Shown here piece by piece: positions 1 through 64,000 of a stretch of 64,000 nt of DNA. The stretch comes from Amylostereum areolatum (taxonomy: Eukaryota; Basidiomycota; Agaricomycetes; Russulales; Stereaceae), in contig SAXG01000023.1 of NCBI GenBank assembly GCA_012932865.1, forward strand, positions 1 through 64,000, written 5' to 3'. Position 1 is the first letter of the stretch. Each line of letters begins with the position of its first letter. The notes below the pieces were generated by a model, which had not been told where the DNA came from, made no database searches, and saw only the letters and a list, made by a program, of their open reading frames with translations. The translations under genes and the position numbers were made by a program.

Positions 1-1994
1 GTTTGCCTCAAGTCGGCAAAACACCATGACATTTCGCCTCATGCCCCCCGTCACCCTCTTTCCCGTTCGCCTGCCCCCGAATTACACCCTAATAACACAC
101 TGGGGATATCGGACTACCCTTTCAAAAAGCCGACTGGCGCAAGACTCCTCCCAGCGCCTACCTGCTCGTCTCGTCAGTGTTCGTTAAAGACTCGGCCTCC
201 AGTCCAAGCGCCCTCGCCAACGGCTCATGCAGGTAGCGCCCAGCCTCAAATGCTAACTTTCATCAAGTTTTATGGACGAAGTAGGGAGCAGTGACATTGA
301 ATAGGTGGTGTGGAAGTGGCCTTGGTGCGTGAATCTTGTTTACAGTTGTAACTTGTGTGGGTTCTGACTCCCGGAGAATATCTTCCGCGCATTCAATTAG
401 GCCGTTTCCTACGCAGTTCGTCGATCAACGTCTTCTTAAAGGTTTGTGGAATGCCATGGGAGCTGAAGACTCCGAAAAGACTCTGAGGCCTGAGAGGACG
501 CAGAGATTCTCTTCGGATCCAGCTTTGCAACGATAGAACTGCGACGACCAACTTTCTCGGGCTGCAACGTCTGTGTACAACCCCCAATTCCCACCTCCGT
601 CCGGTCGATGCATCGTAGACGTCGCAGTCAAAAAGGTTTCAGAAAATCTGACATGCAGAGCTAGTAATCAATTGAGGATTCTGTCCTGACGCCCCAAGGT
701 GGACACCTCGCAAAGTCCAACAGGACGTCGTTCGCAAGCTAAAAGGGTGCGTCCCATTCTGTACCTTATACTCCACGATATACTGATGACCTGGGGTTTC
801 ACAGAACACTCTTCCACCGAGTTGATGGTTTCCTCCAAGCTTGACTTGTGACTCCGCGAAAACACAACAATAAGAGGAGTTCAAGCGCTGGGATCGCAGT
901 CTCACGGCGTCTCGTACAGTTTGCCCTGTATGGGCCTTCGCGACGAGGTCGTTATCCGTCCGCCGAAGTCGCGATACTCCGGTCGCCTATCGAGACCAGT
1001 GTCTCGCTCCGTGGTTAGGCTGTGAGTACACATTTGAACATTTTATTGACCTTCATGCTAACATTCGTTCTTTCCGATAGTCGGATTCGCGGCCCGCGCT
1101 GCATTGCTCTACGACGAAAGTCTGAGTTAAAGTACCGTTGAGGGTATGCGGCCAACACGATCTTTCACCCTAATTCCGCAAAACTGAATCTATACGTCTA
1201 TCCTAGCTACAACACCATTCCATTCCTCTTGCCGTCGCTCCCTGAAAACTTCTCGAAGCTCAAAACCACGCATTTGAATGGTGCGTTTTTTCATTGCTCG
1301 AGGCCAAGGATAACCAATCTCAAACGAATGTTTTCTTTTTAGTTTATCAGCCTCTCTATCCCGTCGCACTCGTCGTGCAGGCTTGCCTAACAATTGCAGT
1401 CACAATGCTGCCACCTGGGCTTTTTGAGTTCGTTCTTAAGAATATGCGATACTGTACGGGGCATTCCCTGTTCATACCTGCGCGAGGCATGTTCGTAGTC
1501 GAACTTCGATGGATCCTAACCTACCCGAGTTCGACTATGACTATGCCCCATGTAGGAAGTCGATCCGACCTGTGACTGATGCCGCAACACATGTCCACAG
1601 CGAGGCGTACAGCCAAGCCAGCCTCGCGAGCGAAGATACCACACAATTCGCCGCCGTCATTGCTATCTATGTCTGAAATACAATATGGCTCGTTCGTGCG
1701 ACAACATTCGCAAGGCTCGTGATATAGGCATCCACCAAATGACATCGAGTGAGCGTCGCTCCCGCAATCAAGCTTCTTCGGCTGTTATCAAGTTTCCATC
1801 TTCAATAAGGTTTCAAGGACAGCGCGCAGCATCGATTGTCTATTTCAGAGTGTGGGAGTATGTGGATTTCGAACACGGCCAGATATCCCTCGTCAACGCT
1901 GCCCCTAAAACTGCCCCACTACATCCCTCCGTTTTACCCGCCGCCATTTCATCTCAATATCTACCTCCCTCGACATTTGTCCAGTTTCGATCCT
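1..1994. other. Upstream stretch without a recognisable gene
   Basis: I see no coherent gene here: the open frames are short, overlap on both strands and show no known motif. A 23-base segment at 182-204 recurs identically at 23518-23540, so part of this stretch is a dispersed repeat remnant. The last 200 bases are pyrimidine-rich and precede the start codon at 1995, so they probably hold the promoter and 5' leader of the helicase/AAA+ gene. Confidence 0.5.
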
Positions 1995-4900
1995 ATGGCT
2001 GCGGCGAATGCTCGCCTCGTCAGGCTCGCCAAACGCTTTGATGCTGTCGTCCGGGGCAAGCAAGAAGTCACTCAACCCGATGCCTCACTTTTCCTCCAAG
2101 CAATATGCGCTCAGCCAGACCCGATGGTCTGCGTGGACAAGCTCACATCGAGGAGTTCGGGGTTGGAACAGTTTCAGAAAGCTATGTTCATGGACTTGCG
2201 GCTGGGGGCCCTCAACGGTGACGTGACTCGTGTATTCACCTACCTCCAAGCTCCCGCTTTGCGAGACCTTGGCGGAGGCCAAGTCCTCCTTCGGATTTTA
2301 CAGAAACTTGTATCACCATCCTTCCTTTTCGACGCCTATGCTCAAGCGTTTCGCGATGGATTGCTGGACCAGCATGGCCAGCAAAGTTTCGCATGGCTTC
2401 TACAACAGCTAGTCGTCGTTCCCGGCGATACGGCCAATGTTTGGCGGGAGCTCGCCACAGAGCTCGTCGACAGCATGCTCTCTTCCGTCTTTCATGATGT
2501 GAAGGCATGCGGCCAATCGATCAAGAATATCCTCGACAGGCAAAGTGCAGGAGCGACTGTCGTCGTTCATCCCGATCACGGTCCTGGCGGCCGACACGAC
2601 AACGACTTCGAAAACTTCCGCGAAATTGCGATCCTTCCTACCGCGGACGAGATCAACTCCAAGAAGCCCCCCTACATCCTTGCCGCCGATGTCGTCGACG
2701 AATGCCATGCCAGTGCTGCCGTCATCACACACCTGGACAATCAATTTCGGCTGCTCCGCGAAGATATGCTGTACGAACTGAGGGAGGAGTTGGAGCGCGC
2801 ATCAGGGAAGAAGAAGGGGACTCACCGCGGTCTCAACGTTGAAATCCTCCGCGTCCTGGAGGTGTATGGAGGGGACGAAAAGCGAAGACAAAAGTGGTGC
2901 TTGTGCCTCCAGTGCAAGGACGACTTCTGGTTCTTCAAGAAGGACAAGCCAAGGGATCGCAAGCAGTATCTCTCTGACGAGCGCAAGTTCATCAAGCACC
3001 AGTCTCTGTGTTGTCTTCTCGTCGACGACAAGATCGTTGCGTTCGCTACCATCCAACGCGACGAGGAGCGTCTCGCCCGTAATCCCCCGGTCATCTCTCT
3101 TCAGCTGGAAGGAGAACGAAGCACCCTCCACGCATTGTCCATGCTCAATATATCCCAAAACACGAGAGTTATCCAAGTTGACACTGCAGTATTCTCATAC
3201 GAGCCTGTTCTCAAACAACTGCAAGAAATGGCAGATCGTAACCTACCTCTCGCGTCCGAACTATTTTCGTGGGACGACGATAGCTCGCTTGCCCCCACCT
3301 CCCTTTACTCCCGACTCTCTGATCCGAGCCCTTGAAGATGATCCGTCTCAAGATTGTAGCACCGCTTTTTGGGCTCTCCAAACCGATCGTTCTCGATGAC
3401 GCCCAAGTAGCATCGCTGAAATCCGGGTTAAAGCAGCGATTGTCCCTTATACAAGGACCTCCAGGTTAGCTACTACGTTTTCTTGTTCTTGTCTCCTGAC
3501 GATCACTAACACTTTCGAATGATAGGGACGGGAAAGTCCTTCATCGGGGCACTCATTGCGAAAGCGTTGCATGATTCTTCGGCACAGACAATCCTCGTTT
3601 GTTGTTATACAAACCATGCATTGGATCAATTCCTCGAGGACCTCCTAGATATCGGTATCCCACCCGAACACATGGTCCGCTTGGGCGGAAAGGCGACGAC
3701 ACGGACCGAATCACTGTCGCTCTACAAGCAAACATCATCGTATCGGTTCTCTCAGTCTGACTACACTCAGATTAATGAAATCCGGAACACCGTCACTGTT
3801 CTCTTCACTCGCCTGGAAATGGAGTTCAAGCAGTATGCGCAATTCAGCATGTCTCCGGTGGTACTTCTCGCCCACCTCGAGTTCGAAGACAGGGATTATT
3901 ACATGGCGTTTGAGGTCCCTGTGGACAACAGTAGCGGAATGCAGAAAGTGGGAAAGAAGGGGAAAGCTATCAACGAGTTCTATCTGTTGTCGCGCTGGCT
4001 AGACGGTTGGGACCCCGGTCTGTTCAAGCACGAACCCCGAATGAAGCAAGGTCGTACATCGGAGATCTGGCGCATGGATCCACCGTCTCGGAACGCACAG
4101 GCTCGTCTTTGGAGGTCCGCCGTCCTGAATGAACAGATATCGGAGCTCTACGATGTCGGGCGACGGTACAATGAAGCCCAAGTTACTTTGGAACGCAAAT
4201 TCTCTGAACGGGACAAGGTTGTCCTTCAGAGCAAACGCATTATTGGATGCACGACGACAGCCGCCGCAAAATACACAGAGCATATCCAGGCCGCTGCCCC
4301 TGATATCCTCCTCGTCGAGGAGGCCGGCGAAATCCTCGAGAGTCATGTTCTCACAGCGCTGGCAAAGGAGACGCAGCAAGCAATTCTCATCGGCGATCAC
4401 AAGTAAGGGTGTTGTTTCCTGTCGGCCCACACGCTGCTCTGATAATTTCGTCCTTCATCCAGGCAGTTACGCCCCAAAGTAAACCACTATCTTTTGACAA
4501 CTGAGAAGGGCGAGGGCTATGACCTAAATGTGTCGCTTTTCGAGCGTTTGGTCCTTAAAGGCTACCCTCACGAGACTCTCAAGAAGCAACACAGGATGCG
4601 CCCCGAGATCTCTGCGATGATCCGTCATCTCACCTATCCCGATCTCATTGATGCTGAAAAGACACAAAACCGTCCCGATCTTCTTGGTGTCCGCGACAAT
4701 GTCATTTTTATCTCACATGGCCACCCCGAGGACGAAATGAAGGGCGTTGGGGACGTGCGAGATGGGGGTTCTAAATCTTCGAAAGAGAACACTTACGAAG
4801 TCCAGATGGTGCTCAAGATAGTCAAATACCTCGCTCAGCAAGGGTACGGCACGGAAGATGTCGTCGTGTTGACCCCATACCTTGGGCAGTTACACAAACT

Positions 4901-7900
4901 TCAGCAAGCGTTAAGGAACGATACGGACCCTTACCTCAACGATATGGACATGCATGACTTGGTACGAGCCGGCCTCTTACCCCCTACAGCGGCACAGCCC
5001 AAGAGGCGTCTTCGGTTGGCCACCATAGGTACGTCGGCTCCCCAACTGTCTGTACGTTCGCGGTTGACCTTCTTCTTAGACAACTATCAAGGAGAAGAAA
5101 GCGATATCGTACTCATCTCCTTGACACGTAGTAATGCAGCCAACGACATTGGGTTCATGTTTTCGCCAGAGCGTCTCAATGTCCTTCTTTCTCGTGCACG
5201 CAATGCTTGTATCATGATTGGGAACGCGCAGACCTTCCGTGGGTCGAAAAAGGGCGGTCCCCTCTGGAGTGACCTCACCGATTTCCTAATTCACCACGGT
5301 CACTTCTACGAGGGCTTCCCCGTGCGTTGCGAGCGCCACCCAGATCGCATTGGGCTTCTCAAGGAGCCTCATGAATTCGACGAGCATTGTCCAGACGGTG
5401 GATGTAACGAGCCATGGTGAGCCAACTTTCTGTCTGTCTTTCGTCTGTTGGTCTCATGTATTCGTCCAGCGGAACGATATTGAACTGCGGCGTCCACAAA
5501 TGCCCTTCCAAATGTCACTCGCTCTCAGACCATTCCAAGCTTCCCTGTCCATTCATCTTCGAGACTTTTTGCCCTCAAGGTCACAAACGCAAGTACCAAT
5601 GTTGCAACGGCCCTCCTCTCCTCTGTGACAAATGTGAGAAGGAGCGGAAGAAGCAGGAGAAGCAACAACAACAGGCATATGATCTTCAAGTAAAACGTGA
5701 ACGCGAGCAGCAAGAACACGAGCGGGAGATTGCACGACTGGATCAGGAAATGGCAGCGGAACTTCTGTTGCAACAGGATGCCGCCCTTGCCAAAGAGCGT
5801 GCTGATGCTATTCGTCAGAAGAAAGAAGATTTGGAAGCCGCGAGAACTCGCACTTTGCAGAAACGTAAACAGGCTATTATGGCCGCGAAGAAATCGAGCT
5901 CAACTAAGGATCCACCTACGGCCTCCCAGTCAGCGGCGCCTCCAACTCAACAGCCAGCGTCCACGCCTCCATCCCCGTCCCAGAGCTCCTCAGGGCGGTC
6001 TTCTCCACAAAACCCCCAACCGTCTACTTCACCCGCGGCCGACCCAACCCAGGCAGCTCCATCTCCATCGCCACCCTCGCCAAAGCCAAGGCCATCTGCC
6101 CCGAAGTCGACGAGTCCTAGTGCTCTTGCGCAGCCCCTACCCGACTCACCATCTAAGTTGGAATGGGAACGCAAGAAGAACATGGAAGGCTCAACCAATA
6201 AGCACATCGATGCTATCATGGAGATGACGGGGCTGGAGGCTGTCAAGAAGCAAGTTTTGGCCATCATGGCTCGCATCGAAGTGACTAAACGGCAGGATGC
6301 GTCCATGAAAGACGAACGTTTCAACATCGTTCTTCTCGGCAACCCTGGGACAGGTTAGGCTCGATTTCTGCTAAATCTTCCTGGTACAAATAAGCTTACG
6401 ATTGCCGTCGAATAGGGAAAACAACAATAGCTCGGCATTACGCGAAATTCTTGTCTTCCTTGGACATAATATCGGGCGACGCTTTCGAGGAGACGACAGG
6501 CTCTCGAATGGGAAACGATGGTATTCCTGGCGCCGAAAAACTCATCGAAAAGGTTACGAAGGCCGGAGGTGGCGCAATATTTGTCGACGAGGCCTACCAA
6601 CTTGCTAGCGAGAAGAACATCGGTGGCAGTCAAGTCCTGGACTTCCTCCTTGCGGAGATGGAGAACAATGTTGGCAAGATCGTTTTTATCCTCGCGGGAT
6701 ATAACAAACAGATGGAGAAATTCTTCGAGCACAACCCAGGTCTCACTAGCAGGGTGCCTCACCGCCTCCAGTTCGAAGATTATAGCGATCAGGAACTTCT
6801 CCACATGTTCGACAGGCTGATCTTCAAGAAATACTCGGGCCGCATGCAAGTCGACGACGGCGTCAAGGGTCTGTATAGTCGGGTCGCCATTCGGCGCCTG
6901 GGCAGAGCTCGAGGCAAAGAGGGCTTTGGGAATGCGAGGGCGCTGCAGAACATGTTCTCGAGGATCGCCGATCGCCAGGCAGTTCGCATCGCGGAGGCTC
7001 GCAAGAAAGGCCGACGACCAGACGACATGCTCTTCGTCAAGGAAGATGTAATTGGTCCAGAACCGTCCAAGGCAGCATTCGACAGTCCTGCGTGGAAGAA
7101 ACTTCAAGGGATGGTTGGCTTGGGTTCCGTCAAAAATTCAATCAAAACCCTCTTTGATGTCATCACGGAGAACTATCAGCGTGAGCTGGACGAGAAGGAG
7201 CCCATTCAGATGTCCCTCAACCGCGTTTTCCTTGGTAATCCTGGAACTGGCAAGACGACTGTAGCAAAGCTTTACGGAGAGGCGTTGAAGGACATGAGTT
7301 TGTTAAGCAATGGAGAAGGTGCGTTTCTTTGGTCTCCGTACCATCCCTGGTGTTGATGTTTCACCTTTCAGTTGTCGTAAAGAACCCCTCTGATTTCATG
7401 GGTCAGTATATTGGACATTCTGAGGCCAACACGAAGGCCATCTTGGCAAGTACTGTCGGCAAAGTCCTGGTCATTGACGAGGTACGGACCAAGTCACCAA
7501 GCTTCGACCCAAACTCATAGTTGTTTCAGGCCTATATGCTTTACGGAGGAGGATCGCAAACGGGCGGTCAGGGCGACACATTCAAAACAGCAGTCGTTGA
7601 CACCATCGTGGCGGAAATCCAAAGTGTTCCTGGAGAAGACCGTTGCGTACTGTTGCTTGGCTATGAAGGTCCAATGCGTGAAATGTTCCAAGTGAGCAAA
7701 CCATCTCGTCTTCAAAGGTGTTTATATGGACTGATCGATTGCTCAGAACGTGAACCCAGGCCTCTCTCGTCGGTTTGCCATCGAAGACGCATTCCGTTTT
7801 GAAGATTATACCGACGACGAGCTCCTTCAGATCCTTGAGTTGAAGCTATCGCAACAGAACCTCGACGCGACGCCTAATGCGAAGGCTGTCGCAATCGACA

Positions 7901-9668
7901 TTCTTGGCCGATCCCGCAACCGTCCTAACTTTGGGAATGGTGGAGAAGTCGAGAACTTGCTAGGCAAAGCCAAGACACACCATCGTTCGCGACAAGCATC
8001 GATCCCGCCCGCCCAACGATCTCACGACGTTATCTTTGAGGCGGTAGATTTCGACCCCAACTTTGATCGCGCTGCACACTCCGATGCGAACCTCAAGCAA
8101 CTCTTTGCGGACGTTGTGGGCTGTGAGGAGGTTGTGAAAAAGTTGGAAGGCTACCAGAACATTGCACGCGTCATGCAGGCTCGGGGGAAAGAGCCGCGCG
8201 AGGCTCGCCACCTCATCCCTACAAACTTTGTTTTCAAGGGACCTCCCGGTACGCTTTTCTCGTCTCTTATCTTGGGAAACGGCACTCATTCATTAAATAT
8301 AAAGGTACCGGAAAAACGACTACAGCACGGAAGATGGGTCAGGTTTACTACGACATGGGGTTCCTTTCCTCCGTAGATGTCATCGAGTGCTCGGCCTCCG
8401 ATCTCGTTGGTCAATACGTAGGACAAACTGGTCCCAAGACGAAGAAGCTTTTCGAGAAGGCTCTGGGCAAGGTTCTTTTCGTGGACGAAGCTTATCGTCT
8501 CAGTCAAGGCCATTTTGCGAAGGAGGCTATGGACGAGCTGGTCGGAATTCTCACGCAGGACGAGTTCAGAGGCAAGCTCATCGTCATCCTCGCGGGATAC
8601 GACCGCGAGATGAATGAACTCATGGCCGTCAACACTGGCCTGTCCAGCCGTTTTCCGGAGGAGATCCTCTTCAAGAACCTATCCCCAGAACGGTGCATCG
8701 ACATTCTCAAGAAGCAGCTAGAGAAGGAAGACATCGCCTCCCCTGAACTTGAGCAAGCGTCGTCGCAGGCGTACCGAGATATCCTCAGACTGGTCACATC
8801 CCTTTCGGGTCTCGATTCATGGGGCAACGCTCGGGACATGATCACGCTCTCCGGCCAAATGATCAGGAAAGTTATGGACAAAATCAGCCTCACCGACGCG
8901 AAGGACGCGAAGTTGGTTCTTCATGGTCAAGATGCCGTCAACTGCGTCGACGCGATGCTAAACGAGCGGCGCGAGCGTCTGATAAACCTCCCTGGACAGC
9001 GATTCCACAAACCAGCGTACAACCTTCCGACGCAGGATGCAGCACCAACCCCTGCACCTCCGCCTGCCGCCGCCGCCGCCAGCACCGCCTCCTCCAAGAA
9101 ACAGGAGTCTGCACCGCCGCCTGAAGAGTCGAAACCCGACGACGAAGATTCCTCTGACTCAGAATCGAGCTCTGACTCCGAGAGGGCAAGCCCACAGGCC
9201 TCTTCCTCTTCTGGGACGCAGCGCGACCCAGGAGTGTCCGACGCCATCTGGGAACAACTCCAAAAAGCCAGGCGCGCCGCCGACGAAGCCGCCCGTCGTC
9301 AGAAGGAAGAGAGGGAGGCCATGGAGAAGGCCCTTCGGGAAACTCAAGAGCGCGTCAAAAAAGAGGCCGCGCGAGCTCAGGCTCTTGCTCGACAAGCTAA
9401 GTTGGCTGCCGACGCGGAGGTGAAGCGCCAACTCAAAGCGCAGATGGAGCGGGAGCGCGCAGCCAGGGCGGAGCAGGAGAGAATACGACGAGAGCTCGAG
9501 GCGAGGCGGAAACGTGAGGAAGAGGCGAGACGTCGGGAGGCCCAGGCTCAGCAGAAGCTGAGGCAGATGGGAGTTTGTCCCGTGGGGTACCAGTGGATCA
9601 AGCAAGGATTTGGCTATAGATGCGCCGGGGGATCCCATTATGTCTCGGACGCCCAACTTGGGCTGTAG
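1995..9668 (+). CDS. UPF1-like SF1 helicase fused to three CbxX-type AAA+ ATPase domains
   Basis: A protein of about 2390 residues. The chosen start ATG (1995) opens MAAANARLV; the frame runs on upstream but is low-complexity. Introns that restore conserved sequence: 3465-3525, 4403-4462, 5029-5079, 5417-5469, 6354-6415, 7319-7371, 7482-7529, 7692-7746 and 8249-8304. Helicase motifs in order: GPPGTGKS (residue about 490), LLVEEAGE, LIGDHKQLRP, QHRMRPEIS, DNYQGEESD and LSRARN. A Cys/His-rich segment like the NFX1/ZNFX1 tail follows (CNEPCSG, CPSKCHS), then a coiled coil and a Pro/Ser linker. Three AAA+ modules come next: Walker A GNPGTGKTT, GNPGTGKTT and GPPGTGKTT at about 1378, 1653 and 1937, paired with VDEAYQL, IDEAYML and VDEAYRL. 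The C-terminus is a charged coiled coil plus a Cys-containing tail (CPVGYQW). The architecture suggests an RNA or RNP remodelling ATPase; the substrate is unknown. Between 3285 and 3358 the frame must slip twice by +1, or a 120-base intron (3239-3358) removes a conserved-looking segment. Confidence 0.85.
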
Positions 9669-10059
9669 ATAACAGGTATCGCTGTTTTTGAACCTTGTCG
9701 ACGTCGTTTACGTCCGTTGCTACTCCTGTTGTCGAGTACCTATACGCTGTCGTGTTTTCTGTCCCGCAATTTGTCGATTGACTACGTAAAGCACCACCCG
9801 TGTACTTACCACCACCGTTCGCGCCGTGTAGAATACAACTCTAAATAGCATTGTCTCCTAGTTACACCATGTATAAATACACAAATCGTACAATCCGCTC
9901 CAGAATACGTCAGAGCATCCACTGGCACAATACAACACAACTACGGCAGAAAGACGTGACAAAAGAGCATCCGATAGGTGGTGAGGCGAGGGATATGCAA
10001 TACAGTAGTAATAAGCGACTTACTCTCCCGAAGCGCACCCGAAAGCGCCCCGGGGCTGG
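9669..10059. other. Convergent 3' intergenic region
   Basis: This spacer lies between the stop of the helicase/AAA+ gene (+) and the stop of the first RING gene (-). It is less GC-rich than its flanks and should contain both 3' UTRs. No open frame or repeat in it looks real. Confidence 0.5.
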
Positions 10060-12533
10060 TCAGTGTACAGATTGCACAGACGACTGTGCAGACGAGGACG
10101 AGGGAGGGCCTCTGTAAGGCCACGCAGGAGGTGCGACCGGAGGAGGTGGGACCGGTGCCGGCGCATGCGGGAATCCAGGCGCACGACCTTGAACGCCTGC
10201 AGTTGAACCGGCGCGGGAACGCCCCTGTCGTTGATGGTGCATACTGGAGTGTGACGACCGACGCTCGTCGGTCGAGGAGTTGGAGCCGTAGGGCTGGGCG
10301 TAGAGAGGTCCGGGGTAAGGTGTGGAACGTGCGCTGGAGTTGCTGCGGGAGAAGGAGGGGACGATATCGATCATGGCTGGTCGACTCTGCAAGAAACGCG
10401 CGTCAACGAGTGTGGTGGTAGCGTGAAAGCGGCGAGGGAGACTTACCCCAGGGAGACTTGCCCCAGGAGCGGGTCCAGGAGCGGGTTCACGGGGAGGGGG
10501 TTCACGGGGAGCAGAAGGACCTGCGGTCGGTTGAGGCGGTTCGGCAGGCTGGGGTCCAGGAAGACCTCGAAGAGTGTTCATGAAACCGTTTGAGGCGCCG
10601 TGGCGTTGAGAATCGACGCTGTGGTTGGTGCTGTTACCGTCGGTGTCCCAATCGAGGGAGGGGTTGAGCGCGGAAACCACCGACGCCTGCGAGGTGCGCG
10701 CGTTGGCGTTGCTTTGGGGTGGCACAGGATACGGACCGTACGGCGGAATGGGGGTCGGGGCGGCGACGTCCACGGAGGGCCGTCGGTGAGATGGCCCGTG
10801 GTCGTAGGGCGGGTGGACGGGCGGAGGGGGGATCCGTGACCTCGTAGGGGGTGCGGTCTGCTCCTGCGGTCCTAGGCTCTCGCGCCGACTGCGACTTTCG
10901 GTGCTGGTTCGAGGACGAGAGGAGCTCTCCGACGCGGGTCTTGCACCAGAAGGAGCTGGCACCATGCTGACGCTTGTCGACGCACTCCCGACTCCGGGGT
11001 CAGGGACGACTCTCGAAGGTCCCGCCTCCGCGTTTGCTTCGCCTTGGTACGACATGCTTCGCTCGACGGATTGGCCGGGGAGGGGGGTCCTCAGCACCGG
11101 CGAGGACCGTCCCGACACGGAATCGATGCCCAGGGCATTGCCCGGCATGATCGCGTCCCCGCGTTGGCGCGTGGCCTCCTCCCTCTCTATCCGCTTCAGT
11201 TGCGCCAGCTCTCGGAACCGCTCTCTCCGCTCCTGGCGGCTTTCGACGGGCCTCGGCTCGTCGCGTCCGGGATCGCGCTCTCGGGGGCGAGGGTCCGCCG
11301 CGGGCGTGGATTGCGCGAGGTTCTGCGGTGGTTCGAATTGGGTGGGTATCACGCGGTCGTGGTAGGGTGCGCCTGGGACGTAATACATGCCGGGCTGTTT
11401 CTAAACAAGCACGTGGATGGATCAGGCCGAGCGTCCAAGGGGAGGGGGGGATAAAAACGAGGAACGCACCGTGGCTTCTGGGGGAAAGCTCAACTGGGGT
11501 TGATGTGGGTGGACGGTGGATCGCTCGTAAGCAGCTCGCGAGCCAGCTGCGTAATCGTAATTCTGATAAAAGCGGTTGTGGTTGACCGGTCGGGGTGGCG
11601 CAGGGAGTGGGTTGGAGGAGGTGGCGTTCATGGCGGACGCGGACTGCGTGGCGCGTATTTGCGGGGCTGAGTGGGTCGAATTGGGGAACTCGTTGTTCCA
11701 GAAGTTGAGTTCGCTTTGGGTCTTCGTGAGCTGATCAGAGGTATCAGTGAGGATGGGCCACTCGGGAAGAGAGCGGCGTACACGAGATACCTTCCTGTAG
11801 ATAGGTCAGAAGGGGAGAGAGATGAGACGGCGAGGGACGGGGGACGTACTCTGTTAGCTCCTCATTTTCTTGGAGGAGGGTTTCCTCGATCGCCTGCCAA
11901 CGCTCCTCGCAATCCTCCAATTCCCGTGTTCGCCGTGCCAACCTCATCTCGAGCTCAGCCACGCGCCGTCTGTCAACCGAGTTCTTCTGGCCGGCTTCCA
12001 TGGTCCTACGTATATAAGACAGAAAGTTTTCGATGTGGGAACACTGTTGTGTGCGAGTCAGTCCGCGGGCCATAGGGACGGGGAAAAAAGGAGCGCTCAC
12101 GTATGAGGAATCAGGATGATGCACGATCCACGCCTGCGCTTCCATGATGGCGCGCGAAATTTCTCGACTGGGGGCGCGGTCCTTGCACGCGAGCGTCAGC
12201 TGGATGAGTTGCTCGGACGCGTTGATCTTGTCCTCGCCCTCGCCACCGATGATGGGTCCGACGTGGAGCTTCTTTATGCGCTCCCTCGAGAATGGATGTC
12301 GACATAGCGGGCAAATGGAGGGGGTTAAATTGAGGAGGCAGCTGGACCGTGGGGATTACTAAGTCGCTGCGACGAAGATCGGAGAGAAAGACGACGTACC
12401 CCAGGCAGAAAATGTGGCCACAGCCGAGCGCGTGAGGCTTCAGAGCATCAGCTACTGGCCGTGAGAGATCGTCCGTCCACGAGAAAGACTCGAGACAGAC
12501 GTCGCACGTCGACTCCGGGCTTGCGTACAACAT
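10060..12533 (-). CDS. RING-finger/coiled-coil protein, family member 1
   Basis: Predicted 685 residues. Start ATG 12533-12531, stop at 10060. Exons on the minus strand: 12533-12400, 12341-12101, 11986-11850, micro-exon 11794-11791, 11730-11470, 11400-10447 and 10386-10060. All phases agree. A C3HC4 RING opens the protein: CDVC at residues 10-13, CGHIFC, and after the first intron CPLC followed by RERIKKLH. A coiled coil rich in Arg/Glu follows (VAELEMRLARRT). The rest, over 400 residues, is Pro/Ser/Arg-rich and probably disordered. RING domains usually make E3 ubiquitin ligases; that activity is inferred. The last intron (10387-10446, gtaagt to gcag) is 60 bases without a stop, so retention would add 20 residues in frame. 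It is divergent from member 2 across a 717-bp shared promoter. Confidence 0.8.
11791..11794 (-). other. Predicted 4-nt micro-exon (RING member 1)
   Basis: Minus-strand sequence ctacag|gaag|gtatct. The upstream exon ends in phase 2 (codon GA_, donor gtacgt) and the downstream exon begins in phase 0 after gatcag. Adding the four bases gives Glu-Lys and restores the frame. Flanking introns are 55 and 60 bases. Confidence 0.7.
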
Positions 12534-13250
12534 CGCCCTTGACCCTTTTCGATGCCGCCTTTATACAAAAAAAGCTGTAGTGAGAACAAATCGTTTAGGC
12601 GGGCATGACGAGGGGGAGGACAGAAGAGGCGAGTGGGTGAATTTTAAGAACTGCAAGGGCGGCCTGCCAGTGGACGGTGTTTCCGGAAAAGCACCGCTCT
12701 GCAATGAGGCTGAAGAAGCGGATCTAATCTAATCACAAAGTCTCTGCCCATCGCGGATCTCCGACGGTCACTCAGTGAGCAAAGTCCTGAGCAGTGGTCC
12801 TCGGCCTCCCCCCGGTCGACGACGACGAGCAGGGATCGTGGTGAGAAAAGAGCGCAGGCAATGGAGGAAGCAGGCTCGGTACTAATTCAATTTCTTTTCT
12901 GAATTGTTGCATTCAACTCTTCTTATCTGGGTTACGTAACAGCGCTAAGATATTTTTAAACATATTTTCCGCCTCGGTTCAAAGTCAAGGCTCCTCCTCC
13001 TTGGTGACCTTCTTGACCACCGCAAACTCAATCATCTCTGGCCGTCCCCTCTCCTTCTGCATCCTCCGCACCGCCTCTGCCCGAGATGCCAGGCGACATG
13101 CTGACCCCGATTCGCCAGATCGCCGATAAGATTAATGCTTCCACTAGCCTCGTGTTTAAATAAAGAGCTGCTTTCCGGGCGCTACCCTATCCCACTTTCT
13201 CCCCCTCGCCCAAGACGGTCTGTGGCGTCGCGTCCTCTGCTCCCTCAAGT
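12534..13250. promoter_or_regulatory. Bidirectional promoter region between RING members 1 and 2
   Basis: The two start codons face away from each other across 717 bp. On the minus side a TATAAA-like box lies at 12559-12565, only about 26 bases before the ATG. On the plus side a tttaaataaa stretch near 13153 lies about 95 bases upstream of the start. No open frame in the gap looks real. Confidence 0.5.
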
Positions 13251-15887
13251 ATGCTCATCGCTCACCAGTCCTCTACCTGCGATATCTGTCTCAATGAATA
13301 TCTGTGGGACGAGCCAGACGACGGCTCCCGCTGGTTGGCGAGACCGCATGTGCTCGGATGTGGTCATATCTACTGTTTGATGTGCGTGGCCCACCCTTTT
13401 CCTTCCTTAAATCGAACTTATGTCTCCCGAATTTACCAGCTGTCTCACGCGAACGTCGCCCCCCTTGTGTCCGTTGTGCCGCGTCCCGTACTCTCGAGAA
13501 CGAATCAAGAAGCTGCACATCAACCCACCCGACTCCGACATAATCGAAGGCCACCGCATCCTCGAACGTCTGGCCGAGAACTCCAGAATGCGGACCCCGC
13601 AAGACCAATTCGACGTCGTTATAAACGATGCGAATGCATTTGTGGCTCAGCACCCAGACTGCTCACTGGTTAGTACCGTCTTTTCGTTTGCCATTTGTGA
13701 ATCTGCTCAAGGCGCCTCAGCGCGAAGCCATCGACAGTCTCACCCACACGCTCACTAATTATCGATGGACCGCCGAAAAGTATGCGGAACAAGATACGAT
13801 CATTCGTAACCTTCAGAACGAGTTGGATGTGAAAGAGGGTCAATGCGCGTTTGCGCGAGGCATGGAGAAACACTTCAGAAAGATGATAAAAAAACTGGAA
13901 AAGTTAGAAACGTTTCCCTCTGTTTTTGCCGTTCTCTGACAATTGCTTCTATTTTTGTCTTTGTGCAGAGATGTGGGCATCCTTTCTGCCAGCTATTTTT
14001 TGCCCCCATGAAGCTAACGTTCTATAGCTAGGGGTAGCTCGAGCTGCTTCCGCTCCACGCGGAGCGGACGGTACACCAGCACGATTTCCTGGAGATGTCT
14101 ACTTTCAACCGTCGGAACCAGATCCACTGGCGCGGACAACGCCTCACCCCGCCCTAAACGAAACATGGGATGGTATTCGACCAGCAATCGTGGGGCAATA
14201 CAACAACTCTCCGGTTTATGAACGCGTCCCGTCTCCCAGACCTTTCCGAATATGGCGACGTCAACCTCTAGACCCCGACATGATACCCTACCCTCCCTCA
14301 GGCCCACTGATGTTCTATTTCTCTCCGCAGGAGCTAATTTCGCGCGGGCTCGCTCCCGACCACGGCCCTGTCTATATAGATGCGGCGCAAATGAATGTCT
14401 GTCGTCCCACTCTCTTCTTTGTGCGGGACGCATATTGACTTTGTAAATCAGCCTGAAGACGTGCTCGGCCACGAATTCTTGACAATGGACCTCCTCGCAC
14501 ATCCTCCCAGCCCCCGCCCCTCGGTCGTAAATTCCGGGGATGCGTCCGCCGACCCCCCTTGGGAGACCTTGGGCGCGATACTGGACGGAGTGAGGATGGA
14601 TGAAGACGAATCGCCCATCCCCGAAGATATGCTCGCCGCGATCAACTCCCCTTCCCAGCCAACCTCAAGCTCTCCAGTCCACCCCCCGCCGCCTAACTTT
14701 GATCAGCCATTGGGCACTCCCAACGTCGCGCCCCCGCTGTCGAGACCAAGCTCTCGAGGAAGCGAACACGGCAGCGCCGGGGCTTGGATTGGGTTTGGAT
14801 TCCCCGAGCATCAGTGTCGCAACCTACGCTATCGTCCATCTACGCCTGCTGCCCCCATACCTCAGTATCCCTCCAGTGGATTTTCTTTCGCGAACGATGG
14901 CATGTCGTCACCAGGTGTCATCACCCCGCCGCTCTCAGCCTCGAGATCGGGATCGTCGAGGTCACTTCCCCGGAGCCGTCCTGCCAGTGGAAGCAGCTAT
15001 GCCGGTGCATCGTCGCGCACTGGTACGGCGTCCCCTCCCGTCGACGACGCCTACGAAACCCGCCCCGACTCCGCTTCCAGTTGGCAGAGCACCGGAATGA
15101 GCGAAGCGCCCGACTACTTAGACGGCGACCAGCAATTCACGCGCCACCACGGCTCCGTGGGGACCACCGCATATGGTCTACCTGTGCCGACACCTCCGAC
15201 ACCTCCCATCCCGCGCCGATCCTCTCCTTCTCCCCCCTCCAGCCCCACCCACTCCTCCATAAGGTTTATCTCCCCATTCAACAACGAGCAGTCCTGGTCG
15301 GCGCTGCCGCCCGCTGCCCTCAACGACGTCCCGGTGCCAGCTCCCCCCACCCCGCCAACGCCCGCTCTGGGCCTCGCCCACGGCCAACAACCACGGACCG
15401 CAGAGCTGACCTTCGCCCAACTCCGTGCCCTCGTAAGCACGCTCCGCCAATCCCCCTCCGCACCACGGTCACTCACCCATACATATACCTCTGTTTTTTG
15501 TTGCAGCGCGGCCGACACCCGCCCGCCGTCGCGCCCCCGCCGACGTCGTCGACCTACATCGACCCGCCCGCAACCGTGCCGATCCCGCCGAGAGGGGCGT
15601 ACTACTCTCCCCCCGCGAGCGTGTACGGCTCGCACCCCGCCTCCGGTCCCAGCTCTCGGGTCCCGCCCCCGATGCAGGGCGGCTTCGGCGCCGCGTGGCA
15701 TCGAGGCGCGTCGCTGGAACGCCACCCAAGTACCGCCGCGGCGCCCGGCACCGCGAACCACACGTCCGCGCGCCCGGGCATGTCGAGCGTCGCGACGGCG
15801 GGGTTGACGCGTCCTTACGACGGGTCCGCGCCGGCGTTTGCGTCGCTCGAGCGGGGGTCGGGGCCGGACCGACGGCGGACTGGCTGA
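13251..15887 (+). CDS. RING-finger/coiled-coil protein, family member 2
   Basis: Predicted 758 residues. Exons: 13251-13381, 13440-13668, 13721-13902, micro-exon 13969-13972, 14028-14396, 14452-15432 and 15507-15887; all phases agree. The RING has CDIC at residues 10-13, CGHIYC, and CPLC after the first intron, then RERIKKLH as in member 1. A coiled coil follows (NLQNELDVKEG), then a conserved island reading ELISRGLAPDHGPVY, and a long Ser/Pro-rich tail. The tail holds NNEQSWSALPP and ends near SAPAFASLERG. Both tail segments have close counterparts in member 5 (59.0-61.6 kb), so these two are the closest pair. E3 ligase function is inferred from the RING only. The intron at 14397 uses the less common donor gtctgt, supported by the matching intron in member 5. 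Confidence 0.8.
13969..13972 (+). other. Predicted 4-nt micro-exon (RING member 2)
   Basis: Sequence gtgcag|agat|gtgggc. The upstream exon ends in phase 2 (GAA AA_, donor gttaga) and the next exon opens in phase 0 after ctatag. The four bases give Lys-Asp. Flanking introns are 66 and 55 bases, with ctgac and ctaac branch-like sequences. Confidence 0.65.
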
Positions 15888-16589
15888 CAGTGAACGTCTT
15901 CGCTTCGTTGTTCCTCTGGAATCTGGATCCATGTTGATGTTGCTTTGACGCGTTTTTGTCCTTGCCATGTTTCCGTCCTGCTTTATCTGGTGCTCTCCTT
16001 GCTTTCGCTGCTGTGTAATCTGCTCTGCGACGTTGTCCGCCCACGTACGACCCAGTGTATCGCGCGTTTTATTCTGTTTGCCTTCTCGTGCGTTGTATGT
16101 GTAGTGTTTTGTATCACCGTTGTTCTCTCGGTTTCGCTGTTCCGTTCGTTCTATCCCTGTATCATACGACCAGCACAATCGAGCACTTTTCCTGAACGAT
16201 AAAGTCTGCATTATCGCGGGATCCCCACTGGGAGACTGACGTCCTCACTCAGAGTGAGGACCGTACGTACAACGAGAACGAGTGTCTTCTGATGAGTATT
16301 GGGATATTGAGAAATACTCGAAAAACATGGACAGAGTGGGAAGTGGACATCGCGACAATACAACATGATCACATGACGGACCCTGACTGGCCTCGCGGCG
16401 CGAGTCGCTTCTCCATCTCCTCATCCTCCCACAGGCTTCCAGTCTCTCGCGTCTGTCCATCTGCACGCGCGAGTATCGTAACCGATTGAACCCGGAACGC
16501 ACTGTTTTGAACTTTCGAGCGGCCTACTCTACCCTGGACTCTCGTCGCCACAACCTACCCGTCACCAGACCACGAACGACGCCCTCGAG
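15888..16589 (+). other. 3' region of RING member 2 and upstream region of GLE1
   Basis: T-rich sequence after the stop at 15887 looks like a long 3' UTR, with cgataaag near 16198. The second half should hold the GLE1 promoter and leader. No coding frame with a recognisable motif is present. Confidence 0.45.
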
Positions 16590-18687
16590 ATGCGTTTTGG
16601 TGTCCCGCTCTCCCGCTCGCCCTCGCCGGTACGGAGGTGCGTCAAGTTGTACCGTAAACATATGCCGTAGTGTGCTCATCTTGATCGCGTTCAGAAAATC
16701 CTCCCACCATCGCGTACCCCGCCGGAGCTCGACGTACGGTCTTTATTCCAGCTCTTCATCCTCAGAGGACGACGCGCAGGGATCGGTCGGCTCCGACTCC
16801 GATTTCAACGACGACAACGCCGAATCATCATCCCTGTCCATCTCGCAAAGGTCTGCCATACCGCTCGCATCTCGCTCGCCCGCGGCCTTCTCACCTGTGA
16901 CCATGATAGGCGCGCGAAGCTGCCCGAGCCCGAACGGCATCACGTCGAGGACACGGTCGCCGCCATCCGTCTGCGGACGCGGCATCACGATCCGTACGAA
17001 GAGTGGGAGAAGCAGACGAGGAAGGATGCGTTCGTGCGTGGCGGTGTCTCTTGCTTACGTCCGACTGCCCGTGGCTTATCCCCCTCCTTTCTAGCACACC
17101 GCTCGTCGCGAGCACACCACAGCCCACGCGCGCCACCGCGCCGCCCTCTCTGCCGCGCGGGCGCGCGAGACCCAGCAGTTGCAAGCCCTGTCCGCTCAAG
17201 AGGTGTCTTCCGTCTCGTCTTTACTCTCTTCCCTCCGCCTACGTCACCAAACCGAAGAAAAGACCGCCCTAGAACAGCAGAGTGCAAGCGACAAGGCGCG
17301 GTGGGCGCGGATCGAGGCCACCATCCAGGCCGAGGAGGAGAAGGTGCGCGTGCGTCAAGAAGCGGAGCGCAAGGCCAAAGAAGAAGAGGAGCGCAGGGAG
17401 AAGGAGGCCGCGCTGAAGAGGGAGCTCGCGGAGAAGAAGAAGAGAGAGGAGGAGGAGAAAGAGAGGAGGCGGCAGGAGGAGGAGCGGGAGAAGAAGAGGC
17501 AGGAGGAGGAGGAGGCGAGGAAACATGAGGAGGAGGAGCGAAGGCAGGCGGAGGAGCTGCAGAAGCAGGAGGGCGAGCGGATGCAGCTGGGTATGACCAC
17601 TCCCGACCGCGACTGGCGCGAAGCCCGCCACACGCTCAAGGTAAAGTCTTTCGACTTATCTCACCTTCCCTTCGGACTCTTCTTCGTACTTTCTCATTCG
17701 ACCTCCACCGTCAATGCTAACCGCAACTTATGGTGTATCCTAGGTCCTGAAGGGGGATCCTATGCGCACCGTCAAGGCGGATCCACAACTAAAGAAACTC
17801 TGGAACGAGAACCGACGCAAGATCACGCCTCGCATCGGCCAACTTACGAAAGACGACCAATCAATCGTCGACACTGTGCGTCTTTCCTACTTCTCTCTCT
17901 TCCCTTTCTTCCTTTGACTTACACCCTATCCTCAGTCCCAACACATCCTACAAATCTTCCACCAAAACCCTGCCCTTCCGCGTCCAGTCTACTTTGCCCT
18001 CCTCTCGTCCCTCTCCAAGGCCTTCATCCTCCAAGCCGAAACCGAGGTAACCGCCGAGAAGCGCTCCGCGCGTCCGCTCGCGTTCACCGCCGCCCGCCTC
18101 GTGGGCACGCTCGATGGCTTCGCGGACGTGCTCTGGGCGAAGCTCGTGCAGCGTACGGGCGGGTGGTGTGTGCCCTGCAGCGTGCCCTCTGAAGACTCGG
18201 ATGGGACGCCTTTTGACAAGGACGGGTGGATGAAGGCCAAGGGCAGGCGGAACGACGAGGGTGCGAGCGAGTTCGCCGCCCGCGTCGCGGGCATCATGCG
18301 CGTGTACTTCTGGATCCTCCACGCACCCGTCACCGGCACCCCGCTCTTTCGCCCGCTCCAGCGTCCGAAATTCTGGGCATACTTCGCGCGGATGATCAGC
18401 CAGCCGCGCCTGCTCGCCGAGCCGCTCGCGGCGGAACTACTCTCTGGTTCGTTCCGCTCTTTTCATCCCTCCTCTCTTCGCACGTGCTCAATATGCCATG
18501 GACAGTTGCGCTGGACGTTGGCGGTGCCGAGGCGAAGTACGTGTGGGGAAAGCAGTGGGTCAAGATGCTTGAGCTGCTGTATGATGCCGTGACGGGCGAG
18601 GAGAAGAAGATTGGTGGGACGACGTCGGAGGGGCATGCGACGCGGGTGCGGCTGCAGCTTGAGATTGAGCGCGCGATGGTGGCATAG
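16590..18687 (+). CDS. GLE1: Nucleoporin/mRNA-export factor GLE1
   Basis: Predicted 565 residues. Exons: 16590-16636, 16695-16850, 16910-17033, 17095-17640, 17744-17875, 17936-18446 and 18506-18687; all phases agree. The N-terminus is basic and then acidic/Ser-rich. A long charged helix of Glu/Lys/Arg follows (exon 4), as in GLE1 proteins. The C-terminal half is the GLE1 domain: KLWNENRRKITPRIGQLT, VYFALLSSLSKAFILQAETEV, RVAGIMRVYFWILHAP and the closing KQWVKMLELLYDAV. GLE1 sits on the cytoplasmic face of the nuclear pore, where with inositol hexakisphosphate it activates the DEAD-box ATPase Dbp5 to release exported mRNA. Length and domain order fit fungal GLE1. No frameshift is needed. Confidence 0.9.
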
Positions 18688-19198
18688 CGGCGAGGACAGC
18701 GAGTCCTGACAGTTTACTACGCGCTGACCTAGTCTGCGCCTTGCGTTTGTACAGCACGTCATGAGAGTTATGAAGCAGACATCTGAAGAGTGGGGAGGCG
18801 GTCACGTGAACTTTAAAATCCATGGTTACGCTTGTCAAGCGCGTCAAGCTCTGTTTCTCCCACTCACTCAAACTCGCCGCATCCACTGGGCCATCGCCGA
18901 CACCCCTAACTGCCCTGACATATCGAAGAGATCTCATGTTATTGAAGTCAGCTACTAGTAGTGACTAGTCAACAGACACTTGTTCCTCCGCAATTCCGTT
19001 TTGTGTCTACCGCCCATGCTGTGATATCCGGATGGCATCAACGCTTTAATCTCCAGCTAGAAGCAATGATGCGCTGTCCTCAGGCTGCCATTTTACAACT
19101 AGTTCCTCTACGTTTCCGGCTCGGAGTCCTGTTATGGACAGGACGAGATGCCTATAAAGCAAACCATCATTCACTCCATTGGCACCCCCTCCCCCATC
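18688..19198. other. Intergenic spacer with promoter of the caspase-like gene
   Basis: This gap lies between the GLE1 stop and the next start. The only feature I can support is a TATAAA box near its end. No gene or repeat is visible. Confidence 0.5.
19153..19158 (+). promoter_or_regulatory. TATA box of the caspase-like gene
   Basis: A perfect TATAAA lies 41-46 bases before the ATG at 19199, a plausible position for a fungal TATA box with a short leader. Confidence 0.45.
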
Positions 19199-21782
19199 AT
19201 GTTTCTCCCTTGGATTAACGCTGCGGTAAACACTGTCCGTGATGTGCTCTTGTATGTGGACCTGTGAGTGTGTCTCAGAAATAGTTCGCCACATACTTGC
19301 TTCTGACATACCCCCCCACAGTTTTCCTCCTCCCAGGTACGTTTCTGCGCGTCAGCATCGCATTCTTGATCTGCGTTGAGCGATCTCGTTAGAGAACCGA
19401 GAGTGGAAGCCCCGAGCGAGACAGCGTATGCGATCCCTTGATCAAAGCCGTTGTTTGTCTCACACGAAGTACTGCTATCAGGCCGCCCCTTCCCCAACCA
19501 GTCCCTGTCGATACGTGGGCGGCTCCTTACTACTACTGTAACGTACTGCTGAACTGATATAACCCTCCACATTTTTCAGGCCTGCTCCCAGCATCTTTGC
19601 ACTAGTTATCGGCATAGACAAATACAAGCATGCGGGAAACGGAATCCACAACCTGGGTGGATGCGTCGCGGACGCCGATGACATGGTGAAGTTCTTGATC
19701 GAGACCATGCAAGTCCCGCCAAGCCCGCATCCAAAACATCCGCGATGAGCAGGCGACCCGGGGAGAAATCAAGGCGCACATCCGCGGTCTGGCCGAAAAC
19801 TCCCTCATTCAACATGGGGATCCCATCCTCATATTCTATGCTGGGCACGGCGGGGAGGCGAAATGCCCCGCAAGGTGGGAAGCCGGCGATAAGATCCAGA
19901 TGCTCCTCCCCCACGATTTCGTCCCGGACACGTCCGAGGAGGAGGAACTCACAAGGAATCCTGGACATCTCCCTATCCGTTCTGCTCTCCAAGCTCGCCG
20001 GCGCCAAAGGGGATAACATCGTGAGTTCGACTTGTCATCGTCTCTCTCTCGCTTCACCCACACACAGGGGCCATCTAGACGGTCATCCTCGACTGCTGCC
20101 ACTCCGGATCTGCCACTCGCGACCACGAGAAGGATCACATTACCGGCCCCGTACCCCTCGTGCGCGGGGTCTGTCTGCCCGCCGACTACGCCATCCTTCC
20201 CACCGTCGACGACGACATTTTTTCGGAAACAACACCGCGCGCCTGGGCCATCGCTAAAGGGTATCGCTATGCAGGGATGGCCTCACATGTGCTGCTAGCA
20301 GCATGCAAGGCGAATCAGAAGGCGCACGAAACGGGCAAACGAGGCCAGTTCACTCTGGCGCTTATGGACCTCTTGCGCAAGAACCGCGTCGAAGAGCTCA
20401 CATATGAGGACGCCATTAAACGCCTGCCGGACCTCCCCTTGTGCGTCCTTTCGCCCTTCAAGTACCGCATGATGCGACCGAGAATCCCCTTCTAATCGCA
20501 CCCCGTCCTTCACACAGGCAAAATCCTCAGTGCGAGGGCGTGAACAAAGCCCGACTCCTGTTCAACGGGAAGGCGCTGACCCCCGGACGCGTGCTCTACC
20601 AGCTCAAGCCTGGCGACCGCCCCAACGAGTTCCTCCTCTCCGGCGGAGAGGCGCACGGCGTCACGGAAGATGCCCAGTTCGAAGTCTACGCGGGCCCGAG
20701 CATTCACTTCGAGCGATGGGGCACCCTCGTCGCGTCGAGGTCCAATGCATCCAGTGCGGTCCTGAAGCCCGCTAACCCGCACGCAGACACTCTCGCACTA
20801 CCCGCGTCCGGCGCGTGGGCGTTGCAGACGCGCATTGGACGGGGCGAAGAAGTGCGGATCGAGCTCCCGCTGGATGAGGGCCTTATGGGCGTGTTCGAGC
20901 GGGTAGTAGGTGAGATGAAGAAGGCGCACACAGAGAAGCGGCGGATCCGGCTCGTGGACGCGCACGCACAGCCAGACCTTGTGATCACGGTGCAGGGCGA
21001 ATCCGCCGTGTTCCATGTTCAGGACGCGCGGTGCCGTGAGCACGGACTCACGACGATGGTGGCCGAAGTGCCGATCTCCGTGGACGCGTTCTTCCCCGTC
21101 CTGGAGAGCGCGGCGGATTTCTACTGGCACCTCCGTCGCTCGGCGCGTAGGACGGGCGTGCTGGCTTCCAAAGTCACGCTCGAGTGCACACGGCTCGCGC
21201 CCACGGATGAGGTCGAGGACGGCACCGAGGACTTCCTCATGGTGCCCGACGGTCCTAATCTCAATGTCGACGGCGTCATCCACGTGGTCGCGGACGACCT
21301 CACCGACTACGGGTTCAAGATCGTCAATGGGACGGACCACCCGCTCTTCGTCTCTGTGTTCTATTTCGACTTTAGCGATCTGAGCATCGGTGCGTTCTGC
21401 ATGGTCCTCAATTTCAGGACCACTGCTTGGTTTGATACCCGTCGTAGATCCGTACTATCAACCTATCGGCGCGGCGAAGGATGATAAGGTCGACCCGATC
21501 CCTAGCGGAGGCGCGCTGACCATCGGTTACGGCGCGGGGGGAGAGCGTCCCGTGAACTACTTCCTCCGGGAGGGCCAAAGCGTGGACGTCGGTTACTTGA
21601 AGCTGTTCCTCTCGACGGACCACATCGATCTGCGGGAGCTTAAGCAGGACTCGCCGTTCGACGGCTGGCGCGCGTCTCACCGGAAGCCGCGGAGACCAAC
21701 GTCGATTTGGGATACTATGCTCGTTACTGTTGTACAGCGGAACGACATACCTGTGGAGCATGTGGACTGTGATGCTTTGTGA
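19199..21782 (+). CDS. Caspase-like (peptidase C14) protein, metacaspase-type
   Basis: The start ATG at 19199 opens MFLPWINAAVN with a donor at 19264. The next solid exon begins at 19580 (PAPSIFALVIGIDKYK). It is the p20 fold: GGCVADADDM, the histidine site IFYAGHGGE and the cysteine site ILDCCHSGSAT. Later introns that restore phase: 20021-20078, 20441-20517 and 21390-21447. The C-terminal half (QFEVYAGPSIHFERWG, then YFLREGQSVDVGYLK) is typical of large agaricomycete C14 proteins. These cysteine proteases cleave after basic or acidic residues, and their roles are mostly unknown. Two one-base slips are needed, near 19724 (within agcccgc) and near 19951; on both sides the protein matches the family, so I read them as extra bases. 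The 316-base gap 19264-19579 may be one long intron or may hide a small exon. Without the slips the gene would be a pseudogene. Confidence 0.75.
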
Positions 21783-22079
21783 AATCACAGGATGGTTGGT
21801 GACCTATAGTGTCTACTGATGAACGACGAGGAATTATCTGGCATCCCCAGTTCTGGATCATGTTTTAAGGCATGAGGGATTGACGTTGTATTTACATTAT
21901 GGTGATCCCAGACAGCGAGCAATAGAAAGAGGGCCTACGCAAGATTATAGAGCAAGTGTACGTATAATATTAGTAGTGACCTCTGCATGACTCGGGGAAG
22001 ACGTACAACTCACAACGCTCTAGCGATGTACGATACTACGATGCCGTGCACACACGAATGATACCCAGAGGCGAACGCC
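21783..22079. other. 3' flank of the caspase-like gene
   Basis: AT-richer sequence after the stop at 21782. No gene is recognisable. Confidence 0.4.
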
Positions 22080-22085
22080 GTGAAT

Positions 22086-22500
22086 CTACTGGGCGAGGAC
22101 GACAGAGCCGGCTTTACGCACGAGGGCGTTCCATAAGATGTCCGCGGAGTTACCGTCGTTCGCCAGGAAACCTATTCTCCTCCATGTCGCACAGCGCCAG
22201 ACATATGAGACGCGCCGCACATGCTGCGTGGAGGGCAAGCAGCTTGGGGTCGGGCATGGAAAGCGTGGCCGTCTTCCCATCAACTCCAACATGTGAGGTT
22301 GTTCTGAAAGTAATCTTTGCGGGGTAGCCACGGAGATCGAACTCGTAGCGAGCGCGTATGGTATACGTATCGTCCTGGGAAGACTCCACGGAAACAACTG
22401 AGACAGATGTGCTTGAGTGGCACTTGATGCCTGGACTCTTGGGACGACACGGCGGCTTCAAAATCGAGACATCTTTGGTATGCTTGACGCTCAGCAACAT
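22086..22500 (-). pseudogene. Remnant resembling the C-terminal end of fungal HNH-endonuclease-like genes
   Basis: On the minus strand one frame reads PDPKLLALHAACA and another continues LANDGNSADILWNAL before a stop at 22086. Agaricomycete HNH-type proteins end in a similar way, with a LALHAAC helix followed by a LA-DGSSADIL segment. The two parts lie in different frames and join if one base is skipped near 22167. I found no HNH catalytic motif upstream, where the foldback element begins about 150 bases further on. The most likely reading is a 5'-truncated, decaying copy. The family assignment is from memory of the motif and is tentative. Confidence 0.4.
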
Positions 22501-22655
22501 TGAAAAGGAGAGGGGAAGGATCCTTGGGGAGTTCCTGAGCCATTACCTTGCTCGGTACGAGCTGGTTTCTGTAGCCCGTAATTTGTGCCCTACTTTTTAA
22601 ACACCACATGACATGATTACGTTTCTCATCCCGTGACACTGAATATGCGTTCTAC

Positions 22656-22665
22656 GTTCTAACCT
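22656..22665 (+). repeat. Left copy of the 10-bp target duplication
   Basis: gttctaacct, identical to 23496-23505 on the other side of the foldback element. Confidence 0.65.
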
Positions 22666-23495
22666 TCACCGCGGGCAGAAGTCCATTTGAGCCCGGTTCT
22701 CACGCATTCGAAATGCGCGTCGGAAGTACAACTATCAGAAAGCCGTTGTAACTAAGTCTACAAATCCGATACGATCGATTTGTAATGTCCATTAGCTCGA
22801 AGTGAAGTCAATCAAAACGTGTCGTGTGGAATGTGTATTCGACGGGAAAAAACACATTAGACACGTGAGGTTTCGGACCGCTTACGACCGGCTTGAAATG
22901 ACTTATTTGTGATAGGACTTATTGCGGAGCAAATCGAACTGATACTTCTCGTTTTGGTAGGGATCAAATGCAACATTTTGAACCTGTGTTCTCCGAGATA
23001 AAACACATTAGAAATCTGTTCCTCAGGAACTCATGAATGGCTGGACTCAAGCCTTGTGCACCTGTGTGGGGATATGGTGAGCCCTTGCCTGTATCAACCC
23101 TCAAGTGCACAAGTCCTCAATCCAGCCGTTCATTAGTTCCTGAGGAACAGATTTCTAATGTGTTTTATCTCGGAGAACACAGTTCAAAATGTTGGCATTG
23201 ATCCCCTACCAAAACTAGAAGTAATCAGTTCGATTTGCCCGCAATAAGTCCATCACATAAGTCATTTCAAGCCGAGTCGTAAGCGGTAAGAAACCTCAGT
23301 GTCTAATTGTTTTTTCGTCGAATACACATTCCACACGACAGCGTTTTGATTGACTTCACTTCGAGCTAATGGACATTACAAATCGATCGTATCGGATTTG
23401 TAGACTTAGTTACAACGTCTTTCTGATATTTGTACTTCCGACGCTCTTTCGAATGCGTGAGAACCGGGCTCAAATGGACTTCTGCCGCGGTGCTT
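22666..23495. mobile_element. 830-bp foldback element with 10-bp target duplication (MULE-like)
   Basis: The two halves are imperfect reverse complements of about 390 bases each around a small centre near 23080. Examples: the left arm at about 22756-22800 (around cgatacgatcgatttg) and the right arm at about 23350-23400; ctgttcctcaggaac at about 23019 and gttcctgaggaacag at about 23136. The direct repeat gttctaacct stands at both edges (22656-22665 and 23496-23505) and looks like a target-site duplication. A 9-11 bp duplication is typical of Mutator-like elements; long arms with no coding capacity fit a non-autonomous foldback member. The arms differ by scattered substitutions, so the insertion is not brand new. 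A transcript would fold into a long hairpin. Confidence 0.75.
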
Positions 23496-23505
23496 GTTCT
23501 AACCT
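23496..23505 (+). repeat. Right copy of the 10-bp target duplication
   Basis: gttctaacct, identical to 22656-22665. Confidence 0.65.
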
Positions 23506-23517
23506 GCTCTCAGTGTC

Positions 23518-23540
23518 CGTTAAAGACTCGGCCTCCAGTC
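23518..23540 (+). repeat. Dispersed repeat shared with 182-204
   Basis: A 23-base exact match to 182-204. The sequence just before it (acctgctc, then cagtgt) also corresponds in both places, with a small gap. A chance match of this length is improbable, so both are probably pieces of the same repeat family. What element it belongs to is not clear. Confidence 0.55.
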
Positions 23541-26500
23541 TAGCAAAACCGCCGAGGTGCGGTGTACGCAGGACAAGGGCAATCCGCCCATCCTGTAAGA
23601 TCGGCGCCCACCTCCGCGTCGTCAGCCGCTTCCAAACATGCCAATTGAACATCCTCCTGCAGCAGGGCTTCATCGTGTGGTTGCAAGAATATCTTCTCGT
23701 CAAAATCGCGCAGGAGTCATAGACTTGGCCCCTGCAGGTGGAGTGGCCGTTGTCGACCACGGCTTTCGCCCCTGCCAGTGGCCACTTCGTCTCATGGTTT
23801 CAGGCCAACTGCGATCGCATTGATGATACGTCCGAGTACGATCTGTGCATGGCCTTAACAAGGTGAGTAATGACTTCACCCTAGTTTCGCAGTGGTCACT
23901 GACCGCAGTTGAGGTCTGCGCTTTGTGCTTTTGAGTGAGTTCGAGGGGGTGGCCAGCGGTCGCGTGCAACTGCGGTGGTTGGTATCACACTTTGGACGAT
24001 GAGTACGTGCTCGCGTCATCATACTCTTGTGCGGTTGTGAATCTCCCATCGGGGGCAGGTTCCCTGCGACACGTTTCCAGGCCAATCTCGGGTCGTCATC
24101 GAAATGCAAGCTCGCGGCGCTGTTCATGGCTTCGTTGTGGTCCATCTCACGTCGGGGACTACTTACACCGACTGCTCTTCGGCGAGTCGCTCTCATCTCT
24201 CCACTTGCGAGATCACACTTTGTCTTTGCGGGCAGACCCCTTGCACCTTCAGTTCCCTTTTATTGTCTCGCCACCCGTGCCTCGTCCCTGTGTGGACGTT
24301 TAAGCATACATTGTAGAGTATCTGACACACATGTCTTTGCAGTCTGTTCAGCACCGCCTTCATTAGCCTGTCTGTGACAGTAGATAAAAGCAATACTTTG
24401 TTTGCATCGTGCGCGTAGGACATGGCAGCCGAGGCGGGTGGGGGCGGAGCATCGAGCATCGAGCCGAGCAAGGTCAGAGGCCGCCCGCCGGCGGCGCTCC
24501 TCGAGTGGCTTATGCAGACTCGGAAAAGTCTGAAGAATATAAAGCGGGCTGCAGCGGCCCGTCGGTAGTTGCTAAGAATGTAGACTCCTAGCCACGTGTT
24601 CCGAGACCACCAATTCCTCGCGACAAAGTTCGTGTCAACTTGCAAATACGGTTCATACCAGAAGAGAATTTTCACAAGATAACCCATGCGTATAGATGTA
24701 CATCGTACGTATGTCCCGGGCTCATTGGTTTCGACGAAGTCGTTTGATCACGGCGTGGGGTCTTGCCAACGCTTGACACTTGATATCGTGACTCATGAGG
24801 ATAAAACCGGCGTCGCGAAGTGTGTATACTTAGGAGGAGGTGCACTTGGGGTGCACTTCTGGACGTGCTTGACCGTCGAAGCACGCCCCATCGAAATTCA
24901 TTTCTCATCGACCACAGTCCACTGCCTCGCGGACGATCGAGGCGTCGGAGCTTAGCAGACTCCACCAACACGACCTTCTTCCTCTTCCTCTCCTCCTGGA
25001 TGAGATCCGACGCGATGGGAGGCACGATAGGAGAACTGACATAGCAGGAATAGCATGCCCAAGATAAAAGCTCGAAGATGAAGACAAAACGGTCACAGCA
25101 CGTTCGATGCGGACTTAGTGCCAGTGGAGAGAGCCTGGAAGGCGTGAAGGGACGAAATCGACGGGCGGGGCGACACGTTCGTGCGGTGCGTGGACGCGTG
25201 CGAGGCGTGGTGTGGAGAGGGTATGAAGTGGAGAAGGAAGGCGGGTGCCGGGGGTATGTTTGGCTGGCAGTGGAAGACGGGGCGTTGGCGGGGCTTGGTG
25301 TGCCAGATGACCGTCACGGTGCGGCTTATCCTAATCCACAAGCCACAGGACCCCGTTTGCGCGCCCTCAAAGCCTCACAAGCCACTCTCGTGTCGTATTC
25401 CGCGTACGTACACATCCCGCTCAGCGATATCGACGACACAGGGCCGCCCTTCGACGTCGTACCAACCCCTCCGTCCTCGATGCGGGCGGCTCCGAGATAT
25501 CCTCATTTCGCTCGTTTGACGGCTGGGGTAGGACTCGGAGATGAAGGGACACGAAGAAGCGCGCATGGGCGGCAGAAAGCGCAAAACAAGCATGCCACGG
25601 TCAAAACGCACCTTGGGCCAGCGAAACTTGGTGCATCCCACAGCGACGGGCCCGAGGACGCCATCATCGTCCTAAATGGCAAAACGGCACAGATCTAGAA
25701 AGATCCCCACCTCAGGGGATTCATCCGTCCGTTCATTTGCGTATTCAGGCTCCCTTCCGCGAGTGCGCGTCGCCATCTTCTTGGGCCCGGTGAGGGATAT
25801 TATACGCGGTGCTTTCTTCACAAGAGATCCAGTCAAGTCGGGCCTTTCCCCCCTCCCCTTTGCTCAGGCTTCGTCCGTGGAGCGACCCTCTCTTCGCCGG
25901 GTCTAGTCCACTTCCAGTCATCTCGTCGACTCGACGCTCCGAGGACCACCCTAGCCATGGACAGGGGGAAACACGCATCGATCGATGGAACGCACTCGAT
26001 GTGGACAGGGACCGAGCGAGCGGAGGGCGAAGGAGACTCGGATTCGAAGGACTTCTCTCTCTGCCGTCCCTTCCGTCTGGTCATTCATCTCACTCGCCCT
26101 CGCGATCTCGAGGTACATACGAATATCGCACTAGCCTCCCGGGACCGCGTCCACCCCATCCCATCGCGGCATTCGCTCCCCAGCCCTTCCCACTTATCAA
26201 CCGCTCCGTCCCGACCCCCAAGATCCTTCCGTCGACGTCGATACTTACACACCGACTCCCAAAAATACCCCCAAGGAGAAGGCCCACCTCTGGCGGACCT
26301 CGCGCTTCTTATCCGTCCCGTGCTACCCCACCTCTTCAGCGATCGAGCATCGATCGGCGCGACAGAGACGCGCTGCTATATGTTGCAGGGCAGGTCTCCA
26401 GCACTAACCATACTGTGCCATAACACATGACAGCGTCGCAGTCTGCCACCTTCAACCCGAACCCAATGCCACGCCGCTGGCTTTCTGATACGATATGCCG

Positions 26501-27931
26501 ATGCAACATGCGCAAAACCGAAGCAGACATCGGGATGTAGGCGCTTCCGGATCTTCGTCCTGAGAGCTGACTTGTGCCCCATCGAACGCTCGAGTCCCGG
26601 CCGATGGCCCTCGTGCGCCTTTGCGTCCTCCATCCGAACGCTCGTTCACCCACCCGAATCCGACCCCAGCTTCCCATCTCGGTATCCCATCGCACTGAGG
26701 TAAACTCCCCACCTCCATCGCCGACCTCAAGCTCAAGTCCGGACCCACATTCGAATTGCGATCAGCCCCCACCCCATCGCGCACGTCTCCAATGTCGACG
26801 GCCAGCCCCGCTCAACGTCCACGTCGTGAGGGAAAAAAGTAAAGCGCATCGCATTCGTCCTACGTACATGTCCGATACTCTATCAGACCGGTGTAACGTG
26901 TAACGTAGTCCCGAACACGCGCATCGCAAATTAAAAAAACGGTACCGTAAACTCGAGGCAAACAGGCCAGCAACAGCGTACGGAAGCAAACATCGTCAAA
27001 AATCAAATCAAAGGTCGTGCAAACAGGGGATCGTAAACGGGCAAGGCAGATATTGTCCGAAGGTGGGGGACGTGGGGCGAGGGGGGGGAGTAATCAAGGC
27101 GTAAAAGCGGTCGAGGCGACGGTAAGCGATCGTCGCGCATCGACGTGGCTGGGGGATCGTAAGGTCAAGGGTAGAGGGGTCAGAGTCCGTGTGGGTGCGT
27201 GGGGGAACAACCCCGTGTTAGGAGGGGGAGAGGGAGAGGAAAGAGGGAATAAAACTGTTAGCTACAGTGTACAAGCAGAGACGTAAACGGGAACGATAAA
27301 ATAGGTAGGGGCCTGAGGCCGAGGCAGATGTGGAGGGGTAGAGGGGAGGGGGAGGGCAGTCGAGACCGAGAGACAGACATGGTACAGCAGAAATGAAACC
27401 GAGAACGTGGGCGGGGCAGGGGGTGGGGGTCGATCGGCGCAATGACGCACGACGAAGGGAGACCGAATAGGATGGAACGAGACGGATATCCAAAAGGTAT
27501 GAACAAAGGGGCTAGACGCGGAACGAAGAAAAAGAGGATAAAGTAAACGGGGCACGACCCGCGAAAACAAACAAGGGAAAGGTATGTATTTACAACGAAG
27601 ACGCTAGGGTAAGGTATGGGGGAACCGGGACCGGGATATCGATGGATGAGGGCGCGAGGGCAGAGCAGACAGAGCGGGAGCGAGATCCGAGACGGGGATA
27701 ACGAGAAAGGCGGAAGACGGAGAGTGAAAAAAGGAAGACGGGACGAAACGAGAAGAGAGAACAGGATCGCTGTGCAGGGGAGGAGGGTGTAGGGTAGGCA
27801 CGGACGACGTCCAGACCAAAGCTGTCGTCATCCGCACGGCGCCGCGCGCGTCACTAGGGGGTATCCGACGTCCGTATTGCGTGGCGTGCGTGTATATGCG
27901 ATCCTAATCGATGTGCTCCACCGAGGTGAAA
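23541..27931. other. Long stretch without a supported gene
   Basis: Several open frames of 100-206 codons occur on both strands (for example 25078-25698 and 25809-26423, plus strand). They are low-complexity, overlap frames on the other strand and show no recognisable domain. Around 25160-25340 one plus frame is rich in Trp and Cys (FGWQWKTGRWRG) and could be a fragment of a real exon, but I could not extend it. From about 27040 to 27830 the plus strand is strongly purine-rich; this is probably the 3' UTR and flank of RING member 3, transcribed from the other strand. Confidence 0.4.
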
Positions 27932-29660
27932 TCACCCGCGCGAAGCCACCCGCGGACCCTGCGGCCGCGACGACGCGCTCGAGGCGGCCGCGTTCGCCAG
28001 CCAGCGTTGGTGGTCCGCCGGAACCGGGGTGGTGGACGGAGCGGGGCCAGACATGGAGAGGGTGCGGCCCTTGGTGCGTGCGAGAGGAGTAGGGGAGACG
28101 GGGGTGCCGGTGCGGTAGGCGTGCACGGCAGGGGTGGGAGCGCGAGAGGGAAACGGGCCCGTCGCCGTCGACGGACGGAGGCCGGGTGCATGTGGGTGTG
28201 GGTGTGCATGGGAAGAGGAGGCGGCAGGTGTCGCGGAGCGGGGGAGGGAGGCCACCGCGGGCGTGGTGCTACGCCCAGGGGCGACCGACGCCGAGCGGTA
28301 GTGGCCGCTGGTGAGGCGGGTGAGGGGAGAGGCCAGGGTGGACATGTTCGAGAAGGAGGGCGCCATGGAGGTCGGTGAGGACACGCGGGTGCCTGGGGGA
28401 GACACGGGCGGGGAGGTGTGCGGGGTGCTGGGCGCGGAGGCGGTCGGACGCGTCGAGGCCGGCCGCGGGATACTGCTGCCCGACAAACCGGTGTGGGCGG
28501 CGCTGGGCGCGGCGGCGGGGGTGGCGCGGAAGCGGCCAAGCTCGCTACGGAGGCTCTGGCATTCCTGGGCCTTTTGGGCGTATTGAGTTTTCTGCAAGGG
28601 AGAAAGCGATGTCAGCGTCGGGTTCGGATGGAAGCGAAGGCCCGCTGCGAGCACGGCATCCTTGTTCGTGGCAGGCAAAGGTGACGTCGACCCCGACGGA
28701 TGGTTGACTATGTCTTGGGAAACCAAAGCGAGTAGCCATCGCTTTCGTTCCCCACGCATCGAAACGGCCAACCATCCGCCGAGGTGGATGTTACCCTTGC
28801 TCCCCCAAAACAAGGGGCGGCGCTAGCAGTGGGAAAAGGGGGAAAGAAGGCTGACCTGCCTGCGGAAGGAGAAAGAACGCGTTAGAACGGGTCAAAGGGG
28901 GTGACAAAGGGTGACTCACCGATGGAGCTCGTGCTCGAGGTCGTCGACGCGCTTGTGAAGGGTGGCTTCGACGGACTTGGCGGCCTTTGTAGCTTCTGAA
29001 AATGCGAAATGGTTGGCGAGGATGGCGCGGAGGAGGAGAGCAGAGAGGTAGAGGGAGGAGGACTGCGAAGGGGAAGAAGAGGAAGCTGCGTAAGCACTCG
29101 ACTCTGCGGGGGAACGAGAAGACGAGGGGCGCACGGCGTCCGAGTGGCCGTTGTCGGTGTTCAGCCAGTCCTGGAGCTCGCGGTGGAGGGTGGAGACCTC
29201 GTCGACCGAGGTCTTTTTGGTGGCCACCCTGGCAACTTTGGCCTCGAGCTGGCGGTAGATGCGGGCCTTGAGCTCGGAGGCGTCGGGACCGGTGTTCTGG
29301 GTGGGCTTGAGCGGGGGCTCGTAGTCGTCCTCGATGAGCGGCGCGCGGGGGCTCAACGGGCTGCGTCGGGGGGTGGTCCAGCCCGAGGTAGAATGACCAG
29401 AAAAGTCGAAGCGAATTTTGCGGACGCTGCTGCGGGAAAAGCCCTCGCGGCAGAAGGGACAGACGGGTGCCTTCTGGGTCTTTTCGATGATGTTGGTGCA
29501 GCAGGTGAGGCAGAGGACATGGCCTGAAAAAAAGTCGTCAGACGGGGGTAGAAGTGTCGGAGAAAGAGCACGCACCGCAGGGGATGGAGTGGGGCAAATT
29601 ACGAGGACCGAACTCGTCGGCGCAGACGTCGCAGAGAGAGTTGGGCTCGAGGGTGAGCAT
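27932..29660 (-). CDS. RING-finger/coiled-coil protein, family member 3
   Basis: Predicted 450 residues, the shortest of the five. Exons on the minus strand: 29660-29576, 29523-28920, micro-exon 28859-28856 and 28591-27932; phases agree. It starts MLTLEPNSLCDVC, so the first RING cysteine pair is at residues 10 and 13. CGHVLC is split by the first intron, LTCC follows, then CPFC. Unlike the other members, the first intron falls before the His and the RING has no second intron. The coiled-coil region (residues about 125-225) runs into DDLEHELHR, the micro-exon adds RQ, and the next exon continues KTQYAQKAQECQSLRSEL. The tail is Ser/Thr/Pro-rich. The intron after the micro-exon is long for this window (264 bases). 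E3 ligase activity is inferred. Confidence 0.8.
28856..28859 (-). other. Predicted 4-nt micro-exon (RING member 3)
   Basis: Minus-strand sequence tccgcag|gcag|gtcagc. The upstream exon ends CAT CG_ (donor gtgagt), and the downstream exon starts in phase 0 after ttgcag. The four bases give Arg-Gln. Flanking introns are 60 and 264 bases. Confidence 0.7.
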
Positions 29661-29985
29661 AGCGTAGAAGTACTAGGAGATCTAAGGTCGTCGCATGAGA
29701 GGGAGGAGGAGGGGCGCGCTGAGGGCGAGGGAACAGAACTCGCGACGAAAAAACTTTCCCCTCCTTATGTATTATTTCCCATCCCGCTTACCCAATTAAG
29801 GTTTCTCCCCGCGCCGTCCCCTCGGCTCCCCCCGTCCCTTAACTACAACTCTTAAGTATCAAGTACAAAAAAGGTCAAAAACCCTCAAGAATACGTCACC
29901 AGCGGCACCAAGTACGAAATCGACATGAGGTTCGCTCATATTGTATTTTGTTTTCTACAAACCGCCGCAGCGCTGCCAGCCTCAT
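29661..29985. other. Upstream flank of RING member 3
   Basis: This stretch holds the promoter side of the minus-strand RING gene. Beyond a pyrimidine-rich tract near 29760-29850 I see no defined element. Confidence 0.4.
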
Positions 29986-29993
29986 GAGCTAAT

Positions 29994-30497
29994 AGGACCC
30001 CTGAAATTCCCTATAGAGCATTCATCCCAGGGTGACCTGTTTTCGGTGGTGCGCTGGGACAGAATTTGGGCCATTTTCGGTGATTTACATGATAGATTTT
30101 TTCAAGTCAGCCGTTTTCAGTGGTTCTTAGACTATACATATCTAAAAATAGTCTAATTTCCCACGCCTTCGGCGTCGAGGTTTCCAGAGCAGAACTCTCA
30201 TTTTATGCACAAGCTTGCTATAACATGCCTAGTTTGCTTCCATAGACCCATGGGAAGCAAAATATGCAAAATACTTGTGATTGGAACTGACAGATCCTCG
30301 GCGTGTTCAGATGCTTACCATTTTCGGTGGTGAAGATGGGACTTCGGACGGGCGGGTTCCTTTTCAGTGGTTCTTAGCTCCAACATGTCGGCCCTACGGG
30401 GCCCATTTTCGGTGGAGAGTACCATACATAGGTTCCCATAAGGCCCAAATTTTCGGTGGTCCGAGATGAATCATTTATAGGGAATTTCAGGGGTCCT
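29994..30497. mobile_element. 504-bp MITE with 22-bp inverted termini and 8-bp target duplication (hAT-like)
   Basis: The ends 29994-30015 and 30476-30497 are exact inverted repeats starting aggacccctgaaattcc. They are bounded by the direct repeat gagctaat (29986-29993 and 30498-30505), an 8-bp duplication as made by hAT transposases. The interior has no coding frame but carries at least seven copies of a ttttcggtgg-like motif (for example near 30039, 30072, 30113, 30318, 30361, 30402 and 30450). Repeated subterminal motifs are usual transposase-binding sites in hAT elements. Exact ends and duplication indicate a fairly recent insertion. The class is inferred from duplication length and motif arrangement. 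Confidence 0.8.
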
Positions 30498-30505
30498 GAG
30501 CTAAT

Positions 30506-33500
30506 CAGCACTCAGTGACAAATAAGGTGGTCAGTGTGCACAAAACCTTGTATTCATATACAGATTCGTGTACAGTGTAATGGGCCAAAGCGTGAGGATG
30601 ATCACTCGACGCTACATAGGACAGCTTTGGCCCTTTGGGAGAGCTCACTCACAAGAGGTTGCGTTGCCTAAAGTGGATGTCCCCCGTCCCCGAGGCCGGG
30701 TTGCCCTCCTCTACCCGCTCCCACGGTCATGTGACACCGGTTGCGAGTTGCCAAACTACAGCCGCCTACAGTAGAGGGGTTTGTGACGGTCCCAAATGCT
30801 CTCGCTCGTGTCGGGCTCTCTTGGCAATCTGCCATTTCGATAGCAGAGTGGGTTGTTCTGTTCCTTGAGGGTTCAGAGCTGGAGTCCTTGGGGGCGTAGG
30901 AAGCAAGTCGCCGAGGGCCGAGTAGGCCTGCGAATATGCAATGTCGATGAGGACATATCACCTGTGATATGGATAACAAAAGGATCAGTAAAGCCTTTAC
31001 TATCACATTGATTGATACTGTATGCACGTACCATCTATGAAAGCTCCGTTCGAGGCTTGCTGGTTGGTTGGGTTCTTGCATTATCGTGTCACCTGTCGTT
31101 GATTCGGACGTGGACGACACAATACAATGCTGTTGCGGACCTTCAGGATCCTGAGGATGTCGTTGTGCTCGCACTCAAGACCGGCGGTGGCCAATGGCGT
31201 CAGCCGAGGAAAGCTGTAGACAACAATATAGTAAGCAAGGACATTGATCAGTTTGTTAAGGTCAGTCATACCTGGACGGCCGTGTTCTCGTTCGCTTGCG
31301 AGGAGGTTGAATGGGCACTGTTTCTGGGGGCTGCATCTTGGACGGAATCAGTGGACCTGCGTTCCTGCTCGGTGCACCGTCCCAATGGCCAGCCAATGTC
31401 ACCCCCAACTCGCATAGATTCTTCTGCACAAATAGTACATGTCAGTTCGTCTCGCAAGAGAGAAAGAAAATGCGCACATGATCCAGATGAACGCACCGAG
31501 ATGCACTGGATGCAGATGACAGGGTGTGCTGTACTGTGTCGTGTCGGGTCGGGTCGTGTCGTACATCACTCGAGCTCGGGACCACCACGCCTCATCCGAG
31601 CACCGAGGAAATTTCCCGAAAAATCTCTAGATATATAAATAAATCCAATCAGGGGGGGTGGGAGCGACGCGGTCATCGTGACCGAAGCGACAAAACACGT
31701 CCATGTTGCTGCACAAACATTGCTTTGGAGGAAAATTGATTTGAATTTGTTTTCTGATATACAAAGTAAAAGGTATAAGTAGGGCTGTGCCATGGAGGCT
31801 ACTTTGACGCTAACGGCGGTGCGTAGAGGTGCCATAGAGAGTGGGAAGGTATGACGGTGGCCAAGTACGTACAGTTTATATAAACCCGTCTCACGCCTCC
31901 ATTACCATTACCGCCGTGCCACACTGCCGCCGTTCCCTGTGCCAGCACATACCATGCTCTCCCAGAACTTTCCTCCCCCAATGCAAGCGGAAGGAAATGC
32001 CTCCGTGGGCCGCCCACCCGATCGGGCACCAGCTGGCACCAGTGCCTGCCGTATTTCGGCATCTTCCGCCCCTCGGAGCGGAACCAAAGCCACCCATTTC
32101 TGGAAAAAACCATCCCTCCACCGTCTCATCCGATGATATGTTTTTTTTGGGAAGTGGGATAACTCAGATTTAGGTGACGGACAAGCCTCGGAGCGCGCAC
32201 GGACCCCGTCGGTCGTCGTAACACGTTTCACGACGACGACGGACCCTTTCCCATTGCCAAATGGGCCCGTCGCGCATCGCCCCCGGTTCCCTGCCGAATC
32301 AGAACCCGACCCCCGCGCGCGGCCATCGCGACTCTGCAACCTCCCATTACGATTGCTGCGCCTAGGCCCTCCGCCCGTTTCCCGATGTCGCCGCGTGGCC
32401 CAAATGCCCATTGCCCTGTGCGCCAATAAATTCGTCCTCTCTCCGCCGGCAACTTCATGACCCCTCAAATGTCCTTCGTCATTCCCCCCCCCCCTTCACG
32501 CCACTCGCCGCCACCATGCCGCACCATACACTCAAAGCCACCCTTGGCGATCGCATCCCCTTCATCCGAGCTCCCGCTCAACAGTCGTTTTGTGGATCGT
32601 TTATGACTAGCTCGCCGCTCGCGACTCGGAGCAGCTTCAATAAAACGCGAATTTAGCGGCGGTAGCGTCGGCGGCAACACGAGGTCCCTGGGCGTGACGG
32701 CATCAAGATCCCGCACAGATCTCATCGCGCCCTGGTCTCGGCGCGGGACAAGCTGAAACTTTGTCCTCTGTGATTGTCCGAGACACCGAGGGAAACACTC
32801 TCTCCGCCTCTCCTGCATTCTCATCCACCTTTCCATCCTCCTCGCCACTTCCCACCAATGTCCTGACACGTTTTCTGTGAAGAACACAGACGGCTTCCAT
32901 CGATAGCTGAGACCTGAGACAAAGCAAGCCAGACACACGTCCGAGTCGCGCCCCGGCCTTGGACCGTGGCCGCACCGCGCACGCGAGCCAACAGGCCACG
33001 TTCCCCCACCACGCCCCCGCCCGCCTTCCCCATCCGCCCACACCGATTATCAGCCAACAATCAGATGCGCCTTCCCCCGTTCTCCTCCATCCACGCGGCG
33101 CTTCCTTTACGTGCTCATCCCCCTTCTCTGGGACGTACACAGTCTTCGCAATAGAACACTTTAACATGCTTATGAGGTTGGCTCGGGGACGTCGCGAGGG
33201 GTTCGAGGAATCAGAAGACTTGGATTGGGAGGAAAGCGAACCTGTGGACGTCGGTAGGCCCCTCCACCTGACCCGTCTGCAGACCTATTAGAACCTTCGT
33301 AGGCGCGTACGTACGCCCCCGCCGCTCCTCCCCTTCTTTCATGGATTCATACCGCGCTTCATTTGAGTCGTTACCCCCCTTGCACACTTCTTTCCCCCGG
33401 ACCGCGTCTCGCTTCCTCCATGGTCGTAACTTTGATTTCCTCCTACAGCCGACCAGGCGGGTACGCAACTCCACATGCATAGCGCACAGGACCAACACGC

Positions 33501-36500
33501 CGGGCTGCGCTCAATGGGCCGTCCACCCGCGACGCTCGCCCGATAACAGGACAGAAAACACGCTCCGGAGGCGTGGGCTCGCTCGATCCACTGCCAGCAA
33601 CAGCCTCTCGCTCAGGGACAGTGGTAGTGGCGCAAGCTCGCTCCCCCCCTCCCCCGATCGTCACCAAAACAATGCGGCAAGCCTCTCTTCGTCTCTCCAT
33701 CGTCTCAACCCAATCATCATCAGCCCAGTACTCTCGCGACTGAGCTCGACCGATCTTTCCCCCCCTTCGCTTCAACGCGCAGTGTCCCTCCCTCTCTTCC
33801 GACACGAAATGAAGAGGTGAAAATTCTACAGATAAAATACACGCCCCATCCTTATGTCACCTCTTCCCGCGCGTCCGCTCGCAATGACAGCGACAAAATC
33901 GCGGACGGGCGGGCGGACGGAGCAGCGGTTGATAGCCCGTTGCTCCGTTCCGTCTTCGAGGCTCCCATGTCACCTCCATTGCCCGCTTGTGCATTGGATC
34001 TGGGCAGTCGTGTTCGATCTAACTGGCTGACCGCGCCCTAAGGCGCCAAGTGCACCCCCGGCGCGCTTGTCCCTGCCTTCAACGTTCAACTTGCACCACC
34101 TTAGACCTTAGCGCTGACAGCCCGTCCGCTTTGCATTCTCGCCTCTCGGGCTCGGCTTGGTCTTCGAACCCAGATCGAGGCTTTCAACTGAACATGACAG
34201 TACACGCAACACGACGGAGACGTCCCCCGGCTCGCCGCCGATCGATTGTCTAGCTACATACATGGTCACCGATCAGGCTACCCCTACCACGTCCTACCTC
34301 CGCCTGCACGCCCAGCATTCCTCCACTGGCACACATGATCAAACTCTGTCGACTCACGCCGTCGCCGCACAGCCGTAGCCCTCCACGCGTTCACTTTATC
34401 TCCCGCGCCGATTCGCGTCTCAAACGCGAAGGGAAACCGCACGGTGCCACGGCGCCGCCGCCGCGCTGCCGTTCGCGTCCTTTTTGAACCGCGAAAAAAT
34501 ATGCGGTGAACGTGCCCTCCCCCCCCTCCCTCCGGCGGACGCGAACCTTTGGCTGGACGACGGCAAACTCTACTTCGCCCGTTCTCCTTGCACGCTAGTT
34601 TTCCTTCCACTGTTACAGCTCTCCCCCCTCCCCCCCCCTCCGACCCGCAGACACGGTTGCAGTAAGAGGGGCGCCTCGAGGCCGCTCCGTCCGCTGCAAG
34701 TACGTGCGCGCCCACGCAACTCGCACACCCGTCGGCCGATTGTTTTTCTGGAGAAGGATCCAAGGGACGTCGTCGCCGCACCCTCCTCATTCTGCCTTCC
34801 TACGGATTAAGCGTCGTCCTTCAGAATCGAGCCGCGTTCACCCTCCCCAGACCGAATCTATTTCATTTTCTCTCTCTCCCTCTCTCCCCCGCGCACACGG
34901 ACGACAAACACCTCGAGACTCCCTCGTCGCAAGTCGCAAGTATTCCCCAGTCATCCGCCCGGCACATGGCACGCGCGTGGCAGACGCCCGCCGAGTACCA
35001 CGCCCCCCTTTCCAGCTCCTTCCCTCCGAAGTTCTACGCAATCCCACCAATACTCCTCCCCTCCCGATTCTCGCTTCGATCGAGTCAGACCCCGCCGCGC
35101 CGCGTGTGCGCAACGTGCACGCGCCCGCCCACCGGTTCGCGTGCGATGTGCCTAGAGGCTGCATTGTCGACCGAGCCTGTTCTCAAGATGCGCATCGGGG
35201 CCGGATGTGTCCTGCACGCCGGCGTGAGAGGAAGGAGCTTTACTCAGAGCCAAGAAGGGGACCGCAAGGAAAACGTGCGGCCCACGTTTTTTTGCGCCTT
35301 CTCCGCCATTGGACGGACGCCGCGAGTCGACGATGCATTGCGTTGGGAACGCGCGCCAAAATGCCGCGCTCGCGCAGCCCGTCTTTCGGGCTCTTGGGAC
35401 GATAAGGACGACGTGGACAACTTGGAAGTCACAACACGGCGCGATCGGACTCGGAAACAAACACGCGCGGCCGGCGCGGCGCGACGGCACAAGTCGTGTT
35501 TGTGCAGAAAGTGCAAGGTGTGGTCTGTTCGATATAGGGGAAGGGGAGGAGACGAATCTAGGAGGGGCGGGAGAAGCGTCGCGGAGAACGGAGGTGCAAC
35601 GCGTCGCTGGGCTACGTAGCGGCTCTGCCCGACCACGCTTATCACGTCCTCCCCGAGTCTAATGCTAATACCATTATGTTCAGATGGCCACCGACGCGTC
35701 CCATGACCCCGCGAGCCCAGCCGTCGCCCCTACATACCGCATTGAGGACCCCTGTCGACGTCGACCCAGCTTCATGCCGTCGCGGTCTCCCGGCTTGCAC
35801 ACTCCCCCCCTCCCCGCCCACCTCATCATCCAGCTCGCCAGCGCGCTCGACCAATGCTTATCTCCCGCCACGCGTCCGATAACGTCTCCCAGCGACTGCC
35901 CACTAGCGCCAATGACACCTCTGCACACCTTCTTACATTCCCGACCTCCCCCCCTACATCACCCTCCCCGCAATCGCCGCCGCTCCGTCGACCCATTGCG
36001 TCACACACGCCCACAGATCTCGTCCGCTCATTGGCCCCCCCAAGCCTGATTTCCCCCCCCCCCTCCCTCCGGAAACGCAACATGGCTCAGTCGATCGCGT
36101 TCGCGGCGGTGCAGAGCGCGCGCGGAGGAGGCGTGGCGTCCTTCTCACTGCATCAATGGTCGCCACGGCGTGGTGGCTCTGGGAATAAGATTCGAACGGA
36201 GTCGAGGGACGGCGCGCGTATCTGTTCTGGTAGATGTGACTAGGAATAGAGTGTAAGGTTTGGACGCGGACTCGACCATGGATAAGGATCCATGCGCCTG
36301 TGGTCTGGCTGTCTTTTAATCCCGCGCCGGCGTGCATGTCAGTGTACGTATGTGCGATATACGCCAGCGCGAATCGCCATGCACTGCCCGACGATCTTCC
36401 CCCGCTTCGGCTCAATGTCGTGCTACAGGTCAACTACAGATACCACGAGGACGTTCAGCCCAACCACGAGGTTCAATCACCACAGCATACATCCCCACCC

Positions 36501-37996
36501 GCCCGCATAACATCCAGCTCTATCTAACCGCGCACACGACGAGAAAACATCCTTCGCGAAGCCACCTTGCGATCTTGACGGGTACCAAAGCTCGTCAAAA
36601 ACATCGTGGCCGGACGCGCACGCGGATAGTTTCAGGTTCGGCTGCCAGTGCCCACTGCTACCGCCACCCCTTGAAAATTGAAAGTTGAGCGTCCATGAAC
36701 GCTGAACATCCGGTCGCGTGCAAGGTGCGTGTTTCGAAGCATCGCCCCCAAGGCAGAGCCAAAATAACATAAACAGGAGCCGTCACACCGTCGCTGATAG
36801 CCTGACATGGGAAGGCTGGATGACGAACAAATGAGCACCGGTGGCCCGTGGGGGTGTCGACACACCGCGGTGGTATCGGAGGCGGCAAGGCAAATGTCAC
36901 CGTGCTCGTTTATCTAACCGCGCAGCGGGAAGGTTTGGGTCCCCGGCCAGCGATTGGTCGTGGGCTGACGACGTGAGCCATTTGTGTATAACCGATTGCT
37001 GGTTTGGGGTAGACTTCCCGTCCAGGACACGCCGAAACCGTTGAGGTGGAGTCCGGACGACCAGGGATGTTAAATAACCAATATGCTACCATTGAACCAT
37101 GCAATATTTCTGCACGCCAAACTCCAAACACACAGAGACTATCGCGGGGTCCTGCACGTCGAAAAATCAGGCTGACGATGACGAACGATCGGAAGTCGCA
37201 GGTAAGTAAGTACGAGCGTCTTGCTTCATCGGCATGATCACCGCGGCCGCCACGACGTCAGATAACCTAGTTCACTAGGAGTCATCGCGCGTTTGCAAAA
37301 GGTAGGAAGGGTCGCAGCCCGTTTGCCTGCCTGGAGTTCTATTCTTTGCTTATCTCGACTACCGCCGTGCATTGCGTAGGATCTGCGCTTTCCGTCGAAG
37401 CAGTCGGAAAACGCATTCGCCCGGACTCGTCGGAACGCGAAGGTCTATAGATGTGCGATACGATGCACAAAGCGTCGACCGCGACCGTGACGGTAAGGGC
37501 CAAGCTGTTCCGCGCCGATAAGGGAAAAGGAAAAAAACAGCATCATTTGAGAACTTGAACGCGCTTGAAGAGTGCCGGGGAGGGTAGAACTGGGTACGGA
37601 AGCCCATCGTCCGCTATCGATTCCTGGATAAAACTTCGGACGCACAGCAAGTTCGGGGGTCGGAGGTTCGAGAGCTTGGTACCCTTGCTTATGAGCACCC
37701 CAAGGCCTCGAACTTGTAGCTTCAGGATGGTCAGCCCATGCTTCCCGGGTCCAGAGCCCGGTCGCACGCAGTCGCAAGGACACTTACAACGATTCTGAAG
37801 GGGGAACACGGACGCATAGATTGCAAAAGAGGGGAGCTCGACCACGGGACAGGCCTTTACAGACAAGGCCTGCTGCGCGTCGTGCAGCGACATTGGTGAA
37901 TCATTGAGCGGTCAAAATACAGTTGCGAAAGCGAGCCATACATCCGTAACCCGGAACAAACCACCCATTTTTGTGTGCTCCTGCGCCAGAACGCGA
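30506..37996. other. 7.5-kb region without a supported gene
   Basis: This is the longest gene-poor stretch in the window. Open frames exist (for example 31012-31638, 34704-35405 and 35684-36049, plus strand) but are compositionally biased, mostly Arg/Pro/Ser, and none shows a domain I recognise. From about 32.4 to 36.1 kb the plus strand is pyrimidine-rich. Such tracts are common in long fungal promoters and 5' leaders, so an unrecognised regulatory gene or non-coding transcript remains possible. I found no tRNA, rRNA or CRISPR. Confidence 0.4.
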
Positions 37997-38705
37997 TCAC
38001 AGACGACGACCGCGGCGACCGCCCTAACGTGCAAACACAAATTGTCAGAAAGATAGGACCGAGTGAGGAGAAGGAATGGGAAGCGCACCTTGCGGCGGGT
38101 CGAGTCGGTGGGGACGGGGGTGACGTCCTCGATACGGCCGATGGCCATGCCGGCACGGGCGAGCGCGCGAAGGGCGCTCTGTGCGCCAGGACCGGGGGTC
38201 TTGGTGCCCGTACCGCCAGTTGCGCGGAGCTTGATGTGCAGGGCGTTGATGCCGACCTCACGGCAGCGCGTGGCAACGTCCTGGGCGGCCAGCATGGCGG
38301 CGTAGGGAGAGGACTCATCGCGATCCGCCTTGACCTTCATTCCACCTGAACATCGAGGCACCCATGTCAGAAAAGCACAGTAAGAGGGATGGGGAAGGGG
38401 GAAACGCACCGGTGACGCGGGAGATGGTCTCCTTGCCGGAGAGATCGGTGACATGGACGAAGGTGTCGTTGAAGGAGGCGTAGATGTGCGCCACACCGAA
38501 GTTGTTCTCGCCCTCGGAGAGCTGGGGGCCGAGCTGGACGGTGGTTTCTTGCGCTACGCGAGCTTTCTTGGGCGGCTGGATGTCATCCGATTGTTAGCAC
38601 TGTCATCCATCGTACTGCACGCGATTTCCCCCCTCGTCTCGTTCGAAACGATGTCGAGGACCGTCCTGGATCGCATTGGAAGGACGTGGGGGGTGTGCTC
38701 ACCAT
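37997..38705 (-). CDS. rps14: 40S ribosomal protein uS11 (RPS14)
   Basis: 150 residues from four exons on the minus strand: 38705-38703, 38575-38410, 38345-38089 and 38023-37997. The first coding exon is only the ATG, followed by a gtgagc donor and a 127-base intron. The protein reads [17 protein letters not shown], then [40 protein letters not shown], then [20 protein letters not shown]. It ends in the basic GGRRGRRL tail, supplied by the 27-base last exon. uS11 lies on the platform of the small subunit and contacts the mRNA exit region. Length and sequence agree with eukaryotic RPS14, and no anomaly is visible. The promoter is shared with the divergent gene at 39271. Confidence 0.95.
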
Positions 38706-39270
38706 TTTTGAGGGCTTGAGGATGGGATAGACGACGAACGGCGTGGAGAACTCGATGCTCGGCCGAATGTGGTAGAGGGCAAGCAAAGACAAATAAAGGA
38801 ATAAGCGCCCACTGGACCGCCGTTCGCTCTCTCTCTTTGTTTGTTCAGATCACTTGCTTTCCTACGCATACGATCCCGAACACCCCTTTCACTTTCATCT
38901 TATGATGTCGTGATAACTGGATTTCCCGGGATATCTCTCCATGAAATGTGCATCCTCGCGGTTCCCACCTCGCTCGATAAGGCGTGAGCTGCGCCTCCCC
39001 GGTCACGCCAAGTTGCTATCGATCTTCCTCAGGCCAGGGTCATATGACATATAGACACTGGACAGGCCCTTCTCCCTCGAAAGACGGTGAGAGACCTCGC
39101 ATCGGTCTCCGATCAAATCCTCGCGTTGTCGTTGGTCCATTGCGCCATGGAATATGCCGGAGGACCGGGCTCAGGTATATATACTCGACGGTACTTATCG
39201 CCCTCGTAGCGTTCGCACCAACCCGCCGTCGATCATCCTTCGCACCCTTCACACCTCACATTCGACAAAC
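38706..39270. promoter_or_regulatory. Divergent promoter between RPS14 and the small HTH-like gene
   Basis: 565 bp separate the RPS14 start (minus) from the ATG at 39271 (plus). A tatatatac box at 39176-39184 lies about 90 bases before the plus-strand ATG. No other element is clear. Confidence 0.5.
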
Positions 39271-39681
39271 ATGGTTCCCCCCACTCACTGCGCCGCGCTG
39301 AACGCCGCGATCACCAAGACGGGTATGTTCGCATATCGCAATGTGGCGGAAGGGAGGAACGCTAACCGTGCATGGATCGCACACAGGCATGAGCTACGGG
39401 AAGATCGCCCAGCAGATGGGCACCTCCGAGGCGTACGTCTCTGACGGTGAGCAATCCATCTCACATTGTGTCACTGTCTGGGACATCTCCTCATACTGAC
39501 ATCGTGGCATCAGTGTGCAGTGGTCGCGTCCACCCCACCGCGGCCGAGTTCTCCAAGCTCTCCTCCGTGCTTGGTATCACCGATGCAGTGAGCCCTTCGC
39601 CGTCTCTTATGCTCTGGCGTATCGGTATGTGCTGATGCGTCGTCGTAGCCTCCCCGGGACTCCGCCCACGCGACCAAGTAA
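39271..39681 (+). CDS. Small HTH-like protein (72 residues)
   Basis: Four exons: 39271-39322, 39387-39446, 39514-39587 and 39649-39681; phases agree and each intron is 61-67 bases. The protein reads MVPPTHCAALNAAITKTG, MSYGKIAQQMGTSEAYVSDV, CSGRVHPTAAEFSKLSSVL and ends RDSAHATK. The segment SYGKIAQQMGTSEAYVSDV looks like a helix-turn-helix of the Cro/C1 type, as also found at the N-terminus of cyanate hydratases. There is no cyanase catalytic domain. I recall similar short proteins in other agaricomycetes, without a known role. DNA binding is an inference from the motif. Confidence 0.75.
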
Positions 39682-40022
39682 TCTATGTACATAATCTGTG
39701 TGCCATGTATGATAGCGACGTCAGATCGAACAGGGCTGTAAGATATAAATCCTCTTTGATATACATTGCGTGAATAGCAGCAAGCTCGTGGCATCGGAAA
39801 GCCTCGCAAAGAACTAAGTATCCATAATCCCTGCGGCAGTCGGCTACTTGAACTACCCCAGCCTGAAGCGTGTGAGAATATGTTACCCCTTATAGCCTTC
39901 TCCCAAGCGCGGTCGCCGACGTCACCGGCAAGTTGACTGGGTCGCCATTGTCGTTGTCGTCCACCTCCTCCTACTAACTCCTATACTTATCCCACCCTTT
40001 CACGCGCTCTAACACCCGCGAT
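39682..40022. other. Spacer with the VAMP7 promoter
   Basis: 341 bp between the small HTH-like gene and the VAMP7-type gene. It contains a ccttatag sequence near 39888 and pyrimidine-rich DNA just before the ATG. No coding frame is visible. Confidence 0.45.
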
Positions 40023-41001
40023 ATGTCTTTGGTACGTGGAAGCATTTGTCGAAAATGGACAGCAGCTTAGATGGATATGCGCACAGATACACGCCCTCGT
40101 CGCCCAGGGCTCCACCATCCTGGCAGAGCACCAAGCCGGCCAACGGGATTTCTCACAGGGTGCGTCTCTGAATAAACTGTACCCATGTTTTCGTCATTCG
40201 AAGGACTTGCAGCGACGCAGACGATCCTTTCAAAGGATCCCGCCCAACAATAGCAAGCTCACGTACGTCTGGGAGCAGTATCTCTTCCACTACATCTCGG
40301 AAGGTGGATACACCTACCTCGTCATGGCCGACGACGCAGCCGGGCGGTACGTGGTTTCACTTCGCTTTCTTTCTGGAGCTGATGTCCCCTCTGTTGTGCA
40401 GAAGAATGCCATTCACGTTCCTCGGCGAACTTCAGCGCAAGGTTCGTCGCCCCTCTCTCCTCGTCCTCGGCCACCGATGTTCACCTCCTCCCTCGGTAGT
40501 TCATATCCGCATCCTCCCCGTCCATCCCTCTCCCCGCTCGCCCCGCACGCACTCCAATCCACCTTCGGCCCGGCGATCTCCAACCTGCTGCACACCTACA
40601 ACACAACGCCGCCCTCGGACGAGCTCTCGCGCGCCCAAAACGAGCTCGCGCAGGTGAAGGACATCATGGTTCAGAACGTGGAACAGATCCTCTCCCGCGG
40701 CGAGCGCATCGAGCTCCTCGTCGACAAGACCGACACCATGGCCAGCCAGGCCACCGCCTTCCGCCGCGGCGCACGCACGGTCCGTCGTCAGATGTGGTGG
40801 CGCAACAAGCGTGTGCTCGCCCTCGGCATCCTCGTTGCTCTCGTGCGTCCCCCTTCCCATTCCAAGTGCTCCCACCCCCTACCCCCTCGTTTCCCGGATG
40901 CGACGGCTGACGACGATCCGCGGTGCGGTTTTCAGGTGATCGTATGGATCATCATGGCCCAGTTCTGTGGTGCGGCTCTGCGTTGTGGATCGAGGGACTG
41001 A
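40023..41001 (+). CDS. R-SNARE of the VAMP7 (longin) type
   Basis: Exons begin 40023-40031 (MSL) and 40087-40159 (IHALVAQGSTILAEHQAG). They continue at 40213-40346, 40402-40441 and about 40500-40842, and end at 40936-41001. The N-terminal longin domain includes SKLTYVWEQYLFHYISEGGYTYLVMADD and RMPFTFLGELQRK. The SNARE helix is ELAQVKDIMVQNVEQILSRG with the zero-layer arginine in LSRGERIELLVDKTD. A single C-terminal membrane anchor follows (RVLALGILVALVIVWIIMAQF). VAMP7-type SNAREs drive fusion at late endosomes and vacuoles. After ATQTILSK the frame is off by one extra base (aaagg, 40233-40236) before IPPNNSK. A second slip of the same sense is needed after 40500. Sequence on both sides is conserved, so I treat these as probable base-insertion errors rather than loss of an important gene. 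Confidence 0.85.
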
Positions 41002-41877
41002 CCCTTCCATTCGTCCTTCTTTTGCACCTCATCCCGTCCCACCCCCACCTTCATCTTCCTTTTCCTCGCGCTCCCTCTGCATCTGGCGTATCATGTATAT
41101 ATAGTCTACGTCACCACGAGCCCTGTCACATGCGACCACAGCACTCAGTGCCAATTTCATGGCCTTCCAATTCATGCACGCGCGACGTATGAACCCTTCC
41201 CTCAGTGCCTCTGGCCCCGTTCGAGGGTGCCCACCCTTCGCGCCACCCGCCTGGGCTTATCATACCGAAACCAAAAGACGCGATTCGTGAAACGAAGCAC
41301 GCCCCGGAGCCCGCGAGAACCGTGCCCAGTCCCGAGCGGGTCGACGGGCACTATCCCAATCTGAGTGCCCATCTATGCGCGATCTCCGACGCGGCTGTTC
41401 GAGTTCGCGTTCAGGCCGTTCAGGGGCGCAAGAGGTGGTGCGGTGTGTGCCATGGGAAGGGGTCTGGTGGACGCGGTGTGGGCGTGGCCACGGCACACGA
41501 TCCGAGCCACGCCCCGTGCGCATAGGCATGCATGTGAGTGCCATACGAGGGAAAGACGATGCGGATGCGATAAAGTACAGGACGAGCTGTGATACATACA
41601 TGAGTCCGATTGCGAACAGAAGCGAAGCGAAGAGTGAGAAGACTAGGGAATAATTATATGTGTATGGATGCGATGGAGGGGGGGAGGGAGGTCGCGCGCG
41701 GTGAGGATGGGGAAGGAAAGGGAGGGGGCATAGTGGGATTGTGAACTGCATAACGGATGAGAAAGCGTACGAACAAAGAGATAGAAACGACACAAATACG
41801 GACGATATCTTACAGTACCATGGTACCATGGCCCAGCGATCGCTCATCTAAAGAACAACGAGCCCCATCGCACGCGC
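41002..41877. other. Convergent 3' intergenic region
   Basis: This spacer separates the ends of the VAMP7-type gene (+) and RING member 4 (-). Open frames here overlap one another on both strands and carry no motif. Confidence 0.45.
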
Positions 41878-43987
41878 CTACGCCTCCAACCTCCGCGACT
41901 TGCCCTCGTACCCACTCCGGGTGCTCGCAGAGGAATCCCGCCTCTCCATGAACGCACGCGGCCGCTCGCTCGCAGTCGAGCTCGCGAACGTGGCCGGGGC
42001 GGTCACAGGCGGCTCCTGCGGAGGCGTGCTCCGCGTGGACGCGTACGACCCTCCAGACTCCTTCCTCCTCCGTTCGCGCTCGCGCTCCAAAGCCTGCGCC
42101 GCGGCGCTCGCATGCGACACCGTCGTGCACTGCCAATGCGGCGGGGGCGGGGGCGGAGCCGGCGGGGGCGCAGGCGCCTCTCCCTGTGCTCGCCTCGACG
42201 CTCCGCCGCCCTCGTTGTCCTCGCCCGGAGCCCCCAACGCGCGCGCAGCGGGCAGCGGGGTGGTGAGGATATCCGTGAGCTTGTACATGCGCTCGTGGCG
42301 CGCGTTGACCTCGCCCTCGTCGCTCGAGTCCGGCACGAGCTGCAGCTGCAGACGATTCACGCGCTGGCGCATCTTGCTGCTCATCCCCCTCGAGCCGGGG
42401 CTTCCGCTGCCCGCGCTGGAGGAGTTGTTGCGGGAGAGCGACGCGTGCTCGCGCTGTTTCTCCTGGCGCTTGCTGTAGTACGTCGCCGGGTGCGGGTGCG
42501 GGAGGGACGAGCTCCCGCTCGCGCTGCTCTCGCCCAGGAGATCGTAGAAGCGCGCCGCGACCGCGTTCACGCCCGAGATCGCCATCGGCTTCGTGGTCGA
42601 GGCGGAGACGTAGTCCGCTTTTTCGATCGAGCCGTCCGGGGAGGCGGGTTTGGACCGACGCGAGCTCTGGGCGGAGGGCTGGGGAGGGGGAGGAGGCGGA
42701 TCCTTGCTATCGGGGTACTCGCTCGCGAGATGCTCGTAGAGCGGGCTAAACGCGTTCATCGGCGCGGGCGCGGGCGAGAGGTGCGCGGGCAGCGGAGAGA
42801 AGTGGTCCATCCCTCCCTCGACGGGCGTCGTCGTCGGGGGCTTGAGCAGCCCGTTGTCGTCGTCCGAACTCTCGTTCTCATCTGACGACGGCTCGCGCGG
42901 CTTGGACATGCTCAGCAACGAGGGCTGGGGCCCCCCGTGCGGACGGGCGCCCGGGTCGGCGTATCGATCCGGTCCCGCACGACGGGAGAAGGACTCGATC
43001 TGCTCGCGGAGCGCGCGTACTTCGTCCATGACGTTCTCGTACTGATGGAAATGCGCAGGCAGGCAGGGAAGGTTTAATTAAGAGGCTGGGAATATGACGC
43101 GGGGAGCTCACTTTGCTATGGGCGGGAGAACACGCGACGCGAAGGGGAGATGGGGGGAGATTGTGAGCGACGGGTTTCCGGACGACGAGAAGGGGGAGGC
43201 GTACCGGGACCATCGCGCGTCGAGTTCGTCCGCCTTTCGCTCGAGCGCGGACGTATGTGCGCGCTCGGCCTGGACATCGCTGTGTAGCCTTGCGATCTCG
43301 CGTTCGGCGTCCTGTTCCCGGCGTTGATAGCGCCGATGCGTCTCCTGGAACTCGTTCGTGGCCTTGTACAAACTAAGCTGCGCGCCCTGTTGGTCCTTGT
43401 GCATCTGCTGGTAACGGACGACGAGGAGGTAGAGCGCGCGGAGGTCCCAGTGCTGTCTTCGTTTCAGATCGGAGACGGAGATGGAGACAGGAAGGGTGGG
43501 GGTGGGTATGAGGTAACGAACGTGATCGACTGACCTCGTCGTCGTGCGATCGGTCTCGGAGCCAGGTGCACGCCTCGTGCAAGAGTGCTTGGAACCTCGT
43601 CCCGTCGGCGCCTTCGCGAACCATGGCGATGAGGCGCGCCTTCAGACTCTCCTTCTCGTCGGGATCGCCTTCCGATTTGATGGGGTACGACAGCGCACTC
43701 GGTGTTGTCGCCGGCGTCGTCTCGACGTGGAGTCTTCGGATTGCGCGAGGGTCGAGGTAGGCGCGGCAGAGGGGGCAAAGGAGACGGGGTAGGGAGTCGA
43801 TGCACCTGGCAGGTCGCGACAAAGAAATTAGAGGGGCGTGGACGTCGACTAAGGTGTGTACGCACTGCTTGCAAAAAACATGACCGCATTCTGTCGCATG
43901 GGGTATCCGCTTTTGCCCATAGGCGTCGATCTCGAAATATGTCTCCAAACAGATGTCACAGGAGGACGAGGGATGGATGACCAACAT
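41878..43987 (-). CDS. RING-finger/coiled-coil protein, family member 4
   Basis: Predicted 602 residues. Exons on the minus strand: 43987-43866, 43805-43535, 43452-43205, micro-exon 43115-43112 and 43041-41878; phases agree. It starts MLVIHPSSSCDICLETYFEID, followed by CGHVFC. The first intron falls inside the KQC codon pair as in members 1, 2 and 5, and CPLC follows. The coiled coil is long: NEFQETHRRYQRREQDAEREIARLHSDV to ELDARWS. The micro-exon adds RK and the last exon continues YENVMDEVRALREQI. The tail is Ser/Pro-rich with acidic patches (DENESSDDDNG). The last exon is unbroken, whereas members 1, 2 and 5 have further introns there. A TATAAA-like box lies about 100 bases upstream (44083-44088). 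E3 activity is inferred. Confidence 0.8.
43112..43115 (-). other. Predicted 4-nt micro-exon (RING member 4)
   Basis: Minus-strand sequence cccatag|caaa|gtgagc. The upstream exon ends TCC CG_ (donor gtacgc), and the downstream exon opens in phase 0 after catcag. The four bases give Arg-Lys. Flanking introns are 89 and 70 bases. Confidence 0.7.
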
Positions 43988-46029
43988 AGCATAGAAGACG
44001 GTGGACAGTGGGGGGGTAGGACGGGGAGGGGGGTGAGTCGGGGGAAATCCGAAGAAGCCAGCTTGGGATGGTCCCGAGAGGGTTTATATGTGTGATAATG
44101 ACCGGGACGCCTGTTCAGAAGATCGACGGGTGGCGGCGAGCGACGTCCCAGAGAGGCTTAAGCAGGATGAAGGGGTGGCGATAGCGCACGCGCGGCACGA
44201 GGCCAGAGAACAGAGTTCTTGAAAGCTGCAGGAACGGACGCCAGTAGGCGTTCTCGGGTGACTGGGCCCGGAATCGGAGCGAAGCGCGCATAGTAGCGAG
44301 GGATCCCTCGTCCAGGATCACAGATCGCTGGCTGCCTGGCTGTGCCGAGAACACGTTGGGGAGTGTGGTGTGTTCGGCGCCTGGTCTTAGCGGTCAGAAT
44401 AAGGGAATGGGACAGAAGCAGGGACGGTGGGCGGAGCTGATAAGCTGATCTGAGGGTGAGATGGTGAGTAGCTTCAGCTCTTGAAAGACCGCCAGCCCGG
44501 ATGTGGTCGGACACCGGTTCAGGGCGCCCCCCAAATGTGCCCATGGAATTGCGACAGACGTACATTCTCCGCTGGAGTCCAGGCGTGTGCTAGTCGGCGG
44601 GACCTTGGAGAATGAACCACATCGATGGCGCCGGAGGGGTGTGTGCCGCGTGTCCTTGAACGTGGCCGGGGCAATTAAACACGCACAAGTCCAAGGGAGA
44701 TGCGAGCGCGGTTTCTTGCAGACGACGGGTGAACTCATCCACAAATGTTCCAACTGGACGTATGATCGTTTCTAGAGTCGTTGCTGCTCAGGTTAGTTGC
44801 TAGCGACGGGGGTGAAGTAGCGGCTCAAGGGGTTGTCGGTAACGGCCATCCTGGAGAACCATATAATTCATATCCGTCTTCGGAATATTTTGACTCTCCT
44901 AGGTCTCCAAAGTTTGAGCAGGAGATCCAAGAAGGTCGAGAAGGATATGTGACGAGACGGAAGGGGTCAAGCGGAAAGTTCCATCTTGATTCAATCGTAC
45001 GGGATGAAGAAGTAGTAGCGAATGGAACTTCGATGTGATGCCGGAATAAATCACCTTCGTCAAAGAATGCGCGATAGAGAACGACGAACGTGAACGTGAA
45101 CGGCATAGAACGAGATGAAGGTGAGAGGAAAGTTGTGAACGTCCACTTACTAGTATACGCCCACGTGCCACTACTTTCCGGCCCGCTTCGGCGTCCTCGG
45201 ACGTTTTGCATGTTTACTGTCAGACAAGACCAAGACAAGACCTTATAAAACCTCGCCCGCCTCGTAAGTACGTATCTTTCTTTCTTCCCTCCCCCCTCCC
45301 ACCCCTCCTACCACGTTATGCTGTGATCTGGTTAGTAGCAACGCGCGGTCTTAACATCTCAAGATTTTTCTCCCTGTTCTTAGTGCAGCCCCCACCAAGC
45401 CACCACTATGGTCACCAGCAGGTAACAATTATGTGTGATAGGTCTTGCAAATGAATATCGAACACAAAATAATCACCACTACGGCTGAATCCCTCCCCCT
45501 TTCAACGTTTCTCCCTTCCACCCCCGTCTCCGCCATCTCCTTCATGCAGATTTCCGGTGATACGATGTTTGCAAGAACCGCGATCCGCTGTCAAGGTTCC
45601 ATTGACGAAGTATCCACGCTCGATGCGGCATGGACAAGCTTAACCCGAGGCAAAACATGGGCCTTAGACATTGTGCCGAAGGAGGGGTACGAAAGGAGGA
45701 CATCTATGGTGCGTACCATCGTTTTCTTGCTTTGTACCTCCTGACCGTGATGGATTTAGCGCACGTACGGGAAATAGTCTCGTCGAGCTCGACAGCTCGC
45801 AAGCAGTTCTCCCCCTCCCCGTCTAGAAAGGCTCGGAAACATCTCGCGACGCGTTTCGTTGGCGGTCTGCAGCTGACCAGGCCCCGAGGACAAGAGTCTA
45901 GGCGAACCCCGTTGCGTTTACGCGGAGGGTTGACCTCATCTTTCTAAAAGCAGGATTTCAGCCACATCCTGTGAATTTCGCCCCCCTTATAGACCATCAT
46001 CATCCGACCGCGCGACCGCCTTCCTCAAC
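43988..46029. other. 2-kb spacer without a supported gene
   Basis: The first 100-150 bases are the promoter side of RING member 4. The rest holds only short frames on both strands (for example 44158-44565 minus and 45445-45744 plus) with no recognisable motif. The end is the upstream region of the gene at 46030. Confidence 0.4.
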
Positions 46030-47916
46030 ATGCCACCCACCAGCGCACAGTACCAAAGCCTCACCCGCCGCAAGGGCTCTGCGTCGGCCCACGACCCGTT
46101 CGCGCTCCGCACCGACGACAATGTGCTGGGCGACCGGCAGACGACCAGCCGTCTGACCATCGTCCGCGTGGGAACAGACGACGCCGAAACCTTGTACGAC
46201 TCGGCGGCCTCCTCGCCCCACGGCTCCCCCAAGACCTCCCCCCTCCTCCATTCCCGCTCGCTTCCGCGCAGGGCCGGCTCGCCACGCCTCTCCTTCGCCT
46301 CCTCGTCTTTCACCCAAGACGGCGCCCCGAGTCCCCCGCGATCGCCCGTCCTCCGCCGAAACTCCTTTACGTCCGCGTTCCCCACCCGTGTCTCCTTGAC
46401 GCCCCAGCAAGTCTGCGACCTCGCAAAGACCTCCAAGCATCCCCAGCAGACGGACATCGTGCGGAGGCAGGCCCAGCGGGGGAGAGGCGCGCGCGACGAC
46501 ACCCCCAACTTCATCTCCGTGCCCCAGAACCAATTTCTTCCCTTCCTCGACCGCCCTTCCGAAGTCGCCGCCTTCATCTCCACGAGCCCGACCAACCGCC
46601 TCCTGACCCTCCTCGAGCAGGCCTTCCCCGTCGAATCGCGCCTCCATCGGCCGCCGCGCGACAGCTCCCAGCCGCCGCCTTACACCCCGTCCTCACCCGA
46701 CCCGTCCAGTTTCGCCTCCCAGCTCACCCAGGCCCTCGCCGATCGCGCACCCGCCGGCTCTCGGCCGGCGTTCGACGGCCCGGCCGCGTGGTCGTACGCG
46801 ACCCTGCTCGAATGGATGTGCACCGTCTCGCGCGCGGACGTCGAGGACGCGGAATGGGTCCGTCGCCTGCGCACCTGCATCATGGCCCACAGCGAGCAGA
46901 TCTGCGTCACCCTGTGCTCCGCGCTGGGCGTGCCGATGGAGGGCATCGACCAGCCGCCCGCCGCCCCGACCGAGCACATCCACGCGCCGACGCCCGAGCA
47001 CGCGGCCCTGGCGGACGTCAGATCCTCCTCGACGCGCGTCGTGACCACGCCGCCCACGCTCCTGGACGACCCTGCGCACGAGGACGCGGACGCGTTCCAC
47101 CTGAACATCGCCCCCATCCTCTCCACCGTCACCTACGACGCCGTGCACCCCAGGACCCCGTCCAGCCACAGCTCCTCGCGCCCAAGCTCGCGCCTCTCGA
47201 GCGCCATGGACAGCATCGGCGAGTCCGACTCCGAATCCGACCCCGAGTCGGAGCACGAAGCCGGAGCCCACCCCCTCCCAGAGCGGCACCGCGACCGCCC
47301 GCGCGGGGTCCCCGGTGGGTCGCGGCGCGGCGCACGCCCGCCGCACCGACGCCGCGCTGCAGGTCTTCGCAGAGCCATCGTCCGCGTCCGCGTCCGAGGA
47401 CGACGAATTCGGCGACGCGCTCGCGCTCTCGGACCTGTACTGGCCTCACGCTCGCGACGTCCTTGCGCGCGGCGGACGATCCCCGCGCTGCCCTCGCCGC
47501 GCCCCACCAGCGCCCTCCCGTTCCCCGTCACCTCCTCCAAGCCGCCCAAGCGTCGGGAGGCCGTCGCGCACGTGTTGTCGGGCGCTCCGGGGCACGCGGG
47601 ATACACGTGGCGGCCAGGGGGCCCGCTCTTCGCGCGGTCGTTCTCCGGGGACCAGAGCAGCGAGGACGAGGACAAGCCGGCGCCCTTGCCCGAGTGAGTC
47701 CTCCGCGTCCGAAACGTGGCTTGCGTGCTGATACTGTGTGCTTCCCTTCGCAGCGCGATCTTCCTCAACCTCACCCGCCCGTCGTTCCGCGCGCGTTCGC
47801 GCTCGCGCTCGGCGACGCGTAAGACCAAGGCGACCACGTTGGTCGCGCCGCCGAACACGCCCGTCGGCGCGACCCTGGCGCTGCCGCCCGTCCTGACGGA
47901 GCTCGTCTTTGCTTAG
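46030..47916 (+). CDS. Unknown low-complexity fungal protein
   Basis: Predicted 565 residues. The start ATG opens MPPTSAQYQSLTRRKG. Introns at 47308-47362, 47437-47510 and 47694-47753 keep a single consistent frame to the stop at 47916. The N-terminal 120 residues are Ser/Pro/Arg-rich. The middle (about 175-320) looks folded: NQFLPFLDRPSEVAAFIS, then TNRLLTLLEQAFPVE, then SYATLLEWMCTVSRADVEDAEWVRRLRTCIMAHSEQI. A Ser/Asp/Glu-rich segment follows. The C-terminus includes KRREAVAHVLSGAPGHAGYTW, and basic residues lie near the end. I do not recognise a family. The first two introns are less certain, because that GC-rich stretch stays open in more than one frame. Confidence 0.65.
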
Positions 47917-48474
47917 GAGCCTCGATACTGTTGTTCTCACTGCTCTTTGTGCCCTTTGCTCTGCTCCGTCTACTATTTCTGGTTCGCCTTGTTCTCTGTT
48001 AGCTTGTATAAACTCAGGGTCTGTTGTTGGCTCACGGTGTGTAACATACTTAGTTGGATGTGCTCTAGTTCTCGTCTCGTGTCAAACTTTCATGCATGGA
48101 ATGAACAAAAAAGTATCTTCTTCGGTGGGCCAGGGAAAGCATGTAATTTGTATACTACAGTACCGCGGCTCACACGTTCGTGCCCCGCCTGGCCTCGGTG
48201 GGGGAGGGTTGGATGAGGTTGCAGAATGGAGGGAGCGGCCGTTGTACTTGATCCATGTCACAGGTCAGTGTGTTAGCCTAGAACTAGTGATGTGTTTTTG
48301 CTGCATTTTCCTCCAATGCGTCGATGTAAGTTTCGTCGCCCGAGTACGCGTGGTTTCGAAGTGGCTAAACAATAACGAGGTACGCAGAGGGTAGGTTCGA
48401 CGGAAACGGCTCCAGAGTGCAAGAAAAAAACCCCAGTACATAAAAACAAACTCATCGCGAATTATTGCTATATA
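47917..48474. other. 3' flank of the unknown gene
   Basis: T-rich sequence following the stop, probably 3' UTR and spacer. It ends where the Helitron-like terminus begins. No gene is visible. Confidence 0.45.
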
Positions 48475-49236
48475 CTAGCAGATACCCGTGCTTCGCACGG
48501 CATGTTTCAATGCAAGAACCTCTGGAGAACAAATTATCATATTCATAAGGTTCACAGTCCCGTTATGCCCGTGGGCCAGTACCCACCGTCGCATGCAACT
48601 TCTTCCCGTTCCTCCTCCTCCCGTGGGCCTGCTCCCCCCGTGGGCCAGTGCCCCCCCTCCCCCTATTGTTGACAGCCCCGCCTCTGCACCCTTCATTTAT
48701 TGCGTAGCCCTGGAATGGAGCTACCGGCCTCTATGGCCCCCTCCCCCTCCTGCCCTGAACCCCTTGTTGCCTTTCTCTACTTAATATTATGGGTTAGGAA
48801 TTTCCCCACGCCGCTAACCCTAACCCCATCACCCACACTGGTACCCATTCGGGTTCCCCCTTAGCCCGTGCTTGTTTTGTAGTAGATTTGAATAAAAATG
48901 TACTTTTGACCGAAAACGTCTAAAATAAGCGAAAGAGTAGCCAAGAAACATTGCGAAGCCGAGTCGCCGACCACAGGGTCCCGCGCCTAGTTTGGCAGCC
49001 CGACCCGTACTCACTTGAGTAAACACATATGTATTACCCGTGCTATTTATTCTCCAGTGGCTTGGGCATTGGTTATGCAAAAAGAGTAGTACAGACGTTG
49101 CTGGAATGTTCGAGAAATGACTGACACTCGGCTACGCGCACGCATCTCACGGATGAGCTTTGTGTTTGTCTTATGTCTTGTGTCACGTGACACAAACGGG
49201 TTCCTTTATATTATTAAGGATTTATATTATTAAGGA
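48475..49236 (-). mobile_element. Helitron-like non-autonomous element (about 760 bp)
   Basis: Read on the minus strand, the 3' end has the hairpin ccgtgc-gaa-gcacgg (48486-48500), followed seven bases later by CTAG (48475-48478) and then T. That is the usual Helitron ending of hairpin, CTRR and host T. The other end reads A|TCCTTAATAATATAAA, giving the expected 5' TC. The 16 bases at 49205-49220 are repeated exactly at 49221-49236, so the 5' terminus is duplicated and the true start is either 49220 or 49236. No transposase frame lies inside, so it would depend on an autonomous relative. Helitrons make no target duplication, so the ends are the only evidence. Confidence 0.55.
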
Positions 49237-49297
49237 TTTACTTTATGTAATGTGCCCCGCCGCGTCGAAGTCGCGCTCGCCTCTACCGACGTTGACC

Positions 49298-50351
49298 ATG
49301 AGCTTCCCCGCCCGTCGCGCCCTCACCGGCCTCACCTTCCACCGAAGACTCGCGACGTCGGCAGGCTCGACCCCCTCTCTGCTCGGCACCGCCCCTCACC
49401 ACCACCTCTACATCCTCCTGCGCTCGCAACACCCCCCGCGCACCTTCCCTTCCCGTGTGCCGTCCACTCTCCAACCCGCCCTCCAGCGTCTCGTCGCCCC
49501 CTGGTCCGGGCTCGTGAACTTCATGTACACCACCGACCTCCCAGCGCCGCAAACCGCCTTGACGGGACCCCCGCTCGGCCTCCAGGAGCCCAACCCGGAA
49601 GAAACTTACGAGGCATTCGCCTACGCGCCCGGACGTGCCCCCCTGCATCTCCCCCGCGTCGCACACGACACCCTCGCCGCCGTCTCAGCACAGCTCGGAC
49701 GCTACGTTTCCACGCCGCGCACGGTGGTGGAGCGATACGACGGGCCGATCCATCTGTACGTGTGCACGCACGGCGCACGCGATTGTCGGTGTGGGGACGT
49801 CGGCGGGGACGTCGCGGATGCGCTGAGGAACTGCGCCACGAGCGCGCGGACGCGGACGCCGGGCGGGATATGGGACCGTGTCGTCGTGGGCGAGGTGTCG
49901 CACGTCGGTGGACACAGGTACATCGTGAACCCCTCGCGGTTTCTTTTCCACTAACCGTTTCCTCAGACACGCAGCCAACATGCTGGTCTTCCCGCACGGC
50001 GAGTGGTGCGTCCGCTCTCTCTTCGGATGCTCCATGACACGCTTACACGGGTGCAGGCTGGGCGGGCTGCAAGCGCGCGACCTGGGCGCCGGACCCCGCG
50101 TCCTGGACCGCATCGTCGAGTCCACGCCGTCTCTGTTCGACGGCAGCGAGAAGAACCCGCTCTGCCCCGAGCACTGGCGCGGACGGATGGGCCTCTCGAA
50201 GGCCGATCAGCTCCACCTGTACGAGTCCCGTCTGCTCCCTCTAGAGCGCACGATCGGCGCGTGGACGGACGACGGGACGTGGGAGCGGAGACCACGCACG
50301 ACGGACGGCGCGCCCCCCGAGCTCGCGCTCGCGCCCCGCGCTCGGCGGTAG
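49298..50351 (+). CDS. Sucrase/ferredoxin-like protein of the Aim32/Apd1 family
   Basis: Predicted 317 residues in three exons: 49298-49917, 49967-50005 and 50057-50351; phases agree. The N-terminus MSFPARRALTGLTFHRRLATSAG is basic and hydroxylated, like a mitochondrial presequence. The family's thioredoxin-like ferredoxin domain shows in YVCTHGARDCRCGDVGG (cysteines) and HVGGHRHAANMLVFPHGEWLGGL (histidine/glycine motif, split by both introns). In this family these Cys and His residues bind an iron-sulfur cluster. Yeast Aim32 is mitochondrial and linked to redox quality control of import. The start is chosen at the first ATG after the Helitron-like 5' end, which lies only about 60 bases upstream and therefore inside the promoter. 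Confidence 0.8.
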
Positions 50352-50408
50352 AAAGAAAACAGTCTACGATTTTACGCAAGGATACACAAATACGCTCCCC
50401 CCCCCGCC

Positions 50409-53400
50409 TCACTCCCCCGCGTTCGGAATGACCGCGCACCGGTCGTAGTTCCCCTCCTGGTTCGCGCCCCACCATTGCGGGAACAGGTGCGAGGTGCCTG
50501 CCGCGCCTTGCACCGCGAACGACAGGATGAACACCATCACCTGCGTGCCGCCGTCCAGAGCTAGGTGACCGCGCGGCGCCCAACCATCAGCGTTCAACCC
50601 CGCGACGCCACAAACAGAAGGACACGCACCGGCGCCGAGGATGTAGTTGTACTTCGCGAACCACTTCGGGTAGCGCGTGCGGAGCCACCACTGGGAGAGC
50701 CACGCGATGACAAAGTAGGACAGGATGGACGAGTTGATGCCGACGCAGAGCCAGCCGATGTAGTAGCTGTCCCGAATCCGAATCCATCAGCGTCTCCCGC
50801 ACCCGCGCAAACGCAAACGCTCGCGAAACCCACCAGATGACGGGCGTGTACAGGTAATCCGCCCTCAGCTTCGGCCAGTAGCGATGGACCACCCAGAACG
50901 GCACGGGCACCGCGAGCCCGATGACATACGCCCACGCGACCCACTGGTAGCGTTTCCCGCTCGCGAAGAGCTCGTGCGAGAGCCCGCCCCAGGCGATCGC
51001 CTGCGAGTTGTACTGCTGCGGCTGCTGGCCGGACCAGATGTTCGTGCCCTCGACCGAGAGCAGGATGTCGCGCTGGTTGTCGATGATCGAGTTCATGAGG
51101 ACGTAGTTGAGGATCGCGCCGAAGAGGGTGCCGATGATCTGCGCGACGAAGGCCGCGCGCGGCGGGAGCTTCGTGTCTGAAAAAAACAACCACGACGTCG
51201 ATGTGAGGTCAACCGGGGTTGGATAGGGGAGCACGGAGACATACATTGGGCAATCTTGAGGTCGCGCAGGAGGAGCTGGGCCTGGATGACCGAGTCTGAA
51301 GAGACGGGGTAGGGCGGGAGATATGGGGGATGAAAGGCTCACGACGTACTGTATGAGTAAAGCACGAAGAACATATTCGCCACCGGTTTCCCTGGGTGGA
51401 GAAACCCGCCGATCATCTGCACGAATGGCTGGATGATGAACTGCAGGCCGGTCATGGCGTACAGCGAGCCGAAAAACAGGATGGAGATGGTGGCGAGAAG
51501 GCACGCGATGAGGAATCCCCACCTACCAGCACATGTTTCGTCAGTTGAACAAGGGGGAAACGAGGGAAACGAGGGAACATACCATGGCAGCGTTGAGTTG
51601 GTCTTGTAGATGAGGACGAGCGCGGTCACGATCGACGCAAGGAGCACGATGATGTACCAGCTATTTGGTGCGTCCTTGTACTGGAGAAAGAATCCTGACC
51701 GTCGGCATTGTCCTTCTGACAAAAAATCGGTCACGAACCTTGAGCATCTCGCGATAATGCGGATCGATGTCCTCGCCCTCGGCCGGCGCATCGCGGAGGC
51801 CTTCGTCGCGCCAGAACCGCCAGTCGAAACGCGACCAGAGCCTGCGGATGTTTGATGGCGTAGCCCAGCTCCACGCGCCGGACATGTCAGAGAAATTCCA
51901 AAGGAGAAGATGGGTGAACGTCGCGGCCATGCCAAGGTTGGTCGAGAGCAGCTGCGTGACCCATGTCGCGGAGTAGAAGGGGAGGCCCTGCTCGGCGAGT
52001 AGCGTTTTGTCGACCTCGAGATTTTCGTTCAGGATAAGCGTCTGGTTGTACAGCGTGCCGTTCTCGTAGAAAAGCGTTTGCGAGAGCTGCGTGGTAAGTG
52101 TGTGAGGGCGAGCGCTCACCAGCGCGCATGGTAAGATGGGCGTGGAAGACGTACGAAGGGGAAATTCTTGGCATCCCAGATGTTCTTGTAGTAAACGGCA
52201 ACGAACACGGCCCTGTGAGTGGGTGAGAAGCATGAGCGCCACAGTACCCACAGGACATCAGAAGGAGAGCACGGACATGCAAAGGACGTAGCCGATAAGG
52301 TTCGAGAACTGGTCGCATGACAGTGAGTATGTCAGATACGTTATTTGGCGTAGCGCTCTTACCTGCGCCTTAAGAGGAATGGCGAACGGATTGTAGGAGC
52401 CCCCGATGTACTGCCAGTCTGCCCTACGGTGAGGACTCACTTGACTCCTTAAGAGAAAGGACCAAAACTCACCAAAGCAAATGCTGAACAAACCAAGGCC
52501 TTCGTTCCCATTCGACCCGCCAAAGATGCGCGTAAAGTTCTGTGACTTCGGGTTCGCAAGACAGAAGATCGAAAACCCGGTCAGGAGGGGGAACATCCAC
52601 TCTGGGAAGATCTCCCAGATGAAGATTCTAACATCGACATCAGTCCCAATGCAGGCGGATGGAGCAGAACGACGCACACGCCGAACACGATGTAGAACAG
52701 CCTCAGCTTCTTTCTATTGTCCGCGCCGTGCTTGAAAAAGGCATCCAGCATGGATGTCAACGGGAGGATTCCCGGGTACAGCATCTTGGACGGATACAAG
52801 AGAATCGCTGGTAGGCGATAGTATGTCAGCGCCACCGTACCTCAACCATCGTTCACACATGGATGGGACTTACGGCGCATCAAACCCCCGATACCATACC
52901 CCAGAAACTGGCTCGAAAACAGCATGAAAATCGAGGCGGCCGCGTTGGGCGTCGTGTTGTAATACAGACGCTGCACCGCGAGAACCTCTGTCCCGAGCGC
53001 AGAATTGGCTGCGGCGCTGGACATGATCACGATGAAGGCGTTCTCCTTCTTGTTGAAAGGGCCCTGGAAAGAGACGAATACCCAACCTCGTTAGCGCATG
53101 GAGTTCTGCACGCGGGGAAAAAGGCAGGACGGACGGGATTGAGATAACGGAACCAGCCCTTGCGTGGGATGACCGTCTCCATAAATATCCCGATGACATA
53201 CGCGATGATAGCGAGGAACATGGTCGACACCAACACCGTTTGCTGGAGACATGGCTGTCAGCGAGATACCCCTTCGAGCCAACCGCGAAAGGGAACCCAC
53301 CGGCTTGAAGTAGTATATCTCAGCTGTCCATCGCCCGTTAGACGCTTTGAACCTGGACTTGTGCACATGGAATCAGCTCACCGAGCACCCCACCAAACGC

Positions 53401-53655
53401 CGACAGCCCAATCCCGATGAAAAACGCGCGGAACGTCCAGGGATTGAGGTCAGGGTCATCCTCGACGGTGATCACATGCGTAACGATGTCCCGCTCGTCC
53501 TCGAGCACCTCCGATACCACGCTGCCCGTCACCGAGACCGACTCGACATCCTTCTCGACGTATTCGTCCGAGCCCGTCTTCTCGTTGAGGTGTAACGCCT
53601 TTTCGTCGCGCCTGAGCGCGGGCTCCGTCTTTTCCAGGCGCGTTGGGGAGTCCAT
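50409..53655 (-). CDS. OPT-family oligopeptide transporter
   Basis: A minus-strand gene from ATG 53655 to the stop at 50409, with many short introns (about 13-15 exons). The first exons are 53655-53382, 53323-53301, 53242-53135 and 53063-52874. The N-terminus is cytosolic and acidic, then membrane helices begin at NPWTFRAFFIGIGLSAFGGVLAEIYYFKPQ (split over two exons). Further family segments are SKMLYPGILPLTSML, EIFPEWMFPLLTGFSIFCL, GSYNPFAIPLKAQ, WWGFLIACLLATISILFFGSLYA, VIGLAVPVPFWVVHRYWPKL and the end FPQWWGANQEGNYDRC. OPT proteins are proton-coupled importers of small peptides, glutathione or metal chelates at the plasma membrane. Substrate cannot be told from sequence. Not all splice sites were resolved. 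Confidence 0.9.
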
Positions 53656-54346
53656 CGCGGGTGGGAAACTTGAAAACAAGTGTGCGGGGGGAAGGGAAAA
53701 GCCTGCCTCTAAGCAAACGAGCGCAGGCCATCACGCGCCGGGTTCTTATAGGCCTCACTCGCGTCAAGTTGGCGTGGGTATCATGCGGTGGACCGGCGGA
53801 ACATGCGACTCTTCTGGGCTCGTGAACCGTCGTCTTTTGCTTTTTCGCGTGCAGGCACATGGGAGCTCGCATATTAATAGACGAAGTAACAGCTCGTGGA
53901 GATGGCGGTCTGGGAGAACGATGTCAGGGCCAACAAAGAGATAGGGAGTAGGCTCCGCGCGCACCATTCTAAACCAGGCGGGGACCACGGGTGGGACTGC
54001 GGGATTTCAGACGCATGAAGTTTGCAGCCTTTACAGACCAATTGGAGTCGTTGACGATAGGATACCTGTAACTACCGGGTCCAGAGGTCCTACCAACAGT
54101 TTTAGACAAGACTGCAGGACCGCCAGCCCAACTGCGACCACAGCGTGGCCACTGGCCACTTGAGATAAGGAAGTCCCCATGCGATCATTTTGTATGAAGT
54201 TTGCCCGCCGGCTGTGACATCGGTAACTTGTCGGAGCTAGAAAATAGCCAATGAGGTCAGCGGCCATCCAAGTCGTCGGTAAGTAACTTACTGGCCTGCC
54301 GCCAAGGGACGATGTCAACGCGAAAAAGTGGATTGGTATTCAGGAC
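53656..54346. other. Spacer between the OPT gene and the Tc1-like transposon
   Basis: About 690 bases holding the OPT promoter side and host flank of the transposon. No gene with a recognisable motif is present. Confidence 0.4.
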
Positions 54347-54348
54347 TA

Positions 54349-54417
54349 CAGCCGTTTGCATAACCGACTGGAATCCGCGCGTCGAGAAACTTGTTTGTCA
54401 GAGCCAAACATTGCCTT
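54349..54417 (+). repeat. Left terminal inverted repeat of the Tc1-like element
   Basis: 69 bases, identical as reverse complement to 58304-58372; divergence starts at 54418. Confidence 0.9.
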
Positions 54418-54497
54418 TTCGGGAAATCACGTCTGCTGCGGGAGTGACAGCTGTGCGTCGCGAGGTCAGCTTTGCAGTGTCTTGAGTCCTGACCGCA

Positions 54498-55589
54498 ATG
54501 GCACCTCCCCTTAACCCTCAACTTCGAGAACGCATTGTCGAATGGCGGGAGCGTTTTACAGTCTCCGAGATCACTGAACTCGCGCAGTGCTCAAAAAGCA
54601 CAGTCTATGAAATCCTCCGCCTTTATCGCGAGACAGGTTCAGTGCATAGTCCCCATGGACTGTTGTCCCATGGCCGCTCCCGCATCCTTTCATTTGGAGA
54701 GCTCACATCCATCAACTCCTGGTTGGTCCAAGAGCCAGCAATGTTTCTTGACGAGATTCAAGACCGTCTTGACAAGGAGCTCGGAGTGTACGTTTCACTT
54801 GCAACCGTCGCCCGCGCTGTTCGCAGCCTTGCTCTCACTCACAAGCGGATATCAAAGGAGGCATTGGAACGAAACGATGCCGTTCGCGCAATGTGGGATG
54901 CAGCTTGGGGGGATATACCCATGGAGAGCATAGTCTGGTTGGATGAATCTGGGGTGGATGATCGGGCACATCAGCGGACAATGGGAAGGGCACCACTGGG
55001 ATCTGCATGCGTCCGCCGTGACCTGTTCTTCCATGGCACACGCCTGACAATGCTCCCAGTGCTCTCCTGTGATGGGATCATTGCTTTGGATCTTCTCGAA
55101 GGATCAGTCAACCGTGAGAGGTTCCTCCATTTTCTGCGGGAGGATGTTGTACGCTTCAATTTCTTCTGGATGTCTGTGTCATGCTTATGCCTGTGTTGTG
55201 CTCATATAGGCACCCCTTCTCAACTCATATACTCCAGACAATCCAAGCCGTAATTCTGTGGTAGTCATGGATAATGTTGCCTTTCATCATGGAGACGAAG
55301 TGCGGGAGATCATTGAGAATGACTGTGGTGCGTTGTGCTGTCTGAAAGCTCCGGCTTCAAGGTATACTAACCAGTTTTAATGACAGGTGCAAAGCTTATA
55401 TACCTACCACCATACTCCCCCGACATGAATCCCATCGAGCAAGCTTTCAGTAGTATCAAAGCCTTCTTGCGCCGTAATGAAAGCCACTTCACTGGACCTC
55501 ACATGCGCGCTGAACTCATCCATCTTGCTATGGAAGAAATAACGAATGAAGATGCCATTGGCTGGATTACAAACTGCGGGTATTCGTAA
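54498..55589 (+). CDS. Tc1/mariner (IS630-like) transposase
   Basis: 323 residues in three exons: 54498-55148, 55210-55327 and 55387-55589, all in phase. The N-terminus has a helix-turn-helix ([24 protein letters not shown]), then a second DNA-binding part ([21 protein letters not shown]). The catalytic triad is visible: Asp149 in WLDESG, Asp238 in [11 protein letters not shown] and Glu274 in [10 protein letters not shown]. Thirty-five residues lie between the second Asp and the Glu. The third exon has the usual [12 protein letters not shown] context. No stop or shift interrupts the frame, so an active enzyme is possible. The start lies 80 bases inside the left terminal repeat. Confidence 0.9.
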
Positions 55590-55758
55590 AGTAGGTAACG
55601 AACGTGGGGTAGATGTATGGACAGAGGTGATTATGCGACAGATGAGGGAGTAGTAGTAGGTTAGCGGAAGGTTATGCAGTGTAGTAAAGAGTGGGGGGTC
55701 AGGACAGCATGGTGTATGTACAGAAAATATTAGGCAACATTATAAAGGTTCGAGAAAC

Positions 55759-57805
55759 TCACTTATCCCCGAAGACATCGTACTCTGAAAAGAGAGACCG
55801 TACATAGTCTTTCTTCATGCGTAAACGCCTAGAGAATTGCTCTGCGGATGCAACGAGAACTCTCAGGCTATCGCTATCACCCCCGGTGAGTGACACCAAG
55901 GTGTCAAGGTCTAGCGAGGGCAAGGTTTCAAGGGTGATCTCCGCCGAAACAAGCATGGAGTGGTACTGCAACAGGTCATGTCCATCACGTTCAAGGATAG
56001 TGAGGAAAAAGTAATATAACTCATCCTGACGCCGAGGCATAGGAGAGAAAGGCAGGGCAGGAGGCGGTGCTGGAGATAACATGGAAGCGGGGGTCGCCGA
56101 TGAACCTGCGGCGGAGGGAAGGGGAGGCGGAGAAATGCCGAGAACAGCAGATATCATAGCACTTTGTTGATTGACGAGGCCAGCGATGACGGGGACAAGA
56201 GCGGTGGCGGCATCTGTGGGTGCAGCGGGTGTGGCGGTAGGTGTCATCACAGAATGTGGGCCTGAACGTCCACGGGCCTTGTGCGGGCGCAGACGACCAT
56301 CGCGCACGCCATCAAACTCCTCAGTATTAGGAGGGTACTTGACAGTCGTTTCTTTCGCATCCTATCGAGATAGAGAAGGTCAGTACAGCATTGATCATAT
56401 TCACAGAGGCTACTCACAACAGCGGATGCCCAACGCTTCAATCGCTTCCGATTAAGGCCAATGTGTCCATCTTGGGTTGGATAACAGAAGCCTTGCTCGT
56501 TGTGCTCGCCGCGATGCTTGTCACACTTGTACATTTCCTTCAGCTCGAGAATGATAGTACCCTGACGCTTGATCGAGTCAGAGTACGAGTCCGTGTTTGG
56601 AACCTGAGAAATACAATAAGTTTGGCAGGTTCATTAAATATACGTGCAGGCTTACCTCGGTTCCAGCACACGTTGGTCCGAGTTCCTTGTCGTGCTGGAG
56701 CACGGCATCAAACGGCTACAAGTCCCAATATTAGTCAAAGCAGAAGAACAGGGATGAAACCACATACACGCTTGCGCAGCCGGAAAGCCTCCATGGCGTC
56801 AAGGTCAAGTTCGATGTAGACATCACGAGGCCGTTTACGGAGTAAGGCCTCCCGAATTGCGAACCAGTCTTCATCTGAATCGACACTTGATGCATCACCC
56901 TTGCTGCAGGTAACAGAACGTTTAGGTATATGTTTGTATAACAATAGACGGAACAACTTACTTGACACCAGTCCAACGAATCTTGAAGGGTACGTTGATG
57001 GAGAACTGCCCATCCAACCCATGGATACGAAGGCCTTCAGCTACGAGAGACTCACGCGGAGTACTCGGGGTGATAGCGACAGTGGTGACCTTCGTGTCGT
57101 GAGTCCTCTTTGAACTCGCAGAGCTCTTGCCCTTCGCGGAACGTGGCACAGCCGGGGTGTAATAGACAGTGTAATGTGTGGTGTAGCCTGCAGGTAATTG
57201 GTCAGTATGCTCATTGTTAATGAAGAATGGATCAACGCACGGTCATTCGATGACGACGCAGCAGATCCTGGGGCGGAGGGTAGAAACCCAATGGCATCGC
57301 TTGTGTTCCCAGCCAAGGGAGTGCCGGAGTTAGCCTGGAGGGCGACTGGTGCCGACTGTTGAGGCATAGGTGGAGGCGGCGGCGGCAACTGTGGGCCTGG
57401 AGGTGGTGGTGGTGGCAGCGGCAGGCCTGGGGGCGGCGGAACTGGGGGCAGCGGAACTCGAGGTAGTGAGGCGAGCGTTGGGGCAACTACTCCGGGGTTG
57501 GCAGCCTGCCATCGTGCCGTCAACATATCGAGAACACGACGTTGATCTTGAGGCGACAGGCGCGCGAAGCCGGCTTGTCGCGACTCCTCCATCTCATCTT
57601 GGGATGTGTAGAATTGAGGAGGATTGACCGCTCCATCTAGAGAAAGTCAGCACCGCACACAAACTCTACTGGTACGTAACGTACCAATCCCTCCCGGGTT
57701 CACAAGCCAGTGGATCGACACAGGTCGGGGAGCCTGCGGGTGTCGATAAGGAACGAATCGCGGTGTCAAAGGACGAGACGGTCCACGAGGGTCTGGAGAG
57801 GACAT
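55759..57805 (-). CDS. Passenger gene of the Tc1-like element, unknown function
   Basis: Predicted 575 residues from seven exons on the minus strand: 57805-57685, 57636-57241, 57187-56962, 56903-56768, 56715-56656, 56603-56418 and 56361-55759. All phases agree. The start is MSSPDPRGPSRPL. A long polyproline segment with Gly (residues about 90-120) follows a short helical part. The middle is rich in beta-like, charged sequence (GLDGQFSINVPFKIRWTG, then DWFAIREALLRKRPRDVYIELDLDAMEAF). A Cys/His cluster comes next (YKCDKHRGEHNEQGFCYPTQDGHIGL). The C-terminus, about residues 510-560, is helical and SAM-domain-like (LLQYHSMLVSAEITLETLPSLDLDTLVSLTG). I recall related Cys/His-plus-SAM-like proteins as an expanded group in agaricomycetes, of unknown role. 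It converges on the transposase gene, and its own upstream region fills 57806-58303. Confidence 0.8.
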
Positions 57806-58303
57806 GAGGGAGGGAGCGGGAAAAAGATGGGGATGGAACTCACAAGCTCAAAACCCGAGGCTTTTTATCATCTTCGCCAACTTCACCGCAACTTCGCCGT
57901 GCTCCTGTCATCCACCAGAATCCCACCCTCGTTGTTGCCCTTCAATCATGCGCAGTTTTGGTTTCTAGAGAGATCCAAATTAAGTGTAAGCATCCAAGAC
58001 CACGAGGGGGACGTCTCCGAGGCTCCCGACTCCTCACTCACCGAGTATCCAAGCAACAAGGGTGGTTTGTGCTCGTTGTTGAGGTTTTTCAGGGTATTGA
58101 AGGCTTCTAGGCCAGCTATGAGGAGTTTTCATGACTCCCGAAGCCCGACACGGAGAGTGTTGATCACTCTGGAGAGGTCATTTGGGTGGAAAGTAGATGG
58201 AACATGTCGTCAATGGTCATCGCAAAGATCAGGAAGCCCGCTCCTGAACAGCACGAAGTCACAAATGAGTCACTGCGTGACGAATGTGATAAGCACTCCC
58301 AAT

Positions 58304-58372
58304 AAGGCAATGTTTGGCTCTGACAAACAAGTTTCTCGACGCGCGGATTCCAGTCGGTTATGCAAACGGCTG
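58304..58372 (-). repeat. Right terminal inverted repeat of the Tc1-like element
   Basis: 69 bases, exact reverse complement of 54349-54417, followed by TA. Confidence 0.9.
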
Positions 58373-58374
58373 TA

Positions 58375-59035
58375 AGTACACAGAGTGACAGAACATACTT
58401 ACCCGGTACGCCGTGACTGGACAGACTTGCCGACGATTGACAAGGAAAGAAGCAAGCGCTCGGGAATTGAATAAACTCATATTGACACGCAGGCCTGCGA
58501 ATGACAGAACAAGTCCACATTGATCACCCAGAGCCCACGCGCCCATTTATTCGGTCGAAAACGCGCTCATCAATATCTGCGCATGCGGCCATGCGCCATC
58601 GCAGGGTCAGTGTCACTGTGTCCATCGACATCCTCCATGCAACCCTCTCCGTTCTCCCTGCGGGCTTATTAGCCTTTGTTGTTTCACTTCTCTAGTCCGG
58701 TGTGGCATCACCGCGATGCTTACATCGTTCTGGTCCCCAGAGGTGCAGCATGGTAAGTACAGGTACAGCACCGGCGTGTGGTGCACCCAGTCTAAGCAAT
58801 TCATCGCACTACCACGTCCGGGGAACACGGCTTCCGAGGGGAACGTAACATCGTAAGTACGCCGGACCATCCCCGAGTCCAGGCATGACGACACGCCGCA
58901 CAATATCATGAAATGACATAAGGAGAAAGGCGCAACACGTAGAGCGCTCGAGAGAGCAAACGAGGGCGACAACATCCCAACAACGAGCCGTAAACGAGAG
59001 AACGTCCACCAGTGACAAACGGCCAAAGAAAGCAT
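58375..59035. other. Spacer between the Tc1-like element and RING member 5
   Basis: Host flank and probable 3' UTR of the minus-strand RING gene. Short frames only, and no motif. Confidence 0.4.
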
Positions 59036-61568
59036 TCAGCGATCTGGGTTTTGGCTCCGGTTCGCCCGACGCCCCGCCCGCGAGGACGACGCGAACGCCG
59101 GGGCCGAGCCAGGATAACTCGGACCCCCCGTTGTCGAGCTCGACGAGCGTTGGGACGCATATCTCGGCATCCCCTGCGGGTGCCAGTCCGGCGGCGAGGC
59201 GGCGGCCTCTTGCGCTGTAAGCGGGTCCCGTGGATAAGGCCTCCCAGTAGAGCTGTGGAACGCTCCGTGCGTGTTTGCGGGAGGAGAGAGGTACGAGGCC
59301 GGGTTCGACGTCGGCGAGAGGGAGAGGAGGGGGCCCCTGCTATTCTGCGAACAGCATTCATGGATCAGTACCTGGGACACGGAGGGGCTACGCAAAGCGA
59401 GACGCGCTTACCATCTCACGGATCCCGAACGACGGCTCGGCGGCCCTTGGTTGGCCATTCGGCGGGCTCTGGATGGGCTCCAGCCGGATGGGAGGAACAT
59501 TGCTGAGGAGGGGGGGCGACAGCACCGACCAGGACTGCTCGCTGTTCAGTGGGGAGACGATACCAAGCTCCCGGAAGTGGATTGGGTTGGCTGGGGGCGA
59601 AGCATAGGCCTCTGAGGGGGATCGACTCTCCGAAGGTAGGGGAGCGGTGCTTGTGTAAGGTACCCGAGTCGCCGCAGGTCCGCGACTTGTATCTGAAGAA
59701 GGATGCCCGTCGTCGGTGGAGAAAGGCGAAGAGGCGACGCTCTCGTCGTCGCCCCAGTCGTCGCTAGACAGCGACATGCTCGAAAGGCCGTCGCTGGACC
59801 CTCTCCGGTGAAGGAGTGCGGATGACCCTGGAGCTGAGGGCTGCGATGCGGGACCTCTTGGAGGCATAGGCGAGTATCCGCCGGGGGAAGTGTAGGGGGT
59901 GGGGGTATCAGGGGAGTACAAAGGGATTCTGGTGAGGGAATGGGAGACACGGTCCCGAGGACCGGTCGACTCTACGGAGGCGTTGTCGTTGGACCGCCGG
60001 CCGCTGCGATGGTGTTCCTGCGAACTGGTGCTCGGTGCACCATCATCTACGCGCCCAATAACCTCCACTGGCTGCGAACCCTCGACGCCAGGGTCCCCTG
60101 GACGTGAACTTGGGAGTTCATGTCGAGCACCTGGGTACGCTCCGAGACTGCCTGTGGATATGGACCGGATATCCACCGCGCTCCTGGGCAGGATTGCCTC
60201 GTCCTCCTCCGATGTTGTAGCCATGGATTCCCTGGAGGAGAGAATGGACCCGCTCCGCCCAGGGCCCCTAGATCGCGAGCGTCGGTTAGGTGCTTGTGCG
60301 CTTGTGCTCGTGGAGGTGCGTTCGGGGCCGACGATGGGTATGTGCTATGTTGCAGGGTCAGCGGGTGTGGTGTAGAGAGAGAAAAAACGACATACATCCG
60401 TCTGGGACGCTTCGACAAGGACAGGTCCGTGGTCGGGAGGGAGCCCACGCGCGATGAGCTCGGCCGGTTCGAGGTTGTGAATAGTCGGAGGCCGCCGCAC
60501 GTTGGAAGGCAGAGGCTGGTCTCCCCATATTTGAAGAAGAGCTGGTGACGGGGGGAGCGCATACAAGGGGGTTCCGTTGAAAACGCCCACAACGGGTGGT
60601 CGCGCCCTATCAATCGGCCGGTGTGTTGCGGGGTCGGGCGTCGGCACTCGCGGTCTTTCTCTTGGGCGAGAGCCGTCGTTTCCAACGGGAGATTGTCCTG
60701 ATACATCGACCGTCTCTAGGGGATCCCGAGTAGCTCGATTAGCCACGCGGAGCTGTAGAAGGTTGAATGGGTGTAAGAAAATGAGGCGGTAGACGTGCAT
60801 ACCTGCCTGCATAGAAGACAATGTGAGCCAGAGGGCGATACCGGCGAAGTGTTGGGTTTTGCTCACCCTTGTAGCTCCTCGATTTGTTGCACAAGGCGGC
60901 TCTGGAGCTTTCGCTCGTCGCCGTGCTGCTCTTCTTTGCTGAGGATCAGGCGCCGAAGTTCACGAACGGTCATTGTCTGGTCCGCGTGTTGTTGAGTGAG
61001 TTCTGCGTATTGGTCGGCGGTCGACCGATGTCGGACCGTCGAGCGAGAGAGGATGCGGATGGCGTGGCGCTGGGGCTGCGTGAGCTCGTTGCTCATGAGG
61101 AAACGAGACGAGAGTGCTCACCAGGCGGCATTCGGGGTACTGGTCCAAGAACGCATTCGCCTCGTCTACGATGGCGTCGTGTTGATCTCGTGCTAATCCT
61201 TCGTCGGAGAAAAGAGCGAGACGTTCGAGGAGGCGGTGGCCCTCGACTATGTCCTGTGGCTCGGGTGGGGGTGGATTGACATGCAGCCTCTTGAAGCGCT
61301 GTGGCGGGTTCGAACCATCGCACAGGGTACACAGTGGCGGCGATCTCCTGTTGAGGCAGCTGGAAGATTCAGGATACAGACGTCAGTTTGAAGAGAGAGA
61401 AACGTGAACCGGACAAGGAGCGTACATCAAGCAGAAGATGTGGCCACATTCAAGCGCATGCGGCCGTGTTAACCAGCGCGTTTCCTCAGGCGCATCATCA
61501 TCCGGGGCGTCCCACGAGTAGGCCTGTTTACAGATGTCGCAGGTGGAAGTCGGGTGAACGAAGAGCAT
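59036..61568 (-). CDS. RING-finger/coiled-coil protein, family member 5
   Basis: Predicted 728 residues. Exons on the minus strand: 61568-61426, 61359-61122, 61069-60867, micro-exon 60806-60803, 60752-60396, 60344-59412 and 59344-59036. All phases agree. The start MLFVHPTSTCDICKQAYSWD gives the first RING cysteines at residues 10 and 13; CGHIFC and CTLC follow. The coiled coil (MTVRELRRLILSKEEQHGDERKLQSRLVQQIEEL) ends at the micro-exon. The next exon holds ELIARGLPPDHGPVLVEASQ and the tail holds NSEQSWSVLSPP and SAPAFASSSR, all matching member 2 closely. Intron positions also match member 2 throughout, so these two are the most recent pair. The long tail is Ser/Pro-rich and probably disordered. 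E3 ligase activity is inferred from the RING only. Confidence 0.82.
60803..60806 (-). other. Predicted 4-nt micro-exon (RING member 5)
   Basis: Minus-strand sequence tatgcag|gcag|gtatgc. The upstream exon ends CAA GG_ (donor gtgagc), and the downstream exon opens in phase 0 after ctacag. The four bases give Gly-Gln. Flanking introns are 60 and 50 bases. Confidence 0.7.
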
Positions 61569-62721
61569 ACGTGAGGTAGAGTGTCAGGGATACGACCGAC
61601 GCCACACTGGAGGAAAGAGATAAAAAGGCTTAGCGCCCACTGGGCAGCAGTTGCAGACACGAGGCAGACCTCAAGCCTAGCTCTCGTCGGCGATAGCGGC
61701 CCCAGAAGTACAGCATGGAGCCAAATGGGAATGGAAAGCGCAGGAGGGTTGATTGAAGGGTGGGATGCGAAGACAACGGCCGGCGAAGGTCGAGATGGTG
61801 GCAGAGTGTCAAAGCGTCACGATCGACTTTGCATAATGTGAGCGTGAATTTGGAAGATCATATCGAAAAATGGCCCAATATGGATGGAGTCGGCCCGAAA
61901 CTGTGACTCTACCCACATCGCGGACGGAAGTGGTCGAAATATCCAAATTGGAGATCTTTTTAGACCTTAGATCAATCTTAGATGGCTTCAGGCTGCCCCC
62001 ACGATGTCCCCACCTGTGCAATAAGTATCTCGTCTCTTACGCTACGGATCTGTGTCTCCAACTTCTCCTCGATCTTCTTCTCGGTTTCCTGAAGAGAGGC
62101 CCGAGTGTCGTCCGAGTCGAGGACGAACTGAAGAGTGTTGAGGCCGAAGCGAAGAGGGGTAATGCAGAGTTAAAAGAGGAGGTCCGACAAATGTCTACAA
62201 GGCTCGCTGCTATTCTATCCGAGTCGTCGCTCAAAGCTCGCAGAGTCGCAGTTGCGGGGATGGTGATTGTCTTCGCAGAGCATCATTTGGAAAGCCGAGG
62301 ATGGATTAACAACCCCTTGTTGCAGATTCTGCTCACCCCCCAGCCGTTGTATTCACATCTGTTCGATGCAAACAGGACAACCATTATCCCCCACTGCACA
62401 ACCGAGGATATCAAAGGGTTTTGTAGAATCTGAAGATAGTCATCAAGGGCTTCGGTACTAACTGCATCGAGACACCCTATGCCTCCGCTCGACGTCGATG
62501 AGGCGCGCATCTCCAGCCAAACAACGATCACATAACTCAACAAATATACCGGGTACACGAGCGAAGACAGAAATGAGTCATTACGGGCCAACCCAACAAT
62601 CGTGCATACGTACAACAGGTCCGAACGTCGAAAGAACAAGAGACAAGAGGCGAAAGTATAGGACAGCGCGGGGTACGGTAGCGGGGGTAAGTAAAGTGGA
62701 GTAGCGGCGAAGTGCCGGTGA
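61569..62721. other. 1.15-kb spacer without a supported gene
   Basis: The promoter side of RING member 5 is followed by sequence with a 187-codon plus-strand frame (61870-62433) and overlapping shorter frames. Part of that frame is helical and charged (VEDELKSVEAEAKRGNAELKEEV), but I recognise no family and see no matching exons, so I do not call a gene. The end is the 3' side of the synaptobrevin gene. Confidence 0.4.
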
Positions 62722-63491
62722 CTAGTGGCCCGTTGTCTTTACGATGGACACGACAATGATGATGATGATGACCGCGATGGCGACCCCGATGATGATGCGC
62801 ATCTGCGAGGCGAAACGAAGGACGTGAGTGGGGGGTCGAGAGCGCGGAGCAAAGCACGCACCTTCATGTCCTTCCACCTTTTCACGCCGAGCACCGAGAC
62901 AGTCAGGCCACAGTCCGACGTGTGACTGCGAAAAAGTGACGTACCACATATTCTGGAAAGGTCGTCAGGTGAGGAACAAGAACCGTAGGAAAAGCACGAA
63001 ACGCACCTTCCGAACCCGGTTCGCATTGCGGCGGAAGCCTTGTGCGGAGACGGCAAGGTTATCTGGACGACGCGTCGTTCACCGCGTCAGCAAACCAAAC
63101 CCACCGAAGCCGAGGACACAGCATTTGACGGGCCCCGCGCCGCGCAGCGACAGTCGCACACCCACAGACGACGCCGGGTGGCTCGAGGAGAGGGAGGAGG
63201 GCTCACCTGTCTTGTCCTGGAGAGAGTCCAGTCGCTCCTGGCGCTCGGTGACCTTGGTGATGTTGTCCCGCATGATGTTCACGGTGTCGTCGATCTGCGC
63301 CTGGATCGCGGCCGTCTTGGCGTTGCCGCCACTGCCGCCGGCGGGGGCGGAGGGGTTGGAGGCGGAGCCGCCACGGGGGAGGTAGGGGTCGTAGGGCTCG
63401 GACCTGGGTGGATTCGAACGGGGAAAGGGGGAGGTTGGAGGAGAGAACGGTGAGAGTCGGGATGAGTAATCAGAAGAGGGCGAACGAACAT
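62722..63491 (-). CDS. Synaptobrevin/Snc-type R-SNARE
   Basis: Exons on the minus strand: (start) to 63207, beginning at 63403 for the conserved part; then 63062-63007, 62952-62945 (8 bases), 62877-62862 (16 bases) and 62802-62722. The protein reads [12 protein letters not shown], then [61 protein letters not shown] and the membrane anchor [21 protein letters not shown]. The zero-layer arginine lies in [11 protein letters not shown]. Snc-type SNAREs mark secretory and recycling vesicles and pair with plasma-membrane t-SNAREs. Length is about 120 residues, as expected. The start is not settled: an ATG at 63491 with a gttcgc donor fits only if one base is ignored. A gtgagc donor near 63600 suggests an intron in the 5' leader. 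Confidence 0.88.
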
Positions 63492-64000
63492 GGTTGTTGC
63501 GGTCGTCGAAGGTCTGGTGGGGAGGGAGAAGAAAGAGCGGGGGGTCGCGGAGGCGGTCAGGAAGGGTTTGTTGGGGGGAAAGAGGTAGCACCAGGCTCAC
63601 CGTGTGGACGGAAGAAGAAAGGTCGACGGTCGTTCGGTTCAAAGGTGGGACCCTTCCGCGCTGACGACGACCAAACACCGCTCACCACGCCTCGGCTATT
63701 CCCGGTCTCCCCTTCCTCCCCACTCACTATCCGTAAAACGCGCATCTGCTCTCACGTTCGGTGCCAGTACACGGACAAATGCTGCCATGTTCGAAAATAG
63801 ATCTCTTGAGGAGCATGGATTCAGTGGGAGAGTCCTCGGACCATGCTTCGCGCGCGGCGTACGTACTACTATAACTTACGCATTTTGCTAACAACCAGTT
63901 GAGTGTGTCTCTCGTCCGTTTCTCTCTCACGTACGTCTGGATACTTGGAGTAGACCCGGTCATTATTCTAACAGTTGTGTAGTATCATAAGACTTGTTGG
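63492..64000. other. 5' flank of the synaptobrevin gene
   Basis: Contains a probable leader intron (donor near 63600, acceptor near 63520, minus strand) and promoter sequence. No further gene is recognisable before the window ends. Confidence 0.4.

Follow-up and report, generated by a model that had tools for sequence, protein, structure and literature searches.

A 4-nucleotide micro-exon that probably keeps a fungal family of RING and coiled-coil proteins in frame

Results

Five RING-type genes lie in the window, the whole 64,000-nucleotide stretch of Amylostereum areolatum DNA that was analysed (contig SAXG01000023.1, positions 1 to 64,000). In all five, the exon that carries the coiled coil has a phase 2 end, and the long exon after it begins in phase 0. 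A 4-nt exon, with an AG directly before it and a GT directly after it, sits between the two and mends the phase clash by providing the final base of one codon and one whole codon. The initial annotation had placed such an exon in each gene and had read from it the residues EK, KD, RQ, RK, and GQ (genes 1–5). Every exon was found where it had been placed, flanked by GT–AG introns (here a and b, in the order of transcription), and the residues match.

Gene 1 (− strand) opens with an exon for the N-terminal part of the RING (12400..12533). Its coiled-coil exon (11850..12043) is followed by a 55-nt intron a (11795..11849, gtacgt...ctacag), the micro-exon GAAG (11791..11794, E/K), a 60-nt intron b (11731..11790, gtatct...gatcag) that is stop-free in frame and of a length divisible by three, which makes its retention possible in this gene alone, and the next exon (11470..11730). 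Gene 2, on the + strand, has its coiled-coil exon at 13721..13902, a 66-nt intron a with the weak donor gttaga (13903..13968), the micro-exon AGAT (13969..13972, K/D), a 55-nt intron b with the weak donor gtgggc (13973..14027), and the following exon at 14028..14396. The micro-exons of genes 1 and 2 are the same in the C54 and C180 copies. The second exon of gene 3 (− strand, 28920..29523) holds the rest of the RING, the linker, and the start of the coiled coil, and the last exon (27932..28591) opens with the remainder of the coil; between them lie a 60-nt intron a (28860..28919), the micro-exon GCAG (28856..28859, R/Q), for which transcript-like contigs of relatives also speak, and a 264-nt intron b (28592..28855). 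Genes 4 and 5 are likewise on the − strand. The coiled-coil exon of gene 4 (43205..43452) leads through an 89-nt intron a (43116..43204), the micro-exon CAAA (43112..43115, R/K), and a 70-nt intron b (43042..43111) to the last exon (41878..43041). That of gene 5 (60867..61075) leads through a 60-nt intron a (60807..60866), the micro-exon GCAG (60803..60806, G/Q), and a 50-nt intron b (60753..60802) to a 357-nt exon (60396..60752).

A sixth paralogue is located outside the window (C99, from 72249, + strand). It does not figure in the initial annotation and offers a test from beyond the reach of the window. Its anatomy is the same as that of genes 1–5, with the micro-exon ACAG (L072:2470-2473, + strand, RQ) between introns of 58 and 53 nt. 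In six of six genes, then, an exon of 4 nt is preceded by AG and followed by GT, within the 15 nt or less that define an ultra-short micro-exon. It restores the frame throughout; stop-free alternatives exist in gene 1. The remaining 17 introns in the six gene models measure 46–82 nt, and the gap between the flanking exons amounts to two introns of normal length in every gene except gene 3.

With respect to splice-site strength, the two donors of gene 2 score 1.3 and 3.7, the minimum among the 17 other introns being 4.8. With a scoring matrix built on these 17 introns, the intron a acceptors fall between the 52nd and 90th percentiles among all AGs in the genes; when whole genes were left out and flanking introns were kept in the training set, the same acceptors fall within the range of the others. 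The micro-exon acceptors, which might have been suspected of unusual weakness, are middling by the first measure and ordinary by the second.

All six spliced models contain the C-x2-C ... C-x-H-x2-C-x2-C ... C-x2-C ligands of a C3HC4 RING. A Pfam scan of eight exon pieces (E 0.1), which did not include the first exon of gene 5, gave RING matches in pieces of genes 1–4, above the curated cut-off only in gene 4, and a profile built from 49 gene-3 relatives hits RING proteins of solved structure, with RNF168 as the best match (2.4e-6). The B-box that would mark a TRIM/RBCC protein is absent from the Pfam matches of these eight pieces and from the precomputed Pfam domains listed for 117 relatives of genes 3 and 4. 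A structure search with the relative P0002 gave nothing at E 0.001 or better; its best matches are RING domains (TRIM30, 3.5e-3), and the RBCC chains of KAP1/TRIM28 come no better than E 0.45. In P0002, one long helix is predicted (residues 171–258); it includes Q235, the residue at the micro-exon site, whose block of ten has a mean pLDDT of 98. Together, these features suggest that the genes encode a C3HC4 RING, a helical linker, a long coiled-coil helix, and a disordered tail, and the RING points to a putative ubiquitin-ligase activity. By profile comparison the genes form one family, but the coil aligns loosely, and an exact column-by-column match of the gene 3 micro-exon to those of the other genes is tentative.

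The search for gene-3 relatives, which could find only products at least 0.55 of the query length, gave at least 105 proteins, sorted by hand into 18 transcript-like contigs, 12 genomic frames, and 75 named gene models. The short contigs are probably cDNA, judging from their source label, their length, and the splicing of intron 1, which is removed in 15 of the 18 (P0015 keeps it, none is visible within the first 80 residues of P0057, and P0105 is partial). Among the matches listed, all 18 of these hand-labelled contigs carry a residue at the site: Q in 15, L in two, and L followed by apparent read-through in one. Each of the 12 genomic frames runs only to the K or R codon directly preceding the site. 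Among the matches listed, only 38 of the 75 gene models have exactly one residue there that is neither Y nor C and then continue with the coil. The Coprinopsis cinerea relative P0042 has Q at the site. P0015 and P0023 are 98% identical over 161 aligned positions, but P0015 reads K-Q-coil and P0023 reads K-Q-V-S-C..., which fits CAG|gtnagy with intron b kept. Apparent retention of intron b is seen in two contigs, P0023 and P0091, and in one gene model, P0027. We consider the gene-3 relatives to be near-direct support for the micro-exon, inasmuch as the contigs are taken to be transcripts, and note that the one residue in other species could lie in a single contiguous exon after intron loss. The junction is seen in gene-3 relatives of many Agaricomycetes and also in the gene-4 relatives P0113 (Lactarius) and P0109, in agreement with the earlier suggestion that the arrangement is ancient. 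When genes 1, 2, 5, and 6 and two relatives were aligned and used as the query of a further protein search, two matches came up.

Public gene models fare poorly at this site. Two Lactarius deliciosus models, P0103 and P0113, agree over 20 and 59 residues with the +1 frame of P0003 and P0109, their respective relatives; the maximum in 200 shuffled controls each was 7 and 6. These are the frameshifted products that skipping would give, and they are better explained as annotation errors. P0106, from Amylostereum chailletii, is 99% identical to gene 4 over 64% and joins AGCAAA to TACGAG, such that the intron b donor is used and intron a is read as coding; gene 4 is therefore disrupted at the micro-exon in this public Amylostereum model. 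Automatic annotation looks to handle the 4-nt exon badly.

To gauge chance, the gap of each gene was shuffled 1000 times with dinucleotides preserved and scored for AG-N4-GT with introns of at least 40 nt. The frequencies for genes 1–6 were 0.056, 0.095, 0.374, 0.089, 0.033, and 0.035, with a product of ~2e-7; gene 3 by itself (0.374) would not be persuasive. The initial annotation had taken five independent agreements as an argument against chance. Random occurrence is indeed unlikely given the shuffles and the sixth paralogue, but the shuffles do not bear on inheritance because paralogues share descent.

Discussion

Our reading, to which we give a probability of about 0.88, is that an old and constitutively included micro-exon keeps a RING and coiled-coil protein in frame. 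The run of codons for the coil would be broken by two introns just 4 nt apart, which the spliceosome, most likely working by intron definition, would take out as separate units in succession, leaving the 4 nt in the mRNA. Intron definition is what we expect for introns of such short length, and under it splicing efficiency follows the length of the intron and not of the exon (PMC8624252). The earlier remark that exons this small are near the limit of the spliceosome therefore matters less here, and exons of 1 nt are documented (PMC12940212, PMC8831610). Inclusion would be constitutive, as the route to an open frame with an intact coil. The arrangement probably predates the split of the gene family, perhaps in an early agaricomycete, and may have been kept because loss of the 4 nt without loss of both introns shifts the frame.

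It is very improbable that there is no micro-exon and that a single intron uses a shifted site, such as a donor moved downstream by 4 nt (gtac|gt). Such a scheme works on paper in gene 1, where the stop-free alternatives are this donor, an acceptor 17 nt downstream, and retention of intron b, and many public models may assume the shifted donor, with Y or C at the site in 15 of 75 (among the matches listed). The sequence rules out the +4 shift in the other five genes, as it meets a stop (gtga) in genes 3, 5, and 6 and the GT is missing in genes 2 and 4. Among one-residue cases, moreover, Y or C occurs in none of 17 transcript-like contigs versus 15 of 57 models (Fisher p 0.016, ignoring relatedness). 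The search for other single GT–AG introns that keep the frame covered lengths of 45–400 nt, with donors allowed from 60 nt upstream of the exon end onwards and acceptors at most 60 nt into the next exon. Gene 6 has none within these limits, and the four best solutions inspected for each of genes 2–5 all damage the coil by adding or removing residues. A zero-length exon via the second AG of cagGCAGgt or cagACAGgt (genes 3, 5, and 6) was rejected by inspection, the frame being wrong.

A regulated switch, the on/off role proposed in the initial annotation, would act through conditional skipping or retention of intron b to give a tail-less RING protein or mRNA decay. The apparent retention in P0023, P0091, and P0027 could be read this way, and a glucose-dependent micro-exon switch is reported for Trichoderma Xlr2 (PMC11121469). 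Skipping brings a stop 1–43 codons past the junction in five of six genes, so the claim that it would truncate the protein holds for these but not for gene 3, in which the skipped frame stays open through the end of the modelled CDS. Two in-frame isoforms are impossible with a 4-nt exon, none of the 18 transcript-like contigs skips it (products below 0.55 of the query length being outside the reach of the search), and the skip products seen are the two automatic Lactarius models. We consider such a switch unlikely. For gene 1 only, the 60-nt intron b could normally be coding, with 20 extra residues and the micro-exon no longer separate; it can be read through without a stop to give a model of 724 aa. 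Its donor (5.9) and acceptor (6.7) lie inside the range of other introns, however, with a branch-like CTRAY ~14 nt upstream of the acceptor, and each of the five paralogues is interrupted by an intron at that place, making this alternative improbable as well.

The 4-nt exon has partial precedents. The 1-nt exon of Fusarium CYP621A (PMC12940212) is likewise an ultra-short fungal exon revealed by misfitting flanking phases; as reported there, nearly all automatic models are wrong and the tell-tale sign is an intron over twice as long as usual. That case concerns one orthologue group in one ascomycete genus and draws on SRA reads, whereas the present one comprises 4 nt in six paralogues and agaricomycete-wide relatives' proteins, known from genome and protein data. 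Plant micro-exons of 1–15 nt (PMC8831610) are also described as tiny, phase-restoring, in some cases long conserved, and often misannotated, and a rice 4-nt micro-exon was confirmed by RT-PCR (PMC8831610); these were found by RNA-seq, whereas the basidiomycete case rests on genome and protein data. The micro-exon of Xlr2 in Trichoderma virens (PMC11121469) is also fungal but is reported as a regulated switch, whereas the present genes gave no sign of regulation. The P450 genes of Phanerochaete chrysosporium (PMC1184071) combine small exons, expanded families, and small adjacent introns, but the shortest exon given is 6 bp. Codon-sized micro-exons of Tuber nank genes, mentioned in PMC4986451, belong to an expanded family too but are alternatively spliced. 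Among the papers listed in our literature search, neither this 4-nt exon nor its gene family appeared, and the passages on micro-exons in Cryptococcus and Rhizoctonia genome papers concern aligner settings. Ultra-short exons are thus already known in plants and Fusarium; the agaricomycete case is a new member of this kind, probably an unusually old and widespread one.

The introns that flank the micro-exon look to be the only ones shared by gene 3 and its paralogues, and so to have outlived the others. A more speculative and, in our view, doubtful extension is that the 4-nt exon predates the radiation of the Agaricomycetes and was carried through repeated RING/coiled-coil duplications, perhaps held by a splicing-coupled function beyond the frame; retention of intron b may, for example, control output.

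Overall, the family shows, in several genes of a basidiomycete, a conserved exon so small that gene prediction is prone to overlook it, with visible harm to public models in the form of frameshifts, read-through introns, and a truncated gene. It also suggests a simple rule for annotation: an intron of about twice the normal length together with a phase clash. Six paralogues and many species form a natural series for testing how introns 4 nt apart are spliced under intron definition, and the same series bears on why so small an exon persists.

Results

On rebuilding the gene models from the raw sequence, we found the 4-nt segments that the initial annotation had proposed as micro-exons exactly where it had placed them in all five RING-family genes of the window, each with AG before it and GT after. 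In all five, the segment restores the frame between a coiled-coil exon that ends in phase 2 and a following exon that starts in phase 0. The flanking introns (a upstream, b downstream) are 50–89 nt long, except for the 264-nt intron b of gene 3; the six gene models considered here contain 17 other introns, of 46–82 nt. Two upstream introns, in phases 2 and then 0, are common to genes 1, 2, 4, 5, and 6. Gene 3 has a single upstream intron, in phase 1 and elsewhere in the RING than those of the other genes, and therefore only the pair around the micro-exon looks shared between gene 3 and the rest.

Chance was assessed by shuffling the gap of each gene 1000 times with dinucleotides kept; AG-N4-GT with both introns at least 40 nt long arose in 5.6, 9.5, 37.4, 8.9, 3.3, and 3.5% of shuffles for genes 1–6. 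The search of the remaining assembly is a better test against chance than shuffling. Searched with the spliced models, the 57-Mb assembly yielded gene 6, a further member of the RING array lying just beyond the window (contig C99 from 72249 onward; about 1750–3500 of L072, the stretch taken from it). Here too a coil exon ending in phase 2 is followed by an exon starting in phase 0, and the two are separated by a 58-nt intron, ACAG, and a 53-nt intron. Further copies of the gene 1–2 region (window 9460–16048) on contigs C54 (L073, a 98.4% match) and C180 (L074, 99.1%) carry identical micro-exons. These copies appear to be alternative haplotypes and count for little as independent evidence. The C54 copy lacks one G just inside intron b of gene 2; most of its differences are small gaps (66 gap openings and 26 mismatches in 6.5 kb), such as sequencing errors or decay would leave.

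Elsewhere in the window, frames matching AAA_11, AAA_12, AAA, and AAA_lid_6 domains (3510–9668, +) perhaps form one large multi-ATPase gene. A synaptobrevin/longin protein (39937–41001, +), an OPT oligopeptide transporter exon (50587–51522, −), and a transposase-like frame with paired-box/HTH matches and a DDE_3 match below its cut-off (54486–55253, +) are also present.

RING zinc ligands are present in the spliced models. Three profiles (gene-3 relatives; gene 4 and relatives; genes 1, 2, 5, and 6 with two relatives) match one another over the span from RING to coil (E 1.7e-19 and 8.3e-30). The predicted structure of P0002, a gene-3 relative, has a RING, two shorter helices, a single helix at 171–258, with Q235 in its best-predicted part, and a disordered tail. 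Among solved structures, TRIM and RNF proteins come closest through their RING domains, with RNF168 the best sequence match, spanning the RING into the linker (profile 7–158); neither structure nor profile search returned a solved structure covering the whole protein.

A search with the gene 3 protein, in which scoring was confined to the 7995 candidates with the most shared words, gave at least 105 relatives. The named ones are, as far as recognised, agaricomycetes; three placed in the taxonomy belong to Gomphales, Hymenochaetales, and Boletales, and Amylostereum to Russulales. The 105 were aligned around the micro-exon site and sorted by hand. Eighteen, from short contigs with sources labelled jgi or lgn, look like cDNA, with intron 1 spliced out in 15; at the site they carry Q (15), L (2), or L and then apparent read-through (1). 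All 12 plain genomic reading frames stop directly past the codon preceding the site, which fits the expectation for an intron starting gtga. P0015 and P0023 are 98% identical over 161 aligned positions and read K-Q-K-V-Q-Y versus K-Q-V-S-C; from its sequence, P0023 looks like RNA with intron a removed and intron b still present.

Public gene models run into difficulty at the micro-exon site. Of 75 models, 38 continue into the coil after precisely one residue that is neither Y nor C. Another 15 have Y or C, matching the product of a donor moved by 4 nt; one of them, P0019, with Y, also departs from the coil. Between 2 and 22 residues occur in 16 models and none in 2, and the last 4 models leave the coil. 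Past the junction, Lactarius deliciosus P0103 follows the exact +1 frame of its relative P0003 for 20 residues (shuffled controls, maximum 7), and P0113 from the same species that of P0109 for 59 (maximum 6). Judged by these frames, both are the predicted products expected from direct micro-exon skipping. P0106, the gene 4 model of Amylostereum chailletii (99% identity across 64% of gene 4), has its start inside the coil exon, translates through intron a, and splices from the predicted donor of intron b.

P0103 (gene-3 type) and P0113 (gene-4 type) come from contigs of equal length, with locus numbers 3 apart, and Auriscalpium vulgare P0001 and P0114 are likewise gene-3 and gene-4 types on equal-length contigs. 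This arrangement in both species suggests that the cluster is old.

Discussion

Could a single intron replace the two around the micro-exon? Within set limits, we scanned for GT-AG introns that keep the frame and are free of stops. Gene 6 has none within these limits. Candidates in genes 2, 4, and 5 have low scores and either add residues to the coil or remove them. Those in gene 3 score better, but the best two remove about 12–15 coil residues, which are kept in the transcript-like contigs of relatives. Gene 1 is the exception, with read-through of intron b, a donor moved 4 nt, and an acceptor moved 17 nt as open alternatives. When whole genes are left out in turn, the splice sites of introns a and b, apart from the weak gene 2 donors, have scores similar to those of the 17 other introns; with a matrix from those 17 alone, intron a acceptors are middling, at the 52nd–90th percentile when ranked against every AG of these genes.

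The simplest account of the micro-exon is constitutive splicing by intron definition, in which short introns are recognised individually and exon length would hardly matter (PMC8624252). Since two splice complexes could hardly occupy 4 nt together, introns a and b would presumably be removed sequentially, and contigs with b kept and a gone give a slight hint that a may go first. In this account, the micro-exon persists because any loss of just the four bases shifts the frame. The suggestion that it acts as an on/off switch found no support, skipping being seen in none of the 18 transcript-like contigs in a search that reached products of at least 0.55 of query length. Nor would skipping truncate every protein, as had been proposed: in the last exon of gene 3 (27932–28591, −) the skip frame is also open, for about 220 codons.

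Plant exons of 1–15 nt, including a 4-nt exon in rice, are well documented (PMC8831610), and a 1-nt exon is reported in Fusarium P450 genes (PMC12940212). In basidiomycete P450 genes, small exons as short as 6 bp are described (PMC1184071), compared with 4 nt in the RING genes here. Among the papers listed by searches of an open library, outside which most subscription journals lie, we found no description of this RING-gene exon or its gene family. Exons this short are thus already known, and the RING-gene micro-exon is unusual for its spread across paralogues and species.
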